Source of the DNA: Dongshaea marina
GTDB taxonomy: Bacteria > Pseudomonadota > Gammaproteobacteria > Enterobacterales > Aeromonadaceae
DNA: 64,000 bases
Direction: 5' to 3'
Assembly: GCF_003072645.1 (NCBI RefSeq)
Contig: NZ_CP028897.1
Span: 2,803,658 to 2,867,657, forward strand
Shown here: positions 1 to 64,000 of the stretch, piece after piece
How positions within the stretch are numbered: the first letter of the stretch is position 1
How the letters are laid out: the number at the start of each line of letters is the position of its first letter
Translations under genes and position numbers: made by a program
The notes under the pieces: model-generated
Seen by the model: only the letters and a program-made list of their open reading frames with translations
What the model was told of the DNA's origin: nothing
The model's database searches: none

Positions 1-91
1 TTTTATTCAATAATCTATAGATTACTCATAGAAAAATCAGTAATCTATACACAATCTGGAAGGTCCTGTTAGTTCATCTGCAATAAAATTA

Positions 92-129
92 AATCAACCC
101 CTGCACTCGGTGAATTACAAGGGTTGATT
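92..129 (-). terminator. Probable intrinsic terminator of the adc operon
   Basis: AATCAACCC (92-100) and GGGTTGATT (121-129) form a 9-bp perfect stem. Read on the minus strand the hairpin is followed by TTTAATTTTATT. It lies 27 bases past the adc stop codon, so it probably ends the thl-ptb-buk-orf-adc transcript. The loop is long (20 nt), which lowers confidence a little. Bases 1-91 are AT-rich with partial palindromes around TAATCTATAGATTA and hold no gene that I can see. Confidence 0.6.
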
Positions 130-155
130 CATCACAATGAAAGAAAGGCTATTAA

Positions 156-904
156 TTATCTATCATGGTTAAGATAATCGATTGCAACCTCTCCATAAGG
201 CAGGGTCAAATCCGCGATAAAGTGAGATGCCGAAACAACTCTTTTAATCGGTAATTCATTCACCGGAGCCATCGCATGGGCATGCAACTCCAGCGCCGCC
301 GGCCCTGTATAAGCCCACTTCACCTGAATATCTGTCATCTGGTAACGAACCAGCTGGCAGATGGCTGGTGTTCCATCCACATGTGGGATCGACTTAACCA
401 GGAAGTTCTGACCCCCAGAGCCTCCTGAACCGCCAGTTTATCCAGCTCTTCAAACTTAAAGCCCATGGTGCCTGTCGCAACCCGGGTTTTGCCATAGTCC
501 AGGGTGCCGAGCAGGGTATCACCGTCTACTTCCAGTTTTGGTGCACCCAGTTTCTTAGGAAAGCCCCAGATCTCGCGGCCCCCGGCGATCGGCGGATGGC
601 AATCCAAAAACATCGAGTGCACATAGGTTCCTGGCTGTCCCTCGAAAGTCACAGGGATCACCTGCCCCGACTCATTAAAATCTCCAAAGCCGCTTGAGTT
701 TGGCATCCGCATAAATTCATACTTAACCAGAGGCTCCGGCGCTTCCAGCCCCGGTGGTAAGATACGGGCCAGTGCATCTGGATCTGTTTCATAGGTAATA
801 ATGAAATATTCACGATCCACGAATCGATTCGGCGCAACCGTATAGGCTGGATTTCCCTGCTGTACAGGCATCTCGAATGGATATTTACTCGGCTTAGTTT
901 CCAT
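156..904 (-). CDS. adc: Acetoacetate decarboxylase (one frameshift)
   Basis: Acetoacetate decarboxylase converts acetoacetate to acetone and CO2 through a lysine Schiff base in the cytoplasm. The segment [12 protein letters not shown], about 115 residues in, carries the catalytic lysine region of the family. The first 163 codons (from ATG at 904, AGGAAG just upstream) are in one frame. The rest, from [11 protein letters not shown] to the stop at 156, is in the next. Adding one base to the C5 run at 412-416 joins them into 249 aa, the usual length. The break is probably a consensus error, although a real mutation cannot be excluded. It is the last gene of the thl-ptb-buk-orf-adc operon and has a terminator downstream. 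The family call is firm. Whether the chromosome encodes active enzyme depends on the frameshift. Confidence 0.88.
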
Positions 905-924
905 AATACTTCCTGATGAATCTT

Positions 925-1221
925 TTATTCATAATAATTAGCAATGGCATATGGAGTAATTCCAAACCATGGATAGTTACTGGTTTGGTGAGGTTTTGAA
1001 ACTCTCTGCGACTCCATGATGGAAAGGGCCTTTTTTCCATCAACAGCATTGACTTGATAGGGAGATACAGTAAAACCCTGGTGTAGCAGACTAATCACAA
1101 TATCCCCAGCATCATGATCGTCCAGAGACTGTGCCATGGTCACATTATCTTTAACCATAAAAATGTATCTGCTTTCTTTCATGAGCTGAAACATTCCTTC
1201 TGTACTCAACAGATTGATCAT
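925..1221 (-). CDS. Hypothetical protein between buk and adc
   Basis: I do not recognise this protein of about 98 aa. It is soluble-looking, with no signal peptide or membrane segment, and contains [19 protein letters not shown] followed by a mixed helix and strand region ending [17 protein letters not shown]. It sits in an operon position, 20 bases before adc and about 50 after buk, so a role beside that pathway is plausible but unproved. The start is uncertain. A TTG at 1233 falls inside a strong hairpin (1227-1253). ATG 1221 follows that hairpin but has no clear ribosome site. An ATG ten codons later is preceded directly by AGAAGGA. Confidence 0.6.
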
Positions 1222-1226
1222 ATAAC

Positions 1227-1253
1227 GAGCCAAAAACCTTACGTTTTTGGCTC
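1227..1253 (-). other. Intercistronic hairpin between buk and the small ORF
   Basis: GAGCCAAAAAC (1227-1237) pairs perfectly with GTTTTTGGCTC (1243-1253), an 11-bp stem with a 5-nt loop. It lies just after the buk stop and just before the next start. There is no T tract after it on the minus strand. It is more likely an RNA-processing, stability or partial attenuation element than a full terminator. Confidence 0.5.
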
Positions 1254-1270
1254 CCCAATCTGTTTATATT

Positions 1271-2341
1271 TTAATAGTCCAGAATTGGTCTTAATCCACG
1301 CAGCGCATCATAAGTCCCCTGACACAGTGCCTGCATCTCATCCTCACCCGGATAGATCACTACCTCAGGTGTAATGAACTGTACCCGGCTGGAGATCCAA
1401 TCGGTGAGAAGGCCTGAGTGGGCAATGCTGCCGGTCAGCAAGATTGCATCCACCTTACCGGACAAGGCAACGGCACAACCACCGATCTCTTTGGCAACCT
1501 GGTAGGCCATCGCCTCAAAGATCTGATTTGCCTTTACATCACCTTCCAGCGCACGGCTTTCTACTTCACGCATATCCTTGGTTTCCAGGTAGCTGTAGAC
1601 TCCGCCTTCACCAATCAGCTTCTTATAAACTTCCTGGTAGCTGTACTTACCGGAGAAGCACATATCGATCAAAGCCAGAGGTGGCACACCACCGGCACGC
1701 TCAGGTGAGAAGGGACCATCACCACCCAGAGCAGAGTTCACATCAACAATACGGCCGGCCTTGTGCGCACCAATGCTGATCCCGCTTCCCAGGTGAGCCA
1801 CAATCAGGTTTAACTCTTCGGTCGACTTGTTCTGCTCTTTGGCATAACGCGTCGCAACAGCTTTCTGATTCAGCGCATGGAAGCTACGAACCCTGGAGAT
1901 ATCAGCCATACCGGAGAATTTTGCAATCTCCTCATACTCATCAACCATGACAGGATCAACGGTGTAGGCGACTTTGTCAGCAGACACCTCTTTGGCCAAC
2001 TCATCGGCCAGGATCCCGCCCAGATTCGAAGCGTGCTGACCATTCAGACCGACAGAGGCATCCTTGAGATAAGCCTCATTGATCCGATAAACACCGCTCT
2101 GAAGGTTTCGCACCATGCCGCCACGGCCGACGAACTGATCGATCTCGTTGAGCTCTAACCCTTCCTCTTTCAGGGCTTCAAGAATCAACTGCTTACGATA
2201 TGCTTTTTGATCGGCAATCTTCTCAAAAGGAGCCAGTTCATCCATAGAGTGATTGATCGACCTGCAAAATAGCTCCTGTTCATTTTCATAAACTGCGATT
2301 TTGGTCGACATGCCACCCGGGTTGATCGCTAAGATTTTCAT
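1271..2341 (-). CDS. buk: Butyrate kinase
   Basis: Butyrate kinase (acetate/butyrate kinase superfamily, ASKHA fold) makes butyrate and ATP from butyryl phosphate and ADP. The 356-aa product opens KILAINPGGMSTKIAVYEN, the phosphate-1 loop of the family. It continues with VGRGGMV, an AHLGSGISIGAH phosphate-2 motif and an adenosine motif around ILLTGSIAHS. The length is standard. ATG 2341 is preceded by AAGGGG at good spacing, and the ptb stop lies only 9 bases upstream, so the two are translated as a pair. The presence of Buk with Ptb supports short-chain acyl-phosphate metabolism with ATP gain. Branched-chain acyl substrates are possible for this family, and substrate preference cannot be read from sequence. 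Confidence 0.92.
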   Translation of the reverse strand: MKILAINPGGMSTKIAVYENEQELFCRSINHSMDELAPFEKIADQKAYRKQLILEALKEEGLELNEIDQFVGRGGMVRNLQSGVYRINEAYLKDASVGLNGQHASNLGGILADELAKEVSADKVAYTVDPVMVDEYEEIAKFSGMADISRVRSFHALNQKAVATRYAKEQNKSTEELNLIVAHLGSGISIGAHKAGRIVDVNSALGGDGPFSPERAGGVPPLALIDMCFSGKYSYQEVYKKLIGEGGVYSYLETKDMREVESRALEGDVKANQIFEAMAYQVAKEIGGCAVALSGKVDAILLTGSIAHSGLLTDWISSRVQFITPEVVIYPGEDEMQALCQGTYDALRGLRPILDY

Positions 2342-2350
2342 CATCACCCC

Positions 2351-3250
2351 TTACTTAGTTTGCGCTACAACGCAAGCCATAGAGTAGAACTTGGTTTCAA
2401 TTGAGTCAGAGCGTGATGGGAAGTCGATCGGTGCCATGGTTCCCATGATAAAGCTCGCACCTTTAGCGCCACCCAGGAAAGTACAGGACTTATAGAAAGC
2501 GTTCGCGGCATTGATATCCGGCAGCAGGATAAGATCTGCATCACCACCCACCGGAGTCTCCATTCCCTTATGCTCAACAGACTCTTTGCTGAATGTCAGG
2601 TCAACAGACAAAGGCCCGTCAACAACACAACCTTTAATACCACCACGACGGTTCATCTGAGTCAGGATCGCAGCATCAATGGTCGATGGCATCGCAGTTT
2701 TAACCCCTTCAGTCGCAGCCATGACGGATACTTTTGGATTGTCGATTCCCACGCTGTGGAATACTTTGACGCAGTTTTGGATCATCAAAGCCTTGTCATT
2801 GACATCCGGCGCGATGTTGATCCCTGAGTCAGTGAAAGCAAACACCTTGTGATAGGTTGGCATCTCGAGAAATGCTGCATGGGAAACCAGGCGCGCATTT
2901 TTCAGACCCTTCTCTTTATTCAGAATCGGTCTCAGGTAATCCGGAGTGCTCAGAAGGCCGCGAGTCAGAACGTCCGCTTCACCTTCACGAACCAGCTCAA
3001 CCGCTTTTTGACACGCTTTGAATGGGACTTTGACATCAATCAGCTGGAAGCTGCGAATATCAAAATCGATCTCATTACAGATTTGCTGAATCTTCTGTTC
3101 ATCACCCACCAGAATCGGAGTCGCGATCCCCTCTTCAACAATTCTTTTAAGCGCCTGCAGCGTGGTTTTATCTTCGGCGGCAGCGACAGCAATCTTTTTG
3201 CCAGTTTTAGCTTTTGCAAGTTCAACGAAAGTTTGGAGCGACTTTAACAT
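2351..3250 (-). CDS. ptb: Phosphate butyryltransferase
   Basis: Phosphate butyryltransferase exchanges CoA for phosphate on short acyl-CoA esters, supplying acyl phosphate to the adjacent kinase. The 299-aa protein matches the phosphate acetyl/butyryltransferase fold, with segments such as VLTRGLLSTPDYLRPILNKE near residue 95 and ALMIQNCVKV and VDGPLSVDLTFSKE further on. The length suits Ptb and is shorter than typical Pta. ATG 3250 has AGGA eight bases upstream, two codons inside a possible TTG start at 3256. It lies between the thiolase and buk genes on the same strand. A perfect hairpin (3271-3285) stands in the thiolase-ptb gap. Confidence 0.92.
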   Translation of the reverse strand: MLKSLQTFVELAKAKTGKKIAVAAAEDKTTLQALKRIVEEGIATPILVGDEQKIQQICNEIDFDIRSFQLIDVKVPFKACQKAVELVREGEADVLTRGLLSTPDYLRPILNKEKGLKNARLVSHAAFLEMPTYHKVFAFTDSGINIAPDVNDKALMIQNCVKVFHSVGIDNPKVSVMAATEGVKTAMPSTIDAAILTQMNRRGGIKGCVVDGPLSVDLTFSKESVEHKGMETPVGGDADLILLPDINAANAFYKSCTFLGGAKGASFIMGTMAPIDFPSRSDSIETKFYSMACVVAQTK

Positions 3251-3270
3251 CTTCAAATCCTTAACATCAG

Positions 3271-3285
3271 GCCCGCCAGGCGGGC
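3271..3285 (-). other. GC-rich hairpin in the thiolase-ptb gap
   Basis: GCCCGCC (3271-3277) and GGCGGGC (3279-3285) form a very tight stem in the 74-base gap between the thiolase stop and the ptb start. On the minus strand it is followed by CTGATG, not by T residues, so it is not a standard terminator. It may set mRNA stability or relative expression of the operon genes. Confidence 0.45.
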
Positions 3286-3324
3286 GATTATTGTCAAAAT
3301 ATGTCTATTAAAACTGCGAAGTGA

Positions 3325-4512
3325 TTACAGCATCTCAACCGTTGCCGCGATGCCCATTCCTCCACCAATACACAGGGTTGCCAGTCCCTTTTTCAGGTCC
3401 TGACGCTTCATCTCATGAAGCAGAGAAACAAAGATCCGGGTTCCGGAAGCACCGATTGGGTGTCCCAGTGCAATGGCACCGCCATTGACATTAACCTTCG
3501 CCAGATCCCACCCCATTTCGCGGTTGACTGAGATTGCCTGGGCTGCAAATGCTTCATTTGACTCGATCAGATCAAGTTCGTTGATTCCCCACTGCGCCTT
3601 ATCTAGCACCTTGCGAGATGCCTGAATCGGTCCGGTGCCCATGATTTTCGGATCAACACCTGCCGTCGCGAAACCAGTGAATTTAGCCATGGGTGCAAGG
3701 CCAAGCTCTTTGGCTTTCTGAGCAGATGCCAGAATCACCATAGCAGCACCATCATTGACGCCGGATGCGTTGCCCGCCGTAACACTGCCATCTTTTTTGA
3801 AACAGGGGCGCAGCTTGGAAAGACCTTCCTGAGTAGTCTCTACACGGGGGAATTCATCCTCATTAAACACAAGCGGTTCTTTGCGTTTTCTTGGAATTTC
3901 AACCGGAACAATCTCTGAAGAGAAACGATTGGTCTGCAGTGCTTTGGCAGCCTTCATCTGAGACAGGTAAGCAAACTCATCCTGCTCTTCACGAGAGATC
4001 CCATATTTCTCTGCAATATTTTCTGCAGTCTGACCCATGTGATAGTCGTTAAACGCATCCCACAGCCCGTCTTTAATCATGCTGTCCTCAAGAGACCAGT
4101 TGCCCATTTTGACACCCGTTCTTGAGTTTGGAGCCAGGTGGGGAGCCAGACTCATATTTTCCTGACCACCGGCAATGACCAGATCCGCATCACCATTTTT
4201 AATCGCTTGATAAGCCAGTTGCAGTGACTTAAGTCCGGAGCCACAGACCTTATTAATCGTGAGGGCGCTAACCCGCTCAGGAAGACCCGCTTCAATGGTT
4301 GTTTGACGCGCAGGATTTTGCCCACAACCTGCGGTGAGGACCTGACCAAGAATGACTTCATCGACGTCATTTGGATTTATGTTATTTCTTTCTAACAGCG
4401 ACTTGATTACTGTTGATCCAAGACGAGTGGCGGCAACACCTGACAGGCTTCCACCGAAAGCACCCACAGCGGTTCTTGCTGCATCCAATACTACAACGTC
4501 ATTATCGCCCAC
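3325..4512 (-). CDS. thlA: Acetyl-CoA acetyltransferase (biosynthetic thiolase)
   Basis: The thiolase condenses two acetyl-CoA to acetoacetyl-CoA. The 395-aa protein has the standard length and all catalytic signatures: [14 protein letters not shown] with the nucleophilic Cys near residue 88, [17 protein letters not shown] with the catalytic His, and CIGGGMGIA with the second Cys near the C-terminus. Translation most likely starts at GTG 4512, because AAGGAG lies seven bases upstream and the protein begins [16 protein letters not shown]. It is the first gene of the operon with ptb, buk, the small ORF and adc, so it probably feeds acetoacetyl-CoA to those enzymes. It could equally be named atoB or phaA. 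The symbol reflects context, not proof. Confidence 0.92.
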
Positions 4513-4647
4513 AATATTACTCCTTAGATGAAGGTTATATCTTCTCGCTGGTTTCCAAAGACAAGCACCCCGTATATCTTCCTTAGAAGATACCCAGAAG
4601 TTTTTGTCTTATTAATCCGAAATATTAATTAAAAAATGTTCAGGAAA

Positions 4648-4854
4648 TTATCTCTGATATCTCAACTCATCGTTACGCAACTCTTTGCTGTGATGACTGA
4701 TAGAGTTCATACAGAGACTTTCCCCAAAAGAGGGTGTAAATCCTCTTTTATAATTGACCCTGACATATTTGCTGTTGTCATTATCCATGACAATCGCAAA
4801 TCTTTTCTGGCTATTGGCGTAGATAACACGGCCAATCTTTTTTCCTGGATTCAT
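4648..4854 (-). CDS. Small protein A, paralogue of the 9877-10074 product
   Basis: This 68-aa soluble protein of unknown function is clearly paralogous to the gene at 9877-10074. The two share IYANSQKRFAIV near residue 11, YVRVNY, GF.PSFGE and S.SHHS in the same order and spacing. The short beta-rich pattern (GRVIYAN..KRFAIV..DN) is reminiscent of a small OB-fold such as cold-shock or S1 domains, but this is only a resemblance. Start ATG 4854 has AGGGTG close upstream. It is divergent from the response regulator at 6119, separated by about 1.26 kb without a gene. The same arrangement is repeated at the second copy, so the small protein probably belongs to the two-component module. Confidence 0.75.
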   Translation of the reverse strand: MNPGKKIGRVIYANSQKRFAIVMDNDNSKYVRVNYKRGFTPSFGESLCMNSISHHSKELRNDELRYQR

Positions 4855-6118
4855 TGTGGCACCCTATAAATTCATAATTATCCATAATCATTTTCCATAA
4901 TATCAGGACAGCATAAGAGAACATCAATCCATTGAGCTAAAATATCAAACATCTGACATTTAATGAATCATGGGTATTGGCTTTAATAAACAGCCCAATC
5001 TGACTCTCTGTCACACCTTGTCACATTAGCGATAAGCTTAATAAGCAGTACTCAAGTGTGCATTTAACGAGACACAATATACATAAGTGATTTTTCACAT
5101 TCCATAATATATTTTTGCTTTTTTATGGTCGTATTTTATCGTTTGTGACGAGAATTATTCTTAAATGAGTATCTTCTACCATTATCTGCCTGATACGACA
5201 TCATCTATCTTACATATGGGGATAAGCTAACCGAGAATATATCGCAGAAGCGTTTCAACCCGACAGATAAGGCAGAACACTAGGCGAAGCCATAACCTCA
5301 AGGGGACTAAGGCTTCTGCTGTCCTTTCCCTGACTGATTGAATCATTAATTTATTTGTGGATGAACATCGCAGCACCTTATCCAAGTTTTCATATAATTA
5401 ATTTTATGTACACCAGATCCCAAAATGATAGTTCGTGACTACCACCTATTATTTGTGACCGTACATGCTGAATGTTACAGAGTGTTTCCTCAGATGCCTG
5501 AATAGAGAATAATTCGGAACACCCAACCAATAACAGTTTATTAACATCCCTCCGAATTAGAAAAGAATATCCTTTATTTCGTACAGGTTTTATTCATATG
5601 CCTCCCTGAATTTAAATAAATCACTCCAAATGAGTCTTCGCATTATTTACAACTCTCCCGTCTTGAATCAGCCAACCTGTGTTACATAGCTGGTTCCGCC
5701 TCAAGCCAAGATTGCCGATAGCATTATTTTGTGTCACGATTCTCATCTAATTTTCATACTTGACAGATGGCGTACAGAAATAACGCCTTAATGCCGTCAA
5801 AGGTATTGCTGGCAGCAGACGTCTGAAGAAGAGACAGAGATAAACCAAAGGATTTTGATGTTCTACAGATAAAATAGGCGCTACACAACCATGTGCGACA
5901 GGGCCAGAAGGGAAAAATCAGGAAACCTGTTGAGCTAAACCAGTCACAGCCTTAGCTCAACCAGAGTCATCTATCTTCTCTTGAGTCATCACCACCTCCT
6001 CAGTCAACTGCTTTTGATTCGGGAGCACCCTGTTCTGACATGAATAAAATGCTCTATTGAGCCTCCAGTTTAAGGACGACCTAATCTCATTTTTCCGTCT
6101 GAATCATAAGGAGTTTTG
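4855..6118. other. 1.26-kb non-coding region ahead of RstA-like copy 1
   Basis: I see no convincing gene here. The region is AT-rich and contains inverted repeats: GTTGAGCTAA (5929-5938) with TTAGCTCAAC (5952-5961), a perfect 10-bp stem, and GCAGAAGC with GCTTCTGC about 75 bases apart near 5245-5330. It should hold the divergent promoters of small protein A and of the response regulator, possibly with a long 5' leader. The homologous place in the second module (10075-11169) is similarly long and structured but shows little sequence identity to this one by eye. Confidence 0.5.
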
Positions 6119-6817
6119 ATGACGACAAAAATTTTGCTCGTTGAAGATGATGCCGACCTCTCGCAGCTCATCACAAGCTATCTGTCTAAGTATGATTATC
6201 AGGTGCAGTGTCATACACAGGGAGATACAGTTTCTCAGGCGATCAGGCAGTACAATCCGGATTTGATCCTGTTGGATATCATGCTTCCCGGCCTTGATGG
6301 ACTAGAGGTGTGCCGCAGCATTCGTCCTGCGTTCGATGGTGCGATTATCATGATGACGGCTTGTGATGAAGATATGGATCAGATCCTTGGATTGGAGCTC
6401 GGGGCCGATGATTACCTGGTAAAACCGGTTCAGCCCAGACTCCTGCTTGCAAGGATCCGCGCCCTGTTTCGCCGCCGCCCCGTGACAAAGTCAACCTCGG
6501 GTAATCAGGTTCTGTCATTTGGGCCTGTTGAAATAAACCCTGCAAACCGGACCGTCTTCATCAGTGAGACCCCTATCGAAGTTGCCTGTGGTGAGTTTGA
6601 TCTCCTTCTGATCCTGGCGCGTAACGCAGGTACGATCCTCAGTCGAGATGAGCTGGGACAAGAACTAAGAGGAGCCGGATTTGATGGGCTCGATCGCACC
6701 ATTGATGCCAGGGTATCACGGCTGCGCCGTAACCTTGGAGCTCATCATGATTGTCCTCTCGAAATAAAAACCGTACGCAACAAGGGATATCTGTTATCTG
6801 GAGCAGATATAGGATGA
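6119..6817 (+). CDS. RstA-like response regulator, copy 1
   Basis: This is an OmpR/PhoB-class transcription factor of 232 aa. The receiver domain (residues 1-120) has the acidic pair VEDDAD, the phospho-acceptor in LLDIMLPGLDGLE and the conserved Lys in DDYLVKPVQP. The C-terminal winged helix (about 130-232) carries LRGAGFDGLDR and KTVRNKGYLL, motifs typical of RstA. ATG 6119 is chosen over TTG 6116 because AAGGAG ends five bases before it. The sensor kinase starts three bases after the stop, so the two are co-transcribed. It is strongly similar to the regulator at 11170-11871. Target genes and stimulus are unknown. Confidence 0.9.
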   Translation: MTTKILLVEDDADLSQLITSYLSKYDYQVQCHTQGDTVSQAIRQYNPDLILLDIMLPGLDGLEVCRSIRPAFDGAIIMMTACDEDMDQILGLELGADDYLVKPVQPRLLLARIRALFRRRPVTKSTSGNQVLSFGPVEINPANRTVFISETPIEVACGEFDLLLILARNAGTILSRDELGQELRGAGFDGLDRTIDARVSRLRRNLGAHHDCPLEIKTVRNKGYLLSGADIG

Positions 6818-6820
6818 GCT

Positions 6821-8144
6821 GTGAAACAGATGACTACAAGCTGGTCACCTCCCCCGGCGTATATTGACTCACTTTGGTGCACTGGTCCTCTTTTGTACTC
6901 TGCTCCCCCTGCTGATGGGTGGTGCTATCATGTATTACCGTAACCACAGCTCCCCGGATCAGCCTAATACACTGAAAGCTAAAGATATTCCGGTTATCTT
7001 TAAACAGTTGAATGATCTACCATCCGCTCACAGACAACAGAAATTGGAGGAACTTCAACGAACCTATAATCTCCCATTTCAGCTGACTAACGGCTCTCAC
7101 TCTCATTCAACTCAAATCTATCCCAAAGGCAAAGTCGGTGATTGCCCTATTGATAAGCAGGATAGATCCACATTAACCATCACGGATGGTCAGGGAGCAA
7201 CGCTGAAGGTTGGCCCTCTGATTGAGAAAAAACGCCCAACGCCTCTATGGATGGATAGCCAGATCGATCTGCTCATTATTTGGCTTTTTTCCAGCCTACT
7301 GCTCTTTACTATCGCCACCTGTGTGTACCTGCGCTACCATTTTCGCGACCTTCTCAAGCTGAACCACACAACCTCCCGCCTGGCTGGCGGAGAGTTAAAC
7401 GCAAGGTGTGACAAACTAAAAAGCCCGCTTTTAAATCCTCTCCACGACTCGATTAACCAGATGGCAGGAAAAATTGAGACCATGGTCCAGGGGTGGAAAG
7501 CGATGACCAATGCGGCAGCCCATGAGCTTCGGACCCCACTTGCCCGGCTGCAATTTCGTAACTCGATGCTGAGTGAAGAGGACGACCCACAGCTGAGGGC
7601 AGAGCTTCAGGAGGGGATCGAACGTAACATTAAAGAGTTGCAGTCGATGATTGATGCCGTTATCCAGTATGGGCGGATCAGTCGCTGTGATATTCCTCTA
7701 AGCCGCGAACCAACCCGATTGGCAGAATGGATCGATAAACTTGTCGCTCAATTGTGGGATCTGCCGGATTCACTCACCCTCTCAGTTAAGTGTCGATCAC
7801 AGAGTGCCTGCCTTGATCGTAAACTGATGTTTGTCGCCCTACAGAATTTATTGGGAAATGCACGAAAGTATGCCCGAAGCCGGATCCTTCTGAAAATCCT
7901 GAGTTTCGGCGAGCAGACCCTGTTCATCATTGATGATGATGGTCCTGGCATCCCGAAAAAATACTGGGATAATCTGTTTGATCCCTTCTATCGGCTGGAT
8001 CGGCACCAGGACTTTACCAAGGGAGGATCGGGACTGGGGCTCAGCTTTGTCAAAATGATCGCTGAGCATCACCGGGGGCAGGTCAGTGTTACAAAGAGTC
8101 CACTTGGAGGTGCTCGGTTTATCCTTTCGATTGCCAGCTGCTAA
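6821..8144 (+). CDS. RstB-like sensor histidine kinase, copy 1 (N-terminal frameshift)
   Basis: This membrane sensor kinase is about 440 aa. It has a transmembrane segment near the N-terminus (ALVLFCTLLPLLMGG), a periplasmic domain of about 100 residues, a second membrane segment (LLIIWLFSSLLLFTIATCVY) and HAMP. The HisKA motif AAHELRTPLARLQFR follows, then the ATPase motifs NLLGNARKYA, DDDGPGIP and GGSGLGLSFVK. The open frame begins only at TTG 6864. In the other frame GTG 6821 has GGATGA overlapping the regulator stop. Removing one C from the C5 run at 6851-6855 joins the two and matches the N-terminus of copy 2. The stop is 14 bases before a repeat composite. The C-terminal half is nearly identical to copy 2. 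Confidence 0.88.
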
Positions 8145-8158
8145 CCCCTTCTTTATGG

Positions 8159-8603
8159 CTAGAGCGTAACATGAGGTCGGGCTAAATAGTTGCTCCTATT
8201 ACTGCTACATCTGTTGATGTGTGCTAGCAGACTCGCTATGAATCCATCCATGGAAGCTCCACCACATCGGCTATCATCCCTGATAGCCTTTCCCAGTTCG
8301 GCATCCATACCTCTCGTTCAATGGCTTAAAACCATTTCACCCCTGACGCAGAGGGTCTGCTCATTCACAATTCAACAGCTGCCTCAGGGACCTACTGTTA
8401 GGAACAGTTATTTAGAGCATTTTTGGTTTAATCCGGGTAATTATTCGCGCCCCTCAAGTTCAAGTGCTGCTTTGAGCTTTGTTAAGCTGACCTTCTGCAG
8501 CAAGGATGCTGCAGTAGAGCAACATGGATGTGACTTGCGAGTCAGCGATAAAAGTCAAAGCTGCTTTCATGAGATGAACCGGTTTATCCGGAAAACGCTC
8601 TAG
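8159..8603. repeat. Composite hairpin-module repeat (MITE-like), copy 1
   Basis: The composite begins CTAGAGCGT and ends AACGCTCTAG, so its outer ends are inverted. Inside, 8182-8415 is a unit with inverted ends CTAAATAGTTGCTCC and GGAACAGTTATTTAG. It is nearly identical to 48571-48805 in opposite orientation. The rest (8416-8603) is a second unit with ends TAGAGCATTTTTGG and the complement of CTAGAGCGTTTTCCGG, related to 57455-57603. Both contain hairpins such as GGCTATCATCCCTGATAGCC (8269-8288) and GCAGCAAGGATGCTGC (about 8498-8513). No convincing protein is encoded. Confidence 0.75.
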
Positions 8604-8719
8604 CAACGAACCCGCATCACGAAACAATCGCTAGTATCAACATCCGTCGTCAATCGTGGACTTTTCACGCTCAGTGATGACAACTTGCCACCATCGCTGA
8701 TATAGCCTCACGAATTTGA

Positions 8720-8728
8720 CTATTGGTA
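8720..8728. repeat. Target-site duplication, left copy (CTATTGGTA)
   Basis: CTATTGGTA directly precedes the left end of the IS at 8729 and is repeated exactly at 9770-9778 after its right end. A 9-bp duplication is typical of IS903-type elements. Confidence 0.9.
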
Positions 8729-9769
8729 GGCGTTGTTTCCTAAATCGATGGAACCTTTTGGTTTGAGCAAGATCTGATCTCCCATCGTCATGATGGGAAG
8801 CTTCAAATGGGTAAATCCAACGGCAAAATCAAGAACTGGTCTCAATACAATAAAGCATTGGTAAAGCGTGGCTCGATCACCTTCTGGTTGGATGAGAATG
8901 CAGTCAAAAACTGGCATTGTCAGGAGCACCATGGCGACAGAGGAAGAGGCTTCACGTTCAGTGATACCGCTATCGAAACCGCGTTGATGCTCAAAGGAGT
9001 ATTCAGCCTTCCACTGAGGGGGTTGCAAGGATTCCTTGATTCGGTCTTTCAGCTCATGAATGTTCCTCTTAAGTCACCGACTTATAGCTGTATCAGCAAA
9101 CGAGCGAAGACCGTTGAGATAAAATATCGCCGCCCCAGCCGAGGCCCTGTTGCTCACGTGGTCGTTGATGGGACAGGGCTCAAAATCCACGGTGAGGGAG
9201 AGTGGAAAATGCGCAAGCACGGAAAAGAAAAGCGCCGAGTTTGGCGCAAGCTCCACCTGGCTGTTGATGCTCAAACTCATGAAATCATAGCAGCCGAGGT
9301 CAGCCTTGATAGTGTTGGAGATAACGAGGTGTTGCCGACCTTATTAAACCCACTACGACGCAAGATACAGCAAGTCTCAGCAGATGGTGCATACGATACA
9401 GAGGCTTGCTATGCACTGTTACAGAGAAAGGGTTGTAAACCAACGATTCCTCCCCGCAGTAATGCAGCTTACTGGAAAGGAGATCATCCCAGAAATGAAG
9501 CTGTCGAAGCGCTTAAAAATGGGCAGCTTTCACAATGGAAGCATGACAACGACTACCATCAGCGCTCGTTAGCAGAAACAGCAATGTCTCGCTACAAACA
9601 GCTCAATTCTCCACAGCTGAGCTTACGTTGTTATAACGGTCAGGTTGGGGAAGCCTTGGCCGGAGTTAAAGCTTTAAACAAAGTGATCGGGCTTGGTATG
9701 CCTGTCAGGCAGCAAGCTGCCTGAATGGGTACAAGTCAATTATCAGACTCGGATTTAGGAAACAACGCC
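8729..9769 (+). mobile_element. IS5-family (IS903-type) insertion sequence
   Basis: This is a complete 1041-bp insertion sequence. Its terminal inverted repeats begin GGCGTTGTTTCCTAAATC on the left, and the right end is the complement of nearly the same 18 bases. It carries one full-length DDE transposase and is bracketed by a perfect 9-bp duplication CTATTGGTA. The intact ends and duplication imply a recent insertion. It landed in the non-coding DNA between the kinase of module 1 and small protein B of module 2. Confidence 0.93.
8807..9724 (+). CDS. IS5-family transposase (IS903 group)
   Basis: The transposase (305 aa) catalyses cut-and-paste movement of the surrounding element. Features of the DDE fold are visible: VVVDGTGLKIHGEGEW with the first Asp, VSADGAYDTEACYALL with the second, and RSLAETAMSRYK with the Glu in the YREK-type region. 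The length is normal for the IS903 group, and the reading frame is intact. It is the only gene in the element at 8729-9769. Confidence 0.93.
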   Translation: MGKSNGKIKNWSQYNKALVKRGSITFWLDENAVKNWHCQEHHGDRGRGFTFSDTAIETALMLKGVFSLPLRGLQGFLDSVFQLMNVPLKSPTYSCISKRAKTVEIKYRRPSRGPVAHVVVDGTGLKIHGEGEWKMRKHGKEKRRVWRKLHLAVDAQTHEIIAAEVSLDSVGDNEVLPTLLNPLRRKIQQVSADGAYDTEACYALLQRKGCKPTIPPRSNAAYWKGDHPRNEAVEALKNGQLSQWKHDNDYHQRSLAETAMSRYKQLNSPQLSLRCYNGQVGEALAGVKALNKVIGLGMPVRQQAA

Positions 9770-9778
9770 CTATTGGTA
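9770..9778. repeat. Target-site duplication, right copy (CTATTGGTA)
   Basis: This is the exact copy of the nonamer at 8720-8728, adjoining the right end of the insertion sequence. Confidence 0.9.
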
Positions 9779-9876
9779 AATAACCCCCTTTTTCCTAAAT
9801 CGCTCTCTTTGAGCCATCTATCGGCAGCGTCAACACAGTGAGTATTTATTAATAAACATCAATTCAGATGACGGAA

Positions 9877-10074
9877 TCATTGCTCCTCAAGGAACAGCTC
9901 ACTATGATGGCTGACTGATTTGAGGCATACCTCCTCCCCGAACGATGGGAGAAAGCCATTGTCTCGGGGGTAGTTCACCCGAACATATCTTTTCTTATCG
10001 CGCTCGATGACAATAGCAAATCTCTTTTGGCTATTGGCATAAATAACGCTCCCGCGACTTTCTACATAACTCAT
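9877..10074 (-). CDS. Small protein B, paralogue of the 4648-4854 product
   Basis: This 65-aa protein of unknown function shares IYANSQKRFAIV, YVRVNY, GFLPSFGE and S.SHHS with small protein A. The frame is open to 10122, but ATG 10074 is preferred. It gives an N-terminus of the same length as the paralogue (MSYVESRGSVIYAN against MNPGKKIGRVIYAN), and AGAGGGCGAGCA precedes it. It diverges from the second RstA-like regulator, exactly as protein A does from the first. No signal peptide or membrane helix is seen. A small nucleic-acid-binding beta-barrel is one possible structure. Confidence 0.75.
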   Translation of the reverse strand: MSYVESRGSVIYANSQKRFAIVIERDKKRYVRVNYPRDNGFLPSFGEEVCLKSVSHHSELFLEEQ

Positions 10075-11169
10075 TGCTCGCCCTCTGATAACCCATGATT
10101 CTCTATAGCCATGTTCCAACACTTGGATAGAGAAAGCTTAGCGCTGCTAACACTTTCCCTTCAGCAGGTGATAAATAGTGGCTATTAAGATAATAAATGA
10201 CCGTTCCTAAATTTTTCTAGCTCTGGAAAGATACATAATGTGCTTTGATTGTTCCACTGTATATTTTTTCTTTTTTATGATGATTTATGACCTTCTCACA
10301 TCGATTTCATGTATCACTATAGCATTTGAAAACTTCCTATATCCGCACACCCTAGGGTCAGGTGTCAGTGGTCTACTCAACTTCGAGTTGAGTAGCTGCT
10401 ATATGGACAAATCCATCATTATTTGATGGTAGGTGACACAGTGTGACTTTTTATATTTTATTGTGATCTCGTTAGCCCATCTCAGGTAAAATCTTTTACC
10501 TCCACCCTGAGAGGAGATAAGGCACAACTCCCTCATGGGTATTAGGTTTTCAATCGAATCACTAATTGCAGCACTGAATAGCAATAGTTCAACAGACTTA
10601 TCCAGCCAGAACGATAAAACTAAGGCAAAAGCCTTAGTTCATCTACAACACAAAGCAGTTATAATGAAGTTGCCGTTATTAATACAGTCCGATCAAATGT
10701 TACTCCCAGCCAGCAGCGGAGCCGCATCCCGTGGACAAGTAGCAGGCATCAGGGATGTCACAAACCGATAAATTTAATATCGAAAAATGTATCTACTTTA
10801 AAAAACAACAGAATATTGTATATCTTGACTCTGAACCCGCTTTGAACTGCGCCTGTCTGATTGCTCTCAGTTTTATTTTATGACATGATCTTCTCTCAAT
10901 TGGCGAATAAAAACCATAAAGACAATTTCACATCCTGGTCATGCTTTACTTATTTCATAAAATAATAGCACCTCCAGTGTTTGAGTTTAAACCAGGCATT
11001 AGATATAAATTGCAAATCTTATAGTTTCTCTGTTTTTTTAAAAAATTGGCCTTACAGAGCATAATAGTTCACCAATCTCATTATGCTCTGTAACTTATTT
11101 TTAAATTTTCACCCAGCTCCATTACTTAACGTGCGTGGGTATTTAGCTCTTAACCAGTATTAAACATCT
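10075..11169. other. 1.1-kb structured non-coding region ahead of RstA-like copy 2
   Basis: No gene is convincing here; a 78-codon frame at 10535-10771 lacks a ribosome site. Perfect hairpins are frequent. CTACTCAACT/AGTTGAGTAG sits at 10373-10395 with loop TCG. AGGTAAAATCTTTTACCT is at 10484-10501. AACTAAGGC/GCCTTAGTT is at 10618-10639 with loop AAAA. A 14-bp terminator-like stem is at 11052-11093. The density suggests a structured leader RNA or a separate small RNA that ends shortly before the response regulator. Confidence 0.5.
11052..11103 (+). terminator. Terminator-like hairpin just upstream of RstA-like copy 2
   Basis: TTACAGAGCATAAT (11052-11065) and ATTATGCTCTGTAA (11080-11093) pair without mismatch over 14 bp, followed by CTTATTTTTAAATTTT. 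This looks like an intrinsic terminator on the plus strand, though the stem is AT-rich. It ends about 65 bases before the start codon at 11170. Either an upstream RNA stops here or the regulator leader is attenuated. Confidence 0.6.
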
Positions 11170-11871
11170 ATGATGACAAAACGAATTTTACTTGTAGAAG
11201 ACGATTCCGATCTGTCGCAACTCATCACAACCTACCTTGAGAAGTATGGCTATCAGATCCAAGCTCATACTCAGGGAGATACGGTGCAACAAGCGATTAA
11301 GGAGTTCAAACCGGATCTGGTGGTGTTGGACATCATGCTTCCCGGTCTTGACGGACTCGAAATCTGTCGGACCATTCGCCCCGGTTATCAGGGAGCGGTG
11401 ATGATGATGACGGCCTGCAATGAAGATATGGATCAGATCCTGGGGCTTGAGCTCGGCGCCGATGACTATCTGATCAAACCCGTTGAGCCCAGGCTGCTCC
11501 TCGCCAGGGTGAGGGCGATGTTTCGACGTCGCGCGGCAGAGCTCCAAACAGCAGACTCTCAGCTCCTTTCATTTGGTAATTTTGAAATTGACCAGGCCAA
11601 TCGTACCGTATCCATTGCCGAAGAGGCCATTGAGTTAGCGGGGGGTGAATTTGACCTGCTATGGGCTCTGGCACGTCACTCAGGAACTATCCTCAGCCGG
11701 GATGAACTGGCTCAAGAGCTCAGAGGTGCAGGATTTGACGGATTAGATCGGACCATAGACGCCAAGGTTTCTCGCTTGCGCCGCCATCTCAATTCCCACC
11801 CTAATTGTCAGATCCAAATCAAGACAGTTCGCAATAAGGGATATCTGCTGACCGGGGCAAATGCCGGATGA
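11170..11871 (+). CDS. RstA-like response regulator, copy 2
   Basis: This 233-aa OmpR/PhoB-class regulator is highly similar to copy 1. It shows VEDDSDLSQLI, the phospho-acceptor Asp in VLDIMLPGLDGLE, and DDYLIKPVEP in the receiver domain. LRGAGFDGLDR and IKTVRNKGYLL lie in the winged helix. The start may be ATG 11170 or ATG 11173; the latter gives MTKRILLVEDD, which aligns best with copy 1. No clear Shine-Dalgarno is visible. The stop overlaps the start of the kinase gene (ATGA), so translation is coupled. The duplication may allow the two systems to answer different signals, since receivers and DNA-binding domains are far better conserved than the sensor domains. Confidence 0.9.
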   Translation: MMTKRILLVEDDSDLSQLITTYLEKYGYQIQAHTQGDTVQQAIKEFKPDLVVLDIMLPGLDGLEICRTIRPGYQGAVMMMTACNEDMDQILGLELGADDYLIKPVEPRLLLARVRAMFRRRAAELQTADSQLLSFGNFEIDQANRTVSIAEEAIELAGGEFDLLWALARHSGTILSRDELAQELRGAGFDGLDRTIDAKVSRLRRHLNSHPNCQIQIKTVRNKGYLLTGANAG

Positions 11872-13210
11872 ACACTAACCAGCTAACCCATATTCCTCAC
11901 AAAGTGCTGTTCCACTTTATCTCTTTGATGTTCCTGTGCACACTGCTCCCAATCTTTCTGGGAGGATTGGTCGAGTATCTGTATCATGACCACTCCTCAT
12001 ACCTCCCCGAATCGTTACGACCCAAAGACATTCCAGGTATCATTCAACAGATCGATCATCTTTTACCTGAGCAGAAAGAGCAAAAGCTGCAACAGCTGAG
12101 TAAGCGCTATGGCGTGCCTTTTGAGCTAAAACCGCCTGAGATCTCAAGCCCATCACTATTTCATCGAACCCTGCAGATCGAGGGGATTCCTATGAGTTAT
12201 GAGGGGCGAACCATACTCTCTATCCCCAACCCCTACGGTGATACCCTGCAGATTGGCCCATTGCCTTTGAAGTTTCCAATAGGAACATCATGGGTCAACA
12301 GCAGGATCAAGCTACTCGCTGTCTGGCTACTCTTTTGTGCCCTACTGTTTTCGGTAGTGACCTACCTCTATCTTCGCTCCCACTTTCAGGATCTGCTCAA
12401 ACTGAACCAAACCTCCAGCAAGCTCGCCGCCGGAGATATGAATGCAAGGTGCTACGGCTTAACCAGCCCCTGCTCAGCCCCCTTCAACACTCAGTCAACC
12501 AGCTTGCTTGTAAAATTGAGACCATGGTCCAGGGGTGGAAAGCGATGACCAATGCGGCAGCTCATGAACTGCGGACCCCTTTGGCTCGCCTTCAGTTTCG
12601 AAGCTCACTTTTAAGTGAAGAGGAAGATCCCGAGCTCAGAGCCCAGCTTCAGGAGGGGATCGAACGCAACATTAAAGAGCTCCAAGCGATGATTGATGCG
12701 GTACTCCAATACGGGAAGATCAGTCGATGTGATATTCCGCTGCATCGCGAGAAAACCCGACTTTCAAGCTGGCTTCATAAAATCGTCACTCAGGAGCGGG
12801 AGACCTGCTCCCTCAAGATGACACTCAAGTGTTTTGCCACTGAAGCCTCGGTCGATCGTAAGCTTCTCTATATCGCTTTGCAGAATCTTTTAGGTAATGC
12901 CCGTAAATATGCACGTTCCCAGATCTTACTCACCGTCTGCCCAAGTGAAGATAAAACACTGTTTATTGTTGATGATGATGGTCCCGGTGTCCCACAGAAG
13001 CACCAGGGAATGCTCTTTGAGCCCTTCTACCGACTTGATCGAACCCAGGATCTCACCAAGGGGGGCTCCGGGCTTGGACTCAGCTTTGTCAAACTAATTG
13101 CTGAGCATCACAGGGGACAGGTGAGCGTGATCAAGAGTCCTTTGGGAGGTGCCCGATTTATCCTGACCATTTCAAGCGCGGGCTCGGATACGCTCGGCAA
13201 TAGCCGATGA
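11868..13210 (+). CDS. RstB-like sensor histidine kinase, copy 2 (one frameshift)
   Basis: This partner kinase is about 447 aa once corrected. It has an N-terminal membrane helix (LFHFISLMFLCTLLPIFLGG), a periplasmic domain unlike that of copy 1 in detail, and a second helix (LLAVWLLFCALLFSVVTYLY). HAMP, AAHELRTPLARLQFR, NLLGNARKYA, DDDGPGVP and GGSGLGLSFVK follow. The frame breaks in the HAMP region. Adding one C to the C4 run at 12467-12470 continues TSP into LLSPLQHSVNQ, as copy 1 has it. From ETMVQGWKAMTNAA onward the two kinases are almost the same, so crosstalk between the systems is likely unless the regulators discriminate. The start ATG overlaps the regulator stop. Confidence 0.88.
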
Positions 13211-13278
13211 CAATACGAATAAGCCATTGCAGATCGCAGGGATGAGGGTAGACAAAAACTGTATTTGAAATACCATCA

Positions 13279-13334
13279 GGGATTGCCTGCAACAGCAATC
13301 CCCGGAAAGTTGCAGCCAGGAGGAGTACTCCTCC
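13279..13334 (+). other. Two hairpins after the second kinase
   Basis: GGGATTGC (13279-13286) pairs with GCAATCCC (13295-13302), and GGAGGAGTACTCCTCC (13319-13334) is a perfect palindrome. They lie between the convergent kinase and amylase genes. Neither has a strong T tract, but together they probably help to end transcription from one or both sides. Confidence 0.4.
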
Positions 13335-13344
13335 GGGCTCTTCA

Positions 13345-14753
13345 TTACTGCTCCAACCACATCCGTGAGGAGCGCGCCGGGATTGTGACATTCACTCCCC
13401 CGTTACCATCGGTATAAAATGTTGAGTCGTCTAACGTCTCCTGGTAGCCCTTGTTACTATCCAGACCACTCACCCAGCCAGATTCAGCCGTTCCACACTT
13501 ATTTATCCCCACCAGGCCCTGATCGCCACGACGGAACAGCAGGATGCAATCACTCGCCTTAACCACTGTCATGGGTTGGCCCTGAACCGAGTTATGGAAA
13601 CGGATCATCGCCTTGATATCAGAGCGATTATAGTAGTTCACCCAACGAGAGTTATCCTCCGGATGGCTGGCATTGCTCTCTCCATGATCCGAGTAGACCA
13701 TAGGCACACCACCATCACGCCCCAGAATATAGGCATAGCCGAGCTTTTCATCGGTTGGATCCATGATATTGCCACGGAAAATATCGTTATTCGGTATATC
13801 GTGAGTCACCACAAATGTGAGTGCCCTGAACTTGTTCAGTCCATCGGGATCACTCAGATCGCTCATCTTCCCGCTAAAGCTAAAGGTGTTCTTAATGATT
13901 GTAAATAAGGGGAAGTCATAAGCATTGTGCTCCGGGTTTTGGGACAGATAATCACTTAAAAAGTGGTAATCTGAAGCACTCTTATTCCCCGAGATGATCT
14001 CACCAAAAACATACATTCCCTGAATAATTTCGGGCGTGAAGATCGCTTTAATCTGAGCCTCAGTCATATGCTTGGCCGCATCGATGCGAAACCCCTTGAT
14101 CCCCATCGCCTTGAGGGCCTTAAGATATTGCTGCTGCTGGCTGACAACCCAGCTGTTATCGTTGAGATCCGGCAGCCCGAAGTCACTGATATTATTGTTG
14201 TCACCGGCAGCACCCAGCCAGCCATACTGAACCTGACCGGTATTGTTGTAATCATGAATCACCTGGCGATCATGAAAATCACCTGAGCCCAGGAAGTTCT
14301 TATCCAGATCATCCCCATCACTGTTATAGAGCTTCTGGCTCTGATAATAGTCCCAGCGGTTGGCATAATCGCTGAGCACTGCAGCACCCGGATAACTAAG
14401 ATCCCAGCCCCGACTCTGATATTCATTGGCCATATGATTCAGCACAATATCGGCATACACAGAGATGCCACGGCTTTTCATCGCATCGATCAATGCCTGG
14501 AGATCCTGTTTATTGCCCAGGGGATTATCAATGACCCGGTAGTCCTGGGGCTGGTAGCGACCCCACCAGGCATCACCAGAGGATTTGAGGGGGGCGAGAT
14601 CAACACCTCCTTATAGCCGGCATTTTTTATCTCATCGGCCTTGCGCGTGACCTCACTGTATTTCCAGTTAAACGCATGGAGGATGACGTCCGCCTTCGCT
14701 CCAAAGGTAAGCAGCATGCAAGTTGCAACAACAAGTTGCCAAAAATTTCTCAT
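13345..14753 (-). CDS. Secreted alpha-amylase, GH13 (one frameshift)
   Basis: This GH13 alpha-amylase hydrolyses alpha-1,4 glucans outside the cytoplasm. It begins with a signal peptide (MRNFWQLVVATCMLLTFGAKA, 21 residues) followed by DVILHAFNWKYSEV. Conserved regions are present: DIVLNHMANE, GFRIDAAKHM with the nucleophile Asp, FGEII with the acid/base Glu, and VVTHDIPNND in place of the more usual NHD motif. The frame breaks after ISPP. One more base in the G6 run at 14589-14594 restores LKSSGDAWWGRYQPQDYR, giving 469 aa. ATG 14753 is chosen because GGAT lies eight bases upstream. It probably belongs to the alpha-glucan locus with the MFS, GH31 and LacI genes on the same strand. Confidence 0.88.
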
Positions 14754-14903
14754 TATCATCAATCCTTAATTTTCATGTTAAGTCAGTTCCTACTCAACTC
14801 GTATCATCACCCACTGTTTTCCTTTTGTGGCTCTTTATACTTCTCTCCTTTGTCAGATTAAAGTTTGATGCCCGGGCAAAGAGACCCTTTCACCCGAGCC
14901 GTA

Positions 14904-16166
14904 TTAATTCTTTTTAGAGTGCTCCCGCCCCTGGGCTGACACACCCGCTTTTCGTTGATGAAGCTTCTGCACCCCGAAGATAATCACCGCCAGCAGGACC
15001 AGGAAGGCCGGCCCCAGCAGCATGGCGTTGGTACGGCCAAAGGCCTCTCCCAGGATCCCGGACACAGAGGTGCCAAGAGGGATGCCGATCGCACCACAGG
15101 TCACCAGGAAGGAGGTCGCATTGGCGCTGACATTTTTCAGCTGATCCATCCCAAAACCGAGCACCGAGGGGTAGATGCAGGAGTCACACAGTCCGAGCAG
15201 GACCATAGCCACCAGCAGCGCCGTGGTGGAACTCAGGTTCAGGTAGGCCACCATCACCAGGGCAAAGAGTAGAGAGGCACTCACTATGTATTTATAGGTT
15301 TTAACCCGGGGCAGCAGGAACTTGCCAAATACCGCCCGGCCAAACAGCTGAGCAAAGGTATAGGCCGACACCATGAAGCCTACGGTCTGCATGTTGAGCT
15401 TGAGACCATAATGAAGGTGCGGCTGGTTGAAGTAATTCATGATCTGCTCGACATAGACGATGAGAAACAGTGCCAGGGCACTTAACGCCAGTCCCGGGGT
15501 GATAAACTTCTCGCCCTTAGACTTACGTTTAGTTTCCAGGGCTCGTTCCACGGTTTCATCGACCCGAAGCGACAGCAAAAAGGCGATAAACAACACGAAC
15601 AGCACCATCACCACCACAAACACCATCTGCCAGCTTCCATGCAGAATGATGGAGCCCACCACCGGAGCACTCACCAGAAAACCCAGGCTGAAAAAGACGT
15701 TGAGCAGGCTCAGCCGTCCCTGGGACTGCCCCTCTTTGTTGACGGTTCCCATGATCATGTAGTTACAGGAAACCAGTACATAGCCAACGGCCATGTTACA
15801 GATGAACACCATCAGGGTGTAGAGGTAGACGTTGGGCGCAAAAATCGATGCCAGAGAGCCCAGGATCATCAACACCGCCGCCAGGATCAGGGTGTTCTTG
15901 CCTTTGATCCTGCGGATCACCATGCCGCCGGTTGCCATCGCGAGGATCTGTCCCCACAGGCCGAAACCATCAAAAAAGATGATCCGGTTGGGATCCAGGG
16001 CAAAGTGTGCCGAGATGGGAACCGTCAACATGCCATAGATTGCACACTGAAAGCCGGTAAACAGAAATGCGATAAAGGTCAGATACACCGCCTTTTTCGC
16101 ATCAAGCTCAGTTGGAAATATCATTTTACGACTGGCTTGATCTGAGTTGATTGATACTTGAGCCAT
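14904..16166 (-). CDS. MFS transporter, probably for alpha-glucosides
   Basis: This major facilitator protein has 420 aa and about twelve hydrophobic segments. The first is AVYLTFIAFLFTGFQCAIYG and the last ends near AFLVLLAVIIFGV. A basic loop (VIRRIKGKN) after the second helix resembles the MFS signature. The layout recalls the FucP/TsgA branch of sugar carriers. ATG 16166 has AGGAG seven bases upstream. It lies 78 bases downstream of the GH31 glucosidase stop and is probably co-transcribed with it. Context suggests uptake of maltose, isomaltose or related oligosaccharides that GH31 then cleaves. The substrate is inference only. Confidence 0.82.
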   Translation of the reverse strand: MAQVSINSDQASRKMIFPTELDAKKAVYLTFIAFLFTGFQCAIYGMLTVPISAHFALDPNRIIFFDGFGLWGQILAMATGGMVIRRIKGKNTLILAAVLMILGSLASIFAPNVYLYTLMVFICNMAVGYVLVSCNYMIMGTVNKEGQSQGRLSLLNVFFSLGFLVSAPVVGSIILHGSWQMVFVVVMVLFVLFIAFLLSLRVDETVERALETKRKSKGEKFITPGLALSALALFLIVYVEQIMNYFNQPHLHYGLKLNMQTVGFMVSAYTFAQLFGRAVFGKFLLPRVKTYKYIVSASLLFALVMVAYLNLSSTTALLVAMVLLGLCDSCIYPSVLGFGMDQLKNVSANATSFLVTCGAIGIPLGTSVSGILGEAFGRTNAMLLGPAFLVLLAVIIFGVQKLHQRKAGVSAQGREHSKKN

Positions 16167-16244
16167 CCTATTCTCCTGATCGAAGTTTCACGTTTTTTGT
16201 GGGGCGGACTCCCTGGCCCGCCCATCTGATTTTTTTATTCGCCC

Positions 16245-18586
16245 TTAGGACAGGGTCAGAATCAGCTTGTCGTTGACCTCCTGCTGCTGACCATTGAGAT
16301 AGATATGGGTTGGCTGGCCTGAGCATATCTCAATCTCGACCGATGAAAAATCAGGTGTATACCCCTGATGTAAGATCTGTGAGGAGATCATCAGATCGCC
16401 GCCCTCATAGGTGTATTCCAATTGGAGCTTCCAGTAGCCTCCATCCTGATGATCAAAGCTCAAGCCATCATCAGCGTAGTGACAATAGCCCTGGCCCTTA
16501 ACACTCTCATCCAGGAACAGCTTGAAACCGAGGGTCTCTGGCTTCTCTCCCAGGTATTGGCAAAGTTCGGCTTGCGGCAAAATCGCCCCGGCCCGCACCA
16601 GCAGGGGGAAGCGCTCCAGCGGTGCCCGATAGAGATGTACTCCTCCCTGGTACTGCTCACCGGTAAAGTAATCGATCCACAGCCCCTGGGGCAGAGTCAC
16701 CACCCGGTGATCCTGCTCCGGTCTGAGCATGGGCGCCAACAGCAGGGAATCCCCTACCATGAACTGGTCCGAAATCGACTCCAACTCGTCCTGCTCAGGG
16801 AACTCCATCACCAGGGGGCGGATCATCGGCACGCCACTCTGGTTCGCCTGATAGAAGCAGTCGTAGATATAGGGCATGAAGCGATAGCGCAGCTCAATAG
16901 CCTCACGGATCGCCTGCTCATAGACCTCACCAAATCGCCAGGCCTCCTGATAACGCCCATCCAGGTTGCAGTGATTGCGGAAAAACGGGGTGAATGCTCC
17001 CATTTGGGTCCAACGGGTCATCAGCTCTCCATTACTATCCCCGGTAAAGCCACCACAATCGACCCCGGCAAAGCTTATTCCGGATAAGCCTAAGTTCATC
17101 AGCATCGGCATGGTGAGATAGAGGTGCTCCCACATGCTACGGTTATCGCCGGTCCATACCGCCGCATAGCGCTGCACTCCCGCAAAACCGGCACGGGTCA
17201 GGATGAAGGGGCGCTCATTGCGCGACAGCATCCCCTGGTAACTCGCCTGGGCACTGTGGAAGCCATACATGTTGTGATACTCAAGGTGGGTCAATGTCTT
17301 ACCATCCCCCCGGTGCAGCACATCTTCATCCATGGTGTTGGTATCGTTGAACACCGCAGGCTCGTTCATGTCATGCCAGATCCCGCGCACCCCGGCCCTA
17401 TCGGCAAAGTCACGCACCTGCTCGCCCCACCATTGACGCACTTTCGCCGTCGAAAAATCCGGGAACACACTTTCGCCGGGCCAGACCTTGCCACTATAGG
17501 TGGTGCCATCGGCGTATTTGCAGTAGTAGTCATTGACCGCCCATCCACATAAACCCCATAGTGGCTGTCTTTTTTCACCCCGGGATCCACTATGGTGACC
17601 ACATTGAAGCCATCATTTTTAAGATCGGCCATCAATTTTTCCGGATTCGGGAAGGCATCGGGATCCCAGCTAAACACCCGGTAGCCATCCATATAGTGGA
17701 TATCCAAAACCAGGGTGTCACAGGGAATGTTGCGCTGACGCAGGGTGGTCGCTATCTCGCGTACCTCATCCTCGGTGCGATAGCTATAGCGGGATTGCTG
17801 GTAGCCAAGACACCACTTGGGAGGCATGGGCGCCCTGCCGGTCAACAAAGAGTAGCGGCTCACCACAGACTTGAGGCTGTCGCCACCTATATAGTAGAAG
17901 TCCATCTTGCCGCCTTCGGCGCCAAAGACATACTCACCGGGATCATCGCGCCCCAGATCGAACTGGCTGCGGGCATAGTTATCAAAGTAGATCCCGTAGT
18001 AGCTTTGCTGATGGCGGTGGATAAAGAAGGGCACCGACAAATAGAGCGGATCTGTGGTATCCACATGCGGGTCAAAGATGTCGGTATTCCACATCACATA
18101 CTTGCGCCCCTTCTTATCCAGGTAACCCGTCTTCTCCCCCATTCCGTAAAAACGCGCCTGCTGAGGCGTTGAGAAGTGGCTCATCGAGGTTTTCTTATAC
18201 CAGTTAAAGGGACGGGTATTTTCGGTTTTAAGATGGCCCTGGCTATCAAGGATTTTCAAGGTGAGATCCTGCCTGGCGATCTCGACGGTCAGAGCCGGGC
18301 TGCTCACCCGGTAGTGAGTTTGTGTCTCCTCCAGGGAAAAGTCAGCATAGGCCAGGCCGTGTTCGATCAATGCATCACTGGAGTCCAGGCAAGGTTGTTG
18401 CTCAGGGCTCAGTACCACCCGGAACATCTCATCGCTGAGCCACTTCAGGGTCATGGAGCCATTCTCGGCCCGGACTATCAGGATTGGCTCATCGATGCTG
18501 TAGCCTGTCGCCTGACCCAGCTCTTTGTGACGATGAGGCTTTACCGCCTGATCTTTTTCCTGCTCCAGGATCTCTCCACAATGCAT
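16245..18586 (-). CDS. GH31 alpha-glucosidase (one frameshift)
   Basis: This family 31 glycoside hydrolase releases glucose from alpha-glucosides in the cytoplasm, as no signal peptide is seen. The nucleophile motif WHDMNEPAVF is clear. FYGMGEKTGYLDKKG, YIGGDSLKSVVSRYSLLTG and PPKWCLGYQQSRYSY mark the N-terminal and barrel start regions, and PGESVFPDFSTAKVRQWWG follows. The frame shifts after VYVDG. One base missing in the short C/G tract at 17537-17542 accounts for it and yields 780 aa, normal for this subfamily. ATG 18586 has AAGGAG just upstream, and a LacI-type palindrome stands 14 bases before the start, so repression by the neighbouring regulator is likely. Confidence 0.88.
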
Positions 18587-18599
18587 AAATACTCCTTTG

Positions 18600-18611
18600 T
18601 TAACCGGTTAA
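18600..18611. promoter_or_regulatory. Candidate LacI-family operator
   Basis: TTAACCGGTTAA is a perfect 12-bp palindrome 13 bases upstream of the GH31 start, followed by a half-copy TACCGGTTAA. The central CG-containing symmetry is typical of LacI/GalR-family sites. A related half-site (AACGTTAACCG) lies near 19651, upstream of the regulator gene itself, which suggests autoregulation. Confidence 0.6.
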
Positions 18612-18629
18612 CCTACCGGTTAAAATTTT

Positions 18630-19634
18630 TTATGAGGTCTGACGTTCTACCAACGCCAATGGAATTGTGACGCGAGATTCGGTTTGAGCCGAACCACGCA
18701 GCCGAACAAGCAGCTGCTCAACAGCTGTCTTGCCTTTAGAAAATACATCCTGATCGATTGTGCTCAGAGCTGGCACCATGTATTGGCAAGCTTCCAGGTT
18801 ATCGAAGCCGATCAGGGCCAGCTCTTCCGGGATCTTGTGTCCACGGGCGTTGAGATGGGCGGTGATACCAAACGCCACAATATCTGCAATCGCAAACACA
18901 GCCTGGATGTTGGGATCCTCCACCAGCTGATCGGCTATCTGCTTGCCCCCTTCGAAGCTAACCTCGGTGCAAAATCTCTGGGTCTCGCTATAGTCAACAC
19001 CCGCCTCTTTCAGGGCGCGCTGAAATCCACAAAAACGTAATCGGCTGACCTCTCCGGACAGATCGTCCCCCACAAAGGCGATCCCCTTGTAGCCCTTTTT
19101 GAGAAGATGACGGGTAGCCAGATAGCCCCCTAACTCATCGTCACTGCCCACCGAGATCGCATGTTGAAAGCCCTGGGGCTGGTGATCGATCAACACAAAG
19201 GGCAGATCCAATCGATCCACGGCACACAAGAGCTCGGTATTTTGCAGCCCCATCAACACCAGGGCATCCAGGTTGCGCTTACCCACCCATTCACACAGGT
19301 ACTCCTGGGCCGAAGCCTCATCCGGGCAGCTTCCCATCACCAGATCGTAGTCAGGCTCACGATTAAGAGCCGCGTCCATACCCGAAAGCAGGGTACTATA
19401 GAAGGGGTTACTCTGAAGGAGACCCTTGTTGAGGACAAAACCAATAAGGTGCGAGCGCTTGGTTGCCAGGGCTTTCGCCGCCAGGTTCGGCCGATAGTTC
19501 AGCTCCTGCATCACCTTCTCTACCTTCAGGCGAGTCGTCTCGCCGCAACGGGCCTTGCCGTTGATGATATAGGAGACGGTAGCCACAGATACTCCGGCTG
19601 CTTTTGCGATGTCGCGAATGGTAACCTTGCTCAA
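18630..19634 (-). CDS. LacI-family transcriptional repressor
   Basis: This LacI/GalR-type regulator is about 334 aa from TTG 19634. The frame is open to 19706, but the family begins right at the helix-turn-helix. GGAG lies five bases before TTG 19634, which gives SKVTIRDIAKAAGVSVATVS. The DNA-binding domain is followed by the hinge helix ELNYRPNLAAKALA and a periplasmic-binding-protein-like effector domain (residues about 60-330), which contains QAVFAIADIVAFG and ELALIGFDNLEACQYMVP. It stands between GH31 and the phosphoesterase. It probably controls the glucosidase/transporter genes in response to a disaccharide or sugar phosphate. Confidence 0.88.
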   Translation of the reverse strand: MSKVTIRDIAKAAGVSVATVSYIINGKARCGETTRLKVEKVMQELNYRPNLAAKALATKRSHLIGFVLNKGLLQSNPFYSTLLSGMDAALNREPDYDLVMGSCPDEASAQEYLCEWVGKRNLDALVLMGLQNTELLCAVDRLDLPFVLIDHQPQGFQHAISVGSDDELGGYLATRHLLKKGYKGIAFVGDDLSGEVSRLRFCGFQRALKEAGVDYSETQRFCTEVSFEGGKQIADQLVEDPNIQAVFAIADIVAFGITAHLNARGHKIPEELALIGFDNLEACQYMVPALSTIDQDVFSKGKTAVEQLLVRLRGSAQTESRVTIPLALVERQTS

Positions 19635-19880
19635 GGGAACTCCAAATGAAACGTTAACCGCTTCACTTTTATTCAATTGCCGGGGGGGATTCAAGTTCTT
19701 TGTCACGACAAATCATAAAATTTTGAACCCCTTCACATTCAGCGGGTCACAGTTCATGGTCACTTTGAATTTACCGTGACAAACGCCACAAAAAGAGAGG
19801 AAGATGGTGAAGAACTCATAAATCCTATCAGTTTCTTCATTGACCTCAGTCACTTATGCCAAGGGAGTAGCGTTAAGGCG

Positions 19881-21766
19881 ATGACATCCGAGATCCCATT
19901 ACTGATTGCCGGCCCGATCATCCGCCGCACCAGTCCTAGCCAACTCTGCCTATGGCTGGTTACAGCCAAGCCCTGCACACCGAGACTGGAGATTTTTCTG
20001 GCTAACCGGGATGCGCCGACCATGACCCTGGACCATCAGCAACTGCCAGTTGGCGAGCACGCCTATATCCAGCTGCTGAACTACCAGTTCGATGAGGCGA
20101 CACCTCTGCCCGAAGATGAGCGGATTGAGTATGATCTCAAGCTTAGCCATGACAGTGGCAGCAGCCTCATCTCTGAGTTACTCAAGGCAAGCCTCTATCC
20201 GGGCGAGCTGCGCCCCAATTTCGTCATCAAGCGCCACATCGATTCACTGCTGCATGGCTCCTGTCGTAAGCCCCACTATCCGAGCCCGGATGGATTGCTC
20301 AGGGTCGATGACAGAATCGCCCAATCCCTGGAACAGCCAAAGCAGCGTCCGGCTCTGCTGATGATGAGTGGCGATCAGATCTATGCCGATGATGTGGCCG
20401 GCCCGATGCTGGTTGCGATTCATCAGGTGATCGCGCGACTTAAGCTCTTTGCGGAAACCTGGCAGGGTGCACTACTTAATGACAGTGAATCCCTGTATGC
20501 CAGCCCTCTTTGTTACTATCAGCGCGAGGAGCTGCTGCCACACAACAAAGCCAATGAGGCATTGCGTGAGCGATTTTTTGGTGGCGTCTCCAAACCGATT
20601 TTTACCACGGACTCCGCCCATAACCACCTCATCAGCCTGGCCGAAGTGCTGGCGATGTATTTTCTTGTCTGGTCTCCCAGTCTGTGGGATGGAATCGATC
20701 TCAGTGCGCCGGACTCGCTCTCCACCGAACAGCTTAAGCTATATCGCGAAGAGCTTACGGCCATCGAAGCCTTTATTCCAAGCCTCAACCGGATACAGCG
20801 CTGCCTGAGCCATCTGCCTGTGTATATGATCTTTGATGATCACGACATCACGGATGACTGGAATCTGACCCGCAGCTGGGAGGAGAGCGCCTACAGCCAT
20901 CCCTTCTCCAGACGGATCATCGGCAATACCTTGATCGGTTACTACCTGTGCCAGGGCTGGGGAAATGATCCCGCGCCTTTTAGCAATACCCTGGCTCCCG
21001 AGGTTGCGCGCTTTTTGCAAGACCCAGACAGTCAGCGGCAAGACAAGCTAATCGATCAACTTCTGGAGTGGAGCCACTGGCACTACCAGCTGGAAACCAC
21101 CCCCAAACTGCTGGTGCTGGATACCCGAACCCAGCGCTGGCGCTCAGAAAGTAATGCAGCCAAACCGTCCGGCCTGATGGACTGGGAATCCCTATGCGCC
21201 CTGCAGCAGCAGCTGATGAATGAGCCTTCGGTGATCCTGGTCTCCCCCGCTCCTATCTTCGGTGCCAAACTAATTGAGGCGGTGCAGCGTACCCTCACCT
21301 ACTGTGGCCATGCCCTGGCGGTGGATGCCGAAAACTGGATGGCCCATCCGGGAGCAGCCAATGTGCTACTCAACATTTTTCAGCACCCTAAAACCCCGCA
21401 ACGCTTCACGATTCTCTCGGGAGATGTGCACTACTCTTTTGCTTACGATGTCAGCATTCGCCATCGCAAACATAGCCCCACCTGTGGCAGATCACCGCCA
21501 GCGGTTTTAAAAATGAATTCCCGAGAAAGCTGTTAACGGTCTTCGACTTTCTGAATCGCTGGCTCTACGCCAGCCACTCCCCGCTCAACTGGCTGACCAA
21601 GCGTAAAAGGATGCGGATCAAATCCCGACGCCTAGAGGGCCACAGCCCATTACGCCTGCTCAATGCCAGTGGGGTCGGTGAGGTTGTGTTTGACCCGGAT
21701 GGAACCCCACAGCATATTCGGGTGCTGACAGCCGAAGGCACAGAGGTTGAGTTTAAAGCGGGGTAA
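19881..21766 (+). CDS. PhoD-like metallophosphoesterase (one frameshift)
   Basis: This is a PhoD-like phosphatase or phosphodiesterase with a two-metal site. Motifs visible are DQIYADDVAG, MIFDDHDITDDWNLTRSWEE and SGDVHYSFAYDV, in the order of that superfamily. An N-terminal beta domain covers roughly residues 1-110. The frame is open from 19776, but ATG 19881 (MTSEIPLLIAGPIIRR, with AAGG upstream) fits the domain start better. Near the C-terminus the frame is lost. One C added at 21477-21480 continues HSPHLWQITASGFKNEF to a stop at 21764-21766, total 628 aa. There is no signal peptide, so a cytoplasmic location is likely. The substrate is unknown. Confidence 0.8.
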
Positions 21767-22224
21767 AGCTGCTGCGGCTCTCCCGGCGAGAGTCGCCTTG
21801 ATCTGAATAAATCAGGAATAAATATTCATCAAATAACCCGGGATGAGTTCACAAAATAAAATTAATAGATATCAATTCGTTATAGATAATGGCCGGGGAG
21901 TGCATCCTGGCTGGGTCGCTTGTTCCGGGGAGTCAATACTCAAAATGATATATTAACAACAAATGAGAAATCACTCGCGAAATCTACCATTCACGGTTGA
22001 CAGGAGCCAGCAGAATGGCAAGCTGTCGCTTCACATCGTAAACCAAGGAGTTGTCGTGTGAATCCCATCTGTCAACAGATCAGTTCATCTCCTCCCAGTC
22101 ACGCATAAATATGTAAGGGGTTGTGTGTTTTTACTCACTCCATTATAGTAGCCCCCTGCCCCGAACGGCTCGTCACAGATCACCGGGTTGGGCTATTTCT
22201 TCAAGCAACACAAAAGACACATTT
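21767..22224. other. 458-base intergenic region, no gene seen
   Basis: This is AT-rich DNA between the phosphoesterase and the antiporter. I see no open reading frame with a ribosome site, no strong terminator and no recognisable operator. It presumably holds the antiporter promoter. Confidence 0.4.
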
Positions 22225-23664
22225 ATGGATAAAAAGTTAGGCTTAGGTGCACTCATCTGTTTGATCATTGGATCCATGGTCGGTGCCGGCGTATTTAGCC
22301 TCCCACAAAATATCGCGGATCAGGCAGCCCCCGGGGCTGTTGCCATTGGCTGGCTCATCACTGGCGTCGGCATGCTCTGTTTGGCACTGGTCTACCAAAA
22401 CCTGTCGATTCGCCGTCCCGACCTCGATGGCGGGATCTTTACCTATGCCCAGGCAGGCTTTGGTGACTTTGTTGGCTTTAATGCCGCATGGGGCTACTGG
22501 ATCTGCCAGATGCTGGCCAATGTCTCTTATGTGGTGGTGGTCTTTAGTGCCATCAGCTATTTTACCGACTCCCCAGGACACGTACTGTTTGGCGACGGAA
22601 ATACCCTGCCGGCCATCGTCGCCGGTTCCGTCCTGATGTGGGCCCTGACCCTGCTGGTGCTGCGTGGGATCCATGTGGCAGCCATGGTCAATATAGTGAC
22701 CACAATCGCTAAGCTTATTCCCCTGATTGTATTCTGTATTGCGGTGATCCTGGCTTCGCACCTCAAAGAGTTCAGCTTCGACTTCTGGGGCAGCCAAACC
22801 CCGGGGCTGGGTAGTGTGATGGACCAGGTGAAGACCACCATGAAGGTCACCCTCTGGGTATTTATCGGGATTGAAGGGGCCGTGGTTGTTTCCGGACGGG
22901 CCCGTAAGCGAACCGATGTGGGTAAGGCCACCATTATCGCTTTTACCGGGGCCATCGCCATCTACATCATGGTGACCCTGTTCTCGTTTGGTGTGATGAG
23001 TCAGCCTGAGATCGCCCAGCTGAAAAACCCGTCTACGGCGCTTATTCTGCAAAAAATTGTCGGCCCTTGGGGAGCGATCTTAATCAACATCGGACTGGTG
23101 ATCTCGGTTTTGGGAGCTCTGCTAAGCTGGATCACCCTGACCGCCGAGGTTCCATACATTGCCGGTAAACAGGGCTTGTTTCCTCGCTGCTTCCAAAGAG
23201 AAAACGGCAATCGTGCCCCGACTGTCTCTCTGATCCTCTCCAGCTGCCTGGTTCAACTGTTCCTGATCATAGTGCTGTTTAAGAACAGCTCCTACCTGGC
23301 GCTGGTGAATATCACCACCTCGGCCGCCCTGGTTCCCTATGTCTTCTCCGGCGCTTACGGCCTGAAACTGGTTCTCAGCGGTGAGACCTATGACAAAGAC
23401 AGTGCAAGGCGGCGCCGTGCCCACCTGCTGATCGCAGGGATCGCAACCTTCTACGGAGTATGGCTGGTGTATGCGGCCGGTATCGAGTACCTGCTGCTGG
23501 CGACCCTGATGTACTTCCCCGGCGTCCTGGTCTATATGTGGTCGAATAAAGAGCATGGGCAACGCAAGCTCAAAATGGTTGAAAAAGTGATTTCGGTTGC
23601 CCTGTTTGGGTTTGCGATTATCGCCCTGCGGATGGTTCTCAACGGGCAGATCTCTTTAACCTGA
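22225..23664 (+). CDS. arcD: ArcD-like basic amino acid antiporter (APC family)
   Basis: This inner-membrane exchanger is 479 aa with about 12-13 helices. It begins DKKLGLGALICLIIGSMVGA, the conserved TM1 motif of the arginine/ornithine and related antiporters, then GVFSLPQNIADQAAPGAVAI. VWVFIGIEGAVVVSGRARKR in the middle is also characteristic of ArcD. ATG 22225 is preferred to the upstream in-frame ATG 22123, because the family starts here and the extension is low-complexity. No arcA/arcB/arcC genes are adjacent, so the exact pair exchanged (arginine/ornithine, lysine/cadaverine or other) is uncertain. A strong terminator follows. Confidence 0.82.
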   Translation: MDKKLGLGALICLIIGSMVGAGVFSLPQNIADQAAPGAVAIGWLITGVGMLCLALVYQNLSIRRPDLDGGIFTYAQAGFGDFVGFNAAWGYWICQMLANVSYVVVVFSAISYFTDSPGHVLFGDGNTLPAIVAGSVLMWALTLLVLRGIHVAAMVNIVTTIAKLIPLIVFCIAVILASHLKEFSFDFWGSQTPGLGSVMDQVKTTMKVTLWVFIGIEGAVVVSGRARKRTDVGKATIIAFTGAIAIYIMVTLFSFGVMSQPEIAQLKNPSTALILQKIVGPWGAILINIGLVISVLGALLSWITLTAEVPYIAGKQGLFPRCFQRENGNRAPTVSLILSSCLVQLFLIIVLFKNSSYLALVNITTSAALVPYVFSGAYGLKLVLSGETYDKDSARRRRAHLLIAGIATFYGVWLVYAAGIEYLLLATLMYFPGVLVYMWSNKEHGQRKLKMVEKVISVALFGFAIIALRMVLNGQISLT

Positions 23665-23670
23665 TGGTAA

Positions 23671-23697
23671 AAAAGGGGGCTTGATAAGCCCCCTTTT
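23671..23697. terminator. Bidirectional terminator after arcD
   Basis: AAAAGGGGGCTT and AAGCCCCCTTTT pair perfectly around a 3-nt loop. A-rich and T-rich flanks make it work on both strands. It separates arcD from the convergent small gene at 23718. Confidence 0.9.
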
Positions 23698-23717
23698 CAT
23701 TTTGAAAACTGATTGGA

Positions 23718-23852
23718 TTAGCGTGTCCGGCGACCCGGTTCACTCCTGGTCTGGACACGCCTTGTGTGACTGAGCTTCTCGCCCCTCTTATAGGCCTCTT
23801 TGAGTAAAGAGACCAGCTCAATCTTCTGTAAATCTTGCTGAGTCTGTTTCAT
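23718..23852 (-). CDS. Small basic protein, 44 aa, hypothetical
   Basis: I do not recognise this product. From ATG 23852 it reads MKQTQQDLQKIELVSLLKEA and ends in a strongly basic tail with several Arg (HTRRVQTRSEPGRRTR). AAGGGA stands seven bases before the ATG. The longer frame to 23996 is unlikely to be used. It ends beside a bidirectional terminator shared with arcD, which fits a genuine convergent gene. The positive charge suggests contact with nucleic acid or ribosome, but that is speculation. Confidence 0.55.
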   Translation of the reverse strand: MKQTQQDLQKIELVSLLKEAYKRGEKLSHTRRVQTRSEPGRRTR

Positions 23853-24148
23853 ACAAATCCCTTTCGTAATCGTTCGGGCTATCCTGCCAAAAAAAAATCT
23901 CCCTGTCACTCCCTGATAACAATTAATTAACCTGGCAATTGAAGAAGCATAAAACCCATAAATTAATGATGGATATTGTGGGTGTTTTACCATCAATCCG
24001 TCATCTATCTCACATTTTCATCCTATTAACAATTGATCACAATATCCTCTCACCGCTACAATGCGCCGCCTCCCCAAGAAACATTTATGTAACATCATGA
24101 TTTGTTGCGGGGGCGAAGTTAAATCAACAATAATTTTAGGGGATTTTC

Positions 24149-24987
24149 ATGCAGGTACGGATTGTCGATTGCCAGTCAGCAACAGCAGCCACGGACTTTG
24201 CTGCATCGCTCAGAGAAACAGGTTTTGCCGTTGTCAAAAATCACGGTATCTCATTTGAACTGGTCCAGGGATCTATGATGAGTGGCTGAGCTTTTTCCAG
24301 AGTGATGCCAAACTGGGTTACCCGTTTGATAAACAAAAACACGATGGCTACTTCCCACCCGAAGTCTCCGAAACAGCCAAGGGACATAGCCAGAAAGATA
24401 TCAAGGAGTATTACCACATCTTCTCCTGGGGACGCTATCCGAGCGAAGTCAGTGACAAGGCGCAGCAACTTCAGCTGCAGTCCACCGAACTGGCAAGCAA
24501 ACTGCTGCAGTGGCTCGAAGAGGCGACTCCGGATTCAATTCGCAGCCAACTCTCGGAGCCCCTGTCACAGATGATCCAGGGAAGCGAACGCAGCCTGCAG
24601 CGGATCCTGCACTACCCTCCGATGACCGGAAGTGAAGAGCCCGGAGCCATCCGTGCCGCGGCCCATGGTGATATCAACCTGTTGACGGTTCTTCCCTCCT
24701 CCAATGAGCCCGGACTCCAGGTCAAGCCCCTGGGCCAGGATTGGCTGGATGTTCCCTGTGAGCCAGACACCCTGGTGATCAACGCAGGTGATATGCTGGA
24801 GGAAGCGACCGGTGGTTACTATCCATCGACCCTGCATCGGGTGATCAACCCATCCAGCGAACGCTCGCAAAACTCGCGGCTGACCGCTCCCCTGTTTCTT
24901 CATCCTCGCCCGGATGTGGTGCTCTCGAAGCGTCACACCGCCGAGAGCTATCTCGATGAGCGGCTGACCGAGCTGGGAGTAAAGTAA
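24149..24987 (+). CDS. 2-oxoglutarate/Fe(II)-dependent oxygenase (one frameshift)
   Basis: This is a member of the isopenicillin N synthase-like oxygenases. The N-terminal cap reads MQVRIVDCQSATAATDFAAS and FAVVKNHGIS. The iron site is seen as AHGDINLLTVL (His and Asp of HxD) and LHRVINP (second His), with the 2-oxoglutarate Arg in NSRLTAPLFLHPRPD. The frame breaks after ELVQ. One G added to the G3 run at 24268-24270 gives GIYDEWLSFF and a 279-aa protein. ATG 24149 is supported by AGGGGA upstream. The substrate is unknown, and no biosynthetic neighbours are present. A long hairpin follows the stop. Confidence 0.82.
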
Positions 24988-24998
24988 CTCCGTCGAAT

Positions 24999-25045
24999 GA
25001 GTCATCAGGCCCCGGCTCCAGCCAGGGTCCTGATGACTCTGTTTA
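24999..25045 (+). terminator. Terminator after the oxygenase gene
   Basis: GAGTCATCAGG (24999-25009) pairs perfectly with CCTGATGACTC (25029-25039), followed by TGTTTATAACTT. The inner part CGGCTCCAGCC adds a further small stem. It lies 11 bases after the oxygenase stop. Confidence 0.7.
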
Positions 25046-25173
25046 TAACTTCCCGGTCTACCTCATGCAAAACAAGTCTTGCGAACTTTGCTTACTCCCA
25101 TGTATCCTCGCGCCCTTCGTCGTGTGTCCTCAGGCACCAGACCCTTCACTGATTGATTGGAAGATAAAAAGAG

Positions 25174-25698
25174 ATGTCCCGTAAACCGACCTCTATTGAG
25201 CAAACCACCGAGCGCGTCATCTTTGCCAGCCGCTGGTTGCAGGCCCCCATGTACCTGGTGATGCTGCTGATCCTGTTTGCCTTTGTCTATTTTGCTTTTG
25301 CAGATGTCTATAGCCTGTTTCGGCATCTTGGAAGTATCACCGAAGAAGATCTCATTATCACCTCTTTGACCCTGGCGGATCTCATCCTCATCGCCAACCT
25401 CATCGTAATTATCGTGATCAGTGGCTATGAAAATTTCGTCTCGCGGCTGGATCTGGAACATCAGGAAGGAGAGCCAACCTGGCTTAAAAAGATCAGTCCG
25501 ACCGGGGTTAAAATCAAAATAGCGGCCTCCATTGTGGCCATCTCATCGATTCAGCTGCTTAAGGTTTATTTTGAAACCTCGACTCACGCCAAAGCGATCG
25601 ATACCCGATTATTACAATGGACGGTGATTATTCACATCACCTTTATCCTGTCGGCGCTGCTGCTAACGGTAATGAGCTGGGTGGAGAAAAGGATCTAG
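25174..25698 (+). CDS. yqhA: YqhA-family (UPF0114) membrane protein
   Basis: This 174-aa inner-membrane protein of the UPF0114 family has four likely helices. The first is around APMYLVMLLILFAFVYFA (residues 24-41), then LADLILIANLIVIIVISG, a helix near KIAASIVAISSIQLL, and LLQWTVIIHITFILSALLL. The conserved start TTERVIFASRWLQAPMY is typical. The biochemical function of the family is not established. ATG 25174 opens the gene. Its stop codon TAG is also the first part of the CTAGAAC end of the repeat at 25695, so the repeat abuts or forms the end of this gene. Confidence 0.88.
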   Translation: MSRKPTSIEQTTERVIFASRWLQAPMYLVMLLILFAFVYFAFADVYSLFRHLGSITEEDLIITSLTLADLILIANLIVIIVISGYENFVSRLDLEHQEGEPTWLKKISPTGVKIKIAASIVAISSIQLLKVYFETSTHAKAIDTRLLQWTVIIHITFILSALLLTVMSWVEKRI

Positions 25699-26081
25699 AA
25701 CATTTTCTCCATAAATGGGGTTAATGCTATGTTTAATCTCTGGCTTTGCAGACTGACTCGCAATGCCGATTATCATCCATGATAATCCTTACCAGTTCGG
25801 TCTCCCTGCCTCTCGCTTTGTTGCGATGCAACGACGCCCCTGGTGCTCTACTGCAGCGGGTATCTTCCCTGATACTCGCCTCCAGTTCAGCGATATCCAT
25901 CCATGGATATCTATCCCAGTTCGGCATCCTGCCTCTCGTTCAGTTGCTTCACAACTTCACCCTGCTTCTCGTTTCGCGGCTTTGCAGCAACACCCTTGCT
26001 GCAGAGGGTCAGCTTAGCAAAGCCAGAAATTCTTTATCTCAGGCCAAAGTGATGACCCGGGTTAGTCCGAAAGTGCTCTAA
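25695..26081. repeat. Expanded hairpin-module repeat (MITE-like), copy 2
   Basis: The element has ends CTAGAACATTTTC and the complement of TTAGAGCACTTTCGG. A further inner inverted pair is TCTGGCTTTGC and GCAAAGCCAGA. Between them lie hairpins with different but self-complementary stems: GATTATCATCCATGATAATC (25768-25787), GATATCCATCCATGGATATC (25892-25911), a GGTATC/GATAC stem near 25859-25876, and GCAGCAA/TTGCTGC (25984-26002). They are separated by repeats of CCAGTTCGG and GCCTCTCG. On the minus strand the loops expose GGA. No protein is encoded. Confidence 0.75.
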
Positions 26082-26205
26082 GGCGCTGAGACATGCCCGA
26101 TAACTCTCCCTTTTGGGGAGGAAAGTGCAGGCTTTTCGTCATTTGATCGACAAAGAGGCATGTGTAAATATGCGTCATACCTTGGACAAAGTAGTCAAAT
26201 GATTC

Positions 26206-26745
26206 ATGAACCCAGCTCAATTAAATATTCGGGAAACCAATGCTGACGATCACCCGCTGATCCGACAGATCCATGAAGATGCCTTTGGTGAGCCCGAAGG
26301 TAAAACCATCGCCCAGCTTGCCTGTGACATGCTGAATGATGAGACGGCTAAACCATTGCTCTCTTTAATTGCTCACAGAGATAACAGGCCGGTTGGCCAC
26401 ATACTGTTTAGCAACGTCACCATTGAGGGGCATGAGCAACAATCCGTATTTATCCTTGCCCCACTCGCCGTCTCAAAAGAGTGCCAACATCAGGGCATTG
26501 GTGGCCAATTGATTCAGCAGGGTTTACAGCGACTGAAAGAACGTGATGCAGATATTGTGATTGTGCTGGGCGATCCAAACTACTATGGCCGATTCGGCTT
26601 CGGTGGCTCTCATCATATACAAGCGCCTCACCCTCTGGCTTACCCACAAGCCTGGCTCGCTTCAGAGCTCAAACCAGGCGCTCTGAACACTGCTGTTGGG
26701 ATTGCTCGCTGTGCGGACGCTTTGAGTGACCCGGAGTATTGGTGA
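26206..26745 (+). CDS. GNAT acetyltransferase, YhbS-like
   Basis: This N-acetyltransferase has 179 aa. The acetyl-CoA motif is ECQHQGIGGQLIQQGLQRLK near residue 90, preceded by the beta4 strand FILAPLAVS. The C-terminal part VLGDPNYYGRFGF is typical of the YhbS/YjhQ-like subgroup. Start ATG 26206 gives a family-like N-terminus (LNIRETNADDHPLIRQIHED). The acceptor substrate is unknown. It is flanked by the repeat element upstream and a convergent DUF1007 gene downstream, with a shared hairpin between. Confidence 0.85.
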   Translation: MNPAQLNIRETNADDHPLIRQIHEDAFGEPEGKTIAQLACDMLNDETAKPLLSLIAHRDNRPVGHILFSNVTIEGHEQQSVFILAPLAVSKECQHQGIGGQLIQQGLQRLKERDADIVIVLGDPNYYGRFGFGGSHHIQAPHPLAYPQAWLASELKPGALNTAVGIARCADALSDPEYW

Positions 26746-26775
26746 CAATCTCTTTATGTCCCGTAAAAGAGATTG
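26746..26775. terminator. Hairpin between convergent genes
   Basis: CAATCTCTTTA (26746-26756) and TAAAAGAGATTG (26764-26775) form a stem with one bulge, immediately after the GNAT stop and before the DUF1007 stop. It is a probable bidirectional terminator. Confidence 0.55.
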
Positions 26776-26815
26776 TTGGTGACTGATTCTACAGCCAGTT
26801 TTTTCGGGTCGCGGC

Positions 26816-27448
26816 TCAGCAATCCAGTACCACCCGCTCTGCGAAATATCGCCCCAGACTCTGATCCGATTGTTGATTTGCGTCCAGAGAAGAGGCATAG
26901 GCGACGAGCTTAGGATCGGGATCAGCGGGGATCCGCTTGATATGACAGAGCTTTTGTAAGGAGGGATTTAATTGGATATCTTTCCCTGTGGCATAACTCA
27001 TATCGACATAGTAGCCCGGCTCATAGATCTGTAGCTCGACGCTCTTGCCCTGCATCGCCATGGGATGAGCGAGTGGCAGGGTAAAGCTCAGCGCTAACCT
27101 GTGATCTTGATAGGTGAGCTGTGGGTTAGTGGCCAGGCGATATTTCACTGGCTTCCCCTGGTCATACAGGTAACTGAAGTAGTGATCATTGCTCATATTA
27201 CCGACCATAAAATCTGCGAGCTTTTTGAGGGTCTGCGCTCGGTGCTCCGGCGTAAGATCCTCTCCATCCAGAGTGTAAGCCGAGGTCATCTCATCAAACA
27301 CCCAGGTATAGTGCAGGGCGGTCAGCTTGCCCTGTGGGCTGCCAATAAACCGGGTGTGAAGCTCAATCCATGAGTGGGGATGCGCTTCCCCATAGCCGCT
27401 CATTACAAGAAGCGCTATCGGCATTATGAGTTTTATGGCCTTATTCAA
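26816..27448 (-). CDS. DUF1007-family periplasmic protein
   Basis: This exported 210-aa protein of the DUF1007 family is often found beside zinc or nickel/cobalt uptake genes. A signal peptide (IKLIMPIALLVMSGYGEA) is followed by HPHSWIELHTRF, a metal-binding-looking histidine motif at the mature N-terminus. Translation appears to start at TTG 27448, since GGGGGAGG lies four to five bases upstream and no better start exists. It precedes the zur-znu genes on the same strand but is separated by about 245 bases, so co-regulation by zinc is plausible but not shown. Confidence 0.8.
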   Translation of the reverse strand: MNKAIKLIMPIALLVMSGYGEAHPHSWIELHTRFIGSPQGKLTALHYTWVFDEMTSAYTLDGEDLTPEHRAQTLKKLADFMVGNMSNDHYFSYLYDQGKPVKYRLATNPQLTYQDHRLALSFTLPLAHPMAMQGKSVELQIYEPGYYVDMSYATGKDIQLNPSLQKLCHIKRIPADPDPKLVAYASSLDANQQSDQSLGRYFAERVVLDC

Positions 27449-27694
27449 GCTGCCTCCCCCTCAATCTTTTTATTTCACATCAAGGAGATACGAATGATGA
27501 GCTCCATCGACCTGAATAGGTGATCGAACTATAGCTGACTTTGAGTTAGGTTAACCTGTCCTGTAAAAACTATCTATCGGATCTTCTTGTACAGGCCCTC
27601 CCGCCCGGAGGAGAATACCGATGGCTTTATATCACTTAACTCTGCAAAGCATCTGATAGCCGAGAGTCAGATTTAATGGATATTGCAACAGGTA

Positions 27695-28153
27695 TCATGC
27701 ACCAGCGGAGCACTCATCACAGACACAATTAAGCTCAAGTTGTGGACTCACCAGCTGGAAGTTAGCTTGCTCCACATCATGTTTTAACTCTTCTTCTGTA
27801 ATCTTCCCAAGGCTTATCTCTTTGACCCTCTGGCATTTTCCACAAATCAAAAACAGTGGAACCTCATGGGAGTGGCTACAGCTAATATGACAACAGGCGA
27901 CATACTTGTTGGCCAGGTTTAATTTATGGACAAGTTGCTGCTGCTGCAAGAACTCTAATATCCGATAGACAGACATGGCCGGTATCACTTCACCAAGCTC
28001 CTGCTGACAGAAGTCGACCAGTTCATAAGCAGACATGGCTTTTTCACAGAGCAATAACCCGGATAACACCAGTTTTCGTTTACTGGTTAAGCGTCCCCCA
28101 TTATTCCGACACTTTTGCTCTGCATGCTCCAGGGCTTTTTGCACGCGGTTCAT
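27695..28153 (-). CDS. zur: Zinc uptake regulator Zur (Fur family)
   Basis: This 152-aa Fur-family repressor senses zinc. The N-terminal winged helix includes LTSKRKLVLSGLLLCEKAMS and PAMSVYRILEFLQQQQLVHK. The dimerisation domain has HSHEVPLFLICGKCQRVKE and ends with CVCDEC, giving the two CxxC pairs of the structural zinc site. It is the last gene of the overlapping znuC-znuB-orf-zur cluster; its ATG overlaps the stop of the preceding small ORF (ATGA). It presumably binds the palindrome between znuC and znuA. Confidence 0.9.
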   Translation of the reverse strand: MNRVQKALEHAEQKCRNNGGRLTSKRKLVLSGLLLCEKAMSAYELVDFCQQELGEVIPAMSVYRILEFLQQQQLVHKLNLANKYVACCHISCSHSHEVPLFLICGKCQRVKEISLGKITEEELKHDVEQANFQLVSPQLELNCVCDECSAGA

Positions 28154-28346
28154 CTTCTCACTTCCCTCTTTAAACTCAAGATCGCCCCTTTGAACTTGGG
28201 GCGGTTGCTATGATAACAAAGGGCAATCCATCTGTGTGACTCGGGCTCCAGCTTTATCTTCTGAGCAATGAGCTCAACGGGAGCCTTTTTAATCAGCTTC
28301 CCGCCAAAGAGATCCAGAGGTAACCGCCAAGCTTAACCAGCTTCAT
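28150..28346 (-). CDS. Hidden small gene between znuB and zur (one frameshift)
   Basis: This is a 65-aa reading frame recovered by hand. ATG 28346 overlaps the end of znuB by 14 bases and starts MKLVKLGGYLWISLAG. After adding one base to the C3 run at 28300-28302 it continues KLIKKAPVELIAQ, then IKLEPESHRWIALCYHSNRP, and ends SLKREVRR with a TGA that overlaps the zur ATG. The uninterrupted second part, the tight overlaps at both ends and the sensible composition argue that it is coding. I do not know the family. The position within a zinc-uptake operon suggests a role in zinc homeostasis. The frameshift is inferred from overlap geometry and not from a homologue, so confidence is moderate. Confidence 0.6.
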
Positions 28347-29163
28347 CGGACTTTAACCATTTTCGGCTAAAAACAAGCGGGAGTAATTTAAAGAGTCCAC
28401 TCGTCAGAACAAACAGCAGTGCACTGATGCAGACTATGGTTGGGCCTGTCGGGGTATCCAATACATAAGAGGCCCTAAGCCCCGCCAAACTCGCGCAGGC
28501 ACCAAGACCCGCCGCAATCAGGGCCATCATTTCCGGTGTCCTTGAAAAAGGCCTCGCAGTCGCGGCGGGGACAATCAACATGGCAGCGATCAGTAACACG
28601 CCGACGACCTTGATGGCAACTGCAACGACGATAGCCAGGGCAATGGTCAAAATCAGTTGCTCCCGTTTGGGGTTATAACCGCTGGCCCGCGCCAGATCCG
28701 GGTTGAGGGTCGACAGCAACAGAGCCGACCAACGCCAGGTAAGCAGGGCTAATACCATCAGGGCACCGCACCCGATCACTATGAGATCGCTCTTGCCAAC
28801 GGCCAGGATATCCCCAAACAGGTAGGACATGAGATCAATACGTACCCCGGATAGGAAAGAGACAGCCACCAAACCTATGGCTAATGAAGAGTGCGCCGTC
28901 ACCCCAAGCAGGGTATCCATGGCAAACCCTCTTCCATTTAAAGAGGAAACTGTCATAGCCATCACCAGGCAAACCGCCAGCACCCCCACAAAGATGGGGG
29001 CGGACAGCGCCAAAGAGAGGGCCACCCCCAGGACGGCCGCATGGGCGGTGGCATCACCGAAATAAGCCATGCGTCGCCAAATGACAAAGCAGCCTAAGGG
29101 CGCGGCAGCCAGTGCCACCCCTATACTGGCCAGGGTGGCTCGGATCAGGAAATCATCAAACAT
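28333..29163 (-). CDS. znuB: Zinc ABC transporter permease ZnuB
   Basis: This is the membrane subunit of the ZnuABC zinc importer, 276 aa with about seven or eight helices. Examples are ATLASIGVALAAAPLGCFVI at the N-terminus and ILTIALAIVVAVAIKVVGVL in the middle. The family motif MAYFGDATAHAAVLGVALS is near residue 38. ATG 29163 (MFDDFLIRATL) is chosen over the longer frame to 29310. It matches the family start and overlaps the end of znuC by eight bases, indicating translational coupling. The end overlaps the small ORF before zur. Confidence 0.9.
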   Translation of the reverse strand: MFDDFLIRATLASIGVALAAAPLGCFVIWRRMAYFGDATAHAAVLGVALSLALSAPIFVGVLAVCLVMAMTVSSLNGRGFAMDTLLGVTAHSSLAIGLVAVSFLSGVRIDLMSYLFGDILAVGKSDLIVIGCGALMVLALLTWRWSALLLSTLNPDLARASGYNPKREQLILTIALAIVVAVAIKVVGVLLIAAMLIVPAATARPFSRTPEMMALIAAGLGACASLAGLRASYVLDTPTGPTIVCISALLFVLTSGLFKLLPLVFSRKWLKSDEAG

Positions 29164-29899
29164 GAGAGCTGCTCCGTGCATGGGCGTATGGGAGGTTGTT
29201 TCGGTGCACACAGAGGGCGCTCTCCTCATCTTGGCCCAAGCCAAAAAGGCTGTGATACGCGTGGGAGGCGCTGACGACTTCGGGGGTCCCCTGGCAACAG
29301 ATATGCCCATTTAAACAGATGACTCGATCCGTTTGGCGCATCACAACCTGTAACTCGTGGCTGATCATCAGGATGCCACATCCTAAGGTTTCCCTTACCC
29401 TGGAGATCTGGCGGTAAAAATCTGTGGTTCCCCGGTGATCCAATCCTTGGGTCGCCTCATCTAACAGCAGTAGATTCGGTTCCCCTAACAGGGCTCTGGC
29501 AAGTAAAACCCGCTGCAGCTGCCCTCCGGACAGATCCATGATCTGCTGCTTATCCAGGTCCGGTACACCGGCATGAGCCAGAGCCTGAGAAACGGCGGTC
29601 GAGCTATGTCCACCCGGCAAATTCATAAAACGCCTGACCGTCATGGGAAGTGTTTCATCAATATGCAGTTTCTGGGGTACATAACCGACCTTAAGGTCCG
29701 AGGCTTGCTTTAATCGCCCGGAGCTGGGTTGCACCGCACCAATCAGGGCCTTGAACAGGGTCGTCTTCCCTGAACCGTTAGGACCTATAATGGTGACAAT
29801 CTCCCCTGCCTCAACAAACATAGTGATCTCATGCAGGATCTTGCGCTTTCCAAAGTGGACGGATAACGCATCACACTCAATCAAGCTTTTACTCAACAT
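29156..29899 (-). CDS. znuC: Zinc ABC transporter ATPase ZnuC
   Basis: This is the ATP-binding subunit of the zinc importer, 247 aa. Walker A GPNGSGKTTLFKAL, the ABC signature LSGGQLQRVLLARALL and Walker B LLLLDEATQGLD are all intact, followed by the switch His in LMISHELQVVM. It is the first gene of the minus-strand cluster znuC-znuB-orf-zur and diverges from znuA. The 142-base gap to znuA holds the Zur palindrome, so both transcripts are expected to be derepressed in zinc shortage. Confidence 0.92.
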   Translation of the reverse strand: MLSKSLIECDALSVHFGKRKILHEITMFVEAGEIVTIIGPNGSGKTTLFKALIGAVQPSSGRLKQASDLKVGYVPQKLHIDETLPMTVRRFMNLPGGHSSTAVSQALAHAGVPDLDKQQIMDLSGGQLQRVLLARALLGEPNLLLLDEATQGLDHRGTTDFYRQISRVRETLGCGILMISHELQVVMRQTDRVICLNGHICCQGTPEVVSASHAYHSLFGLGQDEESALCVHRNNLPYAHARSSSHV

Positions 29900-29958
29900 C
29901 GGCTCCTCATGGGGTCGGCTGTTTAATTTTCGGCTAAGTAATCTTCATATCTCATTCT

Positions 29959-29976
29959 GTTATGTTATAACATAAC
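29959..29976. promoter_or_regulatory. Zur box in the znuC-znuA divergent promoter
   Basis: GTTATGTTATAACATAAC is a perfect 18-bp palindrome. It matches the core of the known gammaproteobacterial Zur site (TGTTATANTATAACA type). It stands 60 bases before znuC and 66 before znuA, well placed to repress both. Confidence 0.85.
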
Positions 29977-30041
29977 ATATGTTCTTGCTACTCGATGCTC
30001 GACTCATCCGATTTGTATGCTTAATCGCTCTGGAGAACCCC

Positions 30042-31021
30042 ATGCCCAAAAAGATCCTAGCCTCTGCCCTACTCAGTCTTGGCCTGCCACTTGGTGCCGA
30101 AGCTGCAGCCCCCTCAGTTGCCGTCGATATAGCCCCCTACACTCCCTGGTTAGTCAAGTCATGGAGGGGGTAAATCAACCTGAGCTCCTGATCCCAGCCG
30201 AAGCCTCGCCACACCAATATAGCTTGCGCCCCTCCCAGGCCCGGGCATTGTCTAATGCCCAAGTTGTGTTCTGGATGGGGGAAGGGCTCACACCATGGCT
30301 GGAAAAAGCCATGGTCAATGTGGCAGGCTCTGCACAAAAGATAGAGATGCTAGAGGTCGATGGTACAACAAGGTATCAGTTTCGCGAGGGAGCAAGCTTT
30401 GAAGGTCACAGCCACCACCAGGAGGAGATCTCTCATAGCGAGGAGCACCATGATCACCAGGCTGATGAGAACTCGAGCCATCATCATGAGCAGCACGACC
30501 ACCAGGGAGTCGACCCTCACGCCTGGCTGGATCCGGAAAATGCCAAGGTATGGGTGGTCGAAATTAAGAGAGTACTGTCAGAGCAGGATCCGGAGCATGC
30601 CGTCGTCTATGAACACAATGCCAACAAGACCATAGCATCTCTGGATCAGCTCATAGCAACAACAGGCAAGCAAATCAACGGTCTGGGCAAGCCAAAGTTC
30701 ATTGTTTTTCATGATGCCTACCAGTATTTCGAAAAACGCTTCAAGATACCGGCGACAGGGTCGATCTCGCTGAGTGATGCCGAAGATCCAAGTCCGGCAC
30801 GCATCGCCAAGATCCGAACAACCGTGAACAAACTTGGGGTGAGCTGTATATTCACCGAGCCACAGTTCAACCCGGGCCTGGTTAACAATGTCTTCGAGGG
30901 AACCAAGGTTTCAGTAATTGGCGTCATCGATCCCTTAGGGGCCAACATTAAACCCGGCAATGAGCACTATACAAAATTAATTCAGGCGATGGCGAACAGC
31001 CTGAGTCAGTGCAAACAGTAA
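30042..31021 (+). CDS. znuA: Periplasmic zinc-binding protein ZnuA (one frameshift)
   Basis: This is the substrate-binding component of the zinc importer. The signal peptide starts KKILASALLSLGLPLGAEA. After the correction described, the protein reads VAVDIAPLHSLVSQVMEGV and ASPHQYSLRPSQARALS, family hallmarks with the first zinc His. A His/Glu-rich loop (about residues 125-165) has many HH pairs. Then come VDPHAWLDPENA and FHDAYQYFEKRF with further ligands. One C added to the C5 run at 30133-30137 joins the frames and gives 326 aa. ATG 30042 follows TGGAGA. Expression should be under the Zur box just upstream. Confidence 0.92.
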
Positions 31022-31091
31022 GACTCGCTGGCAGAGTTCGTTTAGTGAGGGACTCTGAGCCCCTCTGCTTTTTCAACTGTGTAAGACCAAC

Positions 31092-31119
31092 AAAAAGCCT
31101 GTCCGATGACAGGCTTTTT
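31092..31119. terminator. Bidirectional terminator between znuA and the phnA-like gene
   Basis: AAAAAGCCTGTC and GACAGGCTTTTT form a 12-bp perfect stem with a CGAT loop. The A and T tracts allow termination on both strands. Confidence 0.92.
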
Positions 31120-31138
31120 GAATCATGGTACTGATAAA

Positions 31139-31717
31139 TCAGTTAGATTTTTTCATGTAGCAGCTCAGCAGTACCACCCGGGTACCATTGACCCGCCCCT
31201 CAATATGCTCCGGATTGGCGCACAAGGAGATATTGCGCACTGCGGTGCCTCGCTTAGCCGTAAAGCCTGCCCCTTTCACCACCAGATCCTTGGTGATGGT
31301 GACCGAATCCCCCGCCTGTAGAAGGGTTCCGTTACAATCAAGGGTCGCAGCCGTCTCTTCATCTTGCTCGCTTAGCCCGGCATCAGCCCAGGATTTCACC
31401 TCATCTTCCAGATAAAGCATCTCTAAGAGATCCTGTGCCCAGTTTTCTGTGGCCGACAAGTGCTTGAGCTGACGATACGCCATCACCTGAACCGCTGGCA
31501 CCTGGCTCCACATGCTATCGTTCAGGCAGCGCCAGTGATTCAGATCCAAAGACTGCGGATTCTCAAGCTGACTGCGACAGGTTTCACAAAGCAGCACCGC
31601 CTGTTCGACACTGCCATCACTTTGTGGACCGACTTCGAACACACTGAGCCCTGAATCACTGCCACACAGCTCACATTGATTGCTGCTGCGTTGCTCTAGA
31701 GTTTGCTGGATATTCAT
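31139..31717 (-). CDS. PhnA/YjdM-like zinc-ribbon protein
   Basis: This 192-aa protein has an N-terminal zinc ribbon (CELCGSDSGL and LCETCRSQLEN, two CxxC pairs). The C-terminal PhnA domain reads LLQAGDSVTITKDLVVKGAG and TAVRNISL, with a beta-barrel pattern. The name derives from alkylphosphonate genes, but the family is not required for phosphonate use and its function is unclear. ATG 31717 opens the gene, and the terminator at 31092-31119 lies downstream. Confidence 0.85.
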   Translation of the reverse strand: MNIQQTLEQRSSNQCELCGSDSGLSVFEVGPQSDGSVEQAVLLCETCRSQLENPQSLDLNHWRCLNDSMWSQVPAVQVMAYRQLKHLSATENWAQDLLEMLYLEDEVKSWADAGLSEQDEETAATLDCNGTLLQAGDSVTITKDLVVKGAGFTAKRGTAVRNISLCANPEHIEGRVNGTRVVLLSCYMKKSN

Positions 31718-31894
31718 ACTGATGTTGCCCCGGGACTATAATGACCCGCTATTATGCATGGAATCACCTTTATGAAAAGCACCGGTAATCAAAATATCAT
31801 TCCAAATAGGAATCAGTAATCCCCTTAACTTTCACTATTTTGATAAATAGAGCCGTGTTACCTTGTCTCAACCCTTTCCTTTTGAGATTTTGTT

Positions 31895-32674
31895 GTGGTT
31901 ATTACTCCCGAGATGTTACTGCTGCTGTGTGGTGTAGCCATGCTGGCAGGCTGTATCGATGCCATCGCCGGTGGCGGCGGCTTACTCACGGTTCCGGCAC
32001 TGCTGGCTGCCGGTCTTCCTCCCGCTCACGCCCTGGCGACCAACAAGTTACAAAGCTCGTTTGGTAGTTTTTCATCGAGTTTCTATTTCGTGCGAAAAGG
32101 GATCGTTAAGCTCAGTGAGATGAAACTTCCCATCGCCTGTACCTTCATCGGAGCCGCCATCGGGGCGATCCTGGTCCAGCACATCCATGCCTCGATTCTG
32201 GAAAAGGTGATCCCCGGTCTTCTGATCGCCATCGCCCTGTATTTTCTGTTCTCACCCGGCGCCAGCCAGGTCAAGGGAAAACCCAGGATCTCAGATTTCT
32301 GGTTTGCGATTATCCTGTGTAGTGCCATCGGCTTTTATGATGGCTTTTTCGGCCCAGGTACCGGCTCCTTTTTCACCATCGCTTTTGTCAGCCTGGCACG
32401 GCTGGATATTGTGCAGGCCACCGCCCGAACCAAGGTTTTGAATTTCACCTCAAACATCGCCGCCCTGCTGTTGTTTATTTTGGGAGGCATGCCAATCTGG
32501 AGCATAGGGCTCAGCATGGCGGTGGGTCAGTTTATCGGAGCTCGTCTTGGAGCTCGCCTGGTGGTCACCCGCGGCCGCAAGCTGATCCGCCCGCTGATCG
32601 TGATGGTTGCCATCGCCATGGCCTTTAAACTGCTGATTGCACAACATCCCGAATGGTTTGGGCTAATTGCCTGA
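31895..32674 (+). CDS. yfcA: TSUP-family membrane transporter, YfcA-like
   Basis: This is a sulfite/anion exporter family (TauE/SafE) membrane protein of 259 aa with about eight helices. The N-terminal motif AGCIDAIAGGGGLLTVPALL is diagnostic, and the second half repeats it as GFYDGFFGPGTGSFFTIAF. The start is probably GTG 31895 with GAG upstream; ATG 31913 is an alternative. Its 3' end overlaps the convergent LysR gene by 50 bases. The substrate is unknown. Confidence 0.88.
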   Translation: MVITPEMLLLLCGVAMLAGCIDAIAGGGGLLTVPALLAAGLPPAHALATNKLQSSFGSFSSSFYFVRKGIVKLSEMKLPIACTFIGAAIGAILVQHIHASILEKVIPGLLIAIALYFLFSPGASQVKGKPRISDFWFAIILCSAIGFYDGFFGPGTGSFFTIAFVSLARLDIVQATARTKVLNFTSNIAALLLFILGGMPIWSIGLSMAVGQFIGARLGARLVVTRGRKLIRPLIVMVAIAMAFKLLIAQHPEWFGLIA

Positions 32675-33476
32675 CCCGATCCCGCTGCAGGGCCGCATGG
32701 CGATAACAGAGGCTGATGGGACGCTTTAGCTGCTCCAAAAAACCAAATTCATGGCAGTGCTGAGCATCAATCTGCAGAGCCCGCACTATGCTTTGAGGCA
32801 CCAGGGCCGGAGCCACTCCGGCCAGGGCCAGCTCGGCACTCGCCGTGTAGGAGTCAAGCTGCATCAATGGCTCAATCCCATGTTGTTGCAGCACACCTGC
32901 CTGGTAACGATTCGCCGGATTACTGAGATCATTGGTGATCAATGCTCTTGGTTTTTCACACAGCCTTGATGGGCTAACCAGCCAAAAAGGCTCCATGGCC
33001 AGACACTCAACACTGACTCCGGAGATCTCCCCGAGGTAACCCGCACAAAGGCCAAGGGCCGCCTCTCCGGACTGAACCCGACTGGCAATCACCGGGGTAT
33101 GATAGGTGGCAACGCGCAACCAGGGATCCCGCCGGTAATACTCTGCCAATGCCGGAGCAACCAATCCCGCCACCAGAGTTTCTGAACAAGCCAGGATCAT
33201 TGGTGAATCCTGTGCCTGCTCGGTTTCATCGAATAAAACACCCTTAAGTTGCCCCAGCGCTGGCTCTAAGCGATCCAGCAACCGATGAGCATGAGCTGTT
33301 AGTTCAATTTTACGTCCACTGGGCTCGATCAGCGGCCGCCCCAGCCGCCGCTCAAGATTGGCGATCCGCTTACTGACGGCCGATTGACTCACATACAGCT
33401 GACCTGCGGTCTTGCCCATTGAGCCCTGCCGGGACAGCTCCAGCAGTGTTTCCAGCTCCTCAAATAGCACACTCAC
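32625..33476 (-). CDS. LysR-family transcriptional regulator
   Basis: This LysR-type regulator has 283 aa. The winged helix-turn-helix lies in residues 5-64 (LETLLELSRQGSMGKTAGQL, then VSQSAVSKRIANLERRLG), and a periplasmic-binding-like effector domain fills the rest. It shares 50 bases of 3' coding sequence with yfcA in convergent orientation. Nearby minus-strand genes are a small membrane protein and fumarase. Targets and ligand are not known; adjacent yfcA is a possible target. Confidence 0.85.
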   Translation of the reverse strand: MSVLFEELETLLELSRQGSMGKTAGQLYVSQSAVSKRIANLERRLGRPLIEPSGRKIELTAHAHRLLDRLEPALGQLKGVLFDETEQAQDSPMILACSETLVAGLVAPALAEYYRRDPWLRVATYHTPVIASRVQSGEAALGLCAGYLGEISGVSVECLAMEPFWLVSPSRLCEKPRALITNDLSNPANRYQAGVLQQHGIEPLMQLDSYTASAELALAGVAPALVPQSIVRALQIDAQHCHEFGFLEQLKRPISLCYRHAALQRDRVRQLAQTIRDVVQSAV

Positions 33477-33536
33477 CTCACTGAGTTATCGACCCATACC
33501 AACCCGCTTCACAAAGAGAATACCTACAAGCCAAGC

Positions 33537-33839
33537 TTATTCCCCTCTGGCCCACCATCGCTCCAGGACAAGGCGGGTGATCACCGCTAAAATCCCGATA
33601 AAGCTTAACAGATAGCCCAATGGAATAAACACAAACCCAGGCTCATGCAGGTAGCCCTGAGCATCCACTGTGCTGCCCATCAAAGACGATAGGATAAAAC
33701 TCAGCCCGGAGAGAGCAAAAAGGAGCAGACAGCCACACCAATAGCCACGCGAACTTTTTCCACGAACCAGTTTCATAATGGACAGCAGCATCAGCAGCCA
33801 GGCAACCCCGAGGGTTGTGAAAAAAACCAAACTGCTCAT
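33537..33839 (-). CDS. Small membrane protein, 100 aa
   Basis: This is a hypothetical inner-membrane protein with three hydrophobic segments: VFFTTLGVAWLLMLLSIM (residues 4-21), YWCGCLLLFALSGLSFIL (33-50) and FIPLGYLLSFIGILAVI (70-86). It ends with a basic Arg/Trp segment. I do not recognise a named family. It lies between fumarase and the LysR gene on the same strand, after a terminator-like hairpin, so it is probably transcribed separately from fumarase. Confidence 0.65.
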   Translation of the reverse strand: MSSLVFFTTLGVAWLLMLLSIMKLVRGKSSRGYWCGCLLLFALSGLSFILSSLMGSTVDAQGYLHEPGFVFIPLGYLLSFIGILAVITRLVLERWWARGE

Positions 33840-33870
33840 CGCTGTCTCCCTCTAACAAGTACCGGGACCG

Positions 33871-33895
33871 ATAAAAATGGAGGCCTTCGCCTCCA
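33871..33895 (-). terminator. Intrinsic terminator of the fumarase gene
   Basis: TGGAGGC (33878-33884) and GCCTCCA (33889-33895) form a 7-bp stem with a 4-nt loop. On the minus strand it is followed by TTTTTAT. It lies 28 bases beyond the fumarase stop. Confidence 0.85.
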
Positions 33896-33922
33896 ATCGT
33901 CCCATATCATATTTGCTGGCGG

Positions 33923-35440
33923 TTACTTGCCTTCCATCTCGGCAATCTTCACCTTCCAGATCTCCGGGCCCTGCTGATGGATGTTGGTGCCCTGGTGATC
34001 GACTGCAACCGTGACCGGCATATCCTCAATCTCAAACTCATAGATAGCCTCCATGCCAAGTTCAGGGAAGGCAACCACCCTGGATTTGCGGATCGCCTTA
34101 GCCACCAGGTAAGCCGCGCCACCGACCGCCATCAGATAGACGGCATCATGCTTCTTAATCGCCTCAATCGCGGCAGGTCCACGCTCAGCCTTACCTATCA
34201 TGCCGATGAGGCCAGTTTGTGCCAGCATCATCTCGGTGAACTTGTCCATTCGGGTCGAAGTCGTTGGCCCCGCCGGACCAACCACCTCATCTCCAACCGC
34301 ATCTACTGGCCCCACGTAATAGATAAAGCGGTTGGTGAAATCCACTCCCTCGGGCAACGTCTCTCCCCTGGAAAGCAGATCGGCGATGCGCTTATGGGCG
34401 GCATCGCGGCCGGTCAGGATCTTGCCGGAAAGCAACAGGGTTTCCCCACTTTTCCAGGAGAGGATATCCTCTTTGGTCAGCCCATCCAGGTTAACCCTGC
34501 GGGTGCCAGCCCCCGCCTCACGAGTGATCTCAGGCCAATCCTCAAGGCGTGGCGCCTTCAGCTCGGCGGCACCTGAACCATCCAGGGTAAAGTGAACATG
34601 ACGGGTCGCAGCACAGTTAGGAATGATCACCACCGGCTTGGAAGCGGCATGGGTTGGTGCGCTCTTCACCTTCACATCCACCACGGTCGTCAGGCCACCG
34701 ACTCCCTGGGCACCAATTCCCAGCTCATTAATTCCCTTGAACAGGGCAAGACGCAGCTCCTCATCGGCATTGTTAGCACCCCGCTCAAGCAGCTCATGGA
34801 TATCCACCGGATCCATCAGGGATTCTTTGGCAAGCACCGCCGCTTTTTCAGCGGTCCCGCCGATCCCTATCCCGAGGATCCCGGGAGGACACCAGCCCGC
34901 TCCCATCTGCGGCACCGTCTCCAACACCCAGCTGGCAATATCGTCAGAGGGGTTGAGCATCTTCATCTTGGTTTTATTCTCAGAGCCGCCACCTTTGGCC
35001 GCCAGAATCACCTCAACCTTGTCCCCCGCAACCATCTCAATATGCACCACCCCAGGGGTGTTATCCCGGGTATTTTTACGGCTGCCGGCCGGATCGCTGA
35101 CGATGGAGGCACGCAGCGGGTTATCAGGATTGGTATAGGCGCGACGGATCCCCTCATCCACCATCTGCTGCACCGTCCAGTCCGTATCCCATTGGGCCTG
35201 CATCCCAATCTTGACGAAACAGGTCACAATTCCGGTGTCCTGACAGATGGGTCTGTGCCCCTCGGCCGACATTCGAGAGTTAATTAAGATTTGAGCAATC
35301 GCATCCTTCGCGGCCGGGTTTTGCTCTTTGTGATAGGCCTTATCCAGCGCCTGGACAAAATCAAGCGGATGATAATAGGAGATATATTGCAGCGCATCTG
35401 CAACTGAATCGATGAAATCCTGCTTTTTTATTATGGTCAT
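33923..35440 (-). CDS. Class I fumarate hydratase (iron-sulfur)
   Basis: This class I fumarase (FumA/FumB type) of 505 aa interconverts fumarate and malate with an oxygen-sensitive 4Fe-4S cluster. Cluster cysteines are seen in ICQDTGIVTCF, MGAGWCPPGILGIG and IIPNCAATRHVHF. The C-terminal beta domain has GPAGPTTSTRMDKFTEMMLA. ATG 35440 (MTIIKKQDFIDSV) is preferred over 35461 because AAGGGG lies just before it. The enzyme acts in the TCA cycle and in anaerobic fumarate formation. Confidence 0.93.
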   Translation of the reverse strand: MTIIKKQDFIDSVADALQYISYYHPLDFVQALDKAYHKEQNPAAKDAIAQILINSRMSAEGHRPICQDTGIVTCFVKIGMQAQWDTDWTVQQMVDEGIRRAYTNPDNPLRASIVSDPAGSRKNTRDNTPGVVHIEMVAGDKVEVILAAKGGGSENKTKMKMLNPSDDIASWVLETVPQMGAGWCPPGILGIGIGGTAEKAAVLAKESLMDPVDIHELLERGANNADEELRLALFKGINELGIGAQGVGGLTTVVDVKVKSAPTHAASKPVVIIPNCAATRHVHFTLDGSGAAELKAPRLEDWPEITREAGAGTRRVNLDGLTKEDILSWKSGETLLLSGKILTGRDAAHKRIADLLSRGETLPEGVDFTNRFIYYVGPVDAVGDEVVGPAGPTTSTRMDKFTEMMLAQTGLIGMIGKAERGPAAIEAIKKHDAVYLMAVGGAAYLVAKAIRKSRVVAFPELGMEAIYEFEIEDMPVTVAVDHQGTNIHQQGPEIWKVKIAEMEGK

Positions 35441-35583
35441 AAATGCCCCTTGCTGCGGCAATCTGCCGGCTCCATGCCAAAAGTCATACTTTAGCTTTCG
35501 AATTTAGTGTTCGACGGGCGAGTATGATACGCTTGTCGGCCATTTTGAACCAGCTTTGAGATCACAAGTCAGTCATCGCTCAA

Positions 35584-36999
35584 ATGAAACCAACTCTTCA
35601 TCGAAAGCCCCTGTGTGACACAGACGATATCCATGGGCTGTTTGCCCCGCTTGCTCATCTTCCCTGGGCCATGCTTCTCGAATCAGCCGCAGCGGACCAT
35701 CCCGATAGTCGCTATCACATCATCACAGCAGACCCCCTCGCCACCCTGACCACCTACGGCCAAACAACCAGAGTAAGGTATGATGGCATAATAGAGGAGA
35801 GTGCAGAGGATCCATTGCAGCTTCTCCAAGCCTGGCAACATCAACTGCTGGGAGATTGCAGCCAGATCCCCTGCGAACTGCCATTTTTTTCCGGTGCCAT
35901 GGGGTTATGGAGCTATGATCTGGGGCGGCGCTTTGAATCCCTGCCTCAGACGCTGGCTGTGGATGACTCTGCGCCGGATATGGCCGTTGGGATCTATGAC
36001 TGGGCCATAGTGATCGATCGCAGCACGGGCAAAACCGAACTGCTGCAGCTTGGGGGTGAACAGCAACTGCAGGCGCGCTACCAGTGGTGGCAGCAGCAAA
36101 TCACCACGGAGCAAGCCCCCTTTGCCCTGAGCTCACAGTGGCACTCCAATATGAGCTACCCCGAATACCAGCAGAAATTTACCGCCATCGAGCAGTATCT
36201 TAAGAGCGGAGATTGCTACCAGATCAACCTGACCCAGCGCTTTAGCGCCCGCTATCGGGGTTGTGAGTGGCAGGCCTATTGCCTGCTTAGCGAACAAAAT
36301 AGGGCTCCCTTCTCGGCTTTTATCCGCCTGGATGAGTGTGCCCTGCTAAGCATCTCACCGGAGCGTTTTATTGCCGTCGATGACCGGCATGCTCAAACCA
36401 AGCCGATCAAGGGCACCCGGCCCAGGGGCAGTAACCCGGTTGAGGATCGGCAACAAGCCGAGTGGCTCCTTTGTTCAACCAAAGATAAGGCCGAGAATCT
36501 GATGATCGTTGATCTACTACGCAACGATTTCAGCCGGGCCTGTGAAGCCGGCAGTGTCAAGGTTCCGATCCTGTTTGGCCTTGAGAGCTTTCCCGCGGTC
36601 CACCACCTGGTCAGTACAGTCACCGGCACTCTGGCCCCCGGCCAGCAGGCAAGCGATCTGCTACGAGCCTGTTTTCCCGGTGGATCCATCACCGGAGCCC
36701 CCAAGATCCGGGCGATGGAGATCATCGAAGAGCTTGAGCCGACCCGCCGTTCCGTATACTGTGGAAGTATTGGATATATCAGTGCCCATGGACGAATGGA
36801 TACCTCCATCACCATCCGCACTTTGCTTTGCCACCAGCAAGTCATTCATTGCTGGGTCGGTGGCGGGATTGTCGCCGATTCGACCGTTGAAGAGGAATTT
36901 CGTGAAGCTGAGCACAAAGTCGCCAAAATCTTACCCCTGCTTTCAGGAGTTAACCAAAGCCCATCTTCTCAGCCGCTTTGTTCTGCAGCAACCGCCTGA
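35584..36999 (+). CDS. pabB: Aminodeoxychorismate synthase component I (PabB)
   Basis: PabB aminates chorismate to 4-amino-4-deoxychorismate for folate synthesis, using ammonia from a PabA partner that is not in this window. The 471-aa protein has the chorismate-binding domain with TKPIKGTRPRGSNPVEDRQQ, ENLMIVDLLRNDF, PGGSITGAPKIRAMEIIEEL and YCGSIGYISAHGRMD. ATG 35584 opens the gene. Its 3' end overlaps the Nudix gene by about 98 bases, the arrangement pabB-nudL known from enterobacteria. Confidence 0.92.
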   Translation: MKPTLHRKPLCDTDDIHGLFAPLAHLPWAMLLESAAADHPDSRYHIITADPLATLTTYGQTTRVRYDGIIEESAEDPLQLLQAWQHQLLGDCSQIPCELPFFSGAMGLWSYDLGRRFESLPQTLAVDDSAPDMAVGIYDWAIVIDRSTGKTELLQLGGEQQLQARYQWWQQQITTEQAPFALSSQWHSNMSYPEYQQKFTAIEQYLKSGDCYQINLTQRFSARYRGCEWQAYCLLSEQNRAPFSAFIRLDECALLSISPERFIAVDDRHAQTKPIKGTRPRGSNPVEDRQQAEWLLCSTKDKAENLMIVDLLRNDFSRACEAGSVKVPILFGLESFPAVHHLVSTVTGTLAPGQQASDLLRACFPGGSITGAPKIRAMEIIEELEPTRRSVYCGSIGYISAHGRMDTSITIRTLLCHQQVIHCWVGGGIVADSTVEEEFREAEHKVAKILPLLSGVNQSPSSQPLCSAATA

Positions 37000-37513
37000 G
37001 CCGGTTCATTTCAAACACTTTCTTCCCAAGCGGATGTCGGCGGTGCTGATCCCGATCATCTCACGCGACGAGCGGCTCAGCGTGCTGCTGACCCGGCGCA
37101 GCGAAACCCTGCGCCATCATGCCGGTCAGATCTGCTTTCCCGGCGGGCGCTGCGATCCTGAGGATCAGGATGAGGTTCAAACTGCGCTGCGGGAAACCCA
37201 TGAAGAGATAGGGCTGCAACCCCAAGAGATCCAGATCCTCGGCAAACTCCCGGGCCGGGGTACCCGCACCCAATTTCATATCACCCCCATCGTCGGCTTG
37301 ATTGAACAGGAGTATGCGCTGCGCTTGAACCACACCGAGGTAAGCGAAGCCTTTGAGGTCCCTCTGCATGTTCTGAGACAACAGCTGCCCCCCTTTAAGA
37401 AAAACCATCATCTGGGCCCCTACCCCAGCTTTATCTGGCACCATCACTTGATCTGGGGAGCAACCGCCGGGCTCCTTGAGGAGTGCCTGCAGCTATTCTC
37501 CGAGCCCTGTTAA
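36902..37513 (+). CDS. nudL: Nudix CoA pyrophosphatase, NudL-like
   Basis: This predicted CoA diphosphohydrolase has about 203 aa. The Nudix box begins GGRCDPEDQDEVQTALRETH and ends EEIGL, preceded by the CoA-specific region RHHAGQICFPG. The frame is open far upstream inside pabB, but the family starts near LLSRFVLQQPPEP. GTG 36902 is the best start found, with GAGG six bases before it, and still overlaps pabB; a later non-standard start cannot be excluded. It cleaves CoA to phosphopantetheine and 3',5'-ADP. Confidence 0.82.
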   Translation: MKLSTKSPKSYPCFQELTKAHLLSRFVLQQPPEPVHFKHFLPKRMSAVLIPIISRDERLSVLLTRRSETLRHHAGQICFPGGRCDPEDQDEVQTALRETHEEIGLQPQEIQILGKLPGRGTRTQFHITPIVGLIEQEYALRLNHTEVSEAFEVPLHVLRQQLPPFKKNHHLGPYPSFIWHHHLIWGATAGLLEECLQLFSEPC

Positions 37514-37648
37514 CCTCTTCAGTCGCAGAGCTCAGCTTTTAATCAGCAACACAGACCAGCTCACACCTTACACAAAAACCGCTCAACACAGAGGAGAAAA
37601 GCTTGTTAGGATGGTCAGTGCGGCAGGATGCCGTACCTGGAGGGATGC

Positions 37649-38082
37649 ATGAAGCGATTCGCCTTATATCTAGTAGTTATCTCTGTGACATTTTCCGCCA
37701 CTGTGGCGGCCCAAACGCCAGACTTTACCAGGTCAACTCAGCTGACTTTTATGCTGAGCACCTCCTCGGGAGAGCTCACTGCCCACCAGCTCACCCTCAA
37801 CAATACCCCCTGGTGCTTTATTTCTCAAAGAAGACTCCCCATGACCCGGGACTTTTGAGCCTTGGCTATTATCAAAAGCTCTGGTCAAACGGCGAGCTCC
37901 CTTTATCCAAGGCGCCGGATGCCACCCTGACCCTCCATGTTCAGGGCAAGCTTCAGGAGACAGAGCTCAGAGTGAGTGATCCCAAATTTGCAGAGCACAG
38001 GGTCAGCTTTAAGTCACAGATACTCAGGGGAAAACCACTTCATCACTTTGGCTCTGCATCGCTCTTTATTAAAACCGGCTAA
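37649..38082 (+). CDS. Hypothetical exported protein (one frameshift)
   Basis: This predicted periplasmic protein has about 144 aa. The signal peptide is KRFALYLVVISVTFSATVAA, then QTPDFTRSTQLTFML. One C added to the C5 run at 37806-37810 joins LTLNNTP to LVLYFSKKTPHDPGLLSLG, and the protein ends GSASLFIKTG. The second part has beta-strand periodicity. ATG 37649 has GGAGG six bases upstream. I do not recognise the family. It may be co-transcribed with the acetyltransferase 62 bases downstream. Confidence 0.6.
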
Positions 38083-38143
38083 CCCACCCATGGCCCAACT
38101 GGCACAGCCTTACGAGGCGCAAAACACGACACAGGAGAAGCTC

Positions 38144-38992
38144 ATGTCCGACCACCCACTGACGATCCGTACCATGATGCCTGATGAGCTCAGCCTTGCC
38201 ATTGACTGGGCCCGCCAGGAAGGCTGGAATCCGGGCCTTCATGATGCCACCACCTTCTACACTGCCGATCCTAATGGTTTTTTTATCGGTGAAATCAAGG
38301 ATCAGCCGGTCGCCGTTGGAAGCGCCGTCATCTATGATTCATCTTACGCCTTCTGTGGCCTTTACGTAGTGAGCCCAAAGGATCGCGGGAAAGGCTATGG
38401 CATGGCCCTGACGAAGCACCGCCTCAACTACTGTCAGGATCGCAACATAGGTATCGATGGGGTTCTGGAAAACGTTTCTATCTATGAGAATATTGGCTAC
38501 AAACCCTATTATGAAAACCGCCGTTACCAGTTTATCGCTAAGGCTCCACAGAGTATCAGCCCATCAATTGTCCCACTGGCCCGGATCGAAAGTGCCCCCC
38601 TGCTGCGCTATGATCGCCAGTGTTTCCCAGCGGCTCGTGAGCAATTTCTAAATCATTGGGTGTCGCAACCCGACTCCCTGGCCCTCGCTTATCAGGAGCA
38701 GGGTGAGCTCAGAGGATATCTGGTTCGTCGCCGCTGCCATCAGGGACATAAGATAGGCCCTCTATTTGCCGATACCCCGGATATTGCAGAAAAGCTTCTG
38801 CAGGCTGCGCAGCAGGGGATCTGCGGCGAGCCGCTGATCCTGGATGCCCCCGAGATTAATCAAGAGGCGCAGCAGATCGCTCGGCAGTACGGGATGAACT
38901 GTATCTTCGCCACCGCCCGGATGTATCAAAAAGGCCAGCCGAAACTCGCCGATCATAAGATTTTTGGGATCACCAGTTTTGAATTAGGTTAG
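38144..38992 (+). CDS. Two-domain GNAT acetyltransferase
   Basis: This acetyltransferase of 282 aa has an N-terminal GNAT domain (LYVVSPKDRGKGYGMALTKH, the acetyl-CoA motif, near residue 80) and a second GNAT-like C-terminal domain from about residue 150 (RYDRQCFPAAREQFLNHWVS). This layout is common in a family of unassigned acetyltransferases in marine gammaproteobacteria. ATG 38144 follows AGGAGAAGC. The longer in-frame ORF starting at 37976 overlaps the preceding gene and is not used. Confidence 0.82.
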   Translation: MSDHPLTIRTMMPDELSLAIDWARQEGWNPGLHDATTFYTADPNGFFIGEIKDQPVAVGSAVIYDSSYAFCGLYVVSPKDRGKGYGMALTKHRLNYCQDRNIGIDGVLENVSIYENIGYKPYYENRRYQFIAKAPQSISPSIVPLARIESAPLLRYDRQCFPAAREQFLNHWVSQPDSLALAYQEQGELRGYLVRRRCHQGHKIGPLFADTPDIAEKLLQAAQQGICGEPLILDAPEINQEAQQIARQYGMNCIFATARMYQKGQPKLADHKIFGITSFELG

Positions 38993-39194
38993 AGATAAGA
39001 GATAGAGATACAGGCAGGAGGCTGTATATATCAGGCCTGTTGCCTGGGTAATCGCCGACAACTGATCTTTATTTGAGCATTTACCCTGTCTTGCGGGCAA
39101 AAATACCCCCACAGCATAGACGTCTACTATGTCACTGGTTAGGATGGAAGACACAAACAGGCCCGACCCAATCACAGCGCAGGTGCTCCCAACC

Positions 39195-40838
39195 ATGAAT
39201 TCAACCGAACATACCCTGCTTGCCGAGCGCATTCATCAACTGATCAAGCAACTCTCCGCGGGACTCTATGAGCGGGTAGATGCGATGCGCCTGAGTCTTC
39301 TTGCTGCCCTGGCGGGTGAGAGTGTTTTCCTGTTGGGGCCTCCAGGTATCGCCAAGAGCATGCTGGCCCGGCGTCTCATCAGCGCCTTTGAATCCGGAAA
39401 CTCCTTTGAATACCTGATGACGCGCTTTTCAACCCCGGAAGAGGTGTTCGGTCCCCTCTCTATCAAGGCTCTCAAAGATCAGGGAAGCTACCTCAGGCTA
39501 ACCCAAGGGTACCTGCCTGAAGCCGATGTGGTATTTCTTGACGAGATCTGGAAAGCCAGCCCGGCGATCCTCAACACCCTGCTCACCGTCATCAACGAAA
39601 AAACCTTTAAAAATGGCCAGCAGATCAGCAAGGTTCCAATGAAACTACTGATCTCCGCCTCCAATGAATTGCCGGAGCAGGATGCCAGCCTGGATGCGCT
39701 CTATGACCGATTGCTACTGCGCCTTTATCTGGGGCGGATCCGCGAGAAGGGTAACTTCCAGGCGATGATCACTGCCGAAGGCCATAACTCTCACCAGATC
39801 GATCCCGGATTGAAGATCAGTGACAAAGAGTACCAATACTGGCAATCTCAGATTGATCACGTCCAGTTCCCCACCGAATGCTTTGAGAAACTGTTCTCCC
39901 TCAAGGAATCGCTGGAGCTGATGGCCCTTGAGAGCGATGATGAGCAGACCAAGCGCAGCCTCTATATCTCAGACCGGCGCTGGAAAAAATCGGTACGCCT
40001 GCTGAAAACCAGCGCCCTGTTTAATGGTCGAAACAGCATAGATGCCAGCGATCTACTACTGCTGCGCGATTGCCTGTGGCGCGATCTGGCGGGGCGCCAG
40101 GTGATCTATCAGTTGTTTGAAGAATTCTCGGCTCAAAGCGCCTTTGATCAGGATCAGCTCATCGGCAAGACCAGCCAGCTCAAGCAGCAACTGAGTAAAC
40201 TTCGCAAACGGCTACGCGAAGAGTTTTCATCATCCTTCTCCTTTGAAGAGCAGGGAAGACTACGCAAGAAAAACAGTTATAGCTTTCCCTTTCACCAGGC
40301 TCGTCGCTTCCAGTTCCAGGGCAAGCAGGATCTGCTCAAGCTGGTGTTTCTTGAGACCAATGAAGCACTCACCGAACACCCGATGGAGCCGGGTCAATGG
40401 GCCTATGTCCCAGCCCGCCTTTTTGCCCGCCGGATCAAGTCGGGTCAGTGCGAGTTAACCGGCTATCTCAATGGACGAAAAAAACCGCAAATGCTGCGTT
40501 TTGCCATTGAGGGCAAACAGCTGGTCGGTAAGGATATCGCCAATCATGGGATCCGGGCCGCTATAGTTTGCGACCCAGCTCCTGAGCCCGGTTTATTGAA
40601 ACAGCTTCGTCAAGAGCTGTCCGAACTCAACCAACAAACAGCGCCTCTGGAAAGAGAGCTCAAGCAACTGCTGCAACGCTTTACCCAGGGAAGCCATAAC
40701 CACTTCGTACCCTCGTCACTGCTGGACCGGGCCGAATCCAGCTTCAGTGAGTTAACCGTCACCCTTGGGGATATCCAACATCAGCTGGAACATGTGAGCC
40801 CTCTCATGGATAACCTCAATCAGCTCTGGCCTGAATAA
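39195..40838 (+). CDS. ravA: MoxR-type AAA+ ATPase RavA
   Basis: This AAA+ ATPase of the MoxR/RavA branch has 547 aa, somewhat longer than E. coli RavA. Walker A is LLGPPGIAKSMLARRL near residue 45, Walker B VVFLDEIWKASPAIL near 115, and sensor I ISASNELPEQDASLDALYDR. The C-terminal part carries the RavA-specific extension. ATG 39195 (MNSTEHTLLAERIHQL) is preferred to 39129 because it matches the family start. The viaA gene begins one base after its stop. In E. coli RavA-ViaA acts as a chaperone-like pair linked to respiratory complexes and aminoglycoside sensitivity. Confidence 0.92.
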   Translation: MNSTEHTLLAERIHQLIKQLSAGLYERVDAMRLSLLAALAGESVFLLGPPGIAKSMLARRLISAFESGNSFEYLMTRFSTPEEVFGPLSIKALKDQGSYLRLTQGYLPEADVVFLDEIWKASPAILNTLLTVINEKTFKNGQQISKVPMKLLISASNELPEQDASLDALYDRLLLRLYLGRIREKGNFQAMITAEGHNSHQIDPGLKISDKEYQYWQSQIDHVQFPTECFEKLFSLKESLELMALESDDEQTKRSLYISDRRWKKSVRLLKTSALFNGRNSIDASDLLLLRDCLWRDLAGRQVIYQLFEEFSAQSAFDQDQLIGKTSQLKQQLSKLRKRLREEFSSSFSFEEQGRLRKKNSYSFPFHQARRFQFQGKQDLLKLVFLETNEALTEHPMEPGQWAYVPARLFARRIKSGQCELTGYLNGRKKPQMLRFAIEGKQLVGKDIANHGIRAAIVCDPAPEPGLLKQLRQELSELNQQTAPLERELKQLLQRFTQGSHNHFVPSSLLDRAESSFSELTVTLGDIQHQLEHVSPLMDNLNQLWPE

Positions 40839-40839
40839 A

Positions 40840-42288
40840 ATGAGTGTCGACCGCCAGCAGCGGCTGGCCAGTGGGGCACAATCGCTGCAGCAAAGGCTGG
40901 AGGCAGAGAGCCAGGAACTCCAGCAAGATCCCAGGGTATCCCAGTTTTTAAATGAGCATAACAGCCACCGCCAGGCGCTTAGCTCGGAGCTCACCCGCTG
41001 GCATCAGAAGGTCAGCCAGCAGATTTTGGAGGTTCAACTACCGGATGCACTTGAGTATGAAATAAGGCTGTTTACTCAATGCCAGAGTTGGTCCGGAGCC
41101 CAGCTTCTTGAGGGTCTCATCAGATCTCTGGAGTCTTGTGATTCGGCCTTCCTGGAGGATGCCCGGCTACTGCTGACTCAACTCAAAGGCGTTGAGCTTG
41201 AGATGGAGCAGCGCCTGCTGCTGCGCCGCTGGCAGCAACACCTTGAGCTATGTATCATCACAGAGCAGCTGGCCGCCATCGACAAGGCCCGAGCCCAGAT
41301 CCTCGAAGAACTCTATCGCAAGATGAACGCCCAGGAGGAGCTCTCATCTGTAATGGGCAAAAGCGATCCCAAAAAATCCCAGCGATTGTGGAACATGGTC
41401 GGTGCAAAACTCGAACGCCAACAGTACCAGCGTCTTAAGCAGATGGCTGAGCTTCTGGAGCACTACCCTAAACTGATGGAGATTGCCGAAGAGCTGGGTC
41501 GTCAGGCAGCAAACTCAACGAGTGTCAACGATCTGAGCGCCCAGCACCCCGAGCTTCGCCCTGTGCTTCAGCAGATGCAATCCCTGCCTGAAGAGCTCGG
41601 TGGGATCTGCCTGAGTGATGAACTGGCACGCCTCATCCTCTCTGAGACCCTGTTTCTCTCTGATCCCGATCTTGAGGTGATCTTCTATAAACACCTCCTG
41701 GAAAAGCGGCTGCTCAACTATCAGTTCCGGGGAAAAAATACCGAGCTGGACGAGGTGATGATCTCCCACGCAAAATCCAGGGATGAGCTGCAACCCAAAG
41801 GACCCTTTATTGTTTGTGTCGATACCTCGGGCTCCATGAGTGGCTTTGCCGAGCTATGCGCCAAGGCCCTATGCTTTGCCCTGATGCGCATCGCCCTCAG
41901 CGATGAGCGAGAATGCCAGGTTTTGCTGTTTTCCACCGATGTTCTGGAATATCAGCTTACCGCTCGCCGCGGGCTCAATCATGCCCTGGACTTTCTGGGC
42001 TACAGCTATAAGGGAGGCACAGATCTGGCACCTGCGATCCGCCACGCCATAGAAAAGATGGCCGAGCAGAAATTTGAAAATGCCGATCTGGTGGTGATCT
42101 CTGATTTTATCGCCCCCAAGCTCCCGGACGATCTCCTCAAAGAGCTCAATAAGCTCAGGAAGAACCAGAACCGGTTCAATGCCATCACCCTGTCCCAATA
42201 TGGTAATCCGGCCCTCACCGAGTTATTTGATAGCAGTTGGCACTTCAACCCAACCCTTTACCAACGCCTCAAGGGACGCAGTCACTGA
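40840..42288 (+). CDS. viaA: VWA-domain partner protein ViaA
   Basis: ViaA has 482 aa, the family length. The C-terminal von Willebrand A domain (from about residue 320) has the MIDAS motif VCVDTSGSMSGFAE, then GGTDLAPAIRHAIEK and DLVVISDFIAPKLP. The N-terminal two thirds is predicted helical. It is directly coupled to ravA and works as its partner on the inner membrane surface. An insertion sequence has entered 77 bases after the stop. Confidence 0.92.
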   Translation: MSVDRQQRLASGAQSLQQRLEAESQELQQDPRVSQFLNEHNSHRQALSSELTRWHQKVSQQILEVQLPDALEYEIRLFTQCQSWSGAQLLEGLIRSLESCDSAFLEDARLLLTQLKGVELEMEQRLLLRRWQQHLELCIITEQLAAIDKARAQILEELYRKMNAQEELSSVMGKSDPKKSQRLWNMVGAKLERQQYQRLKQMAELLEHYPKLMEIAEELGRQAANSTSVNDLSAQHPELRPVLQQMQSLPEELGGICLSDELARLILSETLFLSDPDLEVIFYKHLLEKRLLNYQFRGKNTELDEVMISHAKSRDELQPKGPFIVCVDTSGSMSGFAELCAKALCFALMRIALSDERECQVLLFSTDVLEYQLTARRGLNHALDFLGYSYKGGTDLAPAIRHAIEKMAEQKFENADLVVISDFIAPKLPDDLLKELNKLRKNQNRFNAITLSQYGNPALTELFDSSWHFNPTLYQRLKGRSH

Positions 42289-42365
42289 ACTATGACTACA
42301 GAATCACTCTAACAGTCAAAAAAACGGTTGAAATCGATTGTTAGCTCTGAGAGAGCAACTTGCTA

Positions 42366-43211
42366 GGGGCTGTCGTCATGAGCGGACTAGTTTGAGTACA
42401 ATATATTCTTTCATCATTAATCTGGAACTACACAATGAAGAGCCCAGCCCACCGACGCCATGACATATCAGACCGAGTATGGAGCCTAATCGAACCCCAT
42501 ATATTGGGAAGAAAAGGTGATTGGGGAAAGGCGGGTCGAGATAACCGACTCTTTATCAATGCTGTTTTTTGGATTTTAAGGACAGGCTCACCTTGGAGAG
42601 ACCTTCCTCCCGATTATGGCGACTGGAAAAATACCCATCGACGCTTCAGTCGCTGGCGTGATAAGGGAGTTTGGGCTCGCCTCCAGGAACGTTTAATCCA
42701 TGAGCCTGATTTTGAGTGGCTGATGATCGACGCCAGCCATATCAAAGTCCACCCAGATGCCAGCGGTGCTCAGGGAGGTAATCAGGATATGGGGATAACA
42801 AAAGGGGGCTAAACAGTAAAATCCACTTGGCTGTAGACTCTCATGGCATGCCTGTTAAGTGCTTTGTTACCTCAGGTACAACGGCAGACTGTTCTCAGGC
42901 CTTGGCTCTGATTGATAGTGTCGATGCTGAGTATTTACTGGCTGACAGAGGCTACGATACCAATGCCTTGGTCTCCCAAGCCGAGTTTCTGGGAATGAAA
43001 GTGGTTATTCCATCGAGGAGAAACCGGAAGGTGCTACGGGAGCATGATAAAGGTCTCTATAGAGTTAGGCATTTGGTAGAAAATGCTTTTCTTCATCTGA
43101 AGAGGTGGCGAGGAATCGCGACACGATATGCAAAAAATACCGCTTCATTTGAAGCGGCGGTTCAAATACGTTGTGTAGCACTATGGGCTGCCATCTTATG
43201 ACGACAGCCCC
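42366..43211 (+). mobile_element. IS5-family (IS427-type) insertion sequence
   Basis: This 846-bp element has terminal inverted repeats GGGGCTGTCGTCAT at both ends and is flanked by TA (CTA on the left, TAG on the right), the short duplication usual in this group. It carries a transposase in two frames joined at AAAAGGGGGC. It sits between viaA and the bor-like gene and disrupts no recognisable gene. Confidence 0.9.
42435..43201 (+). CDS. IS5/IS427 transposase in two overlapping frames
   Basis: OrfA (42435-42812) contains the N-terminal DUF4096 region RHDISDRVWSLIEPHILG and the first Asp in LMIDASHIKVHPD. It ends at TAA after NQDMGITKGG. A shift of -1 at AAAAGGGGGC (about 42798-42809) continues LNSKIHLAVDSHGMPVK and ends WAAIL at 43201, with the second Asp in LADRGYDTN and the Glu in HLVENAFLHLKRW. 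The joined protein is 255 aa. Several IS427-group elements use a programmed -1 frameshift here. Given the many other G/C-run errors in this window, a missing G is the competing explanation. Confidence 0.85.
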
Positions 43212-43263
43212 TAGCCATGATGAAAATAAACTTCACGGCTAGCGGCGTAAATAACTTAAACAC

Positions 43264-43551
43264 TTAAACCTTGCAATAAACCTTTGCAGTTCTTGGGGTG
43301 TAGATACCCAGGGTAACAAAACCGATCAGTCCATCAACAAAGTTCAGTCGAGCTTCAACCTTAGCCACCTTATCCGCTCCGCCACACACTTTCGCAGCAT
43401 TGGTCATTTGAGTTTGCCCGATACCACTGACCCAAAAAGATTGCATTTTCTCTTGGGTTGGAGTTTTCACAGCCTCATCATTGACCACAAAAGTCTGTGT
43501 GGCACACCCCGAAAGAGCGATAATTGCGATCACCATAATTAGTTTTTTCAT
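43264..43551 (-). CDS. Bor-family lipoprotein
   Basis: This small outer-membrane lipoprotein has 95 aa and resembles phage lambda Bor. The signal peptide ends at a lipobox (IIALSGC). Conserved Bor features follow: TQTFVVNDEA, FWVSGIGQTQ, AAKVCGGADKVAKVEA, and the C-terminal GFVTLGIYTPRTAKVYC. Of the two neighbouring ATGs, 43551 is best spaced from AGG. In lambda, Bor contributes to serum resistance; in this organism the role is unknown. No phage genes adjoin. Confidence 0.88.
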   Translation of the reverse strand: MKKLIMVIAIIALSGCATQTFVVNDEAVKTPTQEKMQSFWVSGIGQTQMTNAAKVCGGADKVAKVEARLNFVDGLIGFVTLGIYTPRTAKVYCKV

Positions 43552-43777
43552 AACCATCCTATTTGAAAATTTGATTAAGCCAATAATGGCTTGCAGCGTC
43601 CAAAACAAAAAATCAATAAAATAATTAACTTAGTAAGCTGAACCAGAGTATTCTAAATTCCTTCTTTAGACAATGCAGAGTAAATTTACATCACTTGGCC
43701 TCAGTCAGCCTATCGACTTCTAGAATCCTGGTTTGGGCTCTGCTATAACTGGGGCTGGATTTTATATGGAGCCCTCT

Positions 43778-44422
43778 ATGAAACTGACACTCCACGAAGC
43801 CCGGGTGATCGGCAGCCTTCTCGAAAAAGAGATCACTACCCCGGAGCAATACCCCTTGTCACTCAATGCCCTCACCCTCGCCTGCAACCAAAAATCCAGT
43901 CGCGATCCCGTGCTCTCCCTGAGTGAGAGTGAGACCCAAAACGCTCTCGATAGCCTGGCCAGTAAACGCCTCATCTCAGAGCAGAGCGGATTTGGCAGCC
44001 GGGTGGTTAAGTATAAGCACCGCTTTTGTAATACCGAGTTCAGTGAACTCAAGCTCAACGGTGCCGAGCTTGCGGTGATCTGTCTATTGCTGCTACGTGG
44101 CCCACAAACTCCCGGAGAGCTGCGCAGCCGCAGCAACCGCCTGCACGGATTTGAGAATGTGGCAGAAGTTGAGAGTACCCTGAGAGCCCTTTCTCAAAGA
44201 GAAACACCCTTAGTCAAACAGCTGGCTCGGGAGCCAGGTAAACGAGAAGCACGCTTCACCGAGCTCTTTTCAGAGGAGTTGTCGGAGCTTGCCACTGACG
44301 AGGGTCGAGTTTCAACCGATGAGATAACCGAGCTCAGCGCCTTGAGTGAACGAGTCGGTCAATTGGAACTTGAGGTCGCCACTCTCAAAGCCAGCCTTGC
44401 AAAACTGACCGGCGAAAGCTAA
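43778..44422 (+). CDS. yceH: YceH-family protein (UPF0502)
   Basis: This protein of 214 aa belongs to the YceH family (tandem winged-helix folds). It starts [20 protein letters not shown] and contains [20 protein letters not shown] and [20 protein letters not shown], highly conserved in the family. A C-terminal coiled coil ([20 protein letters not shown]) is present. ATG 43778 is the family start; an upstream frame to 43733 exists. The molecular role is not established. Confidence 0.9.
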
Positions 44423-44431
44423 CGATCCTAT

Positions 44432-44455
44432 CCCGGTACCCATCCGGATACCGGG
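44432..44455. other. Hairpin between yceH and the DUF2986 gene
   Basis: CCCGGTA (44432-44438) pairs with TACCGGG (44449-44455) between two convergent genes. The flanks have no clear T tract, so it is only a possible terminator. Confidence 0.4.
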
Positions 44456-44460
44456 AAGCT

Positions 44461-44610
44461 TTAGCAGCCACTCTCCTGCTGAGACTTCAGCTCAATCTCG
44501 GCACGTTCAGCCTTGGACAGGTATTTCGGCTTAGGGCTGGCATGCAGCTTTGCATTGGCCTTCTTGGCTTTCTTCTTGAGGATCTGATTAATTTTCTTCT
44601 TGCGGTTCAT
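44461..44610 (-). CDS. DUF2986-family small basic protein
   Basis: This 49-aa, very lysine-rich protein reads MNRKKKINQILKKKAKKANA at the N-terminus and then KPKYLSKAERAEIE, the pattern of the DUF2986 family found in Vibrio, Shewanella and relatives. It ends in Cys just before a TAA at 44463-44461. The high charge and helical propensity suggest RNA or ribosome contact, but no function is known. It is convergent with yceH. Confidence 0.8.
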   Translation of the reverse strand: MNRKKKINQILKKKAKKANAKLHASPKPKYLSKAERAEIELKSQQESGC

Positions 44611-45743
44611 ACTATCATCAGGCTATTTGGAAGGACGCAGAGTGTAGCATAGCTTGAGAGACCAATCCTCAAACCTGCCCCAGCTTCACCCTCCCCGAGA
44701 TAAAAAAAGCAATTCCCACGACTGATCTCCATTAAGATCAGCTGCTCGTGATTAAGATGGAGTGACATCAACAACAGATGAGTCTCCAACACTGGGTTAT
44801 GTCTCAGATCCGTTGCTCATACAAAGGGGTACTGACTTCAAGATCACCAGCCTTCTGTCGCAGGGGTGAAGCTTCAAAGAAGCGAAACGAGAGGTAGAAT
44901 ACCGAACTGGAAGAGGGTATCGGGGATGATAGCCGGGGCAGCAGAGGTTCCATGGACGGATACACACCCTGTTGGTGAGACGTGAAATCAGACATCAACT
45001 ACAGATGTAATACCATTCATGAAAGAAATGTGATCGGCTTGCTGATAATCCATGAGTCATTTGAGCCACGCAGCGAGTACATCCATGTATGCCCGATGCC
45101 AGCATCCATGCTGACAACGGGCTAAATCACTCACAGATTATCCCAATCAGTGCAAGTCATATCCTGATCACCTAACTATTGGGATTGGTATAAAACACGC
45201 TCCAACACTGAACCCAGCCGCACCTTTAGCGAAGCATCGAAATCGCTATAGCTCATAGACTTTAAGGGGTCAAAAGCCGCAGGCTGTCAGTGACTGCGTC
45301 GCTCACCTATGACGCACCCAACAATTTGTCACTGCCCGTCACATGACTCAAACAATAAGCATACAGAAGCCTTGGCGATTATTTTGTAATTTAAACAAGG
45401 CATTAGGATAAGTCTGCCCTTCAAACAATATGACAAATAAACAGAGCCGATTAAATATCGCAACACATTTTATTGAAGGTGCAACTGCTACTTATTTTTT
45501 ATAGTGAGTGATTAAAAGTGATAGAAAATCGCAGAAAATGAAACGCCTCATGATGAAAATACTGATATATTTCATCGCTTATTTTCAGAAAAAATAAACA
45601 GATAACCCATCGAAATCAAATATAGGGTATAAGTTGCGAAAAAGCCGGATGTCAAAAGCCTGCTTTGAAGGGGCCGCCCATTTTGTGGTGAACCCAGCTC
45701 GGGATAGAGTCAGGATTCATCAGCATCAAGACCTTGGAATCTC
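44611..45743. other. 1.1-kb gene-free region with degenerate hairpin repeats
   Basis: No credible gene is present. Around 44870-44970 a plus-strand sequence matches the repeat family: CGAGAGGTAGAATACCGAAC, then GGGTATCGGGGATGATAGCC and TTCCATGGACGGAT. Around 45055-45130 there are further hairpins TACATCCATGTA and AGCATCCATGCT, and CCCAATC/GATTGGG near 45143-45190. The remainder is AT-rich and presumably includes the promoter of the VirK-like gene. Confidence 0.55.
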
Positions 45744-46709
45744 ATGATGAAATATACAGAATTTGCAACTCTAGGGAGTCGCTCAAAGCTTATTTTTAGC
45801 CTGCCCCAATTATCTTCATTTATCTATCCAGGGATCCAGGGGGTTAAAAAAATACGCTACGGTGGGCGTTTTTGCCTGTGGGGAGTATTGCATCTGAATA
45901 TCCTCCACAAGATGGTGAAACTTTTTTCTGACAAGCAACTCTACCCCCTTCTGGAGAGTCAGCCAAGGTTATTGGAAAAACCTCTAAAACCTTACCTGAG
46001 TGTTAAATGGAAGAGGAGTGAGCGCGCCGGACATATTCGTCAGCACTACACCCTGATGCAGAACATCTTTGCAGAGCGACTCTATGAAATCTTCTGCGAA
46101 GGTGGGTTTGAACTGATGCAGTTTAACGCGGGTGACGGCGGAATGTACAGGATCCAGCTCTGCTATGACGGAGGCTTATCACGCGAGGGCGATCTGACAA
46201 TTCGCCTGACCGATGCTCAAAACCAGCGGATCTACTCCCTGGCTTGTAGCTTCTCTCACCTGGATAAGAGCACCCTGTTTATCGGTGCCCTGCAGGGTCC
46301 CTCTGAAAGTATCCGTGATCGACAGGAGCTCACCCGGCAATTGACCAAATCCCTCTACGGGCTACGCCCCAAGGCGCTGATGATCGAGGTTGCTCAGATG
46401 CTGGCTACCACCCTGGGCTTTGAACAGATCCTGGCGATCAGCAATAAGGGGCATATCTACCAGGCGCTTCGTTATTTCGGCTCCCTGAGAGGAAAGGTCA
46501 GTTTTGATTATGATGCCCTGTGGCATGAGTTTGGCGGCGAAAAGATCAGTTCATCCTTTTACCGACTCCCAGTTCATCCTGAAAGAAGGCCGCTCGAATC
46601 GATTAAATCTAAAAAGAGAGCCCAGTATCGCAATCGGTATCAGTGGCTGGATAATGTCGAAGATCAGATTAAAGACAAAGGATTAATCCCGATTGCTAAT
46701 GCCAGATAA
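45744..46709 (+). CDS. VirK/YbjX-family protein (DUF535)
   Basis: This 321-aa protein of the VirK/YbjX family contains YLSVKWKRSERAGHIRQHYT, TIRLTDAQNQRIYSLACSFS, FIGALQGPS, GLRPKALMIEVAQMLA and FYRLPV, all in family order. No signal peptide is seen. Members have been linked to surface or envelope properties and virulence in enterobacteria, but the biochemical activity is unknown. The start may be the second ATG (45747). A hairpin shared with the convergent alcohol dehydrogenase lies downstream. Confidence 0.85.
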   Translation: MMKYTEFATLGSRSKLIFSLPQLSSFIYPGIQGVKKIRYGGRFCLWGVLHLNILHKMVKLFSDKQLYPLLESQPRLLEKPLKPYLSVKWKRSERAGHIRQHYTLMQNIFAERLYEIFCEGGFELMQFNAGDGGMYRIQLCYDGGLSREGDLTIRLTDAQNQRIYSLACSFSHLDKSTLFIGALQGPSESIRDRQELTRQLTKSLYGLRPKALMIEVAQMLATTLGFEQILAISNKGHIYQALRYFGSLRGKVSFDYDALWHEFGGEKISSSFYRLPVHPERRPLESIKSKKRAQYRNRYQWLDNVEDQIKDKGLIPIANAR

Positions 46710-46714
46710 ACTAA

Positions 46715-46734
46715 GGGAGACCCGAGGGTCTCCC
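46715..46734. terminator. Hairpin between convergent virK-like and adh genes
   Basis: GGGAGACCC and GGGTCTCCC make a 9-bp stem with a GA loop directly between two converging stop codons. It has no long T tract, but the position argues for a bidirectional terminator. Confidence 0.6.
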
Positions 46735-46742
46735 GACAATGA

Positions 46743-47906
46743 TTAGTTCCCCATATGGAACTTGATCCCATGAAAACAAAGATTCAGCAGAGTTTCCAGC
46801 TCTTCAACACTGGGTTGCCGAGGGTTACAACCGGTACAGGCATCCGCCAAAGCGTTCTTTGCCATGGCCTTAACATTCACATCCCACACCTCTTTGCTCA
46901 ATCCATAAGCTTCAAAGCTATCTTCAATCCCGACACACTTACGCAAGGCTTCGATAGACTCGATTAACTGTTCGCAACTGTCCATACCGACTGCACGTGC
47001 CAGCTCATCATACTTTGACTTACAAACCTTGCTGTTAAAGCGGATCACGTTGGGCAGTAAGATCGCATTGGCACGACCATGTGGTACACCAAACATACCA
47101 CCAACCTGGTGAGCCATCGAGTGCACAATTCCCAGTAGCGCGTTGGTAAAGCTCATGCCAGCCTGACAAGAGGCATTGTGCATCTTCTGGCGTGCATCAA
47201 GTGATTTACCATCAAAGTAAGCCGCGGGAAGGTTGGCAAATATCCGCTTAACCGCACGCTCAGCCAGGGCATCGGTGTAATCATCCGCCAGTGGCGTCAC
47301 ATAAGCCTCAAGGGCATGGGTCAGAGCATCCATTCCGGTGTTTGCTGTCACATGTTTAGGCATAGACTGACATATTTTACCATCGACAATGGCTACATCC
47401 GGTGTTAACTCATAGCTGACCAGCGGATACTTGGTTCCTTTGGTCCGGTCAGTAATCACACTGACACAGGTCACTTCAGTTCCCGTACCTGAAGTACTTG
47501 GAATGGCTACAAAGCGCGCCTTCTTTCTCAGGGGCTTGATGGTAAACGGAGGAATTATCTCCTCAAACTTTGTTTCAGGATGCTCATAAAACACCCAGGC
47601 AGCTTTGGCCGCATCGATGCAAGAGCAACCCCCCAGACCGATGATCCAATCGGGCTTCTCCTGATTGAGCATGGTGGCGATTTTCATGGTGGTTTCAATG
47701 GATGGATCAGCCTCGACACCATCAAAAACAGCACTCGCAATACCTGCCTGCTCTAAATATGCCTGAGCCGATGCAACAAAACCTTCACGAATCATAGAGC
47801 CCTTACCTGTCACTATGACCGCTTTCGCTCCTGCCAGATTCGACAGCTCGGACAGAGTTCCGATGCCATGAAAAGTTTTTGCCGGAACAATAAAGTTATT
47901 CGCCAT
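46743..47906 (-). CDS. Iron-containing alcohol dehydrogenase
   Basis: This type III (iron-dependent) NAD(P)-linked alcohol dehydrogenase has about 387 aa. The nucleotide-binding region includes IIGLGGCSCIDAAKAAW. STSGTGTEVTCVSVITD and GMDALTHALEAYV supply conserved residues, and the iron ligands are in HSMAHQVGGMFGVPHGRANA. ATG 47906 is preferred over 47912, since AGGAT then has the normal spacing. It could reduce butyraldehyde or acetaldehyde, or act on other alcohols; the resemblance to clostridial butanol dehydrogenases is at family level only. The long upstream region carries an FNR-like site. Confidence 0.88.
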   Translation of the reverse strand: MANNFIVPAKTFHGIGTLSELSNLAGAKAVIVTGKGSMIREGFVASAQAYLEQAGIASAVFDGVEADPSIETTMKIATMLNQEKPDWIIGLGGCSCIDAAKAAWVFYEHPETKFEEIIPPFTIKPLRKKARFVAIPSTSGTGTEVTCVSVITDRTKGTKYPLVSYELTPDVAIVDGKICQSMPKHVTANTGMDALTHALEAYVTPLADDYTDALAERAVKRIFANLPAAYFDGKSLDARQKMHNASCQAGMSFTNALLGIVHSMAHQVGGMFGVPHGRANAILLPNVIRFNSKVCKSKYDELARAVGMDSCEQLIESIEALRKCVGIEDSFEAYGLSKEVWDVNVKAMAKNALADACTGCNPRQPSVEELETLLNLCFHGIKFHMGN

Positions 47907-47912
47907 TGTCAT

Positions 47913-48570
47913 ATCCTACTTCATTCTATATAAAATGATCTGCTCAGATAAACTTATAAATTAAACTTAAAATGGCACCCTAATATCATATTAAATAAAT
48001 ATAAAATCCAATTTTAAATGGCGCTTGGTTTAACCTCTATATTCTATCCAAGCCACGCTCTCACCACATAAGTTAATCAAGGATTTGAAAATTGATTCAC
48101 TATTAACGCAACACATTGAGTTGATGCTGTGTTGTGGTTGCGCTAATCATAGATTTAACCAACGAAGTGTCAATCTATAAAAGTTTCATAGATGGAGAAA
48201 CCATTAAATTTCAACAGTAAAAAGTGAGGATGAAGTTGTATCTCATTGTTTTAAAAGGAATTAGCTGGTATTCAAATGAAAACTAAGCCAAAAGACCTAT
48301 TTTTAATTGACCTTGTTTTAAATAGCCAGAGCCCATCACCCTGAATTGATATAAATTGATCTACATCAAAATAGATTAGTAAGCAAACCGCGCTCTTAAG
48401 CAGGAGCTGATGGTCATAAATAACTTAAGATATTTTTATTGCGCAAAACAAATTGTTACTCCAAGCTGATGCCTAAAGCTTTACCCTTGTCCCCCCTTAA
48501 AGCAGCCGAGTAATCATGAATTCAGTGGTTATCATTTGTCTTGGGTTGGGCTGCTTCAGCTTAATCAAGG
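47913..48570. other. AT-rich region upstream of the alcohol dehydrogenase
   Basis: About 650 bases without a gene that I can support. The DNA is AT-rich and includes an FNR-type palindrome (48356-48369). It presumably contains the adh promoter and a long leader. The hairpin repeat starts at 48571. Confidence 0.4.
48356..48369. promoter_or_regulatory. FNR-type binding site
   Basis: TTGATCTACATCAA is a perfect TTGAT-N4-ATCAA palindrome, the consensus FNR site. It is about 440 bases upstream of the adh start, far for direct activation, so either the transcript has a long leader or the match is fortuitous. It would fit anaerobic induction of a fermentative enzyme. Confidence 0.45.
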
Positions 48571-48805
48571 CTAAATAACTGTTCCAAATAGTAGATCACT
48601 TGAGGCAACTGTTGAATTGTGAATGAGCAGACCCTCTGCGTCAGGGGTGAAATGGTTTTAAGCCATTGAACGAGAGGTATGGATGCCGAACTGGGAAAGG
48701 CTATCAGGGATGATAGCCGATGTGGTGGAGCTTCCATGGATGGATTCATAGCGTGTCTGACAGCACACATCAACAGATGTAGCAATAATAGGATCAGCTA
48801 TTTAG
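48571..48805. repeat. Hairpin-module repeat (235 bp), copy 3
   Basis: The unit has inverted ends CTAAATAACTGTTCC (48571-48585) and GGATCAGCTATTTAG (48791-48805). It is nearly identical, in opposite orientation, to 8182-8415. It includes GGTATGGATGCCGAACTGG, the 8-bp stem GGCTATCA/TGATAGCC (48699-48718) with loop GGGA, and TTCCATGGATGGA. GGA lies in loops on the plus strand. Confidence 0.8.
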
Positions 48806-48825
48806 GTGTGGTCGACACCCAGGGC

Positions 48826-49551
48826 TCAAATACTCGCAGACTCTTCAGCCAAAAGTGCAAGTTCATGACAGGTTAGATCCCGGCTCTCACCGGGCTTCAG
48901 CTCAGGGTCAAGCTCTAATTGGCCAATGGCGGTTCGATGTAACTTGAGGACCGGGTTACGAAACCGGCCAAACATCCGTTTGATCTGATGGTACTTGCCT
49001 TCACAGAGGATCACCTCGGCGCAGTGATCAGAGAGGATCTCAAGCCTGGCTGGCAGGGTGGTGATCCCCTCATAGGGGAAGTAAAAACCCCTGGCAAAAG
49101 CATCGACATAATCCCGGGTCAATGGCTTACCCAGGGTGACCCGGTAACGCTTGGGAAGTTTGCTCTCGGGAGCAGTCAGCCGCCTGGACCACTGGCCATC
49201 ATTGGTCAGCAGCATGAGACCCGAAGAGTTCAGATCCAAACGCCCGGCAAGGTGTAACTCGGCCCTGTCGGGCCGCGCCATGAGATCCAATACCGTTTGA
49301 TGCTCAACATCCCGGGTTGCACTGACCACGCCCACCGGTTTATGCAGCATCACGTAGCTTGCTGAGCGTTCCTGTAACACCCTCTGATCCAGAGTAATAT
49401 GGGAAAACTGATCCACTTGCAGGTCGACATCCGTCGCTCGCACACCATCCACCTGCACCCTCCCCTGAGCCAGCAGCAGGCGAATATCTTTGCGCTTGAT
49501 TGCGCAGTGTGCGCTAATGAAGCGATCCAGGCGTGAACGTTTTGAATGCAT
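48826..49551 (-). CDS. rsuA: 16S rRNA pseudouridine-516 synthase RsuA
   Basis: This RsuA-family pseudouridine synthase has 241 aa. An S4 RNA-binding domain (residues 1-60, LDRFISAHCAIKRKDIRLLL) precedes the catalytic domain. The latter has YVMLHKPVGVVSATRD, GRLDLNSSGLMLLTNDG with the catalytic Asp, and EGKYHQIKRMFGRF. The length is typical. It modifies U516 of 16S rRNA during assembly. It lies downstream of kdsB on the same strand, after a gap of about 75 bases. Confidence 0.92.
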   Translation of the reverse strand: MHSKRSRLDRFISAHCAIKRKDIRLLLAQGRVQVDGVRATDVDLQVDQFSHITLDQRVLQERSASYVMLHKPVGVVSATRDVEHQTVLDLMARPDRAELHLAGRLDLNSSGLMLLTNDGQWSRRLTAPESKLPKRYRVTLGKPLTRDYVDAFARGFYFPYEGITTLPARLEILSDHCAEVILCEGKYHQIKRMFGRFRNPVLKLHRTAIGQLELDPELKPGESRDLTCHELALLAEESASI

Positions 49552-49625
49552 AGCGAGGATAGATCTCAGTGTGAGTTGGTTTAGGCTCAGCCTGGCAGCG
49601 TGAGCCTCAGGGGGTACTTAAGCCA

Positions 49626-50378
49626 CTAACGGCTCAACAGCGCCTTGGCACGGGCCAGATCTTCAGGGGTATCGATTCCCGCCGGGGGTGGCTCGACCAC
49701 AACCTCAACCTGGATCGACTCACCGTGCCACAGCACTCTGAGCTGCTCCAAGGCTTCAATCTGCTCCAGAGGGCTCACCGGCCAGCTGACATAGCGGGCG
49801 ATAAACCCTGCGCGATAGGCATACAGGCCGATATGCCGCAGACAGACATTGGCAAACTCGGGTGGAGTCTGGCCAAATTTTTCCCGATCCCAGGGGATGG
49901 TTGCCCGACTAAAATAAAGAGCTCGTTGATCGGCATCTGTGACCACCTTTACCGCATTAGGATTAAACAGCTCCTCGGCATCGTGAATAGGACAAGCCAG
50001 GGTCGCCATTGAACGATCGGGCCGGGTCTCTAAAGAGTCAGCGACCAACTTGATCAGCTCAGGGGGCAACAGGGGCTCATCTCCCTGCACGTTCACTATG
50101 ATCTGCTCGTCGCTAAATTGATACTGCTCACAGACCTCGGCCAGGCGCTCGGTTCCGGACTTATGGGTGATAGCGGTCATACATGCCTCACCGCCAAATC
50201 CCTTTACCACCTTTTCGATTCGCTCATCATCGGTTGCGACAATGACACGCTCAGCACCAGAGCTTTTGGCACGCTCAACCACCCATTGGATCATCGGCTT
50301 ACCATCAATATCCGCCAGGGGCTTTCCCGGGAGGCGGCTCGATGCGTATCGAGCCGGGATCACAACCACAAAACTCAT
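49626..50378 (-). CDS. kdsB: CMP-KDO synthetase KdsB
   Basis: KdsB activates KDO with CTP for lipopolysaccharide core synthesis. The 250-aa protein starts [20 protein letters not shown], followed by [27 protein letters not shown] and [10 protein letters not shown], the family signatures. ATG 50378 overlaps the stop of ycaR by four bases. It is part of the msbA-lpxK-ycaR-kdsB cluster, read right to left. Confidence 0.94.
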
Positions 50379-50563
50379 GATGAGATCTCTTCCAGTGTCA
50401 GCTCCCGCGCCCGGCTCTCAAGAAGAACCGGGATATTATCTTCGATCGGATAAGCCAGGCGATCTCCTCGGCAGATCAACTCCTCTTTGGCCTTGTCATA
50501 GTGAAGCTTCCCCTTACATACCGGGCAAGCAATAATCTCAAACAGACGATGATCCAAAGCCAT
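50375..50563 (-). CDS. ycaR: Trm112-like zinc-ribbon protein YcaR
   Basis: This 62-aa protein of the Trm112/YcaR family includes [40 protein letters not shown] and LLE. One CxxC pair (CPVC) is present. Its start overlaps the lpxK 3' end by 26 bases, and its stop overlaps kdsB, so the three are coupled. Function in bacteria is uncertain; conservation between lpxK and kdsB suggests an accessory role in lipid A/KDO metabolism or RNA modification. Confidence 0.92.
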
Positions 50564-51529
50564 CGGTTTTCTCCTTGATTTTAGTAACGATCGCCTCGGT
50601 CAGAGGCTTATCAAAACGGGCACTCACCGGCAAATACCACCAGTTATCGCGGGCAAATCCGTGACACTTGACCGCATCTTTTTCGGTCATCAGCAATGGC
50701 AGCTCCCGGGACAGGCTCTCGAGCTCCTCGCTCTGGTAGGCATGGTGATCGGCAAACGCATACCGGCCGGAAAGTTCATAGCCAAGACCTTCCAGGCTCT
50801 CAAAAAAACGTTGGGGATTACCGATGGCCGCTACCGCATTCACCCGCTTATCCATGAGCTGAAGGCTTGGGTCTTTTAGGTTCTTAAGCGGATCGGCCAT
50901 CAGCTCCATCTCATACTCACCCGGTTGCGCTGTGCCACCGTTGCAGATAATGAAATCTGCGCTGTTTAAACGCCAGACCCCCTCACGCAGCGGCCCCATC
51001 GGCAGCAGATGGCCGTTGCCGAAACGGCGTCCCCCATCGATGACAACCAGCTCTATATCCCGGTCCAGGGCGTAGTGCTGCAGACCATCGTCTGAGATGA
51101 TCACATCCACCCCAAACTCTCGATAGAGCTGCCAAGCCGCCTCCGGGCGTTTGGGCGAAACCACCACCGGACACTGACAACGGCGACGGATCAATACAGG
51201 CTCGTCACCGGCAAGAGCCGTAGAGCAGGCATCATCAACCACCAGGGGTACTCGGCGGCCTTGCCGCCATAACCCCGGCTGATCACCCCGGGATTAAATC
51301 CCTGAGTTCTGAGGGTTTCAACCAGGTGGATCACCACAGGTGTTTTGCCGTTCCCTCCAACCGTGAGGTTTCCCACTACGATCAAAGGTACCGGCGGCTT
51401 ATTAGCCCGGCGCAACCCACTGCGGTACAGCCATCGGCGTACACCACTGATGAGGGCAAAAAGCCCCGCCAGAGGGGCTAGCAGATAGAGCCAGCGCTTG
51501 TGCGCAAACCAGGCTGAGGTGATATCCAT
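50538..51529 (-). CDS. lpxK: Tetraacyldisaccharide 4'-kinase LpxK (one frameshift)
   Basis: LpxK phosphorylates the lipid A precursor at the 4' position at the inner membrane. The N-terminal hydrophobic anchor ([16 protein letters not shown]) is followed by the Walker A-like [20 protein letters not shown], then [12 protein letters not shown]. The second part has [20 protein letters not shown] and [19 protein letters not shown]-like sequence. The frame is lost after EYP. One base added to the G4 run at 51245-51248 restores [16 protein letters not shown] and 330 aa. Because lpxK is essential in most LPS-producing bacteria, an assembly error is the likely cause. It overlaps msbA by one base. Confidence 0.92.
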
Positions 51530-53280
51530 CAGGATTGCTGACCAAACTGCAGGGTTCGCAGCTGAGCATAGGCACCACTTTTCGCCATCAGCTCGGTGTG
51601 ATTGCCCTGCTCAACAATCTGCCCCTCATCCATCACCAGGATCAGATCGGCATTTTCTATGGTGGATAAACGATGGGCAATCACCAGTGAGCTACGTCCC
51701 TGTTGCAAGTTATCCAATGCTCCCTGGATAAAACGTTCCGACTCGGTATCCAGGGCCGAAGTGGCCTCATCAAGGATCAACACCGGAGATTCGCGCAGCA
51801 GAGCCCGGGCAATGGCGATCCGCTGACGCTGACCTCCGGACAGAGAGGCACCATTTTCACCTATCTCGGTATCCAGGCCCTGTTCCATCTTGCTGACAAA
51901 CTCGTTTACATAGGCAGATTCGGCCGCTTGCTCAATCTGCTCACGGTTAAACTCTCCCTCACCCGCATAGGCGATATTCCCGGCGATCGAATCGTTGAAC
52001 AGACACACATGTTGAGACACCAGGGCCATCTGGCGCCGCAGGGGTTTAAGCTTGTAGTCTTGCAGGTTCACCCCATCGAGTAGGATCTCCCCCTCCTCAA
52101 TGTTATAAAAACGGGTGAGCAGGCTGGCAATGGTGGTTTTTCCTGAGCCGGAACGTCCCACCAGCGCCACCGTCTGGCCCGGTTCCATGGTAAAGGAGAT
52201 ATTCTTAAGAGCGGGTCTGTCACCTTCAGGGTAAGAAAAGCTGACGTTACGAAACTCCACCTTCCCCTTGGCTTTCTCGACCTCGATCTTGCCCGGATCG
52301 GGCTCCAGTTTACTGTCGAGCAGATCAAACAGGCTCTGGCAGGCTGCCATCCCCTTTTGAAACTCGCTGTTGATCGATGTGATGCTGCGGATCGGCTTAA
52401 GCATCGCCATCATCGCGGTCATCACGGCGGCAAAAGCACCTGCGGTCAGTCCCTCTTTAATGCCAGGGAATGAGGCCAAAAACAGCAATACCGACAGGGC
52501 ACAGGAGGCGATCAACTGTACGATCGGCGTTCCGATGGCATTGACCGCCACCAGCTTCATGTTTTGCTGGCGCACATGATTGCTCACCTCACCAAAACGG
52601 TCCCCTTCAACCTTCTGGCCACCAAACATCAGTACCTCTTTGTGGCCCTTGATCATCTGCTCGGAAACCGTGGTGATGCTACCGACCGCATCCTGGATCC
52701 GCCGGCTAACCACTCTGAAGCGACGACTGATGATCCCGATCAACACCCCGACAATTGGGCCGACCACAAATAAGATGAGCGTCAGTTGCCAGGATTGATA
52801 GATCATCACCGCCAGCAGACCTATGATGGTACAGCCCTCCCGAACCAGAGTCACCAGGGTGCTACTGGCGGTGGAGGAGATCTGAGTTGAGTCATAGGTG
52901 ATCTTGGCCAGCAAACGGCCGGTCTGTTGGCGGTCAAAGTAGGAAACCGGCATCGAGACCAGGTGATTGAACACGTTGCGCTGCATCCGCATCACCACAT
53001 TATTGCCCACCCAGGACATAAAGTAGTTTGAGACAAAGGAGCACAGGCCGCGGATCACCACGATACCGAGGATCGCCAGCGCCATCCAGCGTAGGACAGA
53101 GAGATCCTTATCGCCAAAGCCATTGTCAATCAAGGGCTTAAGCATGTATACCAGGGCACTGTCTACGGCGCCGTAACCGGCCATACCGATAATAGCCACA
53201 CCCAGTGCCAGCTTCATGTCGGAAACATATCCCAGCAAGCGTCTGAGTAACGGCCAGGAGCTTCTCTTTTGATTCTTCAT
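51529..53280 (-). CDS. msbA: Lipid A export ATP-binding/permease MsbA
   Basis: MsbA flips lipid A-core across the inner membrane. The 583-aa half-transporter has six transmembrane helices in residues 20-310 (for example [20 protein letters not shown]) and an ATPase domain. The latter has Walker [16 protein letters not shown], signature [17 protein letters not shown], Walker [13 protein letters not shown] and the H-loop [17 protein letters not shown] 53280 gives the usual start. It is followed directly by lpxK, and comEC lies upstream. Confidence 0.94.
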
Positions 53281-53323
53281 CCAATAACTTCAGGTAATGG
53301 AAATAGGCCGACCATTCTAGCGA

Positions 53324-55523
53324 TTATCGCCAAGACAACCAAGGGTTGTATTTGCGATACCAGGGACTTAATCGATTACGGTAAGCAGATGGTTCAACTT
53401 TATCCGGATAGATAGCAAAGCGGATCTGGCCACTTTGCGCCGTGCTCCACTGTTGACGCCCCCATAGCGTTTCCTGACCTTGGGGTCGGGAAAGCCCCAG
53501 GGGTTGTTGATACTGGCACTATGAACCACATACTCTGGATTAACCGAATCAATAAAACGAGGACTTGATGAGGTTCGGCTTCCATGGTGAGGGGAGACTA
53601 AAATGGAACTCGCGAGCTTGTCACCCCAGTTGCTAACCAGCTGGCTCTCACTTCTCTGACCGATATCACCGGTTAATAGCAGCTGGTGCTTTCCGTCACT
53701 CACCTGTAATACGCAGGAGTTCTCATTATCCCCCTGCCCGGCTTGCCTGGGTGTAGTATTGCCACAGATAACCCCTGCCACTCAAACCTCTGGCCAGCCC
53801 GGCAGAGCCGTTTCCCCTGCGCTCTCCAGGAGCCGATATGTTCGCCGATTTTAACTTTGCCCGCCAGAAACGCCGCCCCTCCTGCATGATCCCTATCCCT
53901 GTGACTTAGAATAAGATAATCCAGGCGGTCAACTCCCGCTTTTCTCAGGGTGGGCAGGATCACGGCCTGGGCGTAACTAAAACCGCCTGGGTACGCATTT
54001 CCGGTATCATACAAAAGAGCCCGCCCCTCTTTAATCACCATTACCGCCAGTCCCTGGCCGACATCCAGCACCCGTACCTGCCAACCTGGCCCCGGGCTAA
54101 AACAGGAGAGCAGCAGGCAGGCCACCCCAACAACCATAGGGAGGTGCATCTTAAGTCTCCAGCAACTCAGCAGAAAAACCACTGCCACTATGACCATGAC
54201 CCACTCCCAGGAAAAAGGAAGCCATAGCGGGAGCTGACTCTGCAGCCCTCCGAGAGCAAGATGAACCCCGCTAAGTAGCTTATCAGCCCCATAAAACAGC
54301 CATGAGGAGAGAGCTGGCCATAGCAGTGAGCATCCTGTTGCCAGCAAAACCCCGGGGATCACCAGCAGGGTAAACAGAGGGATCAGCAGCAAGTTGATAA
54401 AAAGCGCGACCCAGCTCACCCCATCAAAAAACAGCACCTGCAGGGGAAGAAGCCCAAGTAGCAATCCAAGCTGGATCCCGACAAGACCACTGCGTGGATA
54501 GAGCCAGTGAGTCACCAGGATCACCGACACCGCCCCGAAAGATAACCAGAATCCGGCGTTCAGCAGCTGTAAAGGATCAAATAGCACCAGCAACAGATAG
54601 GTCCAGAGCAGATAGCGCCAGGGAGGCCAGTACCTCTGGCACAGGGTCACCCCGCTTAAGATCAATAACATCAGCAAGGCTCTCTGGGTTGGCAGAGTAA
54701 AACCAGCCAACCAGGCGTAGCTAATGGCGAGGGCAGCCGCCACCAGATAGGGGCCATAGCGACCCAGTCCCCTGCCAAGCCACCATCCCGCCAGGGCCAC
54801 CAGCCCAATATGCAACCCGGAGATCGCCAGCAGATGGCTGATCCCGGCTTCACGATAGAGTTGCCAATCGGAATCATTGATAAAACGACGATCGCCAAAG
54901 CTAAGGGCCAGGATGATCCCCTGGGATGAAAAACCCCGGGTTAACTCGCGCACCCGATTGAGCCAGTCCAGGCGAAATCCGGGATGCTGAGGCACAATAG
55001 CCTGCCACTCTTTAATCGTGCCGGTGGCACCGATCCCTCTGCTATAAAGCCAGCGGGGATAATCAAAACCGGCAGGATTCGCGATCCCATACACAGGCCT
55101 TAGCCGCGTCGCGACCGTCAGCTTCCATCCCGCCTCGATTGTCTGCTCACTATCATACCAACTCAGTCTCAGGTAGAGTGGACGAAGGGATGAAAAATGT
55201 TGCTCATCCACAGAAGTTGCTCTTAAAGTCAGCCGTCCTGAGCTATCATTTTTATATTGAATATCAACTACTTGACCTGAAACCATCTGAGTCCCTTTTC
55301 GTGATGGCTCAGGCAGGGATAGAGCCCCCAGGCGCCAGTCGATCATGGCGCTTGCCGACAGGGCTCCACACAGCAACAAACAGGGGGCTCTGAGCCAGGG
55401 AAGACTCCAGGCAACAACCAGCAGCAAGGGAATAGCTACCACAGCCCACCAGGGGGTGAGCCAGGGAGAAATAAGGGCCACCAGTGTCGCACCAACGGCC
55501 AGGAGAATAAGCGTGCGATCCAT
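53324..55523 (-). CDS. comEC: DNA uptake channel protein ComEC/Rec2 (two frameshifts)
   Basis: ComEC forms the inner-membrane channel for single-stranded DNA in natural transformation. The start MDRTLILLAVGATLVALI lies at 55523. An OB-like domain, a polytopic competence domain (GISHLLAISGLHIGLVALAG) and a metallo-beta-lactamase-like domain follow, with DVGQGLAVMV, LILSHRDRDHAGG and SPHHGSRTSS. Two breaks each need one base in a C5 run, at 53730-53734 and 53459-53463. The second restores the proper tail, QSGQIRFAIYPDKVEPSAYR and then the final WLSWR, with a stop at 53324. The corrected length is 733 aa. It diverges from the first DUF2062 gene by only 31 bases. Confidence 0.9.
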
Positions 55524-55554
55524 ATGGTTCAGTATGTAACAGGGAAGGACAGCC

Positions 55555-56085
55555 ATGCCGAAAAAAATGTTCCGGCGCTTCATGCCCGATCCGAAGCAGC
55601 TCAGGAAACATAAACACCTGAAGATCTTTGGGGCGCTGTTGCATGATGCCAATCTATGGCACCTCAATCGTCGCTCCGCCGCCGGTGCCTTTGCGGTTGG
55701 ACTATTTATGGCCTGGATGCCGATCCCCTGTCAGATGCTATTTGCCGCCGGAGCCGCCATTTTGTTTCGGGTCAACCTGCCTATTTCGGTGGCTCTGGTC
55801 TGGATCTCTAATCCCATTACCATGCCTCCGCTGTTTTATGCTGCCTATGTTCTCGGGGCTAAGCTCACCGGCCTGTCGATCCCTGCCGATCAGGGCGATC
55901 TGACCTGGCAATGGCTGCTCTCCGCGATGGGAACCGTGGGGCCCGCATTTCTGCTGGGATGCTTCATCTTCGCAATCCTCAGCTCAAGCATCGGCTACTT
56001 CTTTGTGCGCCTGCTGTGGCGCTACTCGATCCTGCGGGACTGGAATAAGCGCAAACTACGCCGCTCACAGCAGCAAAAACACTAG
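55555..56085 (+). CDS. DUF2062 membrane protein, paralogue 1
   Basis: This 176-aa membrane protein of the DUF2062 family has a basic N-terminus (PKKMFRRFMPDPKQLRKHKH), the conserved block LWHLNRRSAAGAFAVGLFMA, then WMPIPCQMLFAAGAA, LVWISNPITMPPLFYAAY and a final helix (AFLLGCFIFAILSSSIGYF). Function is unknown; members often adjoin comEC or msbA. AAGGA stands before ATG 55555. Two further paralogues follow in tandem. Confidence 0.85.
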   Translation: MPKKMFRRFMPDPKQLRKHKHLKIFGALLHDANLWHLNRRSAAGAFAVGLFMAWMPIPCQMLFAAGAAILFRVNLPISVALVWISNPITMPPLFYAAYVLGAKLTGLSIPADQGDLTWQWLLSAMGTVGPAFLLGCFIFAILSSSIGYFFVRLLWRYSILRDWNKRKLRRSQQQKH

Positions 56086-56168
56086 CCTACCTCTGCTGTT
56101 TTGGATAAAATCCGCTCATTACCGAGGTGTTACCCCCTCCTATCATAAGCTGTGGAGTCGTCATCTCC

Positions 56169-56696
56169 TTGAAGTTACAGAGACGAATCAACCGGTTTCT
56201 TCCTGATCCGGCAAAAATCAAACAAAACCGCTTCCTCAGGGTATTTGGCTCTCGCCTTTACCGGAATAACTTGTGGCAACTCAACCGCCGCTCGGTGGCA
56301 GGGGCCTTTGCGGTCAGCCTGTTTATGGCCTGGGTTCCCCTGCCCTGTCAGATGCTGTTGGCCGCAGGTGCCGCGATCCTGTTTAGTGCAAACCTACCGG
56401 TTGCCGTTGCACTCGCCTGGGTATCAAATCCGGTGACGATTCCCCCCATGCTCTACTTTGCCTATAAAACCGGTGCAGCCTTGCTGCAACAACCGCCCCT
56501 GCATCTTCCTTTTGAGCTCAACACTCAGTGGTTGTTGCAATCACTCCAACAGGTAGGCCCTTCCCTGCTACTTGGTTGCCTTTTGTGCGCTCTATGCTGC
56601 AGCCTTGCCGGTTATATTGCAGTTCGCGGACTATGGCGCTACTCTGTCGTCCGCAGCTGGCAGCGACGCTCCCAGGCGCGCTCCCTGTATAATTGA
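56169..56696 (+). CDS. DUF2062 membrane protein, paralogue 2
   Basis: This second DUF2062 copy is about 175 aa and close to paralogue 1: INRFLPDPAKIKQNRFLRVF, LWQLNRRSVAGAFAVSLFMA, WVPLPCQMLLAAGAA and LAWVSNPVTIPPMLYFAY. The start is uncertain. TTG 56169 has GGAG eleven bases upstream and matches the length of copy 1, whereas ATG 56127 would add 14 unrelated residues. It lies about 80 bases after copy 1. Confidence 0.8.
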   Translation: MKLQRRINRFLPDPAKIKQNRFLRVFGSRLYRNNLWQLNRRSVAGAFAVSLFMAWVPLPCQMLLAAGAAILFSANLPVAVALAWVSNPVTIPPMLYFAYKTGAALLQQPPLHLPFELNTQWLLQSLQQVGPSLLLGCLLCALCCSLAGYIAVRGLWRYSVVRSWQRRSQARSLYN

Positions 56697-56714
56697 CGGC
56701 CGAATTTCAAGCTT

Positions 56715-57185
56715 ATGAAAAAACACCTTTGCCCGGAAAAGCTCAGAGCCAAACTGATGCAGTCACGCTTTGACTGGGTTCGCAAGATCATTGACCGACC
56801 CGGACTCTGGCACAAAAACCGGGTCAGTATTGCACGGGCGGTTCCTATCGGGATCTTTATCGCCTGGCAGCCCTTCCCTGGCCACATGATAGTAGCGGCC
56901 ATCGCCTGTGCCATCGTCAGTGCCTATATCCCTCTGAGTATTGCCCTGGTGTGGCTTTCCAATCCCTTTACCTGGCCATTCCACTATGGGCTGGCGTTGG
57001 TCACTGGCGAGAAGCTTCTCGGACTGCCACTAAGCCCCCTGAATATGCACCATGTGATGGCCAGCCTGGGTCAGGACTATGTAGCGCTATGGTGCGGAAG
57101 CCTGCTTTGGGGAACGATAACTGCTGTACCGGCCTACCTGATGGTGCGGTTGTGGCAGCGCTATAACAGAAATTCACAGCCGTAA
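56715..57185 (+). CDS. DUF2062 membrane protein, paralogue 3
   Basis: This third, more diverged DUF2062 copy has 156 aa. KIIDRPGLWHKNRVSIARAV and IGIFIAWQPFPGHMIVAAI correspond to the conserved block, and IALVWLSNPFTWPFHYGLAL to the NP motif; the middle segment is shorter than in copies 1 and 2. ATG 56715 follows the copy 2 stop by 18 bases. It resembles the separate short DUF2062 type seen singly in other gammaproteobacteria, so the cluster may combine an older pair with a distinct relative. Confidence 0.82.
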   Translation: MKKHLCPEKLRAKLMQSRFDWVRKIIDRPGLWHKNRVSIARAVPIGIFIAWQPFPGHMIVAAIACAIVSAYIPLSIALVWLSNPFTWPFHYGLALVTGEKLLGLPLSPLNMHHVMASLGQDYVALWCGSLLWGTITAVPAYLMVRLWQRYNRNSQP

Positions 57186-57188
57186 TAT

Positions 57189-57458
57189 CTAGGATCTGTT
57201 GACACTTCCAATTTTGAACCTGTTGCCCCTGAAAATGTTCTGTTCCGGCGCGAATCATGAGGTTTAGTTGTTCTAAATGAGTGATGAGCAACAATCAACA
57301 GGGCTTTTTCAGGCGCAACCCGAAGGGCAGTGGCTATTTTCCCTCCCAGCTGCGTTATCAGATGCTCATGTAGAGCAACTACACCACACATCTACTGCCT
57401 TGCTGGATGAAAAAATTTCCAACTGCAGAACCAAATCTGAAACCTCAACAGAGCCTAG
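57189..57458. repeat. MITE-like element with CTAGG ends
   Basis: The left end CTAGGATCTGTTGAC and the right end (complement CTAGGCTCTGTTGAGG) are imperfect inverted repeats of about 30 bases. The 270-bp element encodes no convincing protein. Its right CTAG is also the left end of the next repeat (57455-57603), so the two are joined through a shared CTAG. Confidence 0.65.
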
Positions 57459-57603
57459 AGCATTTTTCGGATATATAGGTTCACCCTCATAAAAGCAGCT
57501 TTGACTTTGATCGCTGACACGCAAGTCACATCCATGTCGCTCTGCTGCTGCATCCTTGCGTTTGCGGGGGTCGATGACCCGGATTAAATCAAAGATGCTC
57601 TAG
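57455..57603. repeat. Short hairpin-module repeat (149 bp), copy 4
   Basis: The element runs from CTAGAGCATTTTTCGG to GATGCTCTAG. It is homologous, in inverted orientation, to 8416-8603: AAAGCAGCTTTGACTT, CGCAAGTCACATCCATG and CCCGGATTAAA are common to both. It appears to be the shortest version of the family, with about two hairpin modules. CTAG at both ends suggests a CTAG (or TA) target. Confidence 0.7.
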
Positions 57604-57782
57604 TGAAACACGAGGAGGAACAGCCTCTGCATCACTCTATTTCACGACAGGGGTCCTGGGCTCTGTTGTAAGAAAGAGCGAAAAGCAGGTCCATTTATCA
57701 AATGAACCTGCTACCCAACCTTCTCGCTCGGCTCCTCTGGAGAGGCCTGGCAGCCCAACAGATTCTATGAGTATTAGGTAAG
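57604..57782. other. Intergenic tail before fadE with a hairpin
   Basis: AGCAGGT (57684-57690) pairs with ACCTGCT (57706-57712), extended by CATTT/AAATG, and flanked by GAGCGA and TCGCTC. It lies downstream of fadE on its strand and could terminate that transcript. No gene is seen. Confidence 0.4.
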
Positions 57783-60200
57783 CTACCTCAAACTCTTGTA
57801 TTGCGCGCAACCAAAGGAGTCGACCTCGATCACCGCATCCATCAGGGACTGAGCCGCTTCGAGCTGATTAAACTCCTCGCTTGAGATCACCCCCTCATCG
57901 AGAGCCGCCTGGTAGAGCTTCTCTCTTGCCACCTGTTTCAGCGGACCGCTCTTGCGAGCCTTGTGGATTTTCTCCTCAATCGGCGCAAGGGCCTTAAGTG
58001 CCTCGTAAGCCTCCTCCAGGGCACCAAGTGCCTTACTCCCTGAGGCCACCGAGCTTATTCCTGCCGACAGCTTGCTTCGACCATTTTGCTCGCCCATCAC
58101 CCGCCGGGCTAATCTCAGGGTTTGCTTGTCCGATGGCCCATAACTTCGCTTACCCAGAGCGAATAAGCTTAGGTGCAGCAGCCGCCCAACCCAGGCGATG
58201 GGATAGTGGTGGCACGCACCTCTGAGCGCCTCTTCAATCTGCCGGTAGGCATGACTACAGAACCAATCCAGATAAAGCTCATCCTCCTTCAGGCTCCCCT
58301 CATCCTCAAAGCGTTTTACGGCCGAGGTGGCAAGATAGAGCCAGGACAGGGCATCCGCCATCCGGCCACTCAAGATTTCCCGGCGCTTAAGACTACTACC
58401 CAACAGCAACATAGACACATCGGCAACCAGTACAAAGGCCGAGCTATAGCGGGTGATGGTCTGTTTATGATGCTCGGCTCCATAATGGCCGGATATCTTG
58501 AGTAAACGTCCGCGGGTGATCCCATCGACTGCGGCCCGAACCCCATTGCCCAGGGTAAAATTAATGTGGCCCCACAGCGCCTTATCAAAAGCGTAAAGAT
58601 CGTTGCTGGCGGCGGCCTCAAGCTCCCGGGGCACATAGGGATGGGCACGAATCGACCCCTGGCCAAAGATAATCATCGAGCGGGTCAGAATATTCGCCCC
58701 TTCGACTGTGATGCCGATCGGTAGCCCATCATAAGCCCGGCTCAGCAGATTCCTGGGCCCCTTGCTGATGGCCGCGCCTCCCAGTATATCCATGGCGTCG
58801 ATCACCACCTGGCGCATGTTTTCGGTCAGATAAGCCTTCACCACACAGGAGAGAACCGAGGGGCGCTCACCGCTATCAACGGCCCCACAGGTGAGTCTGC
58901 GGGCCGCATCCATCCCGTAGGTCAAGCCACCGATATGCGCCAGCTTTTCTGCAACTCCCTCAAAGCGCCCGATGGGAAGACCAAACTGATGCCTGACCGA
59001 GGCGTAGGCACCACATATGTGAGTGGATAATTTGGAGGCTCCAAGAGAGAGCGAGGGTAGAGAAATAGAGCGCCCGGATGCCAGCGACTCCATCAACATC
59101 CGCCAGCCCTGACCAATCCCGGCTTCACCACCTATCACCCAATCTAAGGGGATAAACACATCCTTCCCTTCGGTCGGACCATTGGGGAACGGGATCCCCA
59201 TGGGATCGTGCAACTGGCCCACCTCGACCCCCGGAGTCGCACTCGGGATCAGGGCGCAGGTGATCCCAAGTTCATCCTGCTCCCCCAGTAGTCTCTCGGG
59301 ATCCCTTAATTTAAAGGCAAGCCCGATGACGGTGGCAACCGGAGCAAGGGTGATATAACGCTTGCGCCAGTCGAGGAGGATCCCGAGAGTCTCCTCACCT
59401 TCAAACTCCTGCTTACAGATCACCCCCTGGCTCTGAATCGAGCCGGCATCACTGCCCGCCTTAGGCTCAGTCAGAGCAAAGCAGGGGATCTCCTCACCCG
59501 AGGCCAGCCTTGGAAGATAATGCTGCTTCTGCGCATCGGTCCCGTAGTGCAGGAGCAGCTCTGCCGGCCCCAGTGAATTAGGAACCATCACCACCACGGC
59601 AACCGCCAGAGAGTGGGAGGATATTTTTTGAACCACCGCCGAGTGTGCCTGGGCCGAAAACCCCAGACCGCCATACTCTTTGGGAATGATCATCCCGAAA
59701 AACTTCTGCTCCTTGAGCTGCCGCCAAACCTCGGGAGGAAACTCACGTTCCTGGGTGATCTGCCAGTCATCGGTGATCCGACAAAGCTCCTCTACCGGTC
59801 CATCCAGAAATGCCTGCTCCTCATCGGTGAGAGAGGATACCTCAAATTCAGCCAGCTTCTGCCAGTTGGGGCGGCCACTAAAAAGCTCTGCATCCCACCA
59901 CACGGTTCCGGCATTGAGCGCCGTCTGCTCGGTCTCACTGATCTTGGGCAGCCCTTTTTTGATAAGCTTCATCAGCCTGAGGGTCACCAGGGTTCGCCGC
60001 AGATTATCCAGACCAAAGAGGGCGGCCAACAGCGCGGTGATCACCAAGGATGTGACGATAAACCCCGAGGAGGCACCGCAGATCCCGGCGCCAACAATCA
60101 GGATCACCAGGGCTGAGATCCAGCTCCAGAAACCCTTTCCCCGGTACAGCAGAACCAGCAGAGCCAGAATCGCAACGAGTATGGTCAGAACAACTATCAT
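57783..60200 (-). CDS. fadE: Acyl-CoA dehydrogenase FadE
   Basis: FadE carries out the first oxidation of fatty acyl-CoA in beta-oxidation. The protein has about 805 aa, close to E. coli FadE, with an N-terminal pair of membrane helices (VVLTILVAILALLVLLY and LVILIVGAGICGASSGF). The flavin domain includes CFALTEPKAGSDAGSIQSQG and TVEGANILTRSMIIFGQGSI. ATG 60200 is favoured by GAGG eight bases before it. It is the last gene of the ligase-thiolase-fadN-fadE operon, 16 bases after the multifunctional enzyme. Confidence 0.92.
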   Translation of the reverse strand: MIVVLTILVAILALLVLLYRGKGFWSWISALVILIVGAGICGASSGFIVTSLVITALLAALFGLDNLRRTLVTLRLMKLIKKGLPKISETEQTALNAGTVWWDAELFSGRPNWQKLAEFEVSSLTDEEQAFLDGPVEELCRITDDWQITQEREFPPEVWRQLKEQKFFGMIIPKEYGGLGFSAQAHSAVVQKISSHSLAVAVVVMVPNSLGPAELLLHYGTDAQKQHYLPRLASGEEIPCFALTEPKAGSDAGSIQSQGVICKQEFEGEETLGILLDWRKRYITLAPVATVIGLAFKLRDPERLLGEQDELGITCALIPSATPGVEVGQLHDPMGIPFPNGPTEGKDVFIPLDWVIGGEAGIGQGWRMLMESLASGRSISLPSLSLGASKLSTHICGAYASVRHQFGLPIGRFEGVAEKLAHIGGLTYGMDAARRLTCGAVDSGERPSVLSCVVKAYLTENMRQVVIDAMDILGGAAISKGPRNLLSRAYDGLPIGITVEGANILTRSMIIFGQGSIRAHPYVPRELEAAASNDLYAFDKALWGHINFTLGNGVRAAVDGITRGRLLKISGHYGAEHHKQTITRYSSAFVLVADVSMLLLGSSLKRREILSGRMADALSWLYLATSAVKRFEDEGSLKEDELYLDWFCSHAYRQIEEALRGACHHYPIAWVGRLLHLSLFALGKRSYGPSDKQTLRLARRVMGEQNGRSKLSAGISSVASGSKALGALEEAYEALKALAPIEEKIHKARKSGPLKQVAREKLYQAALDEGVISSEEFNQLEAAQSLMDAVIEVDSFGCAQYKSLR

Positions 60201-60216
60201 AGTTAGCACCTCTTAG

Positions 60217-62544
60217 TTAATTTCTCAGGGGCTTACCGGTTTTTAACATGTGATTGACCCGTTTAATCGATTCGGGATCCCGGCTCAACCGATGAAATGC
60301 CTCGCGCTCCAGCTCAAGTAGCCGCTCTTCGGTCACCGGCTCGGTCATGTCTGCATCCCCGCCACTGAGAACGCCAGACAGAGCCTCACAGATCACCTGA
60401 TCCTGGGAGGTCGCCTTTGCTGAGCGATGCAAGCCGGCAACCATCAGATCCAGGGGGATCTTTCCGCTCTGTCCGGGCAAAGAGATAGTAACGGGCTCTG
60501 GAGCCTGGTAATCCCTGGCAAGCTCCAGCGCCCGGGTTTTGGCATCCGCTAATAGCCGTTGCCGGTTCATGATGATCGAATCTGTGGGTCGTAAGATCTT
60601 CATCTCTTTGGCTTCTGCGGCCGATTTAGCAACCTTCGCCATACCGATGAGCTCAAACACCTTGGTGACGGCAGGCATTGGTCCCCTGGCAGCATCCGGG
60701 GCCTGAGCCCAGCGCCCGAGCATCTCTTTACATCCACCCCAGCCGGGAATGATCCCGACTCCAACCTCTACCAGACCGGTGTAGGTTTCGGCGTGAGCCA
60801 CAATCGCATCACTATGCAGCAGCAGCTCACAGCCTCCCCCCAAAGCCATCCCCGAGGGGGCCGACACCACAGGGAAAGGTGCAAACTTCAACGCCTGATA
60901 GACTCTCTGCCCCCTGCGGATCACATAGTCGATAAAGGGGTAGGCCCTTAATCTGGCGGCGATCGCCAGTAACCCAATATTGGCTCCCACCGAAAAATTG
61001 CTGCCATCGTTATAGATCACCAGAGCCCTGAAATCACTGTGTTCAATCTTCTTAATCGCCCGCTCCATCATGGAGAGACTCCAGAGATTCAGGGAGTTCA
61101 TCTTGCTGTGAAACTCAAGACACAGAACCCCATCTCCTATATCCCACAGCGAAGCAGAGGGATTTTTCAGCACGGGCGCCCCAGCAGCCTTGATATCCTC
61201 CAGCAGTAACACCCCGGGAAGAGGCTCCAGTCGCCGGTAGCCATGATGCAGGGTAAAGATCTCCCGCACTCCGCCGCTGTTTCGGTAAAAGTGCCCCTCA
61301 CCAACGGCTTTTAATATGGGAGGGACCGCCTCTACCCGTGCCTGAAGCTCCTGGCATAACCACCCGGCCCCCAGCTGATCGATGAGCTCAAAGGGGCCGT
61401 ATTTCCAGTTGTAGCCAAGCTTCATCGCCAGATCGATAGCTTCAATATCTTCACTCACATCCGGGACCAGCGACGCGGCATAACTCAGGGTGCTCGCCAT
61501 CACCGACCAGGCATAGGCGCCAGCATCCCCTTTATCACTGAGCAGCTTACGAAGCTTGTTGCGCGCAGGCTTTCCTTTCACCGGAGGTTTAGGTCGCATC
61601 GCCCTGGCGTAGTTTCCAGTCTGAAGATCGATCGCCTCTTTGACCTTAATTCCGCTCTCGGTGTTGAGCCGGTAGAAGCCCCCTTTGCCTTTGCGCCCGA
61701 TATAGCCCTCGGCAATCATCTTGTTGAGAAGCTCAGGCTCCCGGTAGATGGCATGAAACGGATCGGTAGCGGCGAGGCTTTTTTCCAGTGAGCTCAGAAC
61801 ATGGGGCATGAGATCCAGCCCCACCATGTCGAGCAGTCCAAACACTCCGGTTTTAGGGATCCCAAAGGGGCGGGAGATCACCGCATCGGCAAGCTCAATC
61901 GAGATCCCCTGCTGCATCGCCTGCACCACGGCACATTGCAACCAGAAAATCCCGATACGATTGGCAAGAAACCCCGGAGTATCCCTGCAGTTTAATACCC
62001 CCTTTCCAAGCTTCTCATCACAAAAGTGGCTCACCAAACTTACCAGCTCAGCAGAGGTCTCCTCACCGGCCACCAGCTCCAGTAGCCGCATATAACGGGG
62101 AGGATTAAAAAAGTGAGTGATCATAAATTCGCGGGTAAATTCCTCAGGCATGCCATCGACCAATTGCGCCCGGCAAAGAGTCGAGGTGTTGGAGGAGACC
62201 AGACTGCCCGGAGTACGAACCTCCTGAATTTTCCGGTAGAGGCTTTGCTTCACCGAAACCTCTTCGAGAATCGCCTCAATGATCCAGTCGCATTCAGCCA
62301 ACTGCCCCAGATCATCCCGGGTATTGAGTGGGGTGATGAGTTTTGCATTCGAGGGGTGCATCAATGCCGCCGGGTTGCTCTTAGCCAATCGGGTCAATGC
62401 CCCCCGGGCGATCGCATCGGGATCATCCCCATCACTGACGCGATCAAAAAGCAGCACCGGAACCCCGGCATTGGAAATCTGGGCCGCAATCCCCGCCCCC
62501 ATGACACCTGCACCAATCACAGCAACTTTATCTATGGATCTCAT
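60217..62544 (-). CDS. fadN: 3-hydroxyacyl-CoA dehydrogenase/enoyl-CoA hydratase fusion (FadN type)
   Basis: This bifunctional beta-oxidation enzyme has 775 aa. Domain order is inverted compared with FadB/FadJ. The NAD-binding dehydrogenase comes first (VAVIGAGVMGAGIAAQISNA, and ITHFFNPPRYMRLLELVAGE near residue 135). The crotonase-like hydratase is C-terminal, from about residue 475, with the oxyanion and Glu region VSAPSGMALGGGCELLLHSD and VEVGVGIIPGWGG. This is the FadN arrangement known from Bacillus and some proteobacteria. The start overlaps the thiolase stop (ATGA), and fadE follows, giving a fadA-N-E set. Confidence 0.9.
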   Translation of the reverse strand: MRSIDKVAVIGAGVMGAGIAAQISNAGVPVLLFDRVSDGDDPDAIARGALTRLAKSNPAALMHPSNAKLITPLNTRDDLGQLAECDWIIEAILEEVSVKQSLYRKIQEVRTPGSLVSSNTSTLCRAQLVDGMPEEFTREFMITHFFNPPRYMRLLELVAGEETSAELVSLVSHFCDEKLGKGVLNCRDTPGFLANRIGIFWLQCAVVQAMQQGISIELADAVISRPFGIPKTGVFGLLDMVGLDLMPHVLSSLEKSLAATDPFHAIYREPELLNKMIAEGYIGRKGKGGFYRLNTESGIKVKEAIDLQTGNYARAMRPKPPVKGKPARNKLRKLLSDKGDAGAYAWSVMASTLSYAASLVPDVSEDIEAIDLAMKLGYNWKYGPFELIDQLGAGWLCQELQARVEAVPPILKAVGEGHFYRNSGGVREIFTLHHGYRRLEPLPGVLLLEDIKAAGAPVLKNPSASLWDIGDGVLCLEFHSKMNSLNLWSLSMMERAIKKIEHSDFRALVIYNDGSNFSVGANIGLLAIAARLRAYPFIDYVIRRGQRVYQALKFAPFPVVSAPSGMALGGGCELLLHSDAIVAHAETYTGLVEVGVGIIPGWGGCKEMLGRWAQAPDAARGPMPAVTKVFELIGMAKVAKSAAEAKEMKILRPTDSIIMNRQRLLADAKTRALELARDYQAPEPVTISLPGQSGKIPLDLMVAGLHRSAKATSQDQVICEALSGVLSGGDADMTEPVTEERLLELEREAFHRLSRDPESIKRVNHMLKTGKPLRN

Positions 62545-63682
62545 TCATAAGCCTCCAGAATGGTTGCTATGCCTTGTCCCGCCCCGATACATTGAGTTGC
62601 CAGGGCAAAACGTCCCTGCTCCCGCTTTAACAGCTGGGCGGCCTTGCCGGTAATTCTGGCTCCGGTGGCCCCCAGCGGATGACCTATAGCAATGGCTCCA
62701 CCATCGAGGTTGAGTTTGCCCTGATCCAGCTTGAGATCCCGAATGCAGGCCAGCGCCTGGCTGGCAAAGGCTTCGTTGAGCTCTATGACATCGAGATCAT
62801 CAAGGGTGATCCCGGCTCTTTTCAGAGCCTTGTGGGTCGCCGCAACCGGGCCGATCCCCATCACCTCCGGCGCACAGCCGGTCACCGCGATTGCACGAAT
62901 TTTTGCCAGAATATCTAACTGCTGCTCACGGGCAAAAGCTGCACTACAGACGATGACAGCCGAGGCTCCATCGGTCAGGGGCGATGCGTTTGCGGCAGTC
63001 ACGCAACCGCCCTCTTTAAATGCAGGTGTCAGCTCGCTCAGCGCCTCCAGGGTACTGCTGCCGCGGATACAGCCATCCTGCTCGATGAGAGCTCCCCTAT
63101 CGTTCCTGACCGCAATGATCTCCTGAGAGAGCTTGCCAGACTCCTGAGCCATACTGGCCTTTTGATGACTACCCAGAGCAAAGCTATCCTGTTCGCCACG
63201 GCTGAGCTTATATCTGTCCACCAGGATTTCGGCGGTATCGCCCATCGAGATATAGGCCTCGGGGAGCTCTGCGGCCAGGGTTGGATTGAGCATAGGATTA
63301 AAGCCCATCATGGGGACCCGGGTCATCGACTCGATTCCGGCACAGATGTAGGCCTCGCCGGCTCCCATGCTGATCGCTCCTGCCGCCATCTGGATCGCCT
63401 GCATTGAGGAGCCGCAAAAATGGTTCACCGTCACCCCCCGACCGAGCGGGGTAGCTTGGCCAGAAACACCGCCAAGCGCGCCATGTTGAGCCCTTGCTCA
63501 GCCTCGGGAAAGGCACAGCCCATAAACACAGCCTCGATGGCTTGCTCCTCGATTCCGGAGCGATCAACCAGGCCCCGGATCACCTGGGCCACAAGATCAT
63601 CGGGACGCGTCTTGGCCAGAGCGCCTTTATGGGCATAATGAAAAGGTGATCTTGCATAGCCCGCAATGACAATATCTAGCAT
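62541..63682 (-). CDS. fadA: Acetyl-CoA acyltransferase, FadA-like thiolase (one frameshift)
   Basis: This degradative thiolase (380 aa corrected) releases acetyl-CoA in the last beta-oxidation step. The nucleophile motif NHFCGSSMQAIQMAAGA, the His motif GGAIAIGHPLGATGARI and the C-terminal CIGAGQG are present. The first 83 codons end SVGG and stop. One base added to the C6 run at 63434-63439 continues VTVNHFCGSS. The N-terminus MLDIVIAGYARSPFHYAHKG is normal. It is coupled to fadN downstream and lies one base after the acyl-CoA ligase stop upstream. Confidence 0.9.
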
Positions 63683-63683
63683 T

Positions 63684-64000
63684 TTAGCCTCCCGTGCTCT
63701 TATGCTGATGTTCTTCCCTCAGCTCTTTTTTGGAGAGCTTGCCGATCATGGTTTTAGGAAGCACCTGACGAAACTCTATGGCCCTTGGCATCTCCATCGG
63801 CGACAGGTGCTCCTTGAGAAACTCCAGAAGCTCGGCTTCACTGACCTCCATGCCTTCAACACACTTGATAAAGGCTTTGGGGATCTCGCCATGCTCCGCC
63901 TCTGCAACTCCGATCACCGTCACCTCCGCAACCGCGCCATGACGATTAATCGCCTCCTCAATCACTCTTGGGTAGATGCTATAGCCGTTACAGATGATGA
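63684..64000 (-). CDS. Acyl-CoA synthetase, C-terminal part (runs off the window)
   Basis: Only the C-terminal ~105 residues of an AMP-forming acyl-CoA ligase are inside the window. The segment CNGYSIYPRVIEEAIN, read from the last bases, is the conserved GGxNIYPxEVE-like region, and LPKTMIGKLSKKELRE carries the catalytic lysine at the usual place. It is the first visible gene of the fatty-acid oxidation operon and should activate fatty acids for FadE, FadN and the thiolase. A missing Gly-Gly in the first motif is a small deviation. Confidence 0.85.
   Translation of the reverse strand, partial: IICNGYSIYPRVIEEAINRHGAVAEVTVIGVAEAEHGEIPKAFIKCVEGMEVSEAELLEFLKEHLSPMEMPRAIEFRQVLPKTMIGKLSKKELREEHQHKSTGG

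What the first reader, a model, noticed from the sequence alone, without database searches (positions are those of the whole stretch)
8159..57603. Interspersed modular hairpin repeats with conserved GGA loops, resembling Csr/Rsm decoy RNAs
At 8159-8603, 25695-26081, about 44870-45130, 48571-48805 and 57455-57603 there are related elements built from short hairpins. The stems differ from module to module but stay complementary, while the loop is nearly constant: GATTATCATCCATGATAATC, GATATCCATCCATGGATATC, GGCTATCATCCCTGATAGCC, TACATCCATGTA, AGCATCCATGCT. Between them a linker CGAGAGG...CCGAACTGG recurs. On one strand the loops read AUGGAU, AGGGAU, CAGGAUG or CAAGGAUG. CsrA/RsmA binds GGA in hairpin loops (consensus RUACARGGAUGU), and CsrB/RsmZ RNAs are strings of such hairpins. 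UACAUGGAUGUA here matches that consensus closely. The 387-bp copy has about ten GGA triplets on the minus strand. Inverted ends and several copies say mobile repeat. Compensated stems say the RNA fold is kept. Transcription is not shown.
Basis: partly seen in the sequence, partly recalled or inferred. Interest (0 to 1): 0.72.

Follow-up and report, generated by a model that had tools for sequence, protein, structure and literature searches.

The report
Scattered repeats bearing CsrA-binding RNA hairpins
Hundreds of scattered, mobile-looking DNA repeats in this bacterium carry hairpins that match the high-affinity binding site of the global regulator protein CsrA, and unrelated repeats in other gammaproteobacteria carry the same hairpin, so many genomes may hold a dispersed set of CsrA-binding RNAs that nobody appears to have described; binding and transcription remain untested.

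Summary
The five window elements belong to several families of short interspersed repeats covering about 3% of a 5.03 Mb chromosome. An unbiased 0.4 Mb sample gives 55 CA-NGGA-TG hairpins per Mb, against 5 per Mb in two relatives. Stems vary freely with compensated changes. Among homologous copies GGA differs at 1.5% of sites, flanks at 18%. In the best-aligned copies the conserved loop is C-[A N GGA X]-G with only N and X variable. That is the NMR-defined high-affinity CsrA/RsmE site (PMC4005645). GGA is strongly strand-biased. A second CANGGA usually sits 20-39 nt downstream, within the range a CsrA dimer bridges. The genome encodes one CsrA and four Rfam CsrB hits elsewhere; the elements themselves are not CsrB.

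The hairpin model gave strong hits in 61 of 368 genomes, a loop-permuted control in 8.

Not shown: transcription, CsrA binding, or a decoy effect. GGA strands have no orientation preference relative to genes, copy-private mutations are not clearly depleted in GGA, and the csrA+/csrA- comparison is inconclusive. Best reading: mobile repeats that display CsrA sites in read-through RNA.

The parts
8182..8415 (-). Element C, copy 1 (GGA strand minus): ends CTAAATA.../...TATTTAG; hairpins at 8269-8288, 8300-8311, 8243-8254
8413..8606 (+). Element B, copy 1 (GGA strand plus): ends TAGAGCATTTTTGG.../...CCGGAAAACGCTCTA
8495..8514 (+). Hairpin CTGCAGCA-AGGA-TGCTGCAG
8269..8288 (-). Hairpin GGCTATCA-GGGA-TGATAGCC
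25694..26084 (-). Element A, composite copy with several GGA hairpins on the minus strand (11 GGA minus, 1 plus)
25768..25787 (-). Hairpin GATTATCA-TGGA-TGATAATC
25860..25875 (-). Hairpin GTATC-AGGGAA-GATAC (ANGGAX hexaloop with X=A)
   Evidence: read directly
25892..25911 (-). Hairpin GATATCCA-TGGA-TGGATATC
25923..25933 (-). Hairpin GGCA-GGA-TGCC (CsrB-like CAGGATG), paired with the hairpin at 25892-25911
44851..44975 (+). Element D part with GGA module (hairpin 44918-44931 partly decayed)
45078..45116 (-). Paired hairpins TACA-TGGA-TGTA (45078-45089) and TGTCAGCA-TGGA-TGCTGGCA (45097-45116)
48571..48805 (+). Element C, copy 2 (GGA strand plus): hairpins 48676-48687, 48699-48718, 48733-48744
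57455..57603 (-). Element B, copy 2; CANGGATG sites with 3-bp stems only

Best explanation
These are several families of short interspersed repeats with MITE-like inverted ends flanked by TA. One strand encodes arrays of CsrA-binding RNA hairpins (ANGGAX hexaloop on a C-G-closed stem), usually in pairs spaced 20-39 nt. Proposed mechanism: when a neighbouring gene is transcribed through a repeat on the GGA strand, the RNA presents paired sites that a CsrA dimer bridges. The roughly 275 strict sites per chromosome then act together as a dispersed CsrA buffer and mark the 3' regions of their host transcripts. Shown by sequence: the motif, the stem covariation, the GGA strand bias, the pair spacing, the copy number, and occurrence in unrelated repeats of other gammaproteobacteria. 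Inferred: transcription, CsrA binding, and any regulatory or element-level benefit.
For: Unconditioned hexaloop census: 140 of 216 C-G-closed hairpins in repeats are ANGGAX, against about 8 of 290 outside; first loop base A in 140 of 143, X free (T102 A18 C16 G4). Homologous copies: GGA 1.5% divergent, flank 18%, stem 21%, loop N 36%; column profile C.08 A.02 N.31 G.01 G.01 A.03 X.29 G.03, equal to the NMR high-affinity motif ANGGAX on a C-G pair (PMC4005645) and close to SELEX RUACARGGAUGU (PMC7652899). Changed stem pairs: 161 of 278 still paired, 101 double-compensated against 24 double-broken. GGA is the most strand-biased trinucleotide, 4.5 against 1.75 per 200 nt after masking the loops. 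Second CANGGA at 20-39 nt in 57 of 64 cases, and at 20-29 nt in 26 of 46 in other genomes. csrA and four CsrB hits are present. Permuted-loop control 8 genomes against 61.
Against: No transcription or binding data. GGA strand sense 25, antisense 36 in tandem gaps. Copy-private changes hit GGA at 6/570 against 208/10576 in flanks, p=0.16, so selection on individual copies is not demonstrated. Hairpin presence is not significantly tied to csrA: 55/312 csrA+ genomes against 6/56 csrA- (p=0.24). Stems of 6-8 bp are longer than the mostly 4-bp-or-shorter SELEX hairpins (PMC7652899). Copies share ancestry, so counts are not independent events.
Confidence: 0.62

Rival explanations
1. DNA-level rival: the hairpins form in single-stranded DNA or cruciforms and are recognised by the transposition machinery of the repeats; GGA in the loop is a transposase contact.
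For: Elements are multi-copy with inverted ends and TA flanks; no strand preference relative to genes; GGA conserved in source lineages but not clearly in private changes.
Against: Unrelated repeats with different ends, in different gammaproteobacterial families, share the same loop. GGA enrichment extends to linkers. A7 stays fixed while its palindrome partner X varies, which fits RNA hexaloop recognition and not a palindrome. Only three IS200-type Y1 transposase loci, fragmentary, were found.
Confidence: 0.15
2. Neutral rival: structured repeats spread by copying; loops are constant by descent and stems stay paired through cruciform-templated repair.
For: Copies share modules by recombination; private GGA changes not significantly depleted.
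Against: GGA is about 12-fold less divergent than adjacent flank in the same copies while loop position N next to it varies at 31-36%; the same motif occurs in unrelated repeats; permuted control.
Confidence: 0.1
3. Cis rival: CsrA sites on repeats act locally (3'-end processing, stability, Rho-dependent termination, or silencing of spurious translation of the repeat) and not as a trans-acting sponge.
For: Elements sit in convergent (35/75) and tandem (43/159) gaps and almost never in divergent gaps (4/64); sRNAs made by read-through or from 3' UTRs that bind CsrA/RsmA are known (RrA/B/F, PMC8144298; RsmW, PMC4950607).
Against: No orientation bias toward the sense strand of the upstream gene. 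Avoidance of divergent gaps may only reflect harm to promoters.
Confidence: 0.3
4. Another reader of the hairpins (a different RNA-binding protein or the anti-Shine-Dalgarno sequence) is responsible.
For: GGA is also the Shine-Dalgarno core; csrA-negative genomes occasionally score.
Against: The full ANGGAX/C-G pattern with two free positions fits CsrA; ribosome pairing would not need a hairpin loop or a fixed A before N.
Confidence: 0.08

Closest known systems
CsrB/CsrC and RsmX/Y/Z decoy RNAs (RF00018, RF00195, RF00166)
   Same: Strings of GGA hairpins with CA(N)GGA(X)G loops on one strand; paired sites suited to CsrA dimers
   Different: These are dispersed repeats in hundreds of copies with 6-8 bp variable stems and lower GGA density (6 per 200 nt against about 15 in CsrB); no promoter or terminator shown; no Rfam match; real CsrBs lie elsewhere in the same genome
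TwoAYGGAY (RF01731) and Bacillaceae-1 (RF01690) predicted CsrA-binding RNAs (PMC4333381)
   Same: Two hairpins with AYGGAY loops, predicted CsrA ligands; some hairpins here have GA/GA at the stem foot
   Different: No Rfam hit in the window at gathering score or in six element loci up to E = 1; those are Clostridia/Bacilli families
MITEs and composite intergenic repeats such as BIME/REP and BOX (general knowledge)
   Same: Short, non-coding, multi-copy, inverted ends, modular mosaics, 3'-region location
   Different: The conserved feature is an RNA-protein recognition loop on one strand; no RAYT partner or autonomous transposon identified
TAACTGA repeats of Beggiatoaceae (PMC4679880)
   Same: Dispersed repeats proposed as binding sites of a post-transcriptional regulator; CsrA considered
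   Different: No GGA and no hairpin; that paper itself judged CsrA unlikely

Membership tests
CsrB/Rsm sRNA families (Rfam) | Match to the Rfam covariance model | tested here: not met
   0 hits at gathering score in the window; none up to E=1 in six element loci apart from a chance snoRNA match
CsrB/Rsm sRNA families (Rfam) | Multiple GGA motifs in hairpin loops, ANGGAX consensus | tested here: met
CsrB/Rsm sRNA families (Rfam) | Own promoter, terminator and expression; binds CsrA | not testable with these tools
   no RNA-seq or binding data; promoter scan not run
MITE | Terminal inverted repeats with a short target duplication, no coding capacity, many copies | tested here: met
   TIRs GAGCNNTTTC and AATARCTGWTCC flanked by TA; 67 matches to one element; ORF 8190-8603 has no Pfam match. 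Empty sites were not compared, so the TA duplication itself is inferred
MITE | Autonomous parent transposon with the same ends | tested here: inconclusive
REP/BIME with RAYT | RAYT Y1 transposase and a conserved tetranucleotide at the hairpin foot | tested here: inconclusive
   Only fragmentary IS200-type Y1 loci; the tetranucleotide was not examined and the conserved part here is the loop
High-affinity CsrA/RsmE site (Duss 2014) | ANGGAX hexaloop directly on a stem closed by C-G, N and X variable | tested here: met
CsrA dual-site ligand | Two sites 10-63 nt apart | tested here: met
   57 of 64 downstream CANGGA at 20-39 nt; range from PMC7652899
TwoAYGGAY RF01731 | Match to the Rfam model | tested here: not met

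The most novel reading that the evidence does not exclude
Across Gammaproteobacteria, unrelated families of mobile or dispersed repeats have independently evolved the same high-affinity CsrA hairpin, so a substantial share of genomes carries a dispersed CsrA-binding RNA layer (tens to hundreds of sites) that rivals CsrB in site number and links the copy number of mobile repeats to global post-transcriptional control.
Probability: 0.42. Interest if true: 0.9.

Novelty: new variant of a known kind. Interest (0 to 1): 0.78.

Why it matters
CsrA/RsmA is a global regulator, and its titration is thought to rest on a few dedicated sRNAs. If repeat-borne sites bind CsrA, the CsrA budget of many bacteria has been miscounted: here about 275 strict hairpins against roughly 60-90 GGA motifs in the four CsrB hits. 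It would also be a case of mobile repeats converging on a host RNA-binding protein, and it gives poorly understood intergenic repeats a specific, testable ligand.

Tried and rejected
Rfam membership: no match. Same element in plasmids or phages: no match; short modules in plasmids gave none or two weak hits. Pattern scan of 84,980 species genomes: one chance hit inside a coding sequence in Desulfopila; the own genome may be left out there. RAYT/REP: only IS200 fragments. Coding explanation: the 137-aa ORF has no Pfam match. Co-directional 3'-UTR hypothesis: no orientation bias. Selection on each copy: private mutations not significantly depleted at GGA. csrA presence against hairpin presence: right direction but p=0.24 and 0.40. 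Of the six csrA-negative genomes that scored, three hits lie in long open frames and look like coding chance (L285, L286, L219), two are unclear or intergenic (L287, L237), and one genome (G068, 75% complete) carries the true module. Literature: the searches found no description of CsrA sites on interspersed repeats; the library lacks most subscription journals.
Full report
**Observation.** The five places hold related repeats. In the window, CA-NGGA-TG hairpins with stems of at least 6 pairs number 6, against 0.32 in Markov shuffles. The window lies at 2.80-2.87 Mb of a 5.03 Mb chromosome whose genus has no other held species; its family contains four other held genera. One element finds 67 matches in its own genome, and the module pattern GAACTGGN{4,22}CANGGATG occurs 45 times with no reversed-control match. 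I fetched 0.84 Mb of this genome in 110 merged stretches, including 20 evenly spaced 20-kb samples. In the unbiased sample, repeats of this type cover 3.0% and strict hairpins occur at 55 per Mb, against 5 per Mb in each of two relatives of the same family.

**Anatomy.** At least four element types were seen, by their ends: A (CTAGAACATTTTCTCC.../...CCGAAAGTGCTCTAA), B (TAGAGCATTTTTGG.../...CCGGAAAACGCTCTA), C (CTAAATAACTGTTCC.../...GGATCAGCTATTTAG) and larger composite families near 3.11 and 4.06 Mb. A, B and C look MITE-like, with inverted ends flanked by TA. Internal modules are shared and swapped between types. The constant part is the hairpin: 63 distinct hairpins with variable stems all read CA-NGGA-TG under the scan. 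An unconditioned census of C-G-closed hexaloop hairpins shows that 140 of 216 in repeats are ANGGAX, against about 8 of 290 outside; the first base is A in 140 of 143, while X is T, A, C or G.

**Constraint.** I aligned homologous copies by their flanks, not by their loops. GGA differed at 1.5% of sites, flanks at 18.3%, stems at 21%, the loop N at 36%. By column, excluding gapped copies, C is .08, A .02, N .31, G .01, G .01, A .03, X .29, G .03. The two free loop positions are exactly the two looped-out nucleotides of the NMR-defined high-affinity CsrA/RsmE motif, an ANGGAX hexaloop on a C-G-closed stem (PMC4005645). Because A stays fixed while its palindrome partner X varies, a plain DNA-palindrome constraint fits poorly. 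Of 278 changed stem pairs, 161 still pair, and double changes are compensated 101 times and broken 24 times. The pair counts agree, but those hairpins were chosen by pairing, so only the variety of pair types is informative there. GGA is the most strand-asymmetric trinucleotide, 4.5 against 1.75 per 200 nt with the loops masked. A second CANGGA lies 20-39 nt downstream in 57 of 64 cases. CsrA bridges sites 10-63 nt apart, best above 18 (PMC7652899).

**Host system.** The genome has one csrA and four CsrB hits, three above cut-off, whose loops are CA-GGA-TG and relatives. The elements themselves match no Rfam family, so they are not CsrB members.

**Beyond this genome.** A covariance model of the hairpin gave best E of 0.05 or less in 61 of 368 other gammaproteobacterial genomes; the same model with the loop permuted to NAGG gave 8 (Fisher p=4e-12). 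In the own genome the counts were 26 and 0. In G185, from another family, CA-NGGA-TG is the commonest tetraloop hairpin context of an unbiased 0.4 Mb sample (21, permutations 0), carried mostly by an unrelated dispersed repeat; a rescan of the whole genome found at least 48 copies, with 34 in G079 and 18 in G149. Many loci in other families show similar modules with different stems, again GGA-biased (397 against 225 in flanks) and paired at 20-29 nt. This suggests convergence or very old module spread, which these tools cannot separate. E-values of these models are rough, and only the top candidates per genome were scored in the large scans.

**Function.** My best reading is that the RNA of the GGA strand binds CsrA. 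What follows from that is inferred. Elements occupy convergent and tandem gaps and avoid divergent ones (35/75, 43/159, 4/64), yet in tandem gaps the GGA strand is sense 25 and antisense 36 times, so no orientation is favoured. Private mutations do not clearly avoid GGA (6/570 against 208/10576, p=0.16). GGA was therefore under strong constraint in source lineages, but constraint on each copy is unproven. A link to csrA presence is in the expected direction but not significant (55/312 against 6/56). Trans titration and local effects on the host transcript remain open. Precedents for CsrA/RsmA-binding RNAs arising by read-through or from 3' UTRs exist (PMC8144298; PMC4950607).

**Novelty.** The binding motif is known. 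Its placement on interspersed repeats in hundreds of copies, and its recurrence on unrelated repeats across the class, was not found in the literature searches made, which cover open-licence papers only.

Noticed in passing
G000:C1:3545587-3546113 (L215): A CsrB locus that looks enlarged: two Rfam CsrB hits lie end to end and near-identical GGA-hairpin modules continue further upstream, suggesting an internally duplicated CsrB of more than 500 nt.
   Followed up: partly
G045 and G037 (same order): Five and six RF00018 CsrB hits respectively, mostly clustered, suggesting tandem CsrB amplification.
   Followed up: no
window 6117-8138 and 11171-13177: Tandemly duplicated genes (70-78% identical over long stretches); the copy at 6864-8144 has histidine kinase domains.
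   Followed up: no
window 42362-43215; L002 about 1660-1690: Inverted ends GCTAGGGGCTGTCGTCATGAG about 850 bp apart, apparently a small insertion sequence; the same end abuts a repeat element in L002.
   Followed up: no
window 8807-9724: DDE transposase gene (DDE_Tnp_1_5) directly beside the 8182-8606 pair of elements.
   Followed up: partly
G000:C1 3111250-3112450, 4057000-4058600: Much larger composite repeats with many other hairpins (for example TTGTGCCGCAGGCACAA, TGACCGCAGGTCA, AAAAGTAA...TTACTTTT), some resembling repeats seen in other gammaproteobacteria such as G185 and G186.
   Followed up: no
L268 (G185): A likely genuine Rsm-type sRNA: GGA hairpins CCTTCGCACGGATGTGAAGG and GGCAGGATGCC followed by a GC-rich hairpin and a T run.
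   Followed up: no
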